NCBI GenBank assembly: GCA_964036295.1
Contig: OZ038469.1
Coordinates: 13,263,591-13,327,590, forward strand
Direction of reading: 5' to 3'
Source of the DNA: Plumapathes pennacea
Taxonomy: Eukaryota; Cnidaria; Anthozoa; Antipatharia; Myriopathidae
Length of the DNA stretch: 64,000 bases
The notes under the pieces were generated by a model. That model did not search any database and had not been told where the DNA came from. It saw nothing but the letters and a program-made list of their open reading frames with translations. The translations under genes were made by a program, and so were the position numbers. This document shows, piece after piece, positions 1 to 64,000 of this stretch. Each line of letters starts with the position of its first letter. Within the stretch, counting starts at the first letter, position 1.

Positions 1-790
1 TTTTCAAACGAAAATTGATTGGTGGGCGGAGCCTGAAAGGCTGGTTTTCACAGTGTCATCAACAAAAACAAAGAACCTTTTGCGGAAGTAAAATCCTGTT
101 TTTACACATTGTCGTGAAAGTTATTTTCACCCTGTAGTAGGTAAATACTTACGTATGCACGGCCGCAAACATTGTTTTAAAAAATATGTATGCACAATTT
201 TAATCTAATTGAAGATAATTCATATTTAAAGTGTTCTGTCTTTCTGCTAGTTGTGCTTTCTACTAGCAATTCTGGTTTAAACTTGGGCTGTTCTTTGGCC
301 ATCCTCTTTTAGCAAATCAGAACTTTAAAGATGTTTATCAAACTTTATGTTTGGCTGTCTTCTTTAGATCCCCCAGCTCACACCAATGCAACGAAGTAAA
401 ACAAACTGCGACATTTTAACCGCCTTTACAACTTTGTTTACCCCATGCTAAAATACGCGGCCTTTGCACTCCAGATAAAAGCTAACTGAAAGGCTGGACA
501 GGTTTTCACAGTGTCAATAGTAGAAGTAGGAGCAAGGCAAAGAAATTTATGCGCTAGCCTGTTTTTACACAAAGTATCCCGAGAATCATTCTCCCCTGTA
601 GTACGTAAATAATAATATTATTATGTATGCACGGCCGCAAAAACTGTTGATAATTCTTATAGAGCAGAATTGAGCTGTATCAATTGGTAATTAAAAATGC
701 CGTCGTGCACTAATAAATACGAGTAAGTCATAGGATACTGTATTAATTTTAACAAAAAAAATCCTGCATTATATATATTTTGGCACTTAT
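1..790. repeat. Partial unit of the 1.64-kb tandem array
   Basis: The first bases equal position 38301 onward almost base for base, so the window opens inside the last unit of an array like those at 34263-39090 and 53706-58777. A landmark ending in GCACGGCCGCAAA recurs twice per unit (about 157 and 634 here). Similarity to the array stops near 790, where other units continue into a segment beginning TTACAGTAGACA. Confidence 0.8.
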
Positions 791-1534
791 GCAAGCTGTT
801 AAATTTCATGCCTAAAAATAATAAATTTTCTGGTGTTTATCACGAAATAGTAAGCACAACTTTCATCTGACGCAAAAGCGGTTTTTATCGATTTATTATT
901 CAGACGCGTAAACAGTACAAAAAAGAAACCCTTTACGAAAATGTGGTGTGCTTATTTCAACGATCTCAAAGATAGCCCACTTCAAGCAGTTGCCTTTACT
1001 GTTTGCCTGCTTATTTCATCAACAAGTTCGGCTGTTGTTAAAGACAATCTTGAATGAGCTTAAACATGATGAGGGAATCAAGTGCCCAGTAAAACTTTGC
1101 AACAGTGCAACAGGGTAGAAAGAGAGCAATGAACAAAAATAAATTAAGAATCACAGTGTATCACAAAAGTCACAAAACCATATATGAATGAAGACCTTTG
1201 CCCGGTGTCACACTTTAGCGGAGATTTGAATGTAAGGTTGACACCACTGTACCTGCAATCAAAATTCAGGTCATTATTGTTTGGTTGTTTTGGTTAGCTC
1301 ACTTTATACTTATGAGAATAAAGTCACCGCAATCAAACTGAAACATCTTAATTGATTGTGAGAACCTTTTCATGTCTCAAGGCAGCTAGGCCTGCAGAAA
1401 TTCATTATATGTCTCAGTCTCTGCTTTATCGTTTGCTTTTTGTTTGTTTAAGTCGCTGCTGGAAGTTCATATACAGTTCATAACAAGCTCATATTAGTAG
1501 TCATATTAGTCATAACAAGTTCATAACAAGCTCG
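791..1534. other. Spacer upstream of copy 1 with an empty transposon site
   Basis: No gene is seen. About 1080-1380 is a diverged relative of the 2-kb tandem repeat (compare 18590-18900, 20580-20890 and 62860-63170). The dinucleotide CA at 1179-1180 is the unoccupied target of the 2.9-kb element that sits at 39481-42393 in the sister block. Short direct repeats built on CATAACAAG lie at 1480-1530. Confidence 0.6.
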
Positions 1535-1690
1535 GCTTCATAACTCGGTAGTGAGAGCGTCGTACCCGCTGTATCGCAAAGGTCATGGGCTCAATTCCCG
1601 TTTAAGCCTGGAATTTTTCCAGGCTATCCTTCCAACTGCTTTAAAGTTACTTCATTATAACTGCGAGGGCCACTTTGATTATCATTCTAA
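1535..1690 (+). mobile_element. tRNA-derived SINE
   Basis: A tRNA-like head carries an A-box-like stretch (TAACTCGGTAGTGAGAGC) and a B-box-like stretch (GGGCTCAATTCCC) at tRNA spacing. It is followed by a conserved tail with a small hairpin (AGCCTGGAATTTTTCCAGGCT) and an ACTGCTTTAAAGTTAC segment. Related copies at 42750-42904 and 22172-22325 support an interspersed element, not a functional tRNA. It resembles tRNA-derived SINEs common in corals; that match is from memory. Confidence 0.7.
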
Positions 1691-1908
1691 GAAAATTCTC
1701 CTGGTACAAGATTTGTTGCCGTCTATCGTAATAAATGCTAGAAAGAGAAGTTGAGTCGTCAGGTTACGGGATATAGGGCAGATGCTATGTCATCCGTGTT
1801 TTACGAGGTCCTGCTGGTAACTATAAAGCGCGATGGACAATTCAAAGTTTGACCCAAATAGGGAATCAGTTACTTCAAAAACTAGTATTATGCCACGTAC
1901 TCATTTTA

Positions 1909-3448
1909 CTAGAAATACGATAATCGCAGATACCCCCTCACTCTGCCATTGATGGGACTTTTACTTTGGTAACTCCCAACAAGAGTAGCCTTTGTTTTAC
2001 CGAAATGTTGACTCGATCTTTTCTTCGAACTCAAGTGCTACACGCAAAGGAAGGAGAAAAAGAATGATGTGTGTTATACTTTTGCGTTGAAAAAAGAATC
2101 GATTGCGTGACGAAGTACGTATTTCCCACGGTCGGCACGTCAAATTACTTCATACAGTCTGCCAAGCACGTTCTCAAAATTTAATACTCAAAGTTTGAAG
2201 TTGGTCGGCCGTCGTAGTACAGGAAAAAGGAACACTGATTTTCCAATTTTGAATTCATAGGCAGTACAATTAAATAGGCTTCCTGTGCGATTTGTTTTTA
2301 CTCTGGACTGCATGCTCCAGACTCAGGCATGCATATTTAATAGGCTCGAATTGTTTTGTATGTGAACCCACTCAAAACAGCAAGATTTCTCCCAGAATCA
2401 AAGCAAAACTTGAACAGTTTACTTCAAATTATACACGGGCTTCGGACCTAGTAATACTTCTAAGGGCTTGTGAACGATTCTCGCTGCAATCACCGCGTGT
2501 CAGATTACAGAAAAATAAGACATCTGACTAAATCATTCAAGACTCCAAGTTCCGATTGCTCTGAGCGAATACGGTAGCCGAAACTGGCGACAGAAGCGTA
2601 GTAAAACAATACTTCGAAGGAAAATGATCAGCATACAGATTTTAATACATTCTTGAAGTGATCGAGTTACAAGCTATACGGGATAGAATATATTTGTCAC
2701 GGTGATTATTCGATTTCCACTGATTAACCTTTGTTGCTTGTCCTTTCTAAATAAGTATCTGAGTTTAACACAAAACGGCGTCTGAAGCTCCCGATTTGCT
2801 TTCAAGCGCTGTTCCCTTTGCGGAGTTGTCTGTGTTACCCGCTTCTGTTCATGTCGCTTTTGGTCGGCATTCATGCGCTGTTGTCTTTGCGGAGTCTTCT
2901 CTTCGGCCCGCTTTTTCTCCTGAAGGTCTCGATTCGCTTTCAAGCGCTGTTCTCTTTGCGGAGTTGTCTGTGTTACCCGCTTCTCTTCATGTCGCTTTCG
3001 ATCGGCATTCATGCGCTGTTTTCTTTTCGGTCATAGTTCCGTCTTTTGTCAAGACGAACTTGGCGCTGTTCGATCGTTTCACGATTCCGCCTTGCTCGTG
3101 CCTGTTCCCTTCTCTTTTGAAGACGAGCTTCGCGAGACTGTTGTGTTTCAAGTTTTCCGGTTTTCAAGTTTTCCATTTTCGTGAACACAGCTACGATATA
3201 CTGTAGTTGCTTCGTTCAATCTAATTTCTCTCATTGCGAGTAAAACTACAGGGCCACACGTGATCGATCTGGCCTTTGTTATTGGTTCTGCAGCGACGCG
3301 ATAGGAACTGGGGACGAGGTCGCACGCAAGACTGACAGACTGACAGACGAACATTAGATTTCGAGATGGCGGCAGGCTTGGAGTCTCCGATAAGGCGATA
3401 ATACTTCTGCATTAGCGTCCTGAGTATTTCCCTCACTTCGTTCGGGGA
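1909..3448 (-). mobile_element. Helitron, internally deleted, with a precise empty site in the sister block
   Basis: Read on the minus strand the element begins TCCCCGAACGAAG and ends ATTTCTAG, inserted exactly between A and T. This is the Helitron signature (5' TC, 3' CTRR, A|T target, no target duplication). The empty site is intact in copy 3 at 43122/43123, where the two flanks join as TTTTA|TAAAG. The element is 1540 bp. About 270 bp inside its 5' end a minus-strand reading frame starts that encodes 23-residue STPR-like repeats, often found at the start of Helitron proteins. No Rep or helicase motifs remain. The remainder (1925-2670) holds no convincing gene. The strong 3' subterminal hairpin of many Helitrons is not obvious. 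Confidence 0.85.
2674..3176 (-). pseudogene. STPR-repeat N-terminus of a Helitron-type protein, frameshifted and truncated
   Basis: The frame starts at an ATG at 3176 and shows charged repeats with a 23-residue period. The recurring core is TPQREQRLKANR or TPQRQQRMNADQ, followed by a K/R/E-rich stretch. This matches the STPR (score and three amino acid peptide repeat) pattern, a nucleic-acid-binding repeat. A frameshift near 3015 splits an upstream part (3176-3013) from the downstream part (3012 to about 2775). After RELQ the repeat stops abruptly and an unrelated 35-residue tail runs to a stop at 2674, probably an internal deletion of the element. No helicase or Rep domain follows. The opposite-strand frames here are shadows. 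Confidence 0.65.
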
Positions 3449-3854
3449 TAAAGAATCTCGATTTATTCTATGTTGTAAACATTGTTCGTGATAAAGAATA
3501 GAACAGTACTAAATTGGTCTATATTAATATATGGTTTAATAACATGCATACAATAATTTCTACATTCTGATTGGCTGAGCGCACGTCAATTTATCCCAAA
3601 CAGTGCAAAAATGTATAAATAACAGTGCAGAAATATGAAATTAAGAGTGCAGAAATTTGAAATTGAAGATTGCCGATAGTTGGCGCGCGTATCCGCGGCA
3701 AAGCCAGACAAAACAGAAAGCGTTTTCATTCCTCAGGACGATTCCGATTCTGTTTCGAGAAAACAAAGTTCTTGAGACACTTGTGAATTGTAACGAAATT
3801 GAAAAAAAAAAAAAAAATGCACGCCGTAAATTATTGTATGCATGTTATTGACAA
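3449..3854 (+). other. 5' flank of copy 1 with TATA-like box and poly-A tract
   Basis: A TATAAATA lies at about 3614 and is conserved in block C. It could be a core promoter for a noncoding first exon, because an acceptor-like AG sits 6 bp before the start codon at 4056. A pure A run at 3802-3816, after about 150 bp with no gene-like content, could instead mark the tail of an old retroposon. Neither reading is proven. Confidence 0.3.
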
Positions 3855-3961
3855 GTAATCACATGATTTCGAGTGCAATTTTGGAATAAATAAGCACTCG
3901 TAAATTTTTCAAAGACCACAAATTGCACTCGTGCGGCGCTCGTGCAATTTTGTGGTCTTTG

Positions 3962-3996
<35 letters not shown>

Positions 3997-4014
3997 TCGA
4001 AATCATGCGATTAC
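3855..4014. repeat. 160-bp hairpin MITE just upstream of copy 1
   Basis: This is an almost perfect inverted repeat with arms of about 75 bp (outer ends GTAATCACATGATTT and AATCATGCGATTAC) and a GC-rich turn near 3934. It ends about 35 bp before the acceptor-like AG at 4048-4049. The same hairpin is at 43528-43687 before copy 3 but absent before copy 2. Confidence 0.8.
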
Positions 4015-4047
4015 CTATACAAACAATTTATAAATTTTTCTTCGTTT

Positions 4048-4055
4048 AGAACATT
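4048..4055 (+). promoter_or_regulatory. Acceptor-like AG directly before the start codon (5'-UTR intron end)
   Basis: The sequence TTCTTCGTTTAG|AACATT precedes the ATG. The equivalents are TTTTCTTTCAG|AACATT at 22994 and the same motif at 43723. A pyrimidine-rich tract plus AG at a constant 6 bp before the ATG suggests that exon 1 as drawn is the second transcribed exon, with a noncoding exon upstream. No donor could be fixed. Confidence 0.4.
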
Positions 4056-7000
4056 ATGTCAGTGTGCAAGACTGCTGGATTTGTGTTGATGCTGGTGTGG
4101 ATTACATTTATGATCTCTCCAGGTAAAATGTTAACTGATTTGTGGGGGGTGGTAGGGGTGTAGTAGACTGTGAAGATGGTTGAACAAGCAACTAACAACT
4201 AACCCATGTTTACTATCTCTGCTTCCTATGTACGTCAGAGGTCAGTGGAAACATTGGAAGAAATTTTGTGGTCGGATTTTTGAGTCAACATTTTTCGTTT
4301 AACGGCGGCGGCGTTAACAACTTGTACGTCACAAGTCGCAGCAATACTGTTGTCCGTGTGGAGGTTCCCTTTTTGAACATGGATCAGACCTATCACGTGA
4401 CCAGAGACACTGTGACAACCATAAAACTTAGTGACACCGTGCGCATGAAAGGTGTGACAGGTAAAAAGATAAAAGGTATTCGCGTCACATCTAATCACGA
4501 CATTGCAGTCTACGGAATAAATTTCTTTGATTTTAGTGGTGATGGATTTCTTGGACTTCCTTTGCACATGACTCAGACGGAATATGTGGTGCCATCGTAC
4601 ATTCCTAAGTATAAAAACGCTTTAGTTGGTATCATCGCCTCTGAAGACAACACAACTGTAGCTGTAACCCTGCGAACATCGGGAGCAGTGATGTACAAAG
4701 GAATACAATATGGAAACTTTGATACCATCACTGAAAATATTAATCAATTGGAGATTTTCCAAATTGCATGCGGCGCTGACCTGACTGGAACCAGAATACA
4801 TTCCAACAAGAAAGTATCTGTGTTCTCTGGAAACCAATGCGCCCAAGTCATTAATAAATACGCAAAGTGTGACCACCTGGTGGAACAGATCCCTCCCGTA
4901 AATCAATGGGGCACTCATCACGTGACCAGTCCCACACCAATGCGAATAACGAAAGACATATTCCGTGTTTTGGCCGCTTTCAATAAAACCGCGATAAGTG
5001 TTGGTGGTACCAGCACATCACTGCACCAGGGAGACTTTGCGGAGTATGACATTCCTTCGGACGACGCTCAAGAAATAAAATGTGACAAGCCCTGCCTGGT
5101 CGTCAAGTACAACAAAGGCCAAACTGCTGACTCCGTGCATACAGATCCCTTTATGGCAATCCTTCCCCCAGTAAGTAAATACACGCCAGCTGCTGTTCTG
5201 GCGACACCTTTGCTTGTTGATGGCAAAACCTTCACAACGTTCATCAGTATCATAATGAACACCTTGCACACTTCAGGACTTCTTGTTGATGATCAGCAGC
5301 ACGGCCTGACATGGGAAGAGATACAAGGAACGGACTTCTCTCATACATCCATGATCGCCAATAAAACAAGCTATAAAATTAGTCATCAATCAGAACACGC
5401 CCGTTTTTTTTCCTTCGTCAGTGGACACACGTGGTATAGTTCATTTGGTTTCCCAGGAAGCTGGTATGATGACCAAAATATTTCTGGAATTTGCCAACCC
5501 ACATTGAAATTTCCTGATGACGTAAACCAGACCTGCCGAGATTCCATCGCAGCCAACATAACCGGCTTCCCAAGTGTGCAGAACAATCCCTGTAATATCT
5601 CAGTAAGTTTCACCTACAGCGACACATTTGCCTCCAATGGACGCTGCCCTGATTCACAGCAGGTGATACGACGACAGTTTACAGGATTTGATTCATTTGA
5701 AAGAAAATACACTCATGAACAGACAATAACATCTTTACCAACAAGTAAGGGCGTTGTTTGTTTGAAAATGTACCTTGTTAATTATAGCTTCTTATATGCT
5801 GCTATTTCCTCGTCATATTCTTTTGAGTATTAAATTTGGTCGCGTTATTTTTCCGAGACCGAAACAAAGAGTTATTTTTATAATCATCAATTGCAAGAAA
5901 ACACTTGTAAGAGTAAGAGCCACTTAGAAAAACCAGCTAAGTCTCACGTTAATTATAAAAATATATTTATAACAGTCACGATATAAGCCACGTTCTGATT
6001 GGTCGAAGAGCGTGCTCCATAACTTTATCGTGCACACCCGTGCTCAATAATATGACGTGAGCAAATGCCGCTTTCTTTTGACTTTTTCTAGCTTTCCTCG
6101 TTTAAAAATTAACAGACGCTTTACAACTCAGAAGAAAATAGCTTTATTTTTCTAAAGAAAATCAATCAATCAATTTCAAAGGAAATCAGTAATGAAGTCT
6201 GAAATATTCTGTATTTCAACGGTCGGCACAGAAAATTGTATGAATCAAAACTCACCTATTTCTCGACGGCTTAATTCTCATGGACAGTGAAATCCATCAC
6301 AGCAAAGATAAATATCCATTAAGCCTTCAATGTTTTTGAAATGAAACGGCGTTCATTCATTCCGAAAGCCCCCATACTTGCAGCGTTTACAGTACAGTTT
6401 GCTGGCAGCTCGAATAACAAACAAGTCCGCTCGGCAAACATTTCTATCTCTTTTGTTCATAGTGATTATTCACATTCACATGAAAATTTGTTTTTCGCTT
6501 GTGTGCCTATGTTATAAAAGAATTGGTTCATGCTTTTAGCTGTGCGTCTATCGAGTTATAGATGCACTTGGGAAGTTGGGAGAGCACTCGTGAAGCTAGA
6601 GTTGCTCTCGGCCTTACGCTTCTCTCGTGCTCTCCCAACTTCCCGCGTGCATCCATAACTCGATAGGCGCACGCTAAGCATGAACCAATTCTTAACTTTG
6701 AGATAAAGAAAAATAATAAAATACTCTAGGCCTATATATATAAAATACTTGTATACATATATAAAAAGCTTTGCCAACACTCTTTGCTCATGAAAAGGTC
6801 CACCGGATGTCACGTGTTTTGGAGATCATATGTACGTGGTCATAAGGCGGGAGAACTACCCTTATTTGGACCCAAATCAGATGCACTTGGAAGATCCATC
6901 ATGCACCGCGTCTGAGTACAACAGCACACGCATCCTGTTTTACGTCCAACTCAACGAGTGTGGAACCGTTAAGAGCGTCAGCAATGACACCTTGATGTTC

Positions 7001-8946
7001 AAGAATAAGGTGACAGGAAAAATACGCAACGATGATGGCTCGGTAATAACGCGCTGGAACCTAGTCGAGTTTACTGTCAGTTGCTCACTTCAAAGAAACG
7101 CAAGTCTTGGTGGTCCCAGCTTTAAGCCTCAAGGAGTTATCACTGTAAAAGAAGGTAAAGGAAACCAATGCGCTGTATTTTACTTGATAAACACTCGAAG
7201 GGATGCAACTTAGTTTATCTTGAATTACAGTATCGAAAGGGGCGAAGGGGATATGGTTAGTTGTTTTAAGATATTCTACAGATGTTCTATTTTCAGTAGA
7301 TTGCCTGTTGCATTTTTACAAGACAGAAACAATTTGGAAATTCCGGGCCATGTGTTCAGAACCAAAAAAACCATATATAAAAAGTGAAAAACAATCATAA
7401 AGACACAGCTAATAAACAGCCATATTGTACACAACACAGCACATCTGAAGAACTTCAACATTTGTTTGGCTAGTCCTTCGAAAAACTAGTTTGGAACGAG
7501 AGCAGTTTTATAATGTTGTCTGTTTGTTTCTTAGCTGGGTATGGAAAACTAACTTTCACCATGGAACTGTACCACAACAGCCAGTACCAAACTGCGTACA
7601 AGAATTTTCCCGTTGATGTGGCATTGAACGAACGGCTTTATGTCCAGCTGGAAGTCACATCTAACACGTCAGATCTGGTCCTGTTCACCGAGAAATGCAC
7701 CGCCACACCTCAACCTCCAACAAATATTGGGCACGTCCTTCTAGAAGATGGGTAAGTTAAAAATCGATGAGTAACATTTCGCTTTGTGTAGCGACAAATA
7801 TGAATTAGAAGTTAAGTATTAGAGGCATTTTAATGTAAAATAATAATTAATAATTAATTAAAATAATTAAGTGATCAGAAGGAAATTATTTTATTTAACA
7901 AACTGATCGATATTTTGATTGATCTTGTGGTTTGCTGTTTCTTCCATGTTAGCATTTGGTGTTTCCGGCTTGTGACGCAAGCAAGCACGTGACGATTGCG
8001 CTTGTTGTACCTCTGATTGGTCGCTTTTTATAGATATTAGTTTGTAAAAATGTGCACTCCGTGTGCAACAATGGATAAATTTAACCAAATTTGCAGAAGT
8101 GACTTCAATAAACATTTTATTTACAGGTGTGTCAAAGATGGTACACTACAGTACAACTACCAAAGGTCCCGACGACAACGATTCAGTTTCCAGGCCTTCC
8201 GCTTTGTGGATGATTACCAGACGGTTTATCTGCAGTGCGATGTGTTGGCGTGTCACGCGACAAGTGACGATTCTCGCTGCACCAGAGGCTGTTTAAGTCA
8301 AGGAAGACGTAAGAGAAGGGAAGCTCCAGACAGTGAAGAGGGATACGAGAAAGGGTCAAAGTCTCATGCCGTTACAATTGGACCGATTGTAAAGGAAGAT
8401 GACAAAGACAACACCAACAAAGGTTAGTTCAGTTTAGAGCTGCAGTTACGTGCACGCAGTCCTTTGTCAGTTTTGTTCTACGTAAGAATGAACAGTAAAG
8501 ACGTGGCATTTATTTATAACACCAAAATATGACTCGGTGTTTAACATCAATTTGATTTGCACCATGTTTTGACCGTAATGACAGGCTAATAACATGTTTA
8601 GTCTGAGCAATCTTTTATTAATGGACTACAATTGAGCGGCCAGCATATTCACTGGCCAGTATAAAAACATGCAGGTGCCTTTGTGTGTGTTCCCAATAAA
8701 CAAGCACTTTTATATTTTAATTTATAAATTATATTTATTTTGTCAGGAACAGATGATTCGCAGCAGTCCAGTATCGTCCCTGTTGTTTCTGGAGCTGTGG
8801 CAGGTGTACTGGCCTTGGTCATCGTCTGTGCTACTGTATTGATTGCTTTACGCATGCTCAGACGCAGACCCGCTGGACCAAGAAACGTTGCTAACTCCAT
8901 TGACAACCCAGGATTTGACTGCAAAGAGATGACCACAGTCGCATGA
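4056..8946 (+). CDS. IgGFc-binding-N / ZP-domain transmembrane protein, copy 1
   Basis: Predicted coding exons are 4056-4122, 4239-5744, 6798-7154, 7535-7751, 8127-8422 and 8747-8946. All junctions are GT...AG, phases agree, and the product is 880 aa. Residues 1-23 form a signal peptide. About 60-370 match the IgGFc-binding protein N-terminal domain (Pfam IgGFc_binding), with hallmarks GFLGLPL, SEDNTTVAV, FSGNQC and CDHLVEQIPP. Three Cys segments follow. About 531-771 form a ZP domain (VTCFGDHMYVVIRRE to RCTRGC). A furin-type RRKRR lies at 776-780, a transmembrane helix at about 825-849, and a 31-residue tail contains DNPGF. Many N-glycosylation sequons occur. ZP domains polymerise after furin cleavage in known families, so a glycoprotein tethered to the membrane and then shed or assembled is likely. 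The ligand is unknown. The start is chosen because the signal peptide and ATG context are identical in all three copies. Confidence 0.9.
6518..6692. repeat. Fold-back MITE in intron 2 of copy 1
   Basis: A 175-bp inverted repeat has outer ends AAGAATTGGTTCATGC and GCATGAACCAATTCTT, with further pairing through CTATCGAGTTAT and GGGAAGTTGGGAGAGCAC. The same element is at 46185-46359 in copy 3. Intron 2 of copy 2 (24654-25201) lacks it. The rest of intron 2 (5745-6517) shows no gene. Confidence 0.8.
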
Positions 8947-8949
8947 AAT

Positions 8950-9589
8950 GTAAGAGATTGAATGAAGACTAGAAATATGCTATAGTGATGTAAACATTTT
9001 ATACTTGTTATCAAGCCTCTTATCTACTTTCCAAAGTTGGTCTTTTCATACCAAAGCCACTTATAAAAAGCTAAGACTCTCTGTCTCTCAATGATACCCT
9101 CGGATTTTTGTCCCGCGCCGTTAAGGTCTTATAAGACCTTGCTGCGAGCAGTTTTGAGGAATCTGGGGAGATTGTAAGAAACCTCAATACAAAGACTGAC
9201 TGATCACAAACGGGCGACTAGAAACGATGACTTCATGCAGGTGCACAAACCTGGAACGAACCTGTGCCTCACAAACGATTAATACACGACGTAAAACGAA
9301 ACCCGCAAAAAAACAATTAGTGGATAAAAAGTTACCATATACTCACCACTTATCAACCATTGGAATTTTGAGTTTTCACAACCAATGCAATCATATTGAA
9401 TCAACAATCAAACCGATCAATCACAATGATCAAAAAAATAAATACACCCGATTGTCTGACGACGTCTCTTCACTTAACTCTGAAGATCACTACCGCTTCA
9501 GGTGCTCGTGCAACGTCGATTACCAACAACAACTGAAGACTACTCACACCTGGACAATATTACTAGACGGACAATAAAAATACCATTGC
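8950..9589 (+). other. Probable 3'-UTR intron of copy 1, acceptor side lost
   Basis: Three bases after the stop a GTAAGAG donor occurs in all three copies. In copies 2 and 3 a good acceptor (CATTGCAG or CAATGCAG) follows 0.8 kb later. In copy 1 that acceptor lies in a stretch replaced by unrelated DNA (9590-10010). An 18-bp perfect palindrome, AAGGTCTTATAAGACCTT, sits at 9123-9140 and is kept in copy 3. AATAAA at 9575 could serve as a poly-A signal. Confidence 0.4.
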
Positions 9590-10010
9590 TTATGACCCAT
9601 CAAATATTTCCCCCCTCGCGTGATTGGTAGAATCGTGACACGTGACCGAATAACGTCCGCTCGTGAGCGGACGTTATCAGCGAATAACCCCCGCCTGGCG
9701 AAATAACGCTGTTTATTGACAATATCCGAACACTGCTCTATTTATTTAGTCACAAAAATCATTACAAGACGACTACTGAGGAGGACATCAATTTATTGGT
9801 CGGAAATGCAGTTCCAGAAAGCAGTAAAAAGCTTCACAGTTTCCGCGCCGTTATTTGCGCTGCGAGAGGAAATATTTGAAGGATAATAAAGACGATAAAC
9901 TACTTTTGGCTTCGGAAATATGCACGGATTTCGCTTCTCGGAACAGATAATATCCTCGGACAATTATCCGTGCATATTTCCTCGCCAAAAGTAGTTTATT
10001 GTTTATATCA
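9590..10010. mobile_element. Hairpin-rich insertion replacing the 3'-UTR acceptor
   Basis: Compared with block C, about 190 bp (49250-49437) is replaced here by about 420 bp. The new DNA contains a palindrome with arms ATAACGTCCGCTC and GAGCGGACGTTAT (9651-9678). It also has a large hairpin at about 9892-10004 with arms built on AAACTACTTTTGGC and AATATGCACGGA. The structure suggests a MITE insertion with a flanking deletion. Confidence 0.5.
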
Positions 10011-10475
10011 TCGATGAAGATGAGGAGCAATGAAGTAGTTTTGTTGTATATCAACTGCAGGATTTGTTTAAGTCACGGTGTGGTTAGTTTAGAACGGTTC
10101 CCACGTTTTTTTATTCAAATATGGTTGGTAGTTTTTTGTGACATTAGTTTAACAGGCTGGCCCCTTATATACTTCTTGTGCCGGGTATCTTGTTTTGCCA
10201 GTTTTATTATGATATGTACCTCATTGCTCAATTTTTTAGGAGATTGCTGTCTATGATCTGGGAAAGAGATTGTTCATTTCCTCTCGTGTAAAGCCGACGA
10301 GTCTCTTTCTTTGAAACGTAAACAGTATTTGAATTAGTTTTGCTTTTGCTTCCTAATAGTCACAACAGCAGCATCAGTAGCACTGTTCTGTCAAAAAGTG
10401 AGTGACCTTCACGGCTGCCATTACAACCAAAAACCGGCATGCAGTATAGGTGTCATGGCCGTAGCATGCATGCAG
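10011..10475 (+). other. Relict 3'-UTR-like DNA of copy 1
   Basis: This is collinear with 28214-28671 and 49441-49904, downstream of copies 2 and 3. No coding frame is conserved among the three. In copies 2 and 3 it lies in the predicted spliced 3'-UTR exon. Confidence 0.45.
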
Positions 10476-10646
10476 CCCGGGGGGGGACTCCCACAAAAAA
10501 ATGACGGGAATTTTCGTTTCGAGCCCTAAGAAGTACTAAAATGGGCATGGCTTGAGTTGCTTTGACCCCTAAAACGTACCAATAATAGCATGCCAAGAAA
10601 TTATAATTTCGATGCCTTTAATTGCTTTTAGGAGGGTATCATCAAG
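10476..10646 (+). mobile_element. Truncated 8-bp-TSD MITE; right end of block A
   Basis: This is the left half of the element complete at 28672-29064 and 49905-50289 (start CCCGGGGGGGGACTCCCAC). Similarity to the other blocks ends abruptly after ATCAAG at 10641-10646, so a duplication or rearrangement breakpoint lies inside the MITE. Confidence 0.75.
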
Positions 10647-11162
10647 TTTAACTGTCAGTTTCAGTTAAAATAATTCCCCATAGTGGATATATTTTATTGG
10701 AGTTAATACAACCCCGCAAAAGGAGTTGGTTTAACTCCAGGTTGCCTCTTGTCGCGCTAACCCTTTGTGGGAGAGATTTTTTAACTCTGTTAAAGGGAGT
10801 AAAAACAACTCTGCAAATAATTGACTCCATTTATAGAGTTATTGTAACTCCTTATTTCCAACTGTGGAGTTGATCTTGGGGTAATAATTGAATGAAGAAA
10901 CGGCAGGGAACTATCCTACGGGTGTCCGTCCTAGAGAGGTGTCAGTTAAGAAGGAGTTGACTATGGAAAAAAGTTGTCCTTTCCGTGTTCCTGCCTCCGA
11001 TACAAATTTGTGGTTTCTCGCCTGTAAACGGTTTTTTCTGATTGATAAAAAAAATGTAAGTATAGTTGGTGTGGATGGGGTCCCCGGCGGGGCAAATTAT
11101 CCCCTGGTGCTCTTTGACGTGTTTTGTTGCCTTCTGTACCCCACACCACCGTTTTTCTACAG
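10647..11162. other. Non-genic DNA between breakpoint and DLST exon
   Basis: There are many GGAGTT/AACTCC words on both strands at 10690-10870, suggesting a decayed element end. No conserved coding frame is seen. No upstream DLST exon was recognised in any frame. Confidence 0.4.
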
Positions 11163-11297
11163 GTTGAGATTCGTCCCATGATGTACCTGGCGTTGACGTA
11201 CGATCACCGGCTTATCGACGGAAGAGAAGCTGTGATTTTCCTGAGGAAAATCAAGGCCGTTGTAGAGGACCCACGATGTCTTCTTTTGGATTTATAA
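11163..11297 (+). pseudogene. DLST: Orphan last exon of dihydrolipoyl succinyltransferase (2-oxoglutarate dehydrogenase E2)
   Basis: After an acceptor (TTTTTCTACAG) come 44 codons and a TAA. The peptide contains [20 protein letters not shown] and ends in DPRCLLLDL. This is the C-terminal end of the mitochondrial E2 succinyltransferase, including the catalytic DHRxxDG motif that moves succinyl from dihydrolipoamide to CoA. The frame is intact, with a Cys where the family usually has Val. No other DLST exon is visible upstream, where the DNA is the duplicated ZP gene block. It is therefore probably a gene fragment left by rearrangement, although the true last exon of a gene with a very long intron cannot be excluded. 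The identification is strong; the functional state is uncertain. Confidence 0.8.
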
Positions 11298-11459
11298 CTT
11301 CCTTAGCATAAACCACAATTGAAGAGAAGACCTCCAAATAGATATGCAGTCTGGCGATTTCATACGCCCAGTATTTGCAGTCTGCTTCATCCTTCCTTGC
11401 TGAAATTGCCGAGATTAAGATAGACCGTGTTGTTGATTGTTGTATTAATGAAGCTGCCT

Positions 11460-11553
11460 ACCTCTCGGAAGGGCTGGGGACGAGGCCCCCCTCCGCTCGT
11501 GGTTTCGTCCCCAGCCCTACGCGGCCACGCTGCTCAGAGCTTCCGAGAGTGAG
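11460..11553. repeat. Nested hairpin repeat
   Basis: Outer arms CTCTCGGAAG and CTTCCGAGAG enclose inner arms GGCTGGGGACGA and TCGTCCCCAGCC. This is a fold-back, MITE-like structure about 160 bp after the DLST exon. Confidence 0.6.
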
Positions 11554-12577
11554 AAACCTCTGGCTCCCAGGGTAACGAGTATTTTAATCTAAACGAAATC
11601 TGATAATTGCTCAATATTTTTTAGTGATTGGATTCAAGTCACAATGAATTAAAGATAAAAAAGGTCTTGTTTACGAGCAACGCGGTCATATGGTCATCTT
11701 GGTCCATTTTTGCTTGTTTTTGCTCTTGTCTTGCTTGCTTGTTGTGATTGGAGCCAGACAAGATTTCTAATGGCGACCATGCAGAGTTTAAAAAATCACT
11801 TTCCCAAGTGAAGACGAAACTAAGTGGTTAGTATTAATTTGTTGACGTTTTGTACCAAAGCATTGACCTGTTCTCGCCAACAAGCATGACGGTAAGTTCC
11901 TACCTAACTTCAAAGAACCTTCTGTTCTCGATGCTGAGTTATTATCAGCTATACTGCCCAGTGCGACCGGGTCTTTAGTAGGCAGCGACAAAGACCGCAA
12001 TTTCATTTCGTTCTTTCGTGCATTGTGTCATTATTTCTAAAATTTGTTCTCTTTTCCTCTTTGACAGGGAAAATGTTCCCTGCTCTGAGAGCTTTTGTCA
12101 CCGAAATTATGGATGGAGGGAAAGAAACAGTAAGTAAAAATAAATAAATAATCTTTTTCTTCTTATTGAATCTGGAAGGCGTCCTGAAAACTCGGGATTG
12201 TAGATAAGAGCAGAACAAAAATACCCATTATATTTCCCTTTTCGAATATACACATACGTAAGTAAAACAATTTCTGATTGTTCTGACTTTTCTCGCTTGG
12301 GAAACGTCATGCTGACAACCGAGAACATATCGAAATACAAACCAAGAGAAAGCTATTTGAGACACCCAAAAAGCGACGGCATTTCAATCCGGTTATATTT
12401 CATCTTCGATACTGTTTACAGTGTACAGTACCAACGAAGCGAGAAAATATCATTCCACTTCCACGTGACCTCTATATTACAGTTCAAAAATGCTCAGTAC
12501 CGTCACCACGGCGTTTAAAAACACAGAAGACACTTAAAGTGTCTATGAAACGAGATTAGCGCTGGCTATTTTTTTTT
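11554..12577. other. Non-genic stretch with one candidate small exon
   Basis: There is no recognisable gene. A stretch at 12068-12129 lies between a good acceptor (TTTGACAG) and a donor (GTAAGT). It opens a 19-codon phase-0 frame from an ATG at 12073 (MFPALRAFVTEIMDGGKET) and could be a first coding exon. A donor-like ACG|GTAAGT also lies at 11892. The peptide is not recognised. Part of 12380-12470 resembles 14608-14706, suggesting old repeats. Confidence 0.2.
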
Positions 12578-12770
12578 AATTTAAGTTGAAGAATGGTGCA
12601 TTTGCAATAGCCTGAACAAATTTGAAAAGATTTCGTTGAATAATTTTTGAGTTACACCGTTCCGAATACTGCAATTTGGGCGCTCAAAACAGAAGAAAGT
12701 GGTGAAAAGACTGGGCCCGAGTTTAGTTGACTGATGACGTATGCAGGTGGCCGCGCTTTGACTTGTCAAC

Positions 12771-12977
12771 ATGTCTGGTGATAGTGACTCGCTTGCTTCT
12801 TCATCGGGTTATCATTCGTGTAGTTCTTCCTTGACATTTGAGAGCGAAAAAGACAGGCAGCATATTTCAGATTTATTCGAGCCGTATACGAACGAACCCT
12901 TGGCTAGCGATAGCGATTCTTCAGAGAATAAAGAGGATACAGAAGACGAGGATGGCATCCCTTCGGCCACTAGTTAG
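12771..12977 (+). CDS. Acidic, serine-rich 68-aa ORF inside the inverted-repeat element
   Basis: The predicted protein is rich in Ser, Asp and Glu, with a central ISDLFEPYTNEPLASDSDSS. The combination of a serine/acidic leader and an FEP-type segment resembles N-termini of cnidarian proteins of the P2X7-intracellular-domain-like type, but this is a weak impression and no such domain follows. It stops 42 bp before the Helitron end at 13020. It could be a truncated first exon of a mobile-element gene. Confidence 0.25.
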   Translation: MSGDSDSLASSSGYHSCSSSLTFESEKDRQHISDLFEPYTNEPLASDSDSSENKEDTEDEDGIPSATS

Positions 12978-13019
12978 CCGAAAGGTTTGATAGAATCGTT
13001 GAAGTGGACTCTTGGTAAA

Positions 13020-13060
13020 CTAGAAATACGGCAATCGCAGATATCCCCTCGCTCTGTAGT
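13020..13060 (-). mobile_element. 3' terminus of a second Helitron
   Basis: CTAGAAATACGGCAATCGCA and the following TATCCCCTCGCTCTG match the 3' end of the Helitron at 1909-1950 with only a few changes. The flank is A on the plus strand (T after CTAG on the minus strand), as expected for a Helitron 3' end. The 5' end was not found. Confidence 0.55.
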
Positions 13061-13583
13061 GCCGATTTTTGGGAAGCGGGATTCTTGTTTATTTTCCGCT
13101 TGGAGATTATTTTAAAATCGTTTTTACAAACCGTGGTTGTATGGCGACGTCACCGGTCGGCCGCTAAAAAAAATTATTTGCCGCACGGAAGTCTGGTTTA
13201 GTTCAGACAACGTGCACAGTCTGCAAGTTTTCGTGGACACTAGCTGAACTCCAAAATTCGCTGAGACAACTTCTACACGCAACTACATAATACTCCCAAG
13301 ACTTTCAAACCAAGAAAAGCGCAACTAGAATCGTGACTCGATCAGTTTTGGGTCCGTGGGCGTTTCGTTCATTCAAAAATCAAAAATATTGAAATTTGAA
13401 TTCACCCCTGAAATGTGATTTCAATTGTTCAATAGCTACTGCGGGTTGATTTCAAGTGTGGATGAAATACCTTGAACATTAGCGTCACGTCCGTAAATTG
13501 ATTTCACAGGGCTGAATTCAATTTTCAAAAAATTGAATTCACCCGTCGTTAGGTTCAAAAACCCCACATATCCTAAATATAAA

Positions 13584-14177
13584 TGCACTAAAACACTTGT
13601 CATGCCGTTTTTCGAAGACCGTGATACGCAAGCTCTTTTCACGGTAAATTCCTGTGTGGTAGTGGGGTGGGTAGTTGAGAGACTGCGTCACGTTTTCTGT
13701 GGGGGTGGGGAGGGAGGAGATGGAAAGTTGATTGCAGAGATCACGTGGAACTGGACATGGACGAGGTGGTTACTCCGGAGTTCATCACACATCTTGTTTT
13801 CAAGCGAAAATGGTCACACAAGAAAATTAGCGAGGAACTAAAGCGGCAGCATCCAAACGTCCGCTGACACTGCCGTTCTTCGAAGTGATATTTCTCGTTT
13901 TCCATTTGATAAAAAAGTGAACGTTTGGTCCACGCCGCTCAGCTCTGCCGTCTTTTCTGTTCTGATCTCCACTGAAGACAAGCAAAAAAAGCGGGAAACC
14001 AAGCCTTGTCAGTCAGAACCCAGACCACGTCTTCTTCCGTGACGCTTCTCGCCTCCCTCCTCCCCCACAGTGACGCAGTCTCTCAACTACCCACCCCACT
14101 ACCACACAGGAATTTACCGTGAATAGAGCTTGCGTATCACGGTTTTCGAAAAACGGCATGACAAGTGTTTTAGTACA
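13584..14177. mobile_element. 594-bp element with about 130-bp terminal inverted repeats
   Basis: 13584-13716 and 14050-14177 are inverted copies. Both read CACTAAAACACTTGTCATGC-like at the outer edge and a GC-rich GGGTGGGGAGGGAGG-like segment at the inner edge. The same translated phrase (TLVMPFFE) therefore appears on both strands, which is a repeat effect and not evidence of genes. Confidence 0.65.
13757..13867 (+). CDS. 36-aa helix-turn-helix-like ORF in the 594-bp element
   Basis: The short frame MDEVVTPEF...HPNVR contains KWSHKKISEELKRQHPNVR. This resembles the N-terminal helix-turn-helix opening of transposase or integrase-like proteins (a SHxxISxxL pattern). It stops at TGA 13865-13867. 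It is probably a truncated piece of a DNA-element protein; the family is not identified. Confidence 0.25.
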   Translation: MDEVVTPEFITHLVFKRKWSHKKISEELKRQHPNVR

Positions 14178-15060
14178 TTTTTTATGAATTTCAAGAAAAG
14201 CCACGATTACTCCAGCCAACCACAAACGTGTATGATTTTTTTACTTTATCAATTTCATACGCTTCTTCGAGTGTAACAAACTTAGAACTGTCAAAGCGAG
14301 AGTCGCTTGTTTATACGCTTTCGAAGTCTCGAAATGTGTGAGTTTTGGCAAGGATTCAATTTTGAACACAGCAACTTTTCAAACCGCGTTTGACGAATTT
14401 AAATTCTTTGACAGAAAAAAGAAATCAAGTCACTAAATAATACAAGGTCCGATTGTGTTGAGCGAGCAAACCCGGTCACTAAATAATACGACGTCCAATT
14501 GTGTTCAGCGAACAAACTCGGCCACTCATAGACAACTATATATAAATGACTGTAGTTGTTTAATTTGGAAAGCATGGCCTCTGGCCGGGTATTTTCTACT
14601 TTAGTAGGCTTCAGAAAGCGAGAGCACTTCAACCCGGTTACATTTAATCCTTGAATACAGTGTGCCAACAAACACGGCGAGAAAACTTCACTGCATTTCC
14701 GTGTGTCAGACTGTCGGAGAAATGATGCAAATATGTCAATAATCGGATGACACAATCTTGCACAAAGGCACTCTGAAATAGCTTTAAAAAATTGGCGAAA
14801 AGGTCACAATATAATCCTACTTGGCCTTCATCACAGTAGCATCAAAACGACAAAATATACGGCGATTGTTGTAATACACGATTTCTATCCAAAGTTGCAG
14901 GATTTGGGTACGTTGATTTTGGCTTTAAATGCGTTGGTATATTGAAGGAATAGCAGGAAGGATAGCACGAATGGTCAAAGTGCGCTGAACAGATGACCGA
15001 GTAGCTCGTTGGAGTAAAGTTTTGACAGTGCTTTCACACAATTTTTGTCCAAAAATTACG

Positions 15061-15282
15061 CTATTCCGGCATCGTGGCTTCGCTTGGAAACTTGTACATG
15101 TAAAACCGGGTGTGTGTACCGACTACATACAGCTGTGTCCATCTGGACGAACACAAACGCAGTACTTTCCCTCTATTCTTGATTTCTGCCGCCATTTGTA
15201 GACTCTGCCAAGATTTGCGTTCATCTGCATACGTCACAAGGTCATGTGACACCACGGCTGACCGAGCGCTCCATTTCTCCAT
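15061..15282 (-). CDS. 73-aa ORF next to the right inverted arm
   Basis: This is an unrecognised frame starting near the right arm and running inward, mirroring the ORF by the left arm. It has no membrane segment or motif. It may be the start of a mobile-element gene or chance. Confidence 0.15.
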   Translation of the reverse strand: MEKWSARSAVVSHDLVTYADERKSWQSLQMAAEIKNRGKVLRLCSSRWTQLYVVGTHTRFYMYKFPSEATMPE

Positions 15283-15529
15283 TTTTGCGATTTTTGTCCT
15301 GGATTTCGAAGCGCTGTAACTCGAAAACTATTCAACGAAATCTTTTCAAATTTGTTCAGGCTATTGCAAATGCACCATCCTTCAATTTAAATAAAAACTA
15401 GACTGGCGGTGCCAGTGAGCTCGCGGCGTTATTTGAGTCGAGAGCAGAATAAACTAAAATGGAAAGCAAGGACAAGAGCGGAACTTCCGGAACTTCTGGT
15501 CAAAACGAGTAAAAATGGCGCGTCTGTAA

Positions 15530-16245
15530 ATGATGAGCGCTTTTGGAAAAAACCATTGTTTTATGCTAAAAACCATTAAAATTGAAACTGTAAAAATGGT
15601 GAGCGCTTTTGGAGAAACCATTATTTTATGCTAAAACCCATAAAATAATGGTTCACACTAAAAGGGTTTATCATTTTTACACGCACAATTTTTAATGCTT
15701 TTGACCATAAAATAATGGTTTCCACCAAAAGGGTTCATCATTTTTACACGCACAATTTTTAATGCTTTTGACCATAAAACAATGGTTTCCACCAAAAGGG
15801 TTCATCATTTTTACACGCGCAATTTTTAAAGGTTTATAGCATAAAATAATGGTTTTACCAAAAAGGGCTTACCATTTTCACAGTCGCAATTGTTAATGCT
15901 TTTGACCATAAAACAATGGTTTCCACCAAAAGGGTTCATCATTTTTACACGCGCAATTTTTAAAGGTTTATAGCATAAAATAATGGTTTTACCAAAAAGG
16001 GCTTACCATTTTCACAGTCGCAATTGTTAATGCTTTTGACCATAAAACAATGGTTTCCACCAAAAGGGTTCATCATTTTTACACGCGCAATTTTTAAAGG
16101 TTTATAGCATAAAATAATGGTTTTACCAAAAAGGGCTTACCATTTTTACAGTCGCAATTGTTAATGCTTTTGACCATAAAACAATGGTTTCCAACAAAAG
16201 GGTTCATCATTTTTACACGCGCAATTTTTAAAGGTTTATAGCATA
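15530..16245. repeat. Minisatellite, 134-bp unit made of two related halves of about 67 bp
   Basis: The word AATGCTTTTGACCATAAAAC recurs at 15895, 16029 and 16163, exactly 134 bp apart. Each unit has a TTCATCATTTTTACACGCGC half and a diverged CTTACCATTTTCACAGTCGC half. Degenerate half-units start at about 15530. The halves also pair with one another as weak inverted repeats around ATAAAATAATGG. Confidence 0.85.
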
Positions 16246-16259
16246 TTTAAGCATATTAA

Positions 16260-17408
16260 AAACTCTTAAAAAAGGCCTTAAATTCTATATACTAAATTCT
16301 TAACCTCCTTCACATATTGGCCTTGGGTATCTTTTATAGATCGCACCTTACGCATCATATATATTTGATTTTTCATAGATTGATTGGCATCCTCGTAGAC
16401 CCAACGAGACTTTCATTACAATTAAAAAAGAACTGAAAAATGTGACCACTCAAAGGACAACTCTCAGTCAGAAAATACAACGCAACACAATGCATTACCC
16501 AATAATCTTTATTTAAACTGCTTGTGGTCTTTAGAAGGTCATTCTCACGATCCCATAGATTGGCTTTTTCTTTGTCGGCAACTGCGAGGCTTTCATCTTC
16601 GCGCTTTATTGGTCCAGTAGTTTTCTTTAACTCTTGGCTTTGTCGCTCTGGTTAGCAAGTTCCAGTGGGCAGAGGTCGTCTTGACTTCTTTGAGTTTCCC
16701 TTTGAAATACCCAGTCTAAGACTTTCTAGTGTCAGTGATTATTTCGTTCCTAAGCTTTATATCTGGCCCACATCTCCGTATCTTTTGTTTCAACTGATTT
16801 AGTAATAACTTGAAGCTTCTGGAAGCACACCTTTGTTTCGATAAAATAGCAGTCGGCTGTAGGCTAGAGAGTATGTTAATTTGAAGCATGTACCCCCTCA
16901 GGCAAAGTTCACTGATCCACATAACCATTATTGTAGGGTGTTGTTTGTCATTTGTTTTGCTACCTAGGTTCGTCCTGAAGTGCACCGCGTAAAACAGACT
17001 CGTGAAAAGTTTACATCCTCCACGGCGGAATAGAACCAAGAGCAAGTTGCATTCTGCAAAAGGTAAATTAAGAGCATTCACACTTTATGCGCACTTGAGT
17101 GGGAATTTCTACCACTAATACTGGCCGCAGCGGCTCTAAATTAATTCAAGGGACACAAGAGACAACTACTAACGGGTAAACGTTTAGTTTGAGTTTCATT
17201 GTCAAATTCTATGATTTTCCGGGATCGGTAAAATTCCCATGCATGTCCTTATAATCTTGAGTTGCGCAACATTTCGTCACCGAGCTTGGGCCGCCTGTGT
17301 TGTGAACGGATAAAGTCAGATAACTTAGAGAATTCTACAGTATTGTAGAGCCATATGAATTCTTATTACGGATAATGAAACCAGTGAAAATTTGTAAAAG
17401 CAGTGAAT
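16260..17408. repeat. Duplicated non-coding segment, left copy
   Basis: From about 16313 (CACATATTGGCCTTGGGTAT) it is collinear with 61915-62430 and then with parts of the 2-kb repeat; the segment around 16888 matches 18054 and 20040. The minus-strand 121-codon frame at 16716-17081 is not kept as a frame in the other copies. Confidence 0.65.
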
Positions 17409-19388
17409 GAGACACCACGTTGTTTATCATGTAGCTAGATTAGTTTCATTTGATGTTTCACATTACTTCTCAGAAAACTATCCAGTTTTAAGAAATTCAT
17501 AAAAATCTGCTACTTTAGGTTATGTTTTCATCAAGTGAAGGGTTTTAGTCTTCTAGCAGCGAACTCTACATTTCAAACAATAGTTGTATTGTTTCACCGC
17601 CAACTTGCGCCACCCCTCAAGAACGACTAACTCTAACTGTCATTAGAGACAGAGATATAACGTAGCAGTGTAAGTGAAACAGCCTTCTAACAGTTCCGCG
17701 AAACTTGGTGTCATATTTCTACGCAATTCGTCTTTTGTGTTATCAAAGATTCCAGTTCTGTTGTGGTTTTCTTTCGTTGCTTTCATTCTGATAACCACAG
17801 CAGGCGCCAAACTGACTTAGTAACCGTTACAGGTGACTGGTGTCCTTGAAGGACTCAAATTTTGGCAAACTTTAGCACATCTTTTGTTCAGCCTATGTAG
17901 TTTTCGTAGACGATTTATGGCAGTAACAATGAACTATGCTTAACTAAAGCATCGCAAAATAAACCTTTTCGGAGGAAAAAGACGTTGCAAATTATGTTAT
18001 GCAATCTTCATTTTCGAGAAAACACAGCAGTCGGATGTAGGAGAATCTGAATCATGTACCCCCCCAGGCAAAGTTCACTGATCCTATCATATAAAGCCAG
18101 TCGTGCAAGGTGTTGTTTGTCTTTTTCTTTTTACTATCTGCGTTCGTCCTGAAGGTGCATTGCATAAAATAGACACGTGAAAAGTTTACAGCCTGCACGG
18201 CGGAATAGAACCAAGAGCAAGTTGCATCCTGCAGAAGGTAAATTATGAGCATTCACGATTAATACACATTTGAGCAAGAAAAGTAACAAAATTTATCCGC
18301 AAATAAATTTGAATTTACGCATTGCTATTTTGTGAACGGGTAAAGTCAGGTTACTTAGAGAGTTTTATTGTATAGTAGAGCCGCATGAATTCTTACTACG
18401 GATAATGAAACTGGTGAAAATTTGTAAAAGTAGTGAAATGGTGCACAATTTAAGGCTCCCATATTTCACTTTAACTTGTTAAGATAAGTGAGGAGGAAGA
18501 TGTCTGCCGTTTATCGCTCATTTTGGCTCTGCTCGACAAACGAATCCGGTGAACAAGATGGGACGCAAGTATCTATAGACGTGTAGTCATAAGTGGCCAG
18601 TAAAACTTTGCAACAGACTGGAGGCCAGTAGGGCAAAGAGAGAGCAATAAGCAAAAATATATGAAGAATCACAGTGCATCACAAAAGTCACAAAACCATA
18701 TAGAAATAAAGACATTTTCAAGCGTCACAGTTTAGAGCGCGGATCGAATGTAAACTTTCACTGCTCTCGATTGACATCACTGTGGCCGCAGTCAAACATC
18801 TGGTCACAATTGTTTGGTTAGCTCGCTTCATGCTTACTGAGATGAATCTACCACAATCAAAATGACTGAAACATCTAAACTTTTGGTGAGAACCTGATTA
18901 TATGTCAACTCTCAATACGGGGTACGTAGAGCCGGAAAGATGGAATCGGCGATATTGATTCAGTAATTATAAGTTGAGACAGCAATTGAATTAGTGTTTG
19001 CGTTGTTGTGCCTATACGCGGAATTCAAAGCCTGAACCCCCTAAAGGAAACATTCATCCTATTTTATTGGCAGCATTCAAGTTGTGGTTTGTCTATTTTT
19101 TTTTTGTTGCCGATATTTTTGTTACCTGTGGCTTAATGATACGTAACTGTACTTTACTTTAAGTAAACCTGCGGCTACCTAAATATTTTAGCTCCTGAGT
19201 TGTTACCGATAAAAGATTGCTAGATCAGCTGCGTTTCGCTTAGTACATGTTCACACATATATTATGGGCCTTGAATGGATACGTTTACGCGTAGCGTACG
19301 TGCTGGAATGTGTCGTGCATTGTTCTTGTAGTTTTTCAAATGATTTTCGTCCTGTGGAAAATGCGTTGTGGTCAGAATGTTATGTTAT
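17409..19388. repeat. 2-kb tandem repeat, unit 1
   Basis: This is a 1980-bp unit beginning GAGACACCACGTTG, repeated directly at 19389 and again at 63660. No conserved protein is seen. The internal segment 18590-18900 is related to 1080-1380, upstream of gene copy 1. Confidence 0.8.
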
Positions 19389-21226
19389 GAGACACCACGT
19401 TGTTTATTTTAACATGTAGCTAGATCAGTTTCATTTGATGTTTCACATTACTTCTCAGAAAACTATCCAGTTTTAAGAAATTCATAAAAATCTGCTACTT
19501 TAGGTTATGTTTTCATCAAGTGAAGGGTTTTAGTCTTCTAGCAGCGAACTCTGCATTTCAAATAATAGTTGTATTGTTTCACCGCCAACTTGCGCCACCC
19601 CTCAAGAACGACTAACTCTAACTGTCATTAGAGACAGAGATATAACGTAGCAGTGTAAGTGAAACAGCCTTCTAACAGTTCCGCGAAACTTGGTGTCATA
19701 TTTCTACGCAATTCGTCTTTTGTGTTATCAAAGATTCCAGTTCTGCTGTGGTTTGCTTTCGTTGCTTTCATTCTGATAACCACAACAGGCGCCAAACTGA
19801 CTTAGTAACCGTTACAGGTGACTGGTGTCCTTGAAGGACTCAAATTTTGGCAAACTTTAGCACATCTTTTGTTCAGCCTATGTAGTTTTCGTAGACGATT
19901 TATGGCAGTAACAATGAACTATGCTTAACAAAAGCATCGCAAAATAAACCTTTTCGGAGGAAAAAGACGTTGCAAATTATGTTATGCAATCTTCATTTTC
20001 GAGAAAACACAGCAGTCGGATGTAGGAGAATCTGAATCATGTACCCCCCCCCCCCCCCCCCCCCCCGGCAAAGTTCACTGATCCTATCATATAAAGCCAG
20101 TCGTGCAAGGTGTTGTTTGTCTTTTTCTTTTTACTATCTGCGTTCGTCCTGAAGGTGCATTGCATAAAATAGACTCGTGAAAAGTTTACAGCCTGCACGG
20201 CGGAATAGAACCAAGAGCAAGTTGCATCCTGCAGAAGGTAAATTATGAGCATTCACGATTAATGCACATTTGAGCAAGAAAAGTAACAAAATTTATCCGC
20301 AAATAAATTTGAATTTACGCATTGCTATTTTGTGAACGGGTAAAGTCAGGTTACTTAGAGAGTTTTATTGTATAGTAGAGCCGCATGAATTCTTACTACG
20401 GATAATGAAACTGGTGAAAATTTGTAAAAGTAGTGAAATGGTGCACAATTTAAGGCTCCCATATTTCACTTTAACTTGTTAAGATAAGTGAGGAGGAAGA
20501 TGTCCACCGTTTATCGCTCATTTTGGCTCTGCTCGACAAACGAATCCGGTGAACAAGATGGGACGCAAGTATCTATAGACGTGTCATAAGTGGCCAGTAA
20601 AACTTTGCAACAGACTGGAGGCCAGTAGGGCAAAGAGAGCAATAAGCAAAAATATATGAAGAATCACAGTGCATCACAAAAGTCACAAAACCATATAGAA
20701 ATGAAGACATTTTCAAGCGTCACAGTTTAGGGCGCGGATCGAATGTAAACTTTCACTGCTCTCGATTGACATCACTGTGGCTGCAGTCAAACATCTGGTC
20801 ACAATTGTTTGGTTAGCTCGCTTCATGCTTACTGAGATGAATCTACCACAATCAAAATGACTGAAACATCTAAACTTTTGGTGAGAACCTGATTATATGT
20901 CAACTCTCAATACGGGGTACGTAGAGCCGGAAAGATGGAATCGGCGATATTGATTCAGTAATTATAAGTTGAGACAGCAATTGAATTAGTGTTTGCGTTG
21001 TTGTGCCTATACGCGGAATTCAAAGCCTGAACCCCCTAAAGGAAACATTCATCATATTTTAATGCCAGCATTCAAGTTGTAGTTTGTCTGAGTTGTTACC
21101 GATAAAAGATTGCTAGATCAGTCGCGTTTCGCTCAGTACATGTTCACACATATATTATGGGCCTTGAATGGATACGTAGTTTACGCGTAACTTATGTGCT
21201 GGAATGTGTGGTGCATTGTTCTTGTA
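19389..21226. repeat. 2-kb tandem repeat, unit 2
   Basis: This is a second direct copy, over 95% alike by eye. It has an internal deletion near 21083 and a pure C run of 23 at 20044-20066 where unit 1 has only a short C run. It ends where similarity stops near 21226. Confidence 0.8.
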
Positions 21227-22171
21227 TTTTTAGCTCGCGATCTAACTTGTGGGATTACGAGGTTTTAAACTCACACTGTCCTCCCTATGTCCATCTGTTG
21301 TCAACTAAAGCAGTTGCGGTCAAACGTTTAATTGATTTTAAAGAATTTTAGTTGTTAATTTTTCCATCCAGCCGTCACTAATACAACGATTGCCAAGAGT
21401 ACGAAGCATAGGACACAGAAATCGACCACCAATGCTCTCAGTCAAAACTGCGCAACCTTGCATTCCCAAACCAGCAAAAGCGTCCCCGCCTCTATTAATC
21501 TGGAATACTTAGTTCAAAGGTGTTTATTTTTCGATAATTAAAAGTGTCTTTACTATAAACAGAGCATTATCAAAATCAAGCACATAAATCGTAGTTAAAA
21601 ACGTTTAATCGATTTTAATCAAGAGCAGAAAAAAAGGAAGTCGAAAAATGCTGAAAGACATTTTGGCACACCAGTCAGAATGCTTGCACAAGTTGGAGAA
21701 CACAGGCAACTATCGGCAAACTGAAGCTATTACATCTGACGACAAAAATAGTCATTTTGCGACAGAAAAAAAAATTATCTTGAGATTTTTTTAATTTTGC
21801 GGTTAATATTCACCTCTTTACCACATTCGCTACCAAGTTCAATTTGTTTTCTTGTCAGTAACTGACAAATCTGATATAATTTGCAAATCACGCGGAACTT
21901 GTCACCAATGCAACACTTGCTACTTACAATCCTAGCCCACGACCACTGGATGCACGGCTCTACTTTCCGGACCAAGTAAAAGTCCCTTACTCGCCTGGAA
22001 TGTTTTGCTCGCAATGTGTTTATTTTTATTATGTTGACTAAAAGTGGCTACAGCTAAAAAAATCATAATCGAAGCAAAGCACTGTTTAAACAAGAGCGTT
22101 AAAAGAAGATAACTGCTGGAGGACAACAGAAGTTCTGCATGCACGTAGCTGTCACTTGACCTGCTTCCATA
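21227..22171. other. Unique non-coding DNA
   Basis: Nothing recognisable was seen: no conserved frame, no repeat shared with other parts of the window, and no RNA gene. Confidence 0.4.
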
Positions 22172-22325
22172 CGGCTTCATATCTCGGTTGTAAGAGCGTC
22201 GTACCGCTATCGCAAAGGTTATGGCTTCGATTCGCGTTAAAGCCTGGATTTTTTTTTACGGTCTATCCTTGCAACTGCTTAAGTTGCTTTATATAACTGC
22301 GAGGGTCACTTTCATTATTAATCTA
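22172..22325 (+). mobile_element. tRNA-derived SINE, copy in block B
   Basis: It has the same head and tail as the element at 1535-1690, with a B-box-like GGCTTCGATTCGC and the tail ACTGCTTAAGTTGCTTTATA. It is more diverged than the pair in blocks A and C. Confidence 0.65.
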
Positions 22326-22993
22326 AGTAAATTATTTTGATACAAGATTTGTTGCCGTTTATTGTAATCAATACTCAAAATTGTAGTCGAACTTAATAAC
22401 CACCGCCGCTACTTACATTACTTGATAATCAATTGGCCTTTCGATAATTAGTGTATAATAGCTGACCACTAATTAGATAGATATAGATATTTATATTAGA
22501 TAGATAGATATTTCGTGCCTTTCACAACCTTGGCGTCTGTTTCGTCTAATCTTCTTGAGTCTCACTGGCTTTATCTCAGTCATTGTTTATACTTTAGGGA
22601 CACGTAATTTCAAATGCCATTTCAGGAAAACTAGTTTTCCAATATTTCCTGTAGAGGGTGGGGGCCTGAACCGCTCTTTACCTTCATGAAATACTGTTGT
22701 CCAGTAGGGGAGGGAGCCATGAAAATTTAACTGTTATTTGAAGGAGAATCTGGTATAATGACTTAGTTGTTGTTATACACAATCCCCCTTACCGCCCTCG
22801 TTACGATACAAACTGACAAAGTCACTTTATATCATGAAATAAAAATATTGCAAATACTAAAGTATGTAACAGCAATAAAATGATCAATCGATTTATATTA
22901 ATTGATGGTTAACTGATATTTTAATACTTATGTCATAAACTCGCTAAAGCATGGCAAACCTTCACCTCATTAATTATTTTTCTTTTCTTTCAG
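22326..22993. other. 5' flank of copy 2
   Basis: A GATA/TAGA microsatellite lies at 22474-22511. The flank lacks the hairpin MITE found before copies 1 and 3. A pyrimidine tract plus CAG|AACATT ends at 22993, 6 bp before the ATG, as in the other copies. Confidence 0.4.
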
Positions 22994-22999
22994 AACATT

Positions 23000-25900
23000 A
23001 TGTCAGTGTGCAAGACTGCTGGGTTTGTGCTAATGATGGTGTGGATTACAATGATGATCTCTTCAGGTAAAATGTTAGCTGGTTTCTTGGGGAGGGGACG
23101 TATTAAAGTAGGTGTAAGGATGGTCAAACAAGCAATTCACGTTTGTTGTACAACAGGAGTCAGTGGAAACATTGGTAGAGACTTTGTTGTTGGATTTTTA
23201 AGCCAACATAGTGGATCCACAAGTAAAACAAACAACTTGTACGTCACAAGCCGAAACAATGCTCTTGTCCGTGTGGATGTTCCCTTTCTGCCAATGAATC
23301 AGACTTATCACGTGACCAGCGACAATGTGACAACCATAGAGCTCAGCGGCACCGTGCGCATGAATGCTGTGACAGGCAAAGAAAGAAAAGGCATCCGCGT
23401 CACGTCTAATCACGATATCGCAGTGTACGGATTAAATCTAGAATCGTACACCAGTGATGGATTTCTCGGACTTCCTTTGCACATGACTCAGACGGAATAT
23501 GTTGTACCATCGTACACTCCAAGCTCTACCTCTTTGGTTGGTATCGTCGCCTCAGAAGACAACACAGTTGTAGCTGTAACTCTGAGAACATCAGGAACAG
23601 TGACGTACAATTCGATACATTATGGTAACGGCGAGACAATCACTGAAAATTTGAATCAATTGGAGGTTTTCCAAGTTGCATGTGGTGCTGACCTGACTGG
23701 AACCAGAGTAATGTCCAACAAGAAAGTGTCTGTATTTTCTGGAAACCAATGCACCACTGTTAAAGTCTCATATTGTGACCACCTGGTGGAACAGATCCCT
23801 CCTGTGAACCAGTGGGGCACTCATCACGTGACCAGTCCCACACCAATGCGAATAGCTGGAGACATATTCCGTGTTTTGGCCGCTTTCACTAAAACCGCGA
23901 TAAGTGTTGGTGGTAACCACGCATCACTTGACCAGGGAGACTTTGCGGAGTATGACATTCCTTCGAACGATTCGCGTGAAATAGAGTGTGACAAGCCCTG
24001 CCTGGTTGTCAAGTACAACAAAGGCGGTAGAGCTGATTCTATGCTTACAGATCCATTTATGACAATCCTTCCTCCTGTAAGTAAATACACGCCAGCTGCT
24101 CTTGTTGCGACACCACTGCTTCCTGGGCAGGGCGGAAGATACACTACGTTCATCAGCATCATAATGAATACCTCGGACACTTCAGGACTTCTTGTTGATG
24201 ATCAGCTGCACGGACTGACATGGGAGAAGATTCAAGGGACATACCTCTCTCGAACATTCATGATCGCCAATAAGACAAGCTACAAAATCAGCCATCAATC
24301 AGAACACGCCCGTTTCCTTCCTCTTGTTAGTGGGCACGCATCTGATGAATCATTTGGTTTTCCAGGAAGTTGGTATGATGACCAGAATATTTCTGAAATT
24401 TGCCGACCCACTTTGATGTATCCTGATGACGTAAACCAGACCTGCCGAGATTCCATCGCAGTAAACATCAGCGGTCTCCCAAGTGTCCAGTACAATCTCT
24501 GTAATATCTCAGTACGCTTTACCTACACCGACACATTTGCCTCCAATGGACGCTGCCCTGATTCACAGCAGGTGATACGGCGACAGTTTACCGGAGTTGA
24601 TTCTTTTGGAAGAGGATACACTCATGAACAGACAATAACGTCGTTCCCAACAAGTAAGGGCGTTGTTTGTTTGAAAATGTACCTTGTTAATTATAGCTAC
24701 TTTTTACTATATGGTTTTATTCTATTTTCTCGTCATATTCTCTTGAATATTAAATTTAGTCTCGTACTTTTTCTTTGACCGAAACACATTGGCAACACTA
24801 CTACTTCTAAGAATGCACTAAGGACACTCTTTCCCCTTCTCCCCCTGCCCCACCCCCTATCCTCCCCTGCGTCCCATTTCGAGCTAAGAGGGCCTGTTCG
24901 CAGATTATTTGGTAAACTGCGATTATCACAGTCAACAACAACAAACAAGAACTATAGTCTATCTACACTCAAACATTCCTGGGGTGTTAAGAAATCACCT
25001 CTAAAAATGAGACCCACTTAGAGTATAACCAAGGGTAATCAAGCTAAGTTTTAAGTTTTCCTAGGAAACGAATAAAATAGCAAAGTATACTTAGGCAAAA
25101 GCTTTTAAAGTACTTTAAAGCTCAGCCATTTTCTATTCTTTCTTTTTTTTTTTTTTTTTTTTGTTTTTGTTTTTTTTTGTTTTTTTTTTGCCTATAAACA
25201 GATGCGCCAGACGTAACGTGTTCTGGAGATCATATGCACGTGGTTATAAGACGGGAGAACTACCCGTACCTGGACCCAAACCAGATGCACTTGGAGGATC
25301 CGTCATGCACCACGTCAGAGTACAACAGCACACACATCCTGTTTCACATCCGGCTCAACGAGTGTGGAACCGTTAAAAGCGTCATCAATGACACCCTTAT
25401 GTACAAGAATAAGGTGACAGGAAAAATACGCAGCGATGATGGCTCAGTAATAACGCGCTGGAACCAAGTAGAGTTTATCGTCAGTTGCTCACTTCAAAGA
25501 AACGCAAGCCTTGGTGGTCCCAGCTTTAAGCCTCAAGGAATTATCACTGTAAACGAAGGTAAAGGGAACCAATGCGATATATCTTACTTGATAAACACTC
25601 GAAGGCATACAACTAAGTTCATCTTGAATTACAGTTTCGAAAAGGGGGAAGGGGGTGTGGTTTGTTGTATTTAGATATTCTACAAATGTTTTACCTTCTC
25701 AGTAGATAGCCTGTTGTATTTTTACAAGACAGGACCAGTTTGGAAATTCTGGGCCATGTGTTGTTCAGAACCAAAAAAACCTTATATAAAGTGAAAAACA
25801 ATCTTAAAGACACAGCTAATAAACAGCCATATTGTACAAAACACAGCACATTTGAAGAACTTTAACAGTTGTTTGGCTAGTCCCTCGAAAAACTAGTTTG

Positions 25901-27349
25901 GAACGAGAGTAGTTTTATAATAATATCATCTGTTTGTTTCTTCTAGCTGGGTATGGAAAACTAACTTTCACCATGGAACTGTACCACAACAGTCAGTATC
26001 AAACTGCGCACAAGAACTTTCCCGTTGATGTGGCGTTGAACGAACGGCTTTATGTCCAGCTGGAAGTCACATCTAACACGTCAGATCTGGTCCTGTTCAC
26101 CGAGAAATGCACCGCCACACCTCAGCCTCCAACAAATATCGGGCACGTCCTTCTAGAAGATGGGTAAGTTGAAAATCGATAAGTAACTTTTCGCTTTGTG
26201 TATAGCGACAAATATGAATCAGGAGTTAATTATCAGAGGCATAAATAGTAGAGGAATGAGGAGGAAAATGTTCTATTTAATAAACCGATCGATATTTTGA
26301 TTGATCTTGTGGTTTGCAGTGCCTTCTATGTTAGGATTTGGTGTTTCCGGCACGTGACGATTGCGGTTGTTGCACCTCTCATTGGTCCCTTTTTTCATAG
26401 CTATTCGTAAAAATGTGCACTCCGTGTGCAACAATGGATAAATTTAGTCAAATTTGCAGAAGTGATTTCAATAAATATTAATCTGCAGGTGTGTCAAAGA
26501 TGGTACACTACAGTACAACTACCAAAGGTCCAGACGACAACGATTTAGTTTCCAGGCCTTCCGCTTTGTGGATGACTACCAGACGGTTTATCTGCAGTGC
26601 GATGTGTTGGCGTGTCACGCGACAAGTGACGATTCTCGCTGCACCAGAGGCTGTTTAAGTCAAGGAAGACGTAAGAGAAGGGAAGCTCCAGACAGTCAAG
26701 AGGGATACGAGAAAGGGTCAAAGTCTCATGCCGTTACAATTGGGCCGATTGTAAAGGAAGATGACAAAGACAATACCAACAAAGGTTAGTTCAGTTTTGA
26801 GCTGTTTTCTTTTTTTTTTTTAGTGACGTGCACGCAGTCGTTCGTCAGATTCGTTCTACGTAAGAATGAAAAGTAAAGACATGGCATTCACTGACAGCAA
26901 CATATGACTCAGTGTTTGACATCAAATTGATTTGCACTATGTTTACAATTATGGAGTTTTTTTTTTTTTTACCCGGCGTAATGACAGGCTAATAACATGT
27001 TTAGTCTGAGCAATCTTTTATTAATGGACTGCAATTGAGCGGGCAGCATATTGAATGGCCAGTATGAAAACACGCTGGTGCAGGTGTGTTCGGAATAAAC
27101 AAGCACTTTAATATATATTTTGATTTAGAAGTCCTTTTTATTTTGTCAGGAACAAATGATTCGCAGCAGTCCAGTATCGTCCCTGCTGTTTCTGGAGCTG
27201 TGGCAGGTGTGCTGGCCTTGGCAATCATCTGTGCCGCTGTATTAGTTGCTTTACGCATGCTCAGACGGAAACCCGCTGGACCAAGCCAAACTACTAACTC
27301 TGTTGACAACCCAGGATTTGACTGCAAAGAGATGAACACAGTCGCCTGA
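23000..27349 (+). CDS. IgGFc-binding-N / ZP-domain transmembrane protein, copy 2
   Basis: Exons are 23000-23066, 23157-24653, 25202-25558, 25947-26163, 26489-26784 and 27150-27349, giving 877 aa. Domain order is as in copy 1: signal peptide, FCGBP-like N-terminal domain (GFLGLPL, ASEDNTVVAV, FSGNQC, CDHLVEQIPP), Cys-rich link, ZP domain (VTCSGDHMHVVIRRE), RRKRR site, transmembrane helix and DNPGF tail. This is the most diverged copy. Most changes are in exon 2, with a shorter loop before CDHLVEQ, while exons 4-6 are nearly unchanged. Intron 1 is only 90 nt, in frame and free of stops, so its retention would add 30 residues after the signal peptide. Intron 2 ends in a long T-rich acceptor tract (25142-25190). 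The role is inferred as for copy 1. Confidence 0.9.
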
Positions 27350-28190
27350 AATGTAAGAGACTAATGCAGACTAGAGCTGTGGCAGGTGTGCTGGCCTTTG
27401 CAATCATCTGTACCGCTGCATTACTTGAAATAACTTCTTGAAATACGCTAGTGATATAAACATTTCTTACTTATTAACAAGTCTCTTATCTACTTTCCAA
27501 CTTTTCCCCCCTCGTATCAAGGCCACGTGTAACAATCTAAGACTCCCTTGGATTTTTGTCCCGCCCGGATTGGTCCTATAAGACCTTGCTGCGAGCAGTG
27601 TTGAGGAATCTTTGGAGATTGTAAGAAACCTCAATACAAGACTGACTGATCACAAACGGGCGACTAGAAACGATGACTTCATGCAGGTGCACAAACTTAG
27701 AACGAACCCGTGTCTCGTACAAGCGATTAATACACGACGTAAAACGAAACCCGCGAAAAACAATTGGTAGATCAAAAGTTACCATACTCACCACTTCCAA
27801 CCATTGGAACTCTGAGTTTTCACAACCAACCATTGCATCAGCGACCCAACCGACCAATCACAGTAATGATCAAAAAAATTAATACACCCGACTGTCTGAT
27901 GACGTCTGTTCACTTGACTCTGAAGATCACTACCGCTTCGGTCGCTCGTGCAATGTCATTACCAACAACAACTGAAGACTACTCACACCTGAACAATATT
28001 ACTAGACGGACAATAAAAATACCATTGTATGTCTTTAAGTACTTTGCAACTGTGTTGTTACCAAATGGCTCCTATTTTTTCTTTATTCATATTATTTTGT
28101 AGTTTCTGGTGCTACACAGTCGCAGTGAGAAGTTTGAAGGTTGACGTTTTAACACCTCGTCCCTAATTATTTCTTTCATTTTCATTGCAG
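27350..28190 (+). other. Probable 3'-UTR intron of copy 2
   Basis: The donor GTAAGA at 27353 lies just after the stop, and the acceptor TTTTCATTGCAG ends at 28190. The stretch is collinear with 8950-9589 and 48616-49416. A short direct repeat of exon 6 DNA (AGCTGTGGCAGGTGTGCTGG) occurs at 27375-27394, a partial exon duplication inside the intron. Confidence 0.45.
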
Positions 28191-28671
28191 ACTCGTTCCA
28201 GTGATAAGGACCGATGAAGATGAGGAAGAGCAATGAAGTAGTTTTGTTGTATATCAACTGCAGGATTTGTTTAAGTCACGGTCTGGTTAGTTTAGAACGG
28301 TTTCCACGTTTTTTATTCAAACATGGTTGGTATTTTTTGTGACATTAGTTTAGGCTGGCACCTTATATACTTCTTGTGCCGGGTATCTTGTTTTGCCAGT
28401 TTTATTATGATATGAACCTCAGTGCTCAATTTTTTAGAAGATTACTGTCTATGATCTGGGAAAGAGATTGTTCGTTTCCTCTCGTGTAAAGCCGACGAGT
28501 CTCTTTCTTTGAAACGTAAACAGTACTTGAATTAGTTTTGCTTTTGCTTCCTAATAATCACAACAGCAGCACCAGTAGCACTGTTCTGTCAACAAGTGAG
28601 TGACCTTCACGGCTGCCTTTACAACCAAAAACCGGCATGCAGTAGGCGTCATGGCCGTAGCATGCATGCAG

Positions 28672-29064
28672 CCCGGGGGGGGGGGGGGGGGGGGGACTCC
28701 CACAAAAAAATGACGGGGATAGTTGTCGGGAATTTTCGTTTCGAGCCCTAAGAAGGACTAAAATGGGCGTGGCTCGAGTTGCTTTGACCCCTAAAACGTA
28801 CCAATAATAGCATACCAAGAAATTATAATTTCGATGCCTTTAATTGCTTTTAGGAGAATATCATCAAGCACTTTATCCCTTGCTGTTTTCAAACAAAAAG
28901 AGCGTCATCCGAGTTAGCACCTAACCTCTAAACAGTACCATGTCACATAAAAATGCCAGCGTTTAATGTTGAGCACCCTAAGCGGTACCAAAACCGTAAT
29001 TTTGACCCCTAAGCAGTACGACGAGCATCCCCGTCCTTTCTTATATGGGAGTCCCCCCCAGGAG
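28672..29064 (+). mobile_element. MITE with 8-bp target duplication and 21-G tract
   Basis: The element is flanked by GCATGCAG on both sides (28664-28671 and 29065-29072), an 8-bp target duplication. Its ends are inverted: a G run then ACTCCCACA on the left, TATGGGAGTCCCCCCC on the right, with GACGGGGAT and ATCCCCGTC further in. An 8-bp duplication fits hAT-type (or P-type) transposition. The left G tract is 21 long here (28675-28695) and about half that elsewhere. Confidence 0.75.
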
Positions 29065-29179
29065 GCATGCAGTACTTTGTATTTCATACTATGACGATAG
29101 TTAAAATAACTGAACTCATTGAAACTGATTGGTGATTGGTTTTGGGTGGTACCTCAGTTTTCTGATTATGTATCTACGA

Positions 29180-29690
29180 TGCTTCGCTATTTTGTAGAGG
29201 ACTTACTGCCTGTGCACTAGAAGGAACAAGGTTATATTGATTCATTTTCTCTCTTCTAGAGAGGGATGAAACCCTATAAATCACTTTCTTTGACTGGTAG
29301 TAACCTACTCAGTGATCAGCTTTGCTATTTTGTAGAGGATTACTGTTGCCCTGCAGAAGGAACGAGATTATTCACTTTCTGCCATCTAAAGAGGGGACGT
29401 TTGATAATGAAACCCTATAAATCTCTTTCTTTGGCATGTAAACAGTATTTGATTTAGTATTATAATGACATGTAACCTGCTCGATGATGCTTTGCTATTT
29501 TGTAGAGGATTTACTGTTTATGCTCTGCAGAAGGAAAGAGATAGTTCCTCTCATCTAAACTAGAGGGAAAATTTGATAATGAAACCCATGAGTCTCTTTC
29601 TTTGGCATGTAAACAGTATTTGATTTAGTTTTGCTTTTGCTTCATAATAATCACAACAACAGCACCAGTGTCGTCATCAGCACAACTTTG
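29180..29690. repeat. Degenerate tandem repeat, about 140-170 bp
   Basis: GCTATTTTGTAGAGGA recurs at about 29186, 29324 and 29494. TCTCTTTCTTTGGCATGTAAAC-like words alternate with it, and related words occur at 28440-28560. The units differ in length and are old. Block C has the same series at 50410-50910. Confidence 0.55.
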
Positions 29691-29999
29691 TCAACACGTG
29701 AGTCAGGCACTGTGCAGTGAACGCGATGTATGACAGTTTCCCTAGATAGTCTTTGAGCGTTCTGAGAGATTTTTACGAGTACTGATCAAGAGTGATTTTA
29801 AAATCTATGTTCCACACTGGTGCTGTTTTTACGAGGTATGCGGCTTTGGTTGTGATCACGGCGAAGATGTGGCATTTGGTGATCCTATCATCAGACAGTT
29901 GCTTATGTTTGCTGTATGACACTGGTGCTTATACTGGGACTTTTGTTGTATATCACATCATCAGAATACAATAAACAATGTCAGTGTACTGTTGAGAAA

Positions 30000-30941
30000 A
30001 ACCATGTTTCAAAGTAAGAATCGTTTGCTTCCACGCTTGCGCTCACAAACGGACAACTAAACACACGCATGCGCAGACGCACGAACACAGACGCGGGCCA
30101 AACGCCGATCACTCAGTTTTTGCAACCCTCATTCATTGCGGTTTAGTAGATCAAACAGGACAAGAATCCATTCTTTTGATAACTTTCAGTTCCTGAAGAT
30201 GCCGCTTGGCAATCACTATAGTAGCCTGCATATTCAGGTTATAACTGATGCCTGCAAGCTCACTTTTCAACAATAGTTGTTTACGTTAGTGTAGATATTC
30301 AAATGAGAAAGATCGACTCGAAGACATTACGTCACTTACGTCAAAGAAGCCTGGGCACAATTGTCCATTTATTGACCGCTACACGATGTATTTTGCGAGA
30401 TGTTTGACCGTCATCTTGAACTATACAGTATTTAACGTTTGGCCCAGTTTTGTACACCGCTAGCACTGAGATGAGCCACACAACTGCCGAGAACGTCCTC
30501 AAGAGGATACAGAGTAAATCTGTAGATGAACAAGGACATTTTTTGGTTGATAAAATTGTCCTTACGCGTGGTACTGCGTTTACGCAGTAAAGTCAAATGA
30601 TGTTCCGACGGTAAGTGAGTCACGTTGTGTATTATAGCTTTTGAGGTGAACGAACCTGGGAATGAATTGAATCTCCAGCAGGTCTGATCGCATGGTCCTC
30701 GTTATAACGTGTATAGCTTTGCTGTAGCTTCAAGCATACAAATTTCGAACAACCGACAAGGGCTTATCAGCCTGGGAACACTGCATGGCCAGCACTTTAT
30801 TCCTGACTTCATATTTTCAAAATAGTGTGTATCAATAGTTTGTCCTTTAAATTAAGGTACCTAAATATTAATATTGCAAAACTCTGCAGAACAGCAACAT
30901 GCACACTGCTATCAGAATGTACTCATTGAGAGCTTTCATTT
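30000..30941. other. Block B downstream DNA with a broken ORF
   Basis: This is collinear with 51240-52163. The minus-strand frame intact in block C (51507-52034) is broken here by one extra A in the run at about 30531. No other gene is seen. Confidence 0.4.
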
Positions 30942-31012
30942 TTAAGCTCGCCTCACGAAGTGAAGGCGAGCTTGAAGTTGTCACGCTGTCCTTCCAGGCT
31001 TCTGTGTCAACA

Positions 31013-31174
31013 ATGGACTTCCAAATAAGGAATTTCCAAAGAAGGAACTTGTCAGTTTCCAAATTTGGGCATGGTCGTGTTACGCAGTTCGTTCAAACAG
31101 AAGACGTCGAAGCTTCATGTGGAATTTCTTGTTTGTCATGGTTGTCAAGCATTCGAAGTTTGTTTGGCCATTAG
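31013..31174 (+). CDS. 53-aa ORF near the left end of the TTAA insertion
   Basis: The frame starts MDFQIRNFQRRNLS. The bases around its ATG (GTCAACAATGGACTTCCAAA) match those at 58860-58880 before another short ORF (MDSKYGSRSVPN), at a similar distance from a TTAA-GCTCGC hairpin. It is probably a relict of a mobile-element family; no function is proposed. Confidence 0.25.
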   Translation: MDFQIRNFQRRNLSVSKFGHGRVTQFVQTEDVEASCGISCLSWLSSIRSLFGH

Positions 31175-31404
31175 GCCTGGGTGTTTCTACGAATGTAGGG
31201 ATTGTGCTGTGATTACGAAAATATACCGCGATTGAGCGACACTGAAATTAATGAAATGCTGTGATCATGAAACGCAGACATTGTGCTGTTTTGTAAACAA
31301 AGACCAGGCGTTAAACGAGGGTGCTTCTACAGCTGTGATTGATACAAGCTATCACGTCGCCAGATCGAATGGCAAGGATTGTGTTGCGGTAGAAACATCT
31401 GAAC

Positions 31405-31731
31405 GTGAAGTGCTTGACGGAAGGTCGCGTTAACATTTTACGTGGAAGGGTAAAACTAATCGGAAGCGAGAGAAAAGAACCGTCGCGTATTCCATTACGC
31501 AAAGTTCGAAGGCTTTTGCGAAAGAGCAAACACGTGCGGCGTAAGGTACGTCGCTACATAAGTAAATTTGTTCCCAAGTCGTCTGCTCTTGCCGAATGTT
31601 GTAAAAGGCATGAAACCCGTGCCAATCACTGTCTAACGAGGCACGTAAAGCTTGTAAATAAGAGCAAGATTAAGGTTCGCAAATATGTTTATCTGTGTAA
31701 GCAGCGGCCAAATACGAAACATAAAAATTAA
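31405..31731 (+). CDS. Highly basic 108-aa ORF in the TTAA insertion
   Basis: It is rich in Lys and Arg (for example RKVRRLLRKSKHVRRKVRR), with no recognised domain. It is probably element-derived or a chance frame. Confidence 0.2.
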   Translation: MKCLTEGRVNILRGRVKLIGSERKEPSRIPLRKVRRLLRKSKHVRRKVRRYISKFVPKSSALAECCKRHETRANHCLTRHVKLVNKSKIKVRKYVYLCKQRPNTKHKN

Positions 31732-32340
31732 GGCTTTATGTGGCTTATGTGGGAATGTCATTTTATTGGCCTTTGCACAACTTGGCATCTTACCAGCTTT
31801 GATGTTTTGATGACAAATCCATTCAGAATTGTTCACACTTTCTTCCCCAATGATACAAAGTTTGATTGATGCATTAAGATCTGAGTTGAATGAATGTTCA
31901 TGACATCTAATCACACCAGCTTTGTACCAAAGTTGATCACAGCAAGTACACATAACTCAGGTCCACATTTAATATTTTCATGAAGTTGCTTAATAAGACC
32001 CTCAATGGTTTTTAATTTGTTTACTCTTTGTTTTTGCTTCGTCTGTTTTTCTTTTAGTCTCACTAATTGTGGATTTTTTTGCCTTTGTATTTTTTTGGCT
32101 TGTCTCTTTTTCTTTAACAAAATCTGGGTCCTTTTCCTTTTTTGGCCTGTCTCTCTTTTTCTTTCACATAATCTGGGTTTGCTTCTCTGTATATTTTTTT
32201 AGCTTTATCTTCTTTTTGTTTTACTTTGGGATTACTTTTTCTGTTTCATGTGCATTCTCATTAGCTTATCTTTAGCAAGATATTGTTGATCCATTCTTTG
32301 CTTTCTTTTATAATCTCTCAAATAAGCTTTTCATTCCTCA
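31640..32340 (-). pseudogene. Helitron-type polyprotein N-terminus, frameshifted and truncated
   Basis: On the minus strand, Lys/Gln-rich repeats (KKRQAKKIQRQKNPQLV and related) lead into CTCCDQLWYKAGVIR, then SVNNSEWICHQ and AGKMPSCAKANKMTFPHKP. This zinc-ribbon-like CxxC plus EWIC order is typical of the region before the Rep/helicase part of cnidarian Helitron proteins (DUF6570-like). Similarity ends near 31745. Several frameshifts break the repeats (for example near 32120), and one separates the repeat frame from the CxxC frame at about 31930. No Rep HxH or helicase motifs remain. Confidence 0.6.
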
Positions 32341-32974
32341 ACAGCTGAAGAATCACAATCTTTCTTGTTTGAGCAACTAACTGCACAAACAGTATTATCA
32401 TTTTGATTTATATTATTTTGTACTGCACTATTTACAGCATCATGACTGCAATCCTGGCTTTGAACACAATATTATTTGTCACCAATGGAACAGTTGAAAC
32501 ATAGTGAACCTAATCTAGGTGTCCAATGTACAAAAAGATTCTTCTTTGGAAGTTTCTGGGTTCAACTAAAGAGTGCTTTCTGCACAATTTTGAGCAGATT
32601 CTGTCATATGAATAATGTCTCACTAACTATAAAAGCAAAATAAAATTTTAAACAAAAACCATGTGAACCCTATCGACCAACAAGAATGGGCGAGCTTTGA
32701 GCGGCACCGCTGCTTTGATTAAATATAAAGTAGTCACTTTGACTGTTCAGGAGTTTCATTTAAGAGTTCAGGAGTTGGAAGTGAACACTGCTATTAATAG
32801 AATGTACTCATTGAGAGCTTCCTTTAAGTGTTCACACCTTTAGATGTCATTTGACAGTTCAGAAGCTGGAAGTGAACACTGCTATTAGAATACTCCCTTT
32901 TGAGTGCTTCTATTTGAGTGGTTGCATGTGCACACTTAGATTAAGGGCCTTGTTACACGAGTTGGGCTAGCTAC

Positions 32975-33464
32975 ATTGTGTTTTTGATGCTTTGGGTAAT
33001 TTGTAAATGTTTTACTAAATTACTCCCTGGTCTTCGACCACTGCCATGGTCACTTGAAGGAGTGAAAGCCAGTTGTATGCAAATTATGTGGTATTTCACA
33101 ACACACCAGGACATACCCTGGTTAGATGGGTCGAGCTGGCTCAGTTTGCTGAGATCCTGGTATCTCCTGGTGTGGCTGTGAAATACACCACATAATTGTC
33201 TTTTAAATTAAGGTACCTAAATATTTTAGTATCTTAGGTTAAGGGCCTTATTACACGAGCTGGGCTAGCCACAGTACTCTAGTTAGATTGGTTGAGCTGG
33301 CTCTAGTTTGCTGAGATCCTGGTATGTCCTGGTGTGTTGTGAAATACACCACATAATTTGCATACAACAGGCCTTCAGCCCTTCAAGTGACCATGGCAGT
33401 GGTCGAAGACCAGGGAGTAATTTAGTAAAACATTTACAAATTACCCAAAGTATCAAAACACAAT
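32975..33464. repeat. Long fold-back, about 143-bp arms
   Basis: Arms 32975-33117 and 33321-33464 are inverted copies (centred on ACTCCCTGGTCTTCGACCAC and its complement). A spacer of about 200 bp carries a third partial copy. A direct repeat GGGCCTTRTTACACGAG precedes each half. Block C has the same structure at 52421-52908. Confidence 0.8.
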
Positions 33465-33629
33465 ACAGTTCGATAGCCAAATACTGTTCCAGTTGCACAT
33501 TGGAGACCTATATCTGTGATGTTTTGCAGATGCTTATCATATTATGGTTTGTTTAGTGGTGTTTTGTTGTATGAACTCAACATGAGAGGCAGGTGATTTG
33601 CATTACAATAATCAAATTGAATAGAGGGC

Positions 33630-33749
33630 TTGCACGGTGGGCATGTTGGATGGCAGGAACAATGAAATGTTTTTCTATAACAAATAGCATTTCTTTCCCA
33701 GAGGAGGTAAATTCTATTAATCCTGCCATCCAAAATGGCTGCCGTGCAA
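33630..33749. repeat. 120-bp hairpin MITE
   Basis: Arms TTGCACGGTGGGCATGTTGG and the complementary CCAAAATGGCTGCCGTGCAA enclose inner arms GGATGGCAGGA and TCCTGCCATCC. The same element is at 53091-53210. Confidence 0.75.
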
Positions 33750-34262
33750 ACCCCTCATTGGCTGAGAGGGCCCCTTTAATGAAAAGAGCAAACCCAAGTT
33801 AGGACTAAAAATGTTGATCATAATATGCTTATGGTGTTTATAAAGACATGTACTAGATACACTATGTATTAGATATACTTCAAATAGCAATATATACAGC
33901 CCAGCTTCAAGGTCAAACTATGAATTATCTAGATTCAAGCTTCTTGCCTAAAGCATTTAGGAAAGAATCCCTCTTGAAATCAAAACCTCATCCAAAAGAA
34001 CATTTAAAAGAGATTGTAAGTTTTTCCTTCCTGACAGCCAGTAATACTAAAATTTAGGCTTTTTAGCTAATCAGAACTTCTTAAGAGTCAACCATTATGG
34101 TGGGTTCCCTGGTAATGCTGGAGACTTTTTGATATATATTTTGTGTTTGATATTAATTTGCTGGCCTTTAACCATGCGGATGCGGACTTCTTTCAGGTCT
34201 TCGTTGATCATTGTTTGTACTTCTTTACTGTTTGTCTCAAAATAGGTTAAGTTACTGTGAGC
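33750..34262. other. Non-coding flank of the first array
   Basis: This is collinear with 53211-53705. No gene or strong structure is seen. Confidence 0.4.
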
Positions 34263-37200
34263 TTCTTAGAATCTTCGTCAATTCTTCCGCCGAACCCGGG
34301 AGAGTTAAGCTCGGCGCTGCTTTTTGTCTGTTTTTCGATTGATGTTGCCTATCTCCGTGCCGATCTTCGTTTCATGCAACTTGGCTCTTTGGTCACCAAA
34401 CAAGTTGTGACGTAGTCGTCTGTATAAACCCTGGGCCGTTTTCCAAGGACACTGCAAGGTTTCGCATATCGTTTTCCACATCTTGATCTCGCTCGAAGAT
34501 CCTTCTGTACTAAATTGTCAGTACTGGTGTTGAAAGCCTCCGCCTTGACGGTAAAGTGCTCTTCCTTTCTGCTAGTTCTGTTTTCTTCGCGCCTTTCATG
34601 TTTGAACTGGGCCTCGTCTTTGGCCATCCTGTTCACTTAAAAAGTCTGAACTTTTAATTAGTGTATATTTAACATTTTGTTTGGCTGTCTTTGGATTCCC
34701 CGGCTCTCACCAATGCAGCGCGAAGCAGAAGAAACCGTAAAATTTTACCCGATTACAACATTTTTTTTACCCAATACCAGAATGCGTGGCCTCACGTTCC
34801 AAACAAATTACGTCCACACTGTGTTTTCATACGTTTTTAAAAATTAAACCACCGTTTCCGATTTTCTACACTAGTTATCCGTTTTCGAAGTCGACCGCCC
34901 ATACTAATTCGTCTTCATTTAGGTACGCATTCGTTTTCGAAAGTCCCTACTTTCGAAACCGTTTTTGCAAACCTACGGTTTTCAAGTCGTCGTTTTATTG
35001 TTGACGGAAGGCAAAAACGCATTCTTAAAAATGTATGCATTTTCAAACGAAAATAGACTAGTGTGGACATGGCCTGAAAGGCTGGTTTTCACAGTGCCAT
35101 CAACAAAGAACCTTTTGCGCAAATCAAATCCTGTTTTTACACATTGTCGCGAGAGTCATTCTCACCCTGTAGTAGGTAAATACTTGCGTATGCACGGCCG
35201 CAAACATTGTTTTAAAAATATGTACGCACAATTTTAATCTAGTTGAAGATAATTCATATTTAAAGTGTTCTGTCTTTCTGCTAGTTGTGCTTTCTACTAG
35301 CAATTCTGGTTTAAACTTGGACTGTTCTTTGGCCATCCTCTTCACTTAGCAAATCAGAACCTTAAAGATGTTTATCAAACTTTATGTTTGGCTGTCTTGT
35401 TTAGATCCCCCAGCTGCCACCAATGCAACGAAGTAAAACAAACTGCGACATTTTACCCGCGTTTACAACTTTGTTTACTCCATGCTAGAATACGCGGCCT
35501 TGCACTCCAGATAACAGCTAATTGAAAGGCTGGACAGGTTTTCACAGTGTCATTAGTAGAACTGTAGAAGCAATGCAAAGTAATTTATGCGTTAGCCTGT
35601 TTTTACACAAAGTATCGCGAGAATCATTCTCCCCTGTAGTACGTAAATAATTATGTATGCACAGCCGCAAAAACTGTTTATAATTTTTACTGAGCAGAAT
35701 TGAGCTGTATCAATAGATAATTAAAAATGCCGTCGTGTACTAATAAATAAGAGTAAGCCATGGGATACTGTATTAATTTTAACAAAAAAATCCTGAATTA
35801 TGTATGTTTTGACACTATTACAGTAGACATTTTCTTAGTAACCATAAAATACGTGCCTTGCCTTGCCGTCACTGACACTTCTGAATTCGGGGGACTGGGT
35901 ACTTGGTAACTTTCCACGTGATGTGCTTGTGGCTCATGAACAAAACAATCAGCTTCTTAGAATCTTCGACAGTTCTCCCGCCGAACCTGGGAGAGTTCAG
36001 CTTGGCGCTGTTTTTCGTCTGTTTTTCGATTGATGTTGCCTATATCCGTGCCGATCTTCGTTTCAAGTAACTCGGTGCTTTAGTTGTGACGTCGTCTGTA
36101 TCGACCCTGGGCCGTTTTCCAAGGACGCTGCAAGGTTTCGCATACCCTTTGGCATACCTTGATCTCGCTCTAAGATCCTTTTGTAATAAATCGTCAGTAC
36201 TGGTGTTGAAAGCCTCCTCCTTGAAGGTACAGTGCTCTTCCTTTCTGCTAGTTCTGTTTTCTGGGAGCGTTTCGGGTTAGAACTGGGCCTCGTCTTTGGC
36301 CAGCCTGTTCACTTAAAAAGTCCGAACTTTGAAGTGGTGTTTATCAAATTTTTATTTGGCTGTCTTTGGACTCCCCCGGCTCCCGCCAATGCAACGAAGT
36401 AGAAAAAACCGTGAAATTTTACCCGATTACAACATATTTTTACCACCATATCAGAATGCGTGCGTTTTTGAAAAACCTTCGTTTTCTTTTTTATACACTA
36501 TTCCTCCGTTTTCGAAGTCGACTGCCCACACTAATTCGTTTTCATTTGAGAACGCATTCGTTTTCGAAATTGTCCATTTTGGGAACTTTTTTTGCAAACC
36601 TACGATTCTCGAGTTGTCGTTTTGGTGTTGACAGAAGGCAAAGACGCATTCATAAAAATGTATGCATTTTCAAACGAAAATTGATTGGTGGACGGAGCCT
36701 GAAAAGCTGGTTTTCACAGTGTCATCAACAGAAACAAAGAACCTTTTGCGGAAGTAAAATCCTGTTTTTACACATTGTCGCGAGAGTCATTCTCACCCTG
36801 TAGTAGGTAAATACTTGCGTATGCACGGCCGCAAACATTGTTTTAAAAAATATGTATGCACAATTTTAATCTAGTTGAAGATAATTCATATTTAAAGTGT
36901 TCTTTCTCTCTGCCAGTTGTGCTTTCTACGAGCAATTCTGGTTTAGACTTGGGCTGTTCTTTAGCCATCCTCTTCACTTAGCAAATCAGAACCTTAAAGC
37001 ATGTTTATTAAACTTTATGTTTGGCTTTCTTGTTTAAATCCACCAGCTTCCACCAATGCAACGAAGTAAAACAAACTGCGACATTTTACCCGCGTTTACA
37101 ACTTTGTTTACTCCATGCTAGAATACGCGGCCTTGCACTCCAGATAAAAGCTAATTGAAAGGCTGGACAGGTCTTCACAGTGTCATATTAGTAGAAGTAG

Positions 37201-39090
37201 GAGCAATGCAAAGAAATTTATGCGCTAGCCCGTTTTTACACAAAGTATCGCGAGAATCATTCTCCCCTGTAGTACGTAAATAATTATGTATGCACAGCCG
37301 CAAAAACTGTTTATAATTCTTACTGAGCAGAATTAAGCTGTATCAATAGATAATTAAAAATGCCGTCGTGTACTAATAAATAAGAGTAAGCCATGGGATA
37401 CTGTATTAATTTTAACAAAAAAATCCTGCATTATGTATGTTTTGACACTTTATTACAGTAGACATTTTCTTAGTAACCATAAAATACGTGCCTTGCCATG
37501 CCGTCACTGACAGTTCTGAGTCCGGGGGACTGGGTACTTGGTAACTTTCCACGTGATCTGCTTGTGGCTCATGAACAAAACAGTCAGCTTCTTAGAATCT
37601 TCGACAGTTCTCTCGCCGAACCTGGGAGAGTTAAGCTCGGCACTGTTTTTCGTCTGTTTTTCGATTGATGTTGCCTATATCCGTGCCGATCTTCGTTTCA
37701 AGTAACTCGGTGTTTTAGTTGACGTCGTCTGTATCGACCCTGGGCCGTTTTCCAAGGACGCTGCAAGGTTTCGCATACCGTCTGCCATACCTTGATCTCG
37801 CTCGAAGATCCTTCTGTACTAAATTGTCAGTACTGGTGTTGAAAGCCTCCGCCTTGAAGGTAAAGTGCTCTTCCTTTCTGTTAGTTCTGTTTTCTGGGAG
37901 CGTTTCAGGTTGGAACTGGGTCTCGTCTTTGGCCAGCCTGTTCACTTAAAAAGTCCGAACTTTGAAGTGGTGTTTATCAAATTTTTATTTGGCTGTCTTT
38001 GGACTCCCCCGGCTTCCGCCAATGCAACGAAGTAGAAAAAACCGTGAAATTTTACGCGATCACAACATATTTTTTACCACCATATCAGAATGCGTGCGTT
38101 TTTGAAAAACCTTCGTTTTCGTTTTTCTACACTATTCCTCCATCTTCGATGTCGACTGCCCACACTAATTCGTTTTCATTTGAGAACGCATTCGTTTTCG
38201 AGAGTGTCCATTTTGGGAACCTTTTCTGCAAACCTACGATTCTCAAGTTGTCGTTTTGGTGTTGACAGAAGGCAAAAACGCATTCATAAAAATGTATGCA
38301 TTTTCAAACGAAAATTGATTGGTGGGCGGAGCCTGAAAGGCTGGTTTTCACAGTGTCATCAACAAAAACAAAGAACCTTTTGCGGAAGTAAAATCCTGTT
38401 TTTACACATTGTCGTGAAAGTTATTTTCACCCTGTAGTAGGTAAATACTTACGTATGCACGGCCGCAAACATTGTTTTAAAAAATATGTATGCACAATTT
38501 TAATCTAATTGAAGATAATTCATATTTAAAGTGTTCTGTCTTTCTGCTAGTTGTGCTTTCTACTAGCAATTCTGGTTTAAACTTGGGCTGTTCTTTGGCC
38601 ATCCTCTTTTAGCAAATTAGAACTTTAAAGATGTTTATCAAACTTTATGTTTGGCTGTCTTCTTTAGATCCCCCAGCTCACACCAATGCAACGAAGTAAA
38701 ACAAACTGCGACATTTTGACCGCCTTTACAACTTTGTTTACCCCATGCTAAAATACGCGGCCTTTGCACTCCAGATAAAAGCTAACTGAAAGGCTGGACA
38801 GGTTTTCACAGTGTCAATAGTAGAAGTAGGAGCAAGGCAAAGAAATTTATGCGCTAGCCTGTTTTTACACAAAGTATCCCGAGAATCATTCTCCCCTGTA
38901 GTACGTAAATAATAATATTATTATGTATGCACGGCCGCAAAAACTGTTGATAATTCTTATAGAGCAGAATTGAGCTGTATCAATTGGTAATTAAAAATGC
39001 CGTCGTGCACTAATAAATACGAGTAAGTCATAGGATACTGTATTAATTTTAACAAAAAAAATCCTGCATTATATATATTTTGGCACTTAT
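34263..39090. repeat. Tandem array of about 1.64-1.7-kb units, three units
   Basis: Units start with CTTCTTAGAATCTTCG at about 34263, 35955 and 37590. Each unit has an A half (minus-strand frame starting MNRMAKDE in several units) and a B half (MKRMAKEQ). These share an M-x-R-[ML]-A-K opening and a TSRKxEHF segment, so the unit itself came from an older duplication. GCACGGCCGCAAAC marks each half. The same array follows copy 3 (53706-58777) and precedes copy 1 (1-790). The frames are short, vary in length between units and lack a known domain. Confidence 0.75.
34817..35078. mobile_element. MITE with GTCCACAC termini inside array unit 1
   Basis: The left end has CGTCCACACTG and the right end TAGTGTGGACA, about 245 bp apart. 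The interior is rich in CGTTTTCGAA-type words. Other units carry versions with decayed ends. Confidence 0.4.
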
Positions 39091-39480
39091 GCAAGCTGTT
39101 AAATTTCATGCCTAAAAATAATAAATTTTCTGGTGTTTATCACGAAATAGTAAGCACAACTTTCATCTGACGCAAAAGCGGTTTTTATCGATTTATTATT
39201 CAGACGCGTAAACAGTACAAAAAAGAAACCCTTTACGAAAATGTGGTGTGCTTATTTCAACGATCTCAAAGATAGCCCACTTCAAGCAGTTGCCTTTACT
39301 GTTTGCCTGCTTATTTCATCAACAAGTTCGGCTGTTGTTAAAGACAATCTTGAATGAGCTTAAACATGATGAGGGAATCAAGTGCCCAGTAAAACTTTGC
39401 AACAGTGCAACAGGGTAGAAAGAGAGCAATGAACAAAAATAAATTAAGAATCACAGTGTATCACAAAAGTCACAAAACCA
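39091..39480. other. Upstream spacer of block C
   Basis: This is near-identical to 791-1180. No gene is seen. It ends at the CA target of the 2.9-kb insertion. Confidence 0.5.
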
Positions 39481-40173
39481 CACTGTAAAATCAAAAGTGC
39501 TGATTCGACCCCAAAAATGGGGCCGAAACGATGAGTCCAGGATGGCACCTTTTTTAGGTCTGTTTCAGCTCCATCATAATGGGGCCATTTTGGCACCAGA
39601 TTTTGGGGCTAATCTGACCCCTGTACTGGGGCCAAATTTGACCTTTGAGTGGGCTGAATTGTAATACTGGGGGGCTATTTTGGAATTCAGAAGTACCCAA
39701 TCGGCCCCCAAAATTTTAGCCCTCTCAGAAATGGCCCCTTGAAAAATGGCTGATTCAGCTCCTTCACAGGTCGTTACAGCACCGTGTAGATCTAATTTAC
39801 TGTTCCTGTTTTTTTCTTTAGCTCAGTATATAACAAAGGTTGACTCAAGTATAGTACAGTAGATTTCAACTGTAACATTTTATTATATTCAAGTTGTTAC
39901 AAGCTCATTTGGTAATTCACCCTAAATTGAACCCCCTCTGTATGACTGATGATCACACAATGTGATCACAAAATTATAAGTGGAGACTCTAACACTGTTT
40001 CACCTAATTTTACAAGACATAGACTTCCAACCAGCACAATAGGTCTTAGTAATGTCATGGAACACTTGCCCAAGCAGCAACAAAAAAAAAACAGCACTGT
40101 AAGCCTAGTGAAATTATTAAATACACAAATAGTTAGGCTAAACGAGGATACATTTGAGCATTGACTAATTTGA

Positions 40174-40557
40174 CTAGATATTTTGCACTGGCAAAGCATT
40201 GACAAAGGAAGTGACAGACACAAGTGTCTGTCTCCTACCAATTTCTAGCAAAATTTGTTCGAAAAAGGTCAGAATTGCTTTGCAATTGGTGTACGAAATA
40301 TCGATTACATAAAAGTAGGCAAGCAACCCAAGAACAGCATCCATCATTTTATGCTGGGGAGTGTCGCACAGCACACTGCCCTCAATCACAATGAAGAGTA
40401 AATCCACATCAAAAATACCTTCCACCAGCACAACTTGGGGCTGAATAAACTCACTGACACTTGCATCTACATCACAGTCCCTCTGAAAATAAAAGGCAAA
40501 AGTGTAAGTACAATCATAGAAAAAAAATGCACAAAGCAGCATCTCAGTTACAGTCAA
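40174..40557 (-). CDS. 127-aa ORF in the CACTA-like element
   Basis: It has a hydrophobic, helical C-terminal region (MDAVLGLLAYFYVIDISYTN then CKAILTFFEQILLEIG). The pattern recalls the C-terminal end of uncharacterised invertebrate and fish proteins with an LLAxYYVFNIxYP-like segment. That comparison is from memory and weak. It could be the last exon of a captured or element-encoded gene. Confidence 0.3.
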   Translation of the reverse strand: MTVTEMLLCAFFFYDCTYTFAFYFQRDCDVDASVSEFIQPQVVLVEGIFDVDLLFIVIEGSVLCDTPQHKMMDAVLGLLAYFYVIDISYTNCKAILTFFEQILLEIGRRQTLVSVTSFVNALPVQNI

Positions 40558-41323
40558 ATTATGTGCGATTTATCTAGAACCTCCTAGAACAAAAATAAGT
40601 TCAATCCTACAGTAGTAGGTCACACCTTAAGTGGTCAGTTACCGGATGGTTGGAGTACACATTATGCAATATTCTTGTACTATGATAGTGCAAGTAACTG
40701 TATCAGGTGAACACCAATAGGCTCTTTGCATGTGGGGTCACATGACCCCAAATACATGACTGGGAAAACATCAACTCAGGCTGAACGAGTGTCAGAAATG
40801 GAAAGAGCACAAAAAAAATATGCTGACAGATAAAATTTCAGGTCCATATCATTTATATATCACATTTGGTGAAATGGGAAGTTGCGGGAGGGCATTAACT
40901 TGCCCTCCAGCAACTCTGTTCTTATAAATCTTCTTAACATTCCTAAACAATGCCACCAAGTTTGATGTATAAATGCTACAAGATCTGATATTTCACCTGT
41001 CCGCATATTTTTTTATTTAAGTGTGAATTTACAAATTTTCACTGAGCATGCACAAGCAGAACTACATTGTACATGTATGTCCTCCCGTATAGGATTATGG
41101 TTAGAGTTAGGTTTAGAGTTAGATTTAGGTCTGATTATCATGTGCTAGAAAGAGGTAATTCGATTTTGTCACATCCAGTGTGTGGTGATACCTCAACTGT
41201 GTACAAGCAAAACTTACAAATCTGATGTGAAATTCCATCATGCATTCATCTCAAATACAGAACAGTGCATGTGAAAGAAAAATAGCATCAGAACTTATAA
41301 TACTGTACTCACCGATTACATCT

Positions 41324-41689
41324 CTACTCTCCATTATTCTTCAGTCTTTCGACCATACATTCAAAATGTACGGAAAGGGACAGGTACTGTACGCAGCCTT
41401 CCACAAATAGTTCTAACTTTGAGTTGAAGGAAATGACTGTATACACTGATAACTTCGTCCTGCCAAAGGAGTGTTGGCCTTTGTAGATATACAAATAAGA
41501 ATTCCTGATCACATTTATCCACCGAAGTCGGGGCTGCTGAACGCTGACGTTGTAATTGATGGCAGACTGACCTGACCGTAACTCCAACAGCCGTCGATCA
41601 ACAAGTTCGACGTATATCCACACAGCTGCATCCCTATTCTTTCTAAAAAAATGAACGTTCAACCGTTTCACAATACCGCACCACGCCAC
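41324..41689 (-). CDS. 121-aa ORF in the CACTA-like element
   Basis: This frame is unrecognised. A donor-like ATCG|GTGAGT lies 15 bp after its stop on the same strand (about 41312), so a transcript may use a different frame or this may be a leader. It is on the same strand as its neighbours at 40174-40557 and 41864-42175, which suggests a multi-exon minus-strand gene. Confidence 0.25.
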   Translation of the reverse strand: MAWCGIVKRLNVHFFRKNRDAAVWIYVELVDRRLLELRSGQSAINYNVSVQQPRLRWINVIRNSYLYIYKGQHSFGRTKLSVYTVISFNSKLELFVEGCVQYLSLSVHFECMVERLKNNGE

Positions 41690-41863
41690 AGAAAAAACCG
41701 TTTGAACTGAATGGCGCCCGCGCTACTACGCATGCCCATTACGCTAAACCGCACACACCGACAGTCGTCGCAAACTCGTTCCCAGGGCCTTCAGCGTGAG
41801 GAAACTCTCAAACGAGAAACGAAGCCCTACCTTTTCAGAATTCTCTGGGTCATTCAAGTTTTG

Positions 41864-42175
41864 CTATTTGATGCAGTAGTGGATTGCGGAATTCAAAAAG
41901 TTGTTCTCAAAAATTTTGATCTGTAGCTTGAAGCGGTGATTCCCAGCCCAAGCGGTGAGGCCTGGGCGAGTGATGTCATAAGTTAGAGTGGGAATGGTAT
42001 GACACAATTTCAGCCAGTTTCGGCCATTGATGGCCAGTTGCAGCAGCAATTTATATCTATCATGCATGTCTGCTTCAGTGTGTACCTTCCTGTGATTTTT
42101 TCTAATGCAAGTTTTAACAATAAATTTCTGAGCAACAGAACTTTGTGGAATTAATTTTGGGGCCAAATCAGCCAT
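41864..42175 (-). CDS. 103-aa ORF in the CACTA-like element
   Basis: This is an unrecognised frame near the right end of the element. Its start overlaps the GGGGCC-rich subterminal zone (MADLAPKLIPQ comes from that sequence), so it is likely a chance frame. Confidence 0.15.
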   Translation of the reverse strand: MADLAPKLIPQSSVAQKFIVKTCIRKNHRKVHTEADMHDRYKLLLQLAINGRNWLKLCHTIPTLTYDITRPGLTAWAGNHRFKLQIKIFENNFLNSAIHYCIK

Positions 42176-42749
42176 TTGTATTTAGCACTTGGGGGTGTGG
42201 ATGAATTGAAATCAAGGGCCAAATTACAATTTAAGGGAGCTAAATTGGAAACAGAAAGGGTCAAATCAGTACCATGTAGAACTGTTTGAGCCCTTCTTGC
42301 TCATAACGGCCCCACTGTGGGCCATACTGGCCCAAATGACTTTGGGGCCGAATTGGCTTTTGGGGCCAAATCAGCACTTTTGATTTTACAGTGCATATAT
42401 GAATGAAGACCTTTGCCCGGTGTCACACTTTAGCGGAGTTTTGAATGTAAGGTTGACACCACTGTACCTGCAATCAAAATTCAGGTCATTATTGTTTGGT
42501 TGTTTTGGTTAGCTCACTTTATACTTATGAGAATAAAGTCACCGCAATCAAACTGAAACATCTTAATTGATTGTGAGAACCTTTTCATGTCTCAAGGCAG
42601 CTAGGCCTGCAGAAATTCATTATATGTCTCAGTCTCTGCTTTATCGTTTGCTTTTTGTTTGTTTAAGTCGCTGCTGGAAGTTCATATACAGTTCATAACA
42701 AGCTCATATTAGTAGTCATATTAGTCATAACAAGTTCATAACAAGCTCG

Positions 42750-42904
42750 GCTTCATAACTCGGTAGTGAGAGCGTCGTACCCGCTGTATCGCAAAGGTCA
42801 TGGGCTCAATTCCCGTTTAAGCCTGGAATTTTTCCAGGCTTTCCTTCCAACTGCTTTAAAGTTACTTTATATAACTGCGAGGGCCACTTTGATTATCATT
42901 CTAA
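42750..42904 (+). mobile_element. tRNA-derived SINE, copy in block C
   Basis: This is the same element as 1535-1690 at the same position relative to the gene, inherited by block duplication and differing by a few bases. Confidence 0.7.
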
Positions 42905-43527
42905 GAAAATTTTCCTGGTACAAGATTTGTTGCCGTCTATCGTAATAAATGCTAGAAAGAGAAGTTGAGTTGTCAGGTTACGGGATATAGGGTAGATGCT
43001 ATGTCATCCGTGTTTTACGAGGTCCTGCTGGTAACTATAAAGCGCGGTGGACAATTCAAAGTTTGACCCAAATAGGGAATCAGTTACTTCAAAAACTAGT
43101 ATTATGCCACGTACTCATTTTATAAAGAATCTCGATTTATTCTATGTTGTAAACATTGTTCGTGATAAAGAATAGAACAGTACTAAATTGGTCTATATTA
43201 ATATATGGTTTAATAACATGCATACAATAATTTCTACATTCTGATTGGCTGAGCGCGCGTCAATTTATCCCAAACAGTGCAAAAATGTATAAATAACAGT
43301 GCAGAAATATGAAATTAAGAGTGCAGAAATTTGAAATTGAAGATTGCCGATAGTTGGCGCGCGTATCCGCGGCAAAGCCAGACAAAACAGAAAGCGTTTT
43401 CATTCCTCAGGACGATTCCGATTCTGTTTCGAGAAAACAAAGTTCTTGAGACACTTGTGAATTGTAACGAAATTGAAAAAAAAAAAAAAATGCACGCCGT
43501 AAATTATTGTATGCATGTTATTGACAA
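42905..43527 (+). other. 5' flank of copy 3
   Basis: This is near-identical to block A except that the Helitron is absent; its empty site is 43122/43123. It keeps the TATAAATA at about 43287 and the poly-A tract at about 43476. Confidence 0.5.
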
Positions 43528-43687
43528 GTAATCACATGATTTCTCGTGCAATTTTGGAATAAATGAGCACTCGTAAAGTTTTCAAAGACCACAAATTGCA
43601 CTCGCGCGGCGCTCGTGCAATTTTGTGGTCTTTGAAAATTTACTCGTGCTCATTTATTCCAAATTGCACTCGAAATCATGCGATTAC
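43528..43687. repeat. 160-bp hairpin MITE just upstream of copy 3
   Basis: This is the same inverted repeat as 3855-4014, with a few arm changes (for example TTTCTCGTG for TTTCGAGTG). Confidence 0.8.
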
Positions 43688-43728
43688 CTATACAAACAAT
43701 TTATAAATTTTTCTTCGTTTAGAACATT

Positions 43729-46700
43729 ATGTCAGTGTGCAAGACTGCTGGATTTGTGTTGATGCTGGTGTGGATTACATTTATGATCTCTCCAGGTAAA
43801 ATGTTAACTGATTTGTGGGGGTGGTAGGGGTGTAGTAGACTGTGAAGATGGTTGAACAAGCAACTAACAACTAACCCATGTTTACTATCTCTGCTTCCTA
43901 TGTACGTCAGAGGTCAGTGGAAACATTGGAAGAAATTTTGTGGTCGGATTTTTGAGTCAACATTTTTCGTTTAACGGCGGCGGCGTTAACAACTTGTACG
44001 TCACAAGTCGCAGCAATACTGTTGTCCGTGTGGAGGTTCCCTTTTTGAACATGGATCAGACCTATCACGTGACCAGAGACACTGTGACAACCATAAAACT
44101 TAGTGACACCGTGCGCATGAAAGGTGTGACAGGTAAAAAGATAAAAGGTATTCGCGTCACATCTAATCACGACATTGCAGTCTACGGAATAAATTTCTTA
44201 GATTTTACTGGTGATGGATTTCTTGGACTTCCTTTGCACATGACTCAGACGGAATATGTGGTGCCATCGTACATTCCTAAGTATAGAAACGCTTTAGTTG
44301 GTATAGTCGCCTCTGAAGACAACACAACTGTAGCTGTAACCCTGCGAACATCGGGAGCAGTGATGTACAAAGGGATACAATATGGAAACTTTGATACCAT
44401 CACTGAAAATATTAATCAATTGGAGATTTTCCAAATTGCATGCGGCGCTGACCTGACTGGAACCAGAATACATTCCAACAAGAAAGTATCTGTGTTCTCT
44501 GGAAACCAATGCGCCCGAGTCATTAATAAATACGCAAAGTGTGACCACCTGGTGGAACAGATCCCTCCCGTAAATCAATGGGGCACTCGTCACGTGACCA
44601 CTCCCACACAAATGCGAATAACGAAAGACATATTCCGTGTTTTAGCCGCTTTCAATAAAACCGCGATAAGTGTTGGTGGTACCAACACATCACTGCACCA
44701 GGGAGACTTTGCGGAGTATGACATTCCTTCGGACGACGCTCAAGAAATAAAATGTGACAAGCCCTGCCTGGTCGTCAAGTACAACAAAGGCCAAACTGCT
44801 GACTCCGTGCATACAGATCCCTTTATGGCAATCCTTCCCCCAGTAAGTAAATACACGCCAGCTGCTGTTCTGGCGACACCTTTGCTTGTTGATGGCATAA
44901 CCTTCACAACGTTCATCAGTATCATAATGAACACCTTGCACACTTCAGGACTTCTTGTTGATGGTCAGCAGCACGGCCTGACATGGGAAGAGATACAAGG
45001 AACGGACTTCTCTCATACATCCATGATCGCCAATAAAACAAGCTATAAAATTAGTCATCAATCAGAACACGCCCGTTTTTTTTCCTTCGTCAGTGGACAC
45101 ACGTGGTATAGTTCATTTGGTTTCCCGGGAAGCTGGTATGATGACCAAAATATTTCTGGAATTTGCCAACCCACATTGAAATTTCCTGATGACGTAAACC
45201 AGACCTGCCGAGATTCCATCGCAGCCAACATAACCGGCTTCCCAAGTGTGCAGAACAATCCCTGTAATATCTCAGTAAGTTTCACCTACAGCGACACATT
45301 TGCCTCCAATGGACGCTGCCCTGATTCACAGCAGGTGATACGACGAGAGTTTACAGGATTTGATTCATTTGAAAGAAAATACACTCATGAACAGACAATA
45401 ACATCTTTACCAACAAGTAAGGGCGTTGTTTGTTTGAAAATGTACCTTGTTAATTATAGCTTCTTATATGCTGCTATTTCCTCGTCATATTCTTTTGAGT
45501 ATTAAATTTGGTCGCTTTATTTTTCCGAGACCGAAACAAAGAGTTATTTTTATAATCATCAATTGCAAGAAAACACTTGTAAGAGTAAGAGCCACTTAGA
45601 AAAACCAGCTAAGTCTCACGTTAATTATAAAAATATATTTATAACAGTCACGATATAAGCCACATTCTGATTGGTCGAAGAGTGTGCTCCATAACTTTAT
45701 CGTGCACACCCGTGCTCAACAATATGACGTGAGCAAATGCCGCTTTCTTTTGAATTTTTCTAGCTTTCCTCGTTTAAAAATTAACAGACGCTTTACAACT
45801 CAGAAGAAAATAGCTTTATTTTTCTAAAGAAAATCAATCAATCAATTTCAAAGGAAATCAGTAATGAAGTCTGAAATATTCTGTATTTCAACGGTCGGCA
45901 CAGAAAATTGTATGAATCAAAACTCACCTATTTCTCGACGGCTTAATTCTCATGGACAGTGAAATCCATCACAGCAAAGATAAATATCCATTAAGCCTTC
46001 AATGTTTTTGAAATGAAACGGCGTTCATTCATTCCGAAAGCCCCCATACTTGCAGTGTTTACAGTTTGCTGGCAGCTCGAATAACAAACAAGTCCGCTCG
46101 GCAAACATTTCTATCTCTTTTGTTCATAGTGATTATTCACATTCACATGGAAATTTGTTTTTCGCTTGCGTGCCTATGTTATAAAAGAATTGGTTCATGC
46201 TTTTAGCTGTGCGTCTATCGAGTTATAGATGCACTTGGGAAGTTGGGAGAGCACTCGTGAAGCTAGAGTTGCTCTCGGCCTTACGCTTCTCTCGTGCTCT
46301 CCCAACTTCCCGCGTGCATCCATAACTCGATAGGCGCACGCTAAGCATGAACCAATTCTTAACTTTGAGATAAAGAAAAATAAAATACTCTAGGCCTATA
46401 TATATAAAATACTTATATACATATATAAAAAGCTTTGCCAACACTCTTTGCTCATGAAAAGGTCCACCGGATGTCACGTGTTTTGGAGATCATATATACG
46501 TGGTCATAAGGCGGGAGAACTACCCTTATTTGGACCCAAATCAGATGCACTTGGAAGATCCATCATGCACCGCGTCTGAGTACAACAGCACACACATCCT
46601 GTTTTACGTCCAACTCAACGAGTGTGGAACCGTTAAGAGCGTCAGCAATGACACCTTGATGTTCAAGAATAAGGTGACAGGAAAAATACGCAACGATGAT

Positions 46701-48612
46701 GGCTCGGTAATAACGCGCTGGAACCTAGTCGAGTTTACTGTCAGTTGCTCACTTCAAAGAAACGCAAGTCTTGGTGGTCCCAGCTTTAAGCCTCAAGGAG
46801 TTATCACTGTAAAAGAAGGTAAAGGGAACCAATGCGCTGTATTTTACTTGATAAACACTCGAGGGGATGCAACTTAGTTTATCTTGAATTACAGTATCGA
46901 AAGGGGCGAAGGGGATATGGTTAGTTGTATTAAGATATTCTACAGATGTTCTATTTTCAGTAGATAGCCTGTTGTATTTTTACAAGACAGAAACAATTTG
47001 GAAATTCTGGGCCATGTGTTGTTCAGAACCAAAAAAACTATATAAAAAGTGAAAAACAATCATAAAGACACAGCTAATAAACAGCCATATTGTACACAAC
47101 ACAGCACATTTGAAGAACTTCAACATTTGTTTGGCTAGTCCCTCGAAAAACTAGTTTGGAACGAGAGTAGTTTTATAATGTTATCTGTTTGTTTCTTCTA
47201 GCTGGGTATGGAAAACTAACTTTCACCATGGAACTGTACCACAACAGCCAGTACCAAACTGCGTACAAGAATTTTCCCGTTGATGTGGCATTGAACGAAC
47301 GGCTTTATGTCCAGCTGGAAGTCACATCTAACACGTCTGATATGGTCCTGTTCACCGAGAAATGCACCGCCACATCTCAACCTCCAACAAATATCGGGCA
47401 CGTCCTTCTAGAAGATGGGTAGGTTAAAAATCGATGAGTAACTTTTCGCTTTGTGTAGCGACAAAATGAATTAGAAGTTAAGTATTAGAGGCATTTTAAT
47501 GTAAAATAATAATTAATAATTAATTAAAATAATTAAGTGATCAGAAGGAAATTATTTTATTTAACAAACTGATCGATATTTTGATTGATCTTGTGGTTTG
47601 CTGTTTCTTCCATGTTAGCATTTGGTGGTTTCGGCTTGTGACGCAAGCAAGCACGTGACGATTGCGCTTGTTGTACCTCTGATTGGTCGCTTTTTATAGA
47701 TATTAGTTTGTAAAAATGTGCAATCCGTGTGCAACAATGGATAAATTTAACCAAATTTGCAGAAGTGACTTCAATAAACATTTTATTTACAGGTGTGTCA
47801 AAGATGGTACACTACAGTACAACTACCAAAGGTCCCGACGACAACGATTTAGCTTCCAGGCCTTCCGCTTTGTGGATGATTACCAGACGGTTTATCTGCA
47901 ATGCGATGTGTTGGCGTGTCACGCGACAAGTGACGATTCTCGCTGCACCAGAGGCTGTTTAAGTCAAGGAAGACGTAAGAGAAGGGAAGCTCCAGACAGT
48001 CAAGAGGGATACGAGAAAGGGTCAAAGTCCCATGCCGTTACAATTGGACCGATTGTAAAGGAAGATGACAAAGACAACACCAACAAAGGTTAGTTCAGTT
48101 TAGAGCTGCAGTTACGTGCACGCAGTCCTTTGTCAGTTTTGTTCTACGTAAGAATGAACAGTAAAGACGTGGCATTTATTTATAACACCAAAAGATGACT
48201 CGGTGTTTAACATCAATTTGATTTGCACCATGTTTTGACCGTAATGACAGGCTAATAACATGTTTAGTCTGAGCAATCTTTTATTAATGGACTGCAATTG
48301 AGTGGCCAGCATATTCAGTGGCCAGTATAAAAACACGCAGGTGCCTTTGTGTGTGTTCCCAATAAACAAGCACTTCTATTGTTTAATTTATAAATCCTAT
48401 TTATTTTGTCAGGAACAGATGATTTGCAGCAGTCCAGTATCGTCCCTGTTGTTTCTGGAGCTGTGGCAGGTGTACTGGCCTTGGTCATCGTCTGTGCTAC
48501 TGTATTGATTGCTTTACGCATGCTCAGACGCAGACCCGCTGGACCAAGAAACGTTGCTAACTCCATTGACAACCCAGGATTTGACTGCAAAGAGATGACC
48601 ACAGTCGCATGA
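43729..48612 (+). CDS. IgGFc-binding-N / ZP-domain transmembrane protein, copy 3
   Basis: Exons are 43729-43795, 43911-45416, 46462-46818, 47202-47418, 47793-48088 and 48413-48612, giving 880 aa. The architecture is identical to copy 1. By eye the two proteins differ at about 18 of 880 residues, 12 of them in exon 2 (for example CAQV to CARV and THHVTSPTP to TRHVTTPTQ). Introns and flanks are nearly identical too. Exon 2 shows about 12 replacement and 4 silent changes, so purifying selection on these recent copies looks weak or some change is favoured. The exon 4 donor is GTAGGT, where the other copies have GTAAGT. The signal peptide, FCGBP-like and ZP cysteines, RRKRR site, transmembrane helix and DNPGF tail are all kept. 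It may be a true paralogue or the other haplotype of copy 1. Confidence 0.9.
46185..46359. repeat. Fold-back MITE in intron 2 of copy 3
   Basis: This is the same 175-bp inverted repeat as 6518-6692, at the same intron position. Confidence 0.8.
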
Positions 48613-48615
48613 AAT

Positions 48616-49416
48616 GTAAGAGATTGAATGAAGACTAGAAATATGCTAGTGATGTAAACATTTTATACTTGTTATCTAGCCTCTTATCTACTTTCCAAAG
48701 TTGGTCTTTTCATACCAAAGCCACTTATAAAAAGCTAAGACTCTCTGTCTCTCAATGATACCCTCGGATTTTTGTCCCGCGCCGTTAAGGTCTTATAAGA
48801 CCTTGCTGCGAGCAGTGTTGAGGAATCTGGGGAGATTGTAAGAAACCTCAATACAAAAACTGACTGATCACAAACGGGCGACTAGAAACGATGACTTCAT
48901 GCAGGTACACAAACCTAGAACGAACCTGTGCCTCACAAACGATTAATACACGACGTAAAACGAAACCCGCGAAAAAACAATTAGTAAAAAGTTAGCATAT
49001 ACTCACCACTTATCAACCATTGGAATTTTGAGTTTTCACAACCAATGGAACCATATTGATTCAGCGCTCAAACCGATCAATCACAATAATGATCAAAAAA
49101 ATAAATACACCCGATTGTTTGACGACGTCTCTTCATCTGACTCGGAAGATCACTACCGCTTCAGGTGCTCGTGCAACGTCGATTACCAACAACAACTGAA
49201 GACTACTCACACCTGGACAATATTACTAGACGGACAATAAAAATACCATTGTATGTCTTTAAGTACTTTGCAACTGTGCTGTTACCAATTGGCTCTTATT
49301 TTTTCTTTATTCATATTATTTTTTGTAGTTTCTGGTGCTACACAGTCGCAGTGAGAAGTTTGAAGGTTGACGTTGTAACACCTCGTCCCTAATAATTTCT
49401 TTCATTGTCAATGCAG
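48616..49416 (+). other. Probable 3'-UTR intron of copy 3
   Basis: The donor GTAAGA lies 3 bp after the stop, and the acceptor GTCAATGCAG ends at 49416. The 18-bp palindrome AAGGTCTTATAAGACCTT is present near 48786. Confidence 0.45.
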
Positions 49417-51210
49417 ACTCGTTCCAGTGATAAGGACCGATGAAGATGAGGAGGAGGAATGAAGTAGTTTTGTTGTATATCAACTGCAGGATTTGTTTAA
49501 GTCACGGTCTGGTTAGTTTAGAACGGTTCCCACGTTTTTTTATTCAAATATGGTTGGTAGTTTTTTGTGACATTAGTTTAACAGGCTGGCACCTTATAAT
49601 AACTTCTTGTGCCGGATATCTTGTTTTGCCAGTTTTATTATGATATGTACCTCAGTGCTCAATTTTTTAGAAGATTACTGTCTATGATCTGGGAAAGAGA
49701 TTGTTCGTTTCCTCGTGTAAAGCCGACAAGTCTCTTTCTTCGAAACGTAAACAGTATTTGAATTAGTTTTGCTTTTGCTTCCTAATAATCACAACAGCAG
49801 CATCAGTAGCACTGTTCTGTCAAAAAGTGAGTGACCTTCACGGCTGCCATTACAACCAAAAATCGGCATGCAGTATAGGTTTCATGGCCGTAGCATGCAT
49901 GCAGCCCGGGGGAGGGGGGGACTCCCACAAAAAAATGACGGGGATAGTTGTCGGGAATTTTCGTTTCGAGCCCTAAGAAGTACTAAAATGGGCGTGGCTC
50001 GAGTTGCTTTGACCCCTAAAACGTACCAATAATAGCATACCAAGAAATTATAATTTCGATGCCTTTAATTGCTTTTAGGAGGATATCATCAAGCACTTTA
50101 TCCCTTGCTGTTTTCAAACAAAAAGAGCTTCATCCGAGTTAGCACCTAACCCCTAAACAGTACCATGTCACATAAAAATGCCAGCGTTTGATGTTGAGCA
50201 CCCTAAGCGGTACCAAAACCGTAATTTTGACCCCTAAGCAGTACGACGAGCATCCCCGTCCTTTCTTATATGGGAGTCCCCCCCAGGAGGCATGCAGTAC
50301 TTTGTATTTCATAGTATGACGATAGTTAAAAAGACTGAACTCATTGAAACTGATTGGTGATTGGTTTTGGGTGGTACTTCAGTTTTCTGATTATGTATCT
50401 ACGATGCTTCGCTATTTTGTAGAGGATTTACTGTCTGTGCACTAGAAGGAACAAGGTTATATTGATTCATTTTCTCTCTTCTAGAGAGGGATGAAACCCT
50501 ATAAATCACTTTCTTTGACTGGTAGTAACCTACTCAGTGATCAGCTTTGCTATTTTGTAGAGGATTACTTGCCCTGCAGAAGGAAAGAGATTATTCACTT
50601 TCTGCCATCTAAAGAGGGGACGTTTGATAATGAAACCCTATAAATCTATTTCTTTGGCATGTAAACAGTATTTGATTTAGTATTATAATGACATGTACCT
50701 GCTCGATGATGCTTTGCTATTTTGTAGAGGATTTACTGTTTATGCTCTGCGGAAGGAAAGAGATCGTTCCTCTCATCTAAACTATAGAGGGAAAATTTGA
50801 TAATGAAACCCATGAGTCTCCTTCTTTGGCATGTAAACAGTATTTGATTTAGTTTTGCTTTTGCTTCATAATAATCACAACAACAGCACCAGTGTCGTCA
50901 TCAGCACAATTTTGTCAACACGTGAGTCAGGCACTGTGCAGTGAACGCGATGTATGACAGTTTCCCTAGATAGTCTTTGAGCGTTCTGGGAGATTTTTAC
51001 GAGTACTGATCAAGAGTGATTTTAAAAGCCATGTTCCACACTGATGCTATTTTTACGAGGTATGCGGCTTTGGTTGTGATCACGGCAAAGATGTGGCATT
51101 TGGTGATCCTATCATCAGACAGTTGCTTATGTTTGCTGTATGACACTGGTGCTTATACTGGGATTTTTGTTGTATATCATATCAGATTACAATAAACAAT
51201 GTCAGTGTAC
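49417..51210 (+). other. Predicted terminal 3'-UTR exon of copy 3
   Basis: This is collinear with 28191-29990. An AATAAA at about 51191 is followed by a GT-rich stretch. It contains a MITE (49905-50289) and the degenerate repeat (50410-50910). No conserved frame is seen. Confidence 0.35.
49905..50289 (+). mobile_element. MITE with 8-bp target duplication, copy in block C
   Basis: It is flanked by GCATGCAG at 49897-49904 and 50290-50297. It is the same element as 28672-29064, but the G tract is interrupted (GGGGGAGGGGGGGG). Confidence 0.75.
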
Positions 51211-51506
51211 TGTTGAGAAAAACCATGTTTCAAAGTAAGAATCGTTTGCTTCCACGCTTGCGCTCACAAACGGACAACTAAACACACGCATGCGCAGACG
51301 CACGAACACAGACGCGGGCCAAACGCCGATCACTCAGTTTTTGCAACCCTCATTCATTGCGGTTTAGTAGATCAAACAGGACAAGAATCCATTCTTTTGA
51401 TAACTTTCAGTTCCTGAAGATGCCGCTTGGCAATCACTATAGTAGCCTGCATATTCAGGTTATAACTGATGCCTGCAAGCTCACTTTTCAACAATAGTTG
51501 TTTACG

Positions 51507-52034
51507 TTAGTGTAGATATTCAAATGAGAAAGATCGACTCGAAGACATTATGTCACTTACGTCAAAGAAGCCTGGGCACAAAATTGTCCATTTATTGACC
51601 GCTACACGATGTATTTTGCGGGATGTTTGACCGTCATCTTGAACTATACAGTATTTAACGTTTGGCCCAGTTTTGTACACCGCTAGCACTGAGATGAGCC
51701 ACACAACTGCCGAGAACGTCCTCAAGAGGATACGGAGTAAATCTGTAGATGAACAGGACATTTTTTGGTTGATAAAATTGTCCTTACGCGTGGTACTGCG
51801 TTTACGCAGTAAAGTCAAATGATGTTCCGACGGTAAGTGAGTCACGTTGTGTATTATAGCTTTTGAGGTGAACGAACCTGGGAATGAATTGAATCTCCAG
51901 CAGGTCTGATCGCATGGTCCTCGTTTTAACGTGTGTAGCTTTGCTGTAGCTTCAAGCATACAAATTTCGAACAACCGACAAGGGCTTATCAGCCTGGGAA
52001 CACTGCATGGCCAGCACTTTATTCCTGACTTCAT
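51507..52034 (-). CDS. Hypothetical 175-aa ORF, intact here, frameshifted in block B
   Basis: This is a minus-strand frame with one possible membrane segment (LLRILLRTFSAVVWLISVLA) and a basic middle. It has no recognised domain. In block B a single extra A (about 30531) shifts the frame. With only two copies, conservation of the reading frame cannot be shown. It could be a real small gene or exon, or a chance frame in duplicated DNA. Confidence 0.25.
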   Translation of the reverse strand: MKSGIKCWPCSVPRLISPCRLFEICMLEATAKLHTLKRGPCDQTCWRFNSFPGSFTSKAIIHNVTHLPSEHHLTLLRKRSTTRKDNFINQKMSCSSTDLLRILLRTFSAVVWLISVLAVYKTGPNVKYCIVQDDGQTSRKIHRVAVNKWTILCPGFFDVSDIMSSSRSFSFEYLH

Positions 52035-52420
52035 ATTTTCAAAATAGTGTGTATCAATAGTTTGTCCTTTAAATTAAGGTACATAAATATTAATATTGCA
52101 AAACTCTGCAGAACAGCAACATGCACACTGCTATCAGAATGTACTCATTGAGAGCTTTCATTTTTAAATATAAAGTAGTCACTTTGACTGTTCAGGAGTT
52201 TCAGTTAAGAGTTCAGGAGTTGGAAGTGAACACTGCTATTAATAGAATGTACTCATTGAGAGCTTCCTTTAAGTGTTCACACCTTTAGATGTCATTTGAC
52301 AGTTCAGAAGCTGGAAGTGAACACTGCTATTAGAATACTCCCTTTCGAGTGCTTCTATTTGAGTGGTTGCATGTGCACACTTAGATTAAGGGCCTTGTTA
52401 CATGAGTTGGGCTAGCTACA

Positions 52421-52908
52421 TTGTGTTTTTGATGCTTTGGGTAATTTGTAAATGTTTTACTAAATTACTCCCTGGTCTTCGACCACTGCCATGGTCACTT
52501 GAAGGAGTGAAAGCCAGTTGTATGCAAATTATGTGGTATTTCACAACACACCAGGACATACCCTGGTTAGATGGGTCGAGCTGGCTCAGTTTGCTGAGAT
52601 CCTGGTATGTCCTGGTGTGTTGTGAAATACACCACATAATTGTCTTTTAAATTAAGGTACCTAAATATTAGTATCTTAGGTTAAGGGCCTTATTACATGA
52701 GCTGGGCTAGCCACAGTACACTAGTTAGATTGGTTGAGCTGGCTCTAGTTTGCTGAGATCCTGGTATGTCCTGGTGTGTTGTGAAATACACCACATAATT
52801 TGCATACAACAGGCCTTCAGCCCTTAATTCATGTGACCATGGCAGTGGTCGAAGACCAGGGAGTAATTTAGTAAAACATTTACAAATTACCCAAAGCATC
52901 AAAACACA
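52421..52908. repeat. Long fold-back, copy in block C
   Basis: This is the same inverted-repeat structure as 32975-33464. One arm has a small insertion near 52829. Confidence 0.8.
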
Positions 52909-53090
52909 ATACAGTTCGATAGCTAAATACTGTTCCAGTTGCACATTGGAGACCTCTATCTGTGATGTTTTACAGATGTCTATCATATTATGATTTGTTT
53001 TATGATTTGTTTGGTGTTTTTACAATGGTGTATGAACTCAACATGAGAGACAGGTGATGTGCATTACAATAATCAAATTGAATAGAGGGC

Positions 53091-53210
53091 TTGCACGGTG
53101 GCCATGTTGGATGGCAGGAACATGAAATGTTTTTCTATAACAAATAGCATTTCTTTCCCAGAGGAGGTAAATTCTATTAATCCTGCCATCCAAAATGGCT
53201 GCCGTGCAAG
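53091..53210. repeat. 120-bp hairpin MITE, copy in block C
   Basis: This is the same as 33630-33749. Confidence 0.75.
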
Positions 53211-53705
53211 CACGTCATTGGCTGAGAGGGCCCCTTTAATGAGAAGAGCAAACCCAAGTTAGGACTAAAATGTTGATCATAATGCTTATGGTGTTTATAA
53301 AGACAATACACTATGTATTAGATATACTTCAAATAGCAATATATACCATCTTCAGGGTCAAACTATGAATTATCTAGATTCAAGCCTCCTGCCTAAAGGA
53401 TTTAGGAAAAAATCCCTCTTGAAATCAAAACCTCATCCAAAGAACATTTAAAAGAGATTGTAAGTTTTTCCTTCCTGACAGCCAGTAATACTAAAATTTA
53501 GGCTTTTTAGCCAATCAGAACTTCTTAAGAGTCAACCATTATGGTGGGTTCCCTGGTAATGCTGGAGACTTTTTGATATATATTTTGTGTTTGATATTAA
53601 TTTGCTGGCCTTTAACCATGCGGATGTGGACTTCTTTCAGGTCTTCGTTGATCATTGTTTGTACTTCTTTACTGTTTGTCTCAAAATAGGTTAAGTTACT
53701 GTGAG

Positions 53706-56700
53706 CTTCTTAGAATCTTCGTCAATTCTTCCGCCGAACCCGGGAGAGTTAAGCTCGGCGCTGCTTTTTGTCTGTTTTTCGATTGATGTTGCCTATCTCC
53801 GTGCCGATCTTCGTTTCATGCAACTTGGCTCTTTGGTCACCAAACAAGTTGTGACGTAGTCGTCTGTATAAACCCTGGGCCGTTTTCCAAGGACACTGCA
53901 AGGTTTCGCATATCGTTTTCCACATCTTGATCTCGCTCGAAGATCCTTCTGTACTAAATTGTCAGTACTGGTGTTGAAAGCCTCCGCCTTGACGGTAAAG
54001 TGCTCTTCCTTTCTGCTAGTTCTGTTTTCTTCGCGCCTTTCATGTTTGAACTGGGCCTCGTCTTTGGCCATCCTGTTCACTTAAAAAGTCTGAACTTTTA
54101 ATTAGTGTATATTTAACATTTTGTTTGGCTGTCTTTGGATTCCCCGGCTCTCACCAATGCAGCGCGAAGCAGAAGAAACCGTAAAATTTTACCCGATTAC
54201 AACATTTTTTTTACCCAATACCAGAATGCGTGGCCTCACGTTCCAAACAAATTACGTCCACACTGTGTTTTCATACGTTTTTAAAAATTAAACCACCGTT
54301 TCCGATTTTCTACACTAGTTATCCGTTTTCGAAGTCGACCGCCCATACTAATTCGTCTTCATTTAGGTACGCATTCGTTTTCGAAAGTCCCTACTTTCGA
54401 AACCGTTTTTGCAAACCTACGGTTTTCAAGTCGTCGTTTTATTGTTGACGGAAGGCAAAAACGCATTCATAACGTATGCATTTTCAAACGAAAATTGATT
54501 GGTGGACGGAGCCTGAAAGGCTGGTTTTCACAGTGTCATCAACAGAAACAAAGAACCTTTTGCGGAAGTAAAATTCTGTTTTTACACATTGTCGTGAGAG
54601 TCATTTTCACCCTGTAGTAGGTAAATACTTACGTATGCACGGCCGCAAACATTGTTTTAAAAAGTATGTACGCACAATTTTAATCTAGTTGAAGATAATT
54701 CATATTTAAAGTGTTCTTTCTTTCTGCCAGTTGTGCTTTCTACGAGCAATTCTGGTTTAAACTTGGGCTGTTCTTTGGCCATCCTCTTTACTTAGCAAAT
54801 CAGAACTTTAAAGCATGTTTATTAAACTTTATGTTTGGCTGTCTTGTTTAAATCCACCAGCTTCCACCAATGCAACGAAGTAAAACAAACTGCGACATTT
54901 TACCCGCGTTTACAACTTTGTTTACTCCATGCTAGAATACGCGACCTTGCACTCCAGATAACAGCTAATTGAAAGGCTGGACAGGTTTTCACAGTGTCAT
55001 TAGTAGAACTGTAGAAGCAATGCAAAGTAATTTATGCGTTAGCCTGTTTTTACACAAAGTATCGCGAGAATCATTCTCCCCTGTAGTACGTAAATAATTA
55101 TGTATGCACAGCCGCAAAAACTGTTTATAATTCTTACTGAGCAGAATTGAGCTGTATCAATAGATAATTAAAAATGCCGTCGTGTACTAATAAATAAGAG
55201 TAAGCCATGGGATACTGTATTAATTTTAACAAAAAAACCTGAATTATGTATGTTTTGACACTTTATTACAGTAGACATTTTCTTAGTAACCATAAAATAC
55301 GTGCCTTGCCTTGCCGCCACTTACACTTCTGAATTCGGGGGACTGGGTACTTGGTAACTTTCCACGTGATGTGCTTGTGGCTCATGAACAAAACAATCAG
55401 CTTATTAGAATCTTCGACAGTTCTCCCGCCGAACCTGGGAGAGTTAAGCTTGGCGCTGTTTTTCGTCTGTTTTTCGATTGATGTTACCTATATCCGTGCC
55501 GATCTTCGTTTCAAGTAACTCGGTGCTTTAGTTGTGACGTCGTCTGTATCGACCCTGGGCCGTTTTCCAAGGACGCTGCAAGGTTTCGCATACCCTTTGC
55601 CATACCTTGATCTCGCTCGAAGATCCTTTTGTAATAAATCGTCAGTACTGGTGTTGAAAGCCTCCTCCTTGAAGGTACAGTGCTCTTCCTTTCTGCTAGT
55701 TCTGTTTTCTGGGAGCGTTTCGGGTTAGAACTGGGCCTCGTCTTTGGCCAGCCTGTTCACTTAAAAAGTCCGAACTTTGAAGTGGTGTTTATCAAATTTT
55801 TATTTGGCTGTCTTTGGACTCCCCCGGCTCCCGCCAATGCAACGAAGTAGAAAAAACCGTGAAACTTTACGCGATTACAGCATATTTTTTACCACCATAT
55901 CAGAATGCGTGCGTTTTTGAAAAACCTTCGTTTTTGTTTTTCTACGCTATTCCTCCATCTTCGATGTCGACTGCCCACACTAATTCGTTTTCATTTGAGA
56001 ACGCATTCGTTTTCGAAATTGTCCATTTTGGGAACTTTTTTTGCAAACCTACGATTCTCAAGTTGTCGTTTTGGTGTTGACAGAAGGCAAAAACGCATTC
56101 ATAAAAATGTATGCATTTTCAAACGAAAATTGATTGGTGGACGGAGCCTGAGAGGTTGGTTTTCACAGTGTCATCAACAAAAACAAAGAACCTTTTGCGG
56201 AAGTAAAATCCTGTTTTTACACATTGTCGTGAGAGTCATTTTCACCCTGTAGTAGGTAAATACTTACGTATGCACGGCCGCAAACATTGTTTTAAAGAGT
56301 ATGTACGCACAATTTTAATCTAATTGAAGATAATTCATATTTAAAGTGTTCTTTCTCTCTGCTAGTTGTGCTTTCTACGAGCAATTCTGGTTTAAACTTG
56401 GACTGTTCTTTGGCCATCCTCTTTACTTAGCAAATCAGAACCTTAAAGATGTTTATCAAACTTTATGTTTGGCTGTCTTGTTTAGATCCCCAGCTTCCAC
56501 CAATGCAACGAAGTAAAACAAACTGCGACATTTTACCCGCGTTTACAACTTTGTTTACTCCATGGTAGAATACGCGGCCTTGCACTCCAGATAAAGCTAA
56601 TTGAAAGGCTGGACAGGTCTTCACAGTGTCATATTAGTAGAAGTAGGAGCAATGCAAAGAAATTTATGCGCTAGCCTGTTTTTACACAAAGTATCGCGAG

Positions 56701-58777
56701 AATCATTCTCCCCTGTAGTACTACGTGACGTAAATAATTATGTATGCACAGCCGCAAAAACTGTTTATAATTCTTATTGAGCAGAATTGAGCTCTATCAA
56801 TAGATAATTAAAAATGCCGTCGTGTACTAATAAATAAGAGTAAGCCATGGGATACTGTATTAATTTTAACAAAAAAATCCTGCATTATATATGTTTTGAC
56901 ACTTTATTACAGTAGACATTTTCTTAGTAGTAACCATAAAATACGTGCCTTGCCATGCCGTCACTGACACTTCTGAGTCCGGGGGACTGGGTATTTGGTA
57001 ACTTTCCACGTGATCTGCTTGTGGCTCATGAACAAAACAGTCATCTTTTTAGAATCTTCGACAGTTCTCCCGCCGAACCCGGGAGAGTTAAGCTCGGCGC
57101 TGTTTTTCGTCTGTTTATCGATTGATGTTGCCTATCTCCGTGCCGATCTTTGTTTCAGGCGACTCGGTGCTTTGGTTGTGACGTCGTCTGTATCGACCCT
57201 GGGCCGTTTTCCAAGGACGCTGCAAGGTTTCGCATACCGTCTGCCATACCTTGATCTCGCTCGAAGATCCTTCTATACTAAATTGTCAGTACTGGTGTTG
57301 AAAGCCTCCGCCTTGAAGGTAAAGTGCTCTTCCTTTTTGCTAGTTCTGTTTTCTGGGCGCGTTTCAGGTTGGAACTGGGCCTCGTCTTTGGCCATCCTGT
57401 TCACTTAAAAAGTCCGAACTTTTAAGTGGTGTTTATCAAATTTTTATTTGGCTGTCTTTGGACTCCCCCGGCTCCCGCCAATGCAACGAAGTAGAAAAAA
57501 TCCGTGAAATTTTACCCGATTACAACATATTTTTACCACCATATCAGAATGCGTGCGTTTCTGAAAAACCTTCGTTTTCGTTTTTCTACACTATTCCTCC
57601 GTTTTCGAAGTCGACTGCCCACACTAATTCGTTTTCATTTGAGAACGCATTCGTTTTCGAAATTGTCCATTTTGGGACTTTTTTTGCAAACCTACGATTC
57701 TCAAGTTGTCGTTTTGGTGTTGACAGAAGGCAAAAACGCATTCATAAAAATGTATGCATTTTCAAACGAAAATTGATTGGTGGACGGAGCCTGAGAGGTT
57801 GGTTTTCACAGTGTCATCAACAAAAACAAAGAACCTTTTGCGGAAGTAAAATCCTGTTTTTACACATTGTCGCGAGAGTCATTCTCACCCTGTAGTAGGT
57901 AAATACTTGCGTATGCACGGCCGCAAACATTGTTTTAAAAAATATGTATGCACAATTTTAATCTAATTGAAGATAATTCATATTTAAAGTGTTCTGTCTT
58001 TCTGCTAGTTGTGCTTTCTACTAGCAATTCTGGTTTAAACTTGGGCTGTTCTTTGGCCATCCTCTTCACTTAGCAAATCAGAACCTTAAAGATGTTTATC
58101 AAACTTTATGTTTGGCTGTCTTGTTTAGATCCACCAGCTGCCACCAATGCAACGAAGTAAAACAAACTACGACATTTTACCCGCGTTTACAACTTTGTTT
58201 ACTCCATGCTAGAATACGCGGCCTTGCACTCCAGATAACAGCTAATTGAAAGTCTGGACAGGTTTTCACAGTGTCATTAGTAGAACTATAGAAGCAATGC
58301 AAAGAAATTTATGCGCTAGCCTGTTTTTAGACAAAGTATCGCGAGAATCATTCTCCCCTGTAGTACGTAAATAATTATGTATGCACAGCCGCAAAAACTG
58401 TTTATAATTCTTACTGAGCAGAATTGAGCTGTATCAATAGATAATTTAAAATGCCGTCGTGTACTAATAAATAAGAGTAAGCCATGGGATACTTTATTAA
58501 TTTTAACAAAAAAATCCTGCATTATGTATGTTTTGACACTTTATTACAGTAGATATTTAATAACCATAAAATACGTGCCTCGTCTTGCCGTCACTGACAC
58601 TTCTGAGTCCGGGGGACTGGGTACTTGGTAACTTTCCACGTGATCTGCTTGTGGCTCATGAACAAAACAGTCAGCTTCTTAGAATCTTCGACAGTTCTCC
58701 CGCCGAACCCGGGAGAGTTAAGCTCGGCGCTGTTTTTTGTCTGTTTTTCGATTGTTGTTGCCTATCTCCGTGCCGAT
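53706..58777. repeat. Second array of 1.64-1.7-kb units
   Basis: Unit starts lie at about 53706, 55405, 57047 and 58677. The fourth unit is cut after about 100 bp by the element beginning at 58778. A 137-codon plus-strand frame at 56995-57408 and the minus-strand MAK-type frames both exist; neither is clearly a gene. Confidence 0.75.
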
Positions 58778-58863
58778 TTTTAAGCTCGCGTTCAGCACAA
58801 AGTGCTGAAAAGCGAAGCTTCATGCGATCCAGTCAACTGGAATGTGTCCCGGTGCTGTCAACA

Positions 58864-59055
58864 ATGGATTCCAAATATGGAAGTCGTTCTGTTCCCAATT
58901 TGGCAGTATCGATATTACCGACAACGCAACAAAATCGAGAACGCGATCGTCGAAGTAGTTTTTGCTGTGGCATTTTTAAGCGTCCCACCTTATTGCAGTT
59001 AAGACTGCGTCAGTCAGTCCGTCATTCTGTGTCAACAATTGCCTTTGAAATTTGA
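58864..59055 (+). CDS. 63-aa ORF of the TTAA-hairpin element
   Basis: It starts MDSKYGSRSVPNLAVS and is basic in the middle. The start context (GTCAACAATGGATTCCAAAT) parallels 31005-31025. It is probably element-derived; the function is unknown. Confidence 0.25.
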   Translation: MDSKYGSRSVPNLAVSILPTTQQNRERDRRSSFCCGIFKRPTLLQLRLRQSVRHSVSTIAFEI

Positions 59056-59135
59056 GCATCAGCGAATACGCATGAAGAAACGAAGAGATGGGAAGACGTT
59101 TTCTGGAGTTATTTTTATTGTTATCATTGTATTCC

Positions 59136-59420
59136 TTAATTGCCAGTAGATCTGTTGAACTTCAGAACCATTATCACACAGGTTTTGGTGAATTCTCGGT
59201 TGTTTGACAAGCGTAAGTCAAAGTTGAAATTCCCGTGTGACCACTGACAGCCCTGAGCGACTTCAGCTTGTCGAAATATTTCTATCGTTTGATTATAGTT
59301 GCTTTGCTTCGCATAGTTTTCGCCAGCAATGAAAAATGCTGTAGAGAACTGGAAGAAGAAGAATTCGAAAATGAATTTGACCAAAACCGCAAGTAATGTC
59401 AACAAGTTCTCATATTTCAC
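59136..59420 (-). CDS. 94-aa ORF with hydrophobic N-terminus
   Basis: Residues 5-32 are strongly hydrophobic (LLTLLAVLVKFIFEFFFFQF), followed by a polar region. It could be a signal anchor or chance. It is unrecognised and has no second copy in the window for comparison. Confidence 0.15.
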   Translation of the reverse strand: MKYENLLTLLAVLVKFIFEFFFFQFSTAFFIAGENYAKQSNYNQTIEIFRQAEVAQGCQWSHGNFNFDLRLSNNREFTKTCVIMVLKFNRSTGN

Positions 59421-60679
59421 TTAAACTTAGGCGTATTTTCTTTAAGCACGTATTTAGTTTGAATGCAGCCCAGACTGGAGTATCATGGCCTCTGATGAAT
59501 ATGTAGATGTTGAACATAAGCTGTGCATGACATGAGTAATGAAGTCACGGATAGACTTTTTTCAGTGCAACTCCGGAAGGTCTCCTTCCGGTTCAAAGAT
59601 TTGGCATTCGGTGAAGGATTTTAAATTCTCCCAATTCGAGCGTCTAAGTTTATAATTTTCACCCTATGCCGCCTTGTAAATTAGGGTTTTCAAAACTGAG
59701 ACTAAATCGAATACGCGGTTCACAAAAGTGGAGGCCAGCGGAAACGGATGCGCACTTCCACATACCTAAATTAAGCAATTTTTACGATGTGGCCTTGAGC
59801 CAGTTCTATTAAATACCCACTCCCGCAAAAGTACTTTCTACAAATTTGCGAGCTTACAGCTGCCTTGCTGCTTTGATTTAACTGAATGCGTTTCACTTCT
59901 ATCAGGCTTTCGAGTATTCGTGCTTTGTAACAAATATAGAATTGAAAGCGAGGAATGTAACACGAGCCCAATACGAGACATGTTTAAAATATTATTGCGG
60001 TTTTGTTTACAGTGTGTTCAGTCCATTTGTGACTGCAAACTCAATGCTCAGGACTATTTCGGTGTATTTTTCATTTCTGGTATACAATGACCGTTGCGAA
60101 AGAAAGGCTACATGATTGAATGAAAGAAACATTTCAACAGGCAATGTACGATAAGCAGAAGAATTTTACGAGGCAACAGATGTCATGGACAGAGTAAAGC
60201 ATAAATCGACATTGTTTTGCGGCTAAAGCTCATCGTAGCTCATCGTAGCTCATCGTGATAATCTGGTTTCCGTTTTCGGCCTGTTTTCTTCCCAGAAGTA
60301 TTTCGTGTCGGCACAGAAAGTTTCGTCGGGACTAAATATTTAGCGGTGACAGAGATGTTTGCAATCCCCCAGCGGTATCCATCAAACATCTGTTCACGGC
60401 TATTCTCGAAGCTTCCGCGGTGAACTAAAGAACGCAAGCCAAAATCGTTCCCAAACATCCAGTTTATCAGTGCGTGTTCCACAAAGCCAAACGGTGTTGA
60501 GTTTGGATTAAATGCAGTTAACTTTTACACACAAGTACCGAGCAATTCACTGGCCACACTCGAGTTGTTTAACGAAGTCAATTACGTCATTGCATATCAC
60601 GTGATAATCTGAACCAATATCCGTGTGCAGATTCGTAACCCAGAAAACTAACATGACGAAAAAGATACGCCGTGTGATT

Positions 60680-61240
60680 TTAAGCTCGACGGGCCACGCC
60701 CGCGAGCAAAAAGTAGCAAGCGCTAATTTCACTTCATAGACACTTTAAATAATTTCGAAACTAATAGCGGTAGGATCTCAATCCGCTCGAATTTACACGG
60801 CAATCTACAAATACAGAAAATTCGGCGAATGTAAATGTCACCTTGTATTCTTATAAATGCTTCTTCGCATTTGCATTGCTCAGTTACCAGAAACTCAGCT
60901 TGATTTTCACAGCGATCTTGCCCGTATGACAATTGTCCGAGTGATTGCTTCAGTGCAGGGTCCAAGGTAACTGACTTGAAGTCATTTGAACTCCATGACG
61001 ATATTTGGTGTTGAAAACGGTGTGATTTGGTTACCTTGGGTGGAAACCTTCCCCATTTTATTTGCAGTGAAAATCCTTTCCAATTAAATTGATAATTCTG
61101 AAACCCATAATACTTTCCTCCCGAAACAATGGCTGCCTCGTTATAAGGTTTTCCCAAAACAATAGGTTATCTCCATATTAGGATCTGGAACCGGAAAAAG
61201 CGTACGGACGGACGGAAGTGGCTTAGCTTATTATTTTATA
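60680..61240. mobile_element. Third TTAA-GCTCG hairpin element
   Basis: TTTTAAGCTCGACGGGCC is followed by CACGCCCGCGAGC, forming a terminal hairpin like those at 30942 and 58778. The far end is near the ACGGACGGACGG stretch at about 61204. A 142-codon minus-strand frame (60729-61157) lies inside and is unrecognised. A short triplicate CTCATCGTAG lies just before, at 60225-60256. Confidence 0.35.
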
Positions 61241-61406
61241 GATTATTGTAGGGTGTTGTTTTCTTATCTGTTTTACTATCTGCGTACGTCCTGAAGTGCA
61301 TTGCGTAAACAAACTTGTGAACTGTTTACATCCTGCACGGCGGAACAGAACCAAGAGCAAGTTAATTTAGTCTGTTAGTCTTTCTAGGTGGCCGCTTAAC
61401 AGAGGT

Positions 61407-61439
61407 AAAAACAAACAAACAAACAAACAAACAAAACAA
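61407..61439. repeat. CAAA microsatellite
   Basis: This is about seven copies of ACAA/CAAA in a row. Confidence 0.85.
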
Positions 61440-61459
61440 GGGAAATTAGCAAAGTATAA

Positions 61460-61840
61460 AGCCCAGAAGTGGTCGCGAGATCGCTTCGAGAGTAGCTGGA
61501 CCTAAAGAGGCCGAGGTGATCGGTCATGGAAGTTCAACTGTACGATGATTTGAAATGATATGGATACGACTTCGCATGCGTACGTTCCAAGGTTAATTTA
61601 CCTCTCTCGAGTAGCATTATTTTCAGCTGCAGCGGTTAAATGAATACGCACTTAAAAAAATAACAAAAGATTAGGCCCAGAAGTGGTCGCGAGATCGCTT
61701 CAAGAATAGCTGATCCTAATAAAGGCCGAGGTTCGCTCATGGAGGTTTGACTGTATTATGATTTGGAATGATATGGATACGAATTCTCATGTGTAAGTAC
61801 CAAGGTTAATTTTATTTCTCTCGACTAGCAATATTTTGCT
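61460..61840. repeat. Direct repeat of about 165 bp, 216-bp spacing
   Basis: GCCCAGAAGTGGTCGCGAGA starts at about 61460 and again at about 61676. Both copies continue through GATATGGATACGA to a CTCTCGA-YTAGCA end. They are diverged by point changes and small gaps. Confidence 0.7.
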
Positions 61841-61914
61841 ACCTGCGGCTAAATTGCATAATTAGAATTACTATTACGCCACCAATGGAGCATCAATTCA
61901 GTCCAATACGTGTT

Positions 61915-64000
61915 CACATATTGGCCTTGGGTATCTTTTATAGATCGCACCTTACGCATCACATATATTTGATTTTTCATAGATTGATTGGCATCCTCGG
62001 AGACCCAACGAGACTTTGACTACAATTAAAAAAAGAACTGAAAAATGTGACTACTCAAAGGACAACTCTCAGTCAGAAAATACAACGCAACACAATGCAT
62101 TACCCAATAATCTTTATTTAAACTGCTTGTGGTCTTTAGAAGGTCATTCTCACGATCGCATAGATTGGCTTTTTCTTTGTCGGCAACTGCGAGGCTTTCA
62201 TCTTCGCGCTTTATTGGTCCAGTAGTTTTCTTTAACTCTTGGCTTTGTCGCTCTGGTTAGCAAGTTCCAGTGGGCAGAGGTCGTCCTGACTTCTTTGAGT
62301 TTCCCTTTGAAATAACAGTCTAAGCCTTTCTAGTGTCAGTGATTATTTCGTTCCTAAGCTTTATATCTGGCCCACATCTCCGTATCTTTTGTTTCAACTG
62401 AAGATTTAATAATAACTTGAAGCTTCTGGAAGTACACTTCTGCTCAGCTTATGTAGTTTTCTCAGACAAATTATGGCACTAACAATCAATTCTCCAAGGA
62501 AAAGAAAAGACATCAAAATGAACCTTCCCGGAGAAAACAGACATTGCAAATTATGTTATGCAATCTTCAGTTTCGATAAAATAGCAGTCGGCTGTAAGTT
62601 AGAGAGTGTGTTGTCAACGGATAAAATCAGGTAACTTAGAGAGTTCTACAGTATTGTAGAGCCATATGAATTCTTATTACGGATAATGAGACCGTTGAAA
62701 ATTTGTAAAAGCAGTGAATGGTGCGCAATTTAAGGCTCCCATATTTCATTTTAACTTGTTAAGATAAGTGAGGAGGAAGATGTCTGTTTATCGCTCATTT
62801 TGGCTCTGCTCGACAAACGAATCCGGTGAACAAGGTGGGACGCAAGTATCTATAGACGTGTCATAAGTGGCCAGTAAAACTTTGCAACAGACTGGAGGCC
62901 AGTAGGGAAAAGAGAGAGCAATAAGCAAAAATATATGAAGAATCACAGTGCATCACAAAAGTCACAAAACCATATAGAAATAAAGGCATTTTCAAGCGTC
63001 ACAGTTTAGGGCGCGGATCGAATGTAAACTTTCACTGCTCTCGATTGACATCACGTGGCCGCAGTCAAACATCTGGTCACAATTGTTTGGTTAGCTCGCT
63101 TCATGCTTACTGAGATGAATCTACTACAATCAAAATGACTGAAACATCTAAACTTTTGGTGAGAACCTGATTATATCTCAACTCTCAATACGGGGTACGT
63201 AGAACCGGAAAGATGGAATCGGCGATATTGATTCAGTAATTATAAGTTGAGACAACAATTGAATTAGTGTTTGCGTTGTTGTGCCTATACGCGGAATTCA
63301 AAGCCTGAACCCCCTAAAGGCAACATTCATCCTATTTTAATGCCAGCATTCAAGTTGTGGTTTGTCTTTTTTTTTTGTTGCCGATATTTTTGTTACCTGT
63401 GGCTTAATGATACGTAACTGTACTTTACTTGAAGTAAACCTGCGGCTACCTAAATATTTTAGCTCCTGAGTTGTTACCGATAAAAGATTGCTAGATCAGC
63501 TGCGTTTCGCTTAGTACATGTTCACACAAATATTATGGGCCTTGAATGGATACGTTTACGCGTAGGGTACGTGCTGGAATGTGTGGTGCATTGTTCTTGT
63601 AGTTTTTCAAATGATTTCCGTCCTGTGGAAAATGTGTTGTGGTCAGAATGTTTTGTTATGAGACACCACGTTGTTTATTTTAACATGTAGCTAGATCAGT
63701 TTAATTTGATGTTTCACATTACTTCTCAGAAAACTATCCAGTTTTAAGAAATTCATAAAAATCTGCTACTTTAGGTTGTGTTTTCATCAAGTGTAGGGTT
63801 TTAGTCTTCTAGCAGCGAACTCTGCATTTCAAATAATAGTTGTATTGTTTCACCGCCAACTTGCGCCACCCCTCAAGAATGACTAACTCTAACTGTCATT
63901 AGAGACTGAGATATAACGTAGCAGTGTAAGTGAAACAGCCTTCTAGCAGTTCCGCGAAACTTGGTGTCATATTTCTACGCAATTCGTCTTTTGTGTTATC
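61915..64000. repeat. 2-kb repeat family, right copy, continuing past the window
   Basis: 61915-62430 matches 16313-16810. 62640-63659 matches 18320-19388, and from 63660 a new unit starts like 17409 and 19389. This is the order found upstream of gene copy 2, so another gene copy may follow. No gene is seen here. Confidence 0.75.

Follow-up and report, generated by a model that had tools for sequence, protein, structure and literature searches.

In human FCGBP an IgGFc_binding head is followed by vWD repeats, whilst alpha-tectorin, a single gene, joins a large front part of NIDO/vWD-type domains to a ZP module. The Plumapathes pennacea genes described here carry a head of the FCGBP family (PF17517, E ~1e-62), but it precedes ZP, FN3 or GPS/7TM domains. 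As in alpha-tectorin, extracellular domains stand ahead of the ZP module; however, the front is of the PF17517 type and belongs to a variable array. To our knowledge IgG is absent from invertebrates, and the name IgGFc_binding is historical. In PMC7333891 the IgGFc name denotes vWD-type similarity. Coral skeletal-matrix ZP proteins (Acropora millepora G8HTB6 and relatives) share the ZP domain, an R-X-K/R-R site and a membrane segment according to the sections of the sources available to us. G8HTB6, which also has a signal peptide, differs in being a protein of 414 residues with a low-complexity region, and those sections make no mention of IgGFc.

Two further systems invite comparison. Alr ectodomains are Ig-like. 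The Hydractinia Alr complex likewise consists of tandem paralogues with variable ectodomains, but the variable domain here is IgGFc_binding and one genome was read. The Alr loci are mentioned in PMC7563517. Gene models on a second chromosome resemble adhesion GPCRs in placing a large ectodomain before GPS and 7tm_2. A search of an open-licence PMC collection yielded no report of IgGFc together with an adhesion GPCR, nor of IgGFc-binding with a zona pellucida domain in Cnidaria.

Results

The window, meaning the whole 64-kb stretch analysed, holds three collinear plus-strand genes of six coding exons each, as follows.

4056-8946, plus strand: gene copy 1 (g4), by spliced open frame and Pfam; exons 4056-4122, 4239-5744, 6798-7154, 7535-7751, 8127-8422, 8747-8946
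23000-27349, plus strand: gene copy 2 (g5), by spliced open frame and Pfam; exons 23000-23066, 23157-24653, 25202-25558, 25947-26163, 26489-26784, 27150-27349
43729-48612, plus strand: gene copy 3 (g6), by spliced open frame and Pfam; exons 43729-43795, 43911-45416, 46462-46818, 47202-47418, 47793-48088, 48413-48612
4239-5744, plus strand: g4 exon 2, IgGFc_binding head and linker, phase 1-1 (PF17517, E 3.4e-62)
5492-5743, plus strand: g4 linker, ~84 residues
6798-7154, plus strand: g4 exon 3, ZP-N (Pfam PF23344, E 5.3e-14)
7535-7751, plus strand: g4 exon 4, first half of ZP-C (Pfam PF00100, E 2.3e-14)
8127-8422, plus strand: g4 exon 5, remaining half of ZP-C with the predicted cleavage site (PF00100, E 9e-9)
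8305-8319, plus strand: g4 RRKRR, predicted furin-type site (translation)
8747-8946, plus strand: g4 exon 6, membrane segment at 8782-8850 (assigned by eye), then a short tail
26667-26681, plus strand: g5 RRKRR (translation)
47971-47985, plus strand: g6 RRKRR (translation)

Exon lengths are 67, 1506, 357, 217, 296 and 200 nt, save that exon 2 of copy 2 measures 1497 nt. All 15 introns run GT...AG, with phases 1, 1, 1, 2, 1, and the spliced frames are stop-free to the terminal stop, giving 877-880 residues. Each predicted protein starts from the signal exon and continues with the IgGFc_binding head and its linker, then ZP-N and ZP-C, followed by RRKRR and one membrane segment. Judging from splice sites, phases, open frames and an identical order in 10/10 copies, the six exons would belong to a single transcript. 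A previous sequence-only reading had proposed three collinear genes with the same exons, phases, RRKRR site and membrane exon; splicing and frames confirm this, the membrane segment being assigned by eye.

That reading had also named the two domains, and both calls held when the predicted proteins were searched against Pfam, counting matches above the curated cut-offs. In copies 1-3 IgGFc_binding (PF17517) was matched at E 3.4e-62, 3.7e-61 and 4.9e-63, ZP-N at 5.3e-14, 5.2e-15 and 9.9e-14, and the exon 5 part of ZP-C at 9e-9, 6.5e-10 and 9.8e-9; exon 4 was scanned in copy 1 alone and matched ZP-C at 2.3e-14. The spliced copy 1 (880 residues) contains IgGFc_binding (4.9e-62), ZP-N (9e-13) and ZP-C (3.3e-29) in that order. 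RRKRR follows ZP-C in 3/3 window copies and in 10/10 proteins of the array to which they belong. Genome-wide, 17 PF17517 matches exceeded the cut-off.

The linker of copy 2 is 47% identical over 85 residues to a solitary ZP gene elsewhere on the same chromosome (C8). Its match to the HYR domain (PF23237, E 0.094) reached 13.3 bits against a cut-off of 27 and was rejected; neither the copy 1 linker nor L037 matched HYR. No solved structure matched the head by sequence beyond two chance matches (E 0.67 and 0.78), and AlphaFold2 with the three window copies as input returned a pLDDT of 30. A repeat or propeller organisation of the head, suggested by eye, was discarded, since self-alignments of its segments were equalled by 69-201 of 500 shuffles in five comparisons. 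One bacterial relative was confirmed, at 25% identity, in a scan of prokaryote genomes with two short peptides that is not a census.

The window genes form part of an array on C8 of 10 intact IgGFc-ZP genes, all ten with the same exon order and intact frames, encoding 8 distinct proteins; tandem expansion, as previously suggested, is thus borne out. A 79.6-kb stretch holding four of the ten is 99.87% identical to the stretch holding their partners, and partner proteins differ by 8 (g2/g6), 0 (g3/g7), 1 (g4/g8) and 0 (g5/g9) residues. Such near-identity of DNA and protein is what would be expected if two haplotypes had been assembled in tandem, leaving six genes rather than ten, a scenario we regard as somewhat unlikely. 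Copies 1 and 3 lie 18 residues apart, copies 1 and 2 share 84-91% DNA identity, and g10 and g11 are located outside the repeat pair; therefore, the tandem family stands regardless. The artefact bears on copy number alone and does not compete with any functional reading.

Comparison of array members points to exchange within the head exon. Between g3 and g11, introns 1-4 are 99% identical whilst the head exon is 93.5% identical (Fisher 5.5e-15, from rounded identities), with the differences lying in a tract of ~1 kb. A PHI-like test gave 0/500. On these comparisons the heads are recombination mosaics. Moreover, in columns 281-320 the ZP-type g11 has 88.3% and 86.7% identity to the two GPCR-type heads described below but 85.0% to its sister g3; in columns 201-240 it shares 86.0% with one GPCR-type head and 77.2% with the other, against 85.1% with g3. 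Under the self/non-self proposal discussed below, head variants might even pass between the two families.

Seven short segments of the head are hypervariable, in ZP-type and GPCR-type heads alike. Their positions in g4 are:

4289-4321, plus strand: hypervariable segment 1
4517-4540, plus strand: hypervariable segment 2
4601-4621, plus strand: hypervariable segment 3
4841-4870, plus strand: hypervariable segment 4
5117-5140, plus strand: hypervariable segment 5
5213-5233, plus strand: hypervariable segment 6
5426-5440, plus strand: hypervariable segment 7

A variability mask of 40 columns was derived from four C8 ZP heads and compared with 502 shifted masks. The two full-length GPCR-type heads differ from each other at 19 of the 40 columns (shifted mean 5.1; 1/502 as good), and the head of an FN3-type gene differs from a GPCR-type head (C10a) at 25 of 40 (shifted mean 10.7; 0/502 as good). 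With the reverse mask applied to four C8 pairs, 0, 3, 4 and 1 of 502 shifts did as well. Across nine gene pairs dN/dS is 0.31-0.86 in the head and 0.15-0.25 in the ZP part, so the head evolves faster. Nonsynonymous changes cluster clearly in 3/5 pairs, and unclearly in g3/g11 (102/2000 shuffles) and g4/g10 (391/2000). The pair g4/g2 is an exception, with no enrichment (pN 0.010 inside and outside the segments). Within the segments pN/pS is 0.68-1.29 in four pairs and undefined where synonymous changes are lacking; pN is not clearly above pS, and these ratios do not establish strict positive selection.

The head exon is reused in genes that lack ZP exons. One gene at the array edge joins it to eight FN3 domains and a related membrane exon in an open frame of 1366 residues, with GT/AG at all introns. 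On another chromosome (C10) five heads, 75% identical, two full-length and three damaged, lie upstream of GPS and 7TM exons of the adhesion-GPCR type. In C10a the signal exon and head borders are those of the ZP-type genes, and the gene model places GPS (E 4.5e-10) and 7tm_2 (E 2.3e-12) above cut-off on the same strand as the head; a second 7tm_2 piece (E 0.0012) falls slightly under it. With 150 of 295 candidates scored, 7tm_2 exons lie no more than 9 kb behind at least four of the five heads, and C10c has no 7TM exon within 10 kb among the matches listed. Nonsynonymous/synonymous ratios of the C10 receptor exons are 0.50, 0.65 and 0.49, undefined for TM6/7 (4 nonsynonymous and 0 synonymous changes) and 1.34 for the tail, the values for 0.49, TM6/7 and 1.34 being comparisons against the damaged copy e; coding constraint on these exons did not emerge from those ratios. 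Lastly, exons close to the head of a divergent C5 gene encode EGF, Ig and FN3 domains.

Discussion

In summary, we favour, at a probability of about one half, a multigene recognition family in which one head cassette is combined with interchangeable anchors and diversified by duplication and gene conversion. The sequence itself shows the gene-model architectures, the exon borders and hypervariable segments that the genes have in common, duplication in tandem and recombination among heads. The proposed cassette would comprise the signal exon and the phase 1-1 exon for the IgGFc_binding head with its linker. Its putative anchors are of three kinds: in 10 genes ZP-N/ZP-C, a furin-type site and a membrane tail; in one gene eight FN3 domains, again with a membrane tail; and in the C10 family the GPS/7TM exons of the adhesion-GPCR type. 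We infer that the head contacts its ligand through the hypervariable segments. Once cut at RRKRR, ZP forms would polymerise and so present their heads on a filament or matrix outside the cell, whereas GPCR forms would signal what such a head binds. The ligands are likely variable, either microbial surfaces or conspecific heads and tissue antigens, with variety presumably supplied by gene conversion among copies. Weighing against this reading are the segment ratios near 1, the g4/g2 exception and the two pairs with unclear clustering, as well as the damage to three of the five GPCR-type heads, the missing 7TM exon near C10c among the matches listed, and the receptor exons in which constraint did not emerge.

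The sequence-only reading, of a tandem family forming a surface or matrix filament with a possible recognition head, survives as to domains, exons and tandem growth, but it was too narrow, since ZP is just one of the anchors that the head precedes. Its surface or matrix filament would follow by analogy from the ZP module and the cleavage site. Its recognition head gains from the faster evolution of the head, the recurrence of the same segments and the recombinants.

An alternative that we consider unlikely is a structural family of apical matrix, mucus or skeletal matrix, expanded for dosage, in which ZP filaments would carry an FCGBP-like domain and head variability would reflect relaxed constraint on loops. 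Segment pN/pS values near 1 and not clearly higher are in keeping with this, as is the presence in coral skeletal matrices, per the available sections of PMC8382919, PMC4043741 and PMC4890752, of membrane-spanning ZP proteins that contain an R-X-K/R-R site. However, the same segments vary on three kinds of anchor, recombinant heads sit amid nearly identical flanking introns, and receptor exons lie behind the head in the C10a gene model. Moreover, the A. millepora ZP protein as described there could not hold the head, since 414 residues are too short.

More doubtful still is a specific self/non-self system, in which one recombining IgGFc head would be presented by a cleavable ZP filament and also by an adhesion GPCR whose gene lies on a different chromosome, with matrix-borne heads acting as ligand, decoy or matching partner of receptor-borne heads. 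Under this proposal IgGFc_binding would be a domain not previously known to be implicated in self/non-self recognition. Gamete recognition, in which the ZP proteins would resemble egg coats with a rapidly changing front and receptors on gametes would share their head, is very unlikely: tandem, recombining heads are compatible with it, and ZP proteins build egg coats in other animals, where fast-evolving front parts are known, but none of the present tests points to gametes.

If the recognition family with interchangeable anchors is real, a single animal would use one variable module on a filament, on an adhesive membrane protein and on a G-protein receptor, which would clearly exemplify domain shuffling via phase 1-1 exons. 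It would provide a concrete recognition-gene candidate in an animal without antibodies. Moreover, the little-understood IgGFc_binding domain would gain a testable binding surface, namely the seven swappable segments.

Organisation of the window genes

Three genes lie on the plus strand of the window, which covers 13,263,591-13,327,590 of contig OZ038469.1 (C8) and straddles the junction of a large tandem repeat there:

4056-8946, plus strand, copy 1 (g4 of the C8 array)
23000-27349, plus strand, copy 2 (g5)
43729-48612, plus strand, copy 3 (g6)
1-39480 and 43122-64000, the parts of the two repeat units (whole units 99.87% identical)

The genes share six coding exons of 67, 1506 or 1497, 357, 217, 296 and 200 nt. 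The sequence-only reading had proposed a tandem family of membrane proteins joining an FCGBP-like N-terminal domain to a ZP domain, with common exons and intron phases. This is confirmed: 15/15 introns are GT...AG with phases 1, 1, 1, 2, 1 and the frames remain open until the stop, giving products of 880, 877 and 880 residues for copies 1, 2 and 3. Both domains scored over the curated Pfam cut-offs: exon 2 encodes IgGFc_binding (PF17517, hereafter the head), exon 3 ZP-N and exons 4-5 ZP-C (in copy 1 also when spliced). The RRKRR site claimed earlier was also recovered, after ZP-C, and then comes a hydrophobic segment that by eye fits the claimed transmembrane exon. Copies 1 and 3 share 98.1% identity across 6.1 kb and copies 1 and 2 84-91% in matching gene pieces, whilst identity between the flanks downstream of copies 2 and 3 is 95.8%. 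Between the genes, three tandem copies of ~1.63 kb units, 89-94% identical, recur behind copies 2 and 3 (34846-39088 and 54290-58777), and a 134-base unit is arrayed in 4.5 tandem copies at 15638-16245.

The repeat pairs C8:13,223,484-13,303,070 with 13,306,712-13,386,297, each unit of 79.6 kb holding four genes (g2-g5 and g6-g9). Copies 1 and 2 fall in the first unit and copy 3 in the second. Products of the paired genes differ by 8, 0, 1 and 0 residues, respectively. Either a very recent duplication or misplacement of haplotypes may account for the repeat; in the latter case, six ZP-type genes are left.

Distribution of the head in the genome

Across the 290 Mb examined (24 contigs), 20 candidates were scored for PF17517 and 17 matched: 11 belong to a plus-strand array spanning C8:13.20-13.42 Mb, five lie on the minus strand of contig C10 (7.37-7.76 Mb) and one is on contig C5. 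Searching with the copy 2 head returned 21 matches: besides the genes already counted, these were additional fragments of damaged C10 copies and a single linker-only match. All six exons are present in 10/11 C8 copies. These ten ZP-type genes have open frames of 877-880 residues, acceptors that are all AG and GT donors, save GC at intron 5 of g3 and g7, and encode 8 distinct proteins. Ten of the 43 genome matches listed for ZP-N are the array genes, and no PF17517 was found adjoining the other 33. A cluster of 7tm_2 exons lies ~130-250 kb upstream of the array (C8:12953234-13073914, among the matches listed), with no PF17517 match there.

The eleventh C8 copy carries the head on a different anchor:

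C8:13,201,898-13,211,257, plus strand, upstream edge of the array, FN3-type gene: exons 1 and 2, eight FN3-type phase 1-1 exons, last exon

Its 1366-residue frame is open and all introns are GT/AG. Pfam scans covered three of the eight FN3 exons, all scoring over cut-off, and the last-exon product is 56% identical to that of exon 6 over 59 residues. A short cytoplasmic tail motif, IDNPGF(D/E)CKE, is common to ZP-type and FN3-type genes (window 8747-8946; C8:13211067-13211257); our guess is that it could possibly be a sorting signal.

Compared with the copy 2 head, the C10 head shows 75% identity. In C10a, one of the five C10 copies (C10a-C10e), the head is followed on the same strand by GPS (4.5e-10), a 7tm_2 exon (2.3e-12), a second 7tm_2 piece slightly under the cut-off (0.0012, 18.6 bits vs 20.6) and a long tail frame. 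The heads of C10a and C10b are full-length and keep the same head exon acceptor and donor. Heads c and d are missing about a hundred residues at the start and have a frame change close to residue 476; head e is fragmented and contains a stop. Among the best 150 of 295 candidates in the genome, same-strand 7tm_2 exons occur within 9 kb downstream of 4/5 C10 heads; C10c has a GPS, with no 7TM exon within 10 kb among those matches. A further C10-family 7tm_2 exon (C10:7639189-7639335) has no head found near it. Upstream of damaged heads C10e (fetched stretch L033, 56-1060, reverse strand) and C10c (start of L031, reverse strand) is an open frame resembling, by eye, a rhodopsin-type GPCR, which suggests that the unit was duplicated together with its neighbour. 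For the C5 head identity is 32-35%, and exons nearby encode EGF, Ig and FN3.

Variable segments are shared between anchors

Pairwise dN/dS (Nei-Gojobori, same nine pairs) is 0.31-0.86 in the head vs 0.15-0.25 in the ZP domain; three duplicate pairs had zero or one change. Head changes cluster in seven short segments. Positions at which the two full-length GPCR-type heads differ are predicted by a variability mask built from four ZP heads of C8 (19/40 columns; shifted-mask mean 5.1; 1/502 shifts equal). Under this mask the FN3-type head and C10a differ at 25/40 columns (shifted-mask mean 10.7; 0/502). Applying the GPCR-type mask in reverse to four C8 pairs, 0, 3, 4 and 1 of 502 shifts were as good.

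Between C10a and C10b (35-column mask), pN and pS are 0.350 and 0.271 in the masked columns vs 0.050 and 0.090 in the rest. Because pS rises there too and pN/pS within segments spans 0.68-1.29, the data do not demonstrate strict positive selection. In the close pair g4/g2 the segments are not enriched in changes, and g4/g6 and g4/g10 have 4 nonsynonymous and zero synonymous changes inside them. Nonsynonymous clustering is clear in 3/5 pairs (0, 0 and 1 of 2000 shuffles); it is not clear in g3/g11 (102 of 2000) or g4/g10 (391).

Mosaic heads and origin of the cassette

Introns 1-4 of g3 and g11 are ~99% identical, whereas exon 2 is only 93.5% identical, its differences forming a ~1 kb tract that drops to 0-2% toward both exon ends (introns 13/1265 vs head 98/1500, Fisher 5.5e-15, counts reconstructed from rounded identities). 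Exon 3 shows a lesser rise, and intron 5 is 83.1% identical with a large gap. Synonymous changes in this pair are clustered as well (4 of 2000), as expected from a conversion tract. Across ten heads (382 informative sites), a PHI-like test gave 1067 vs 1276 +/- 29 (0/500), and the closest relative of a given head varies between windows along the alignment. Exchange between C8 and C10 heads is only hinted at, by two windows with margins of 1-3 percentage points. When a protein tree is rooted with the C5 head, whose branch is very long, C8 heads stand apart from C10 (support 92) and the FN3-type head groups with g5, g3 and g11 (69); supports within C10 are low (52 and 47).

Exon 2 comprises the IgGFc domain plus a ~85-residue linker. 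A linker without head, 47-48% identical, occurs at C8:17,905,665-17,905,916, followed after 140 bases by a ZP-N match that shares 51% identity with the copy 2 ZP-N; the surrounding 2.5 kb (C8:17904001-17906500) show no visible head. This stretch is a solitary ZP gene having linker and ZP-N in common with the array. We infer that a ZP gene supplied the linker, to which the head was then fused, and that the signal exon and exon 2 would later have been copied onto FN3 and GPCR bodies. Such copying needs no frame change because exon 2 has phase 1-1.

Recognition or matrix

At the level of sequence, these comparisons show a reused head cassette, variable segments in common, tandem growth and mosaic heads. 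Each single domain is already known. In open-licence PMC literature, we found neither the IgGFc and ZP combination nor a single variable head shared by ZP, FN3 and adhesion-GPCR bodies. A plain matrix family is an unlikely though serious competitor to recognition; coral ZP matrix proteins are the closest published case seen in that literature. Gamete recognition is more doubtful still. ZP proteins are cleaved at RRKRR-like sites and assemble via the ZP module, and adhesion GPCRs link an ectodomain to signalling. Taken with this family knowledge, the recognition reading is that three supports seem to present a binding head: a matrix filament, an FN3 stalk and a receptor.
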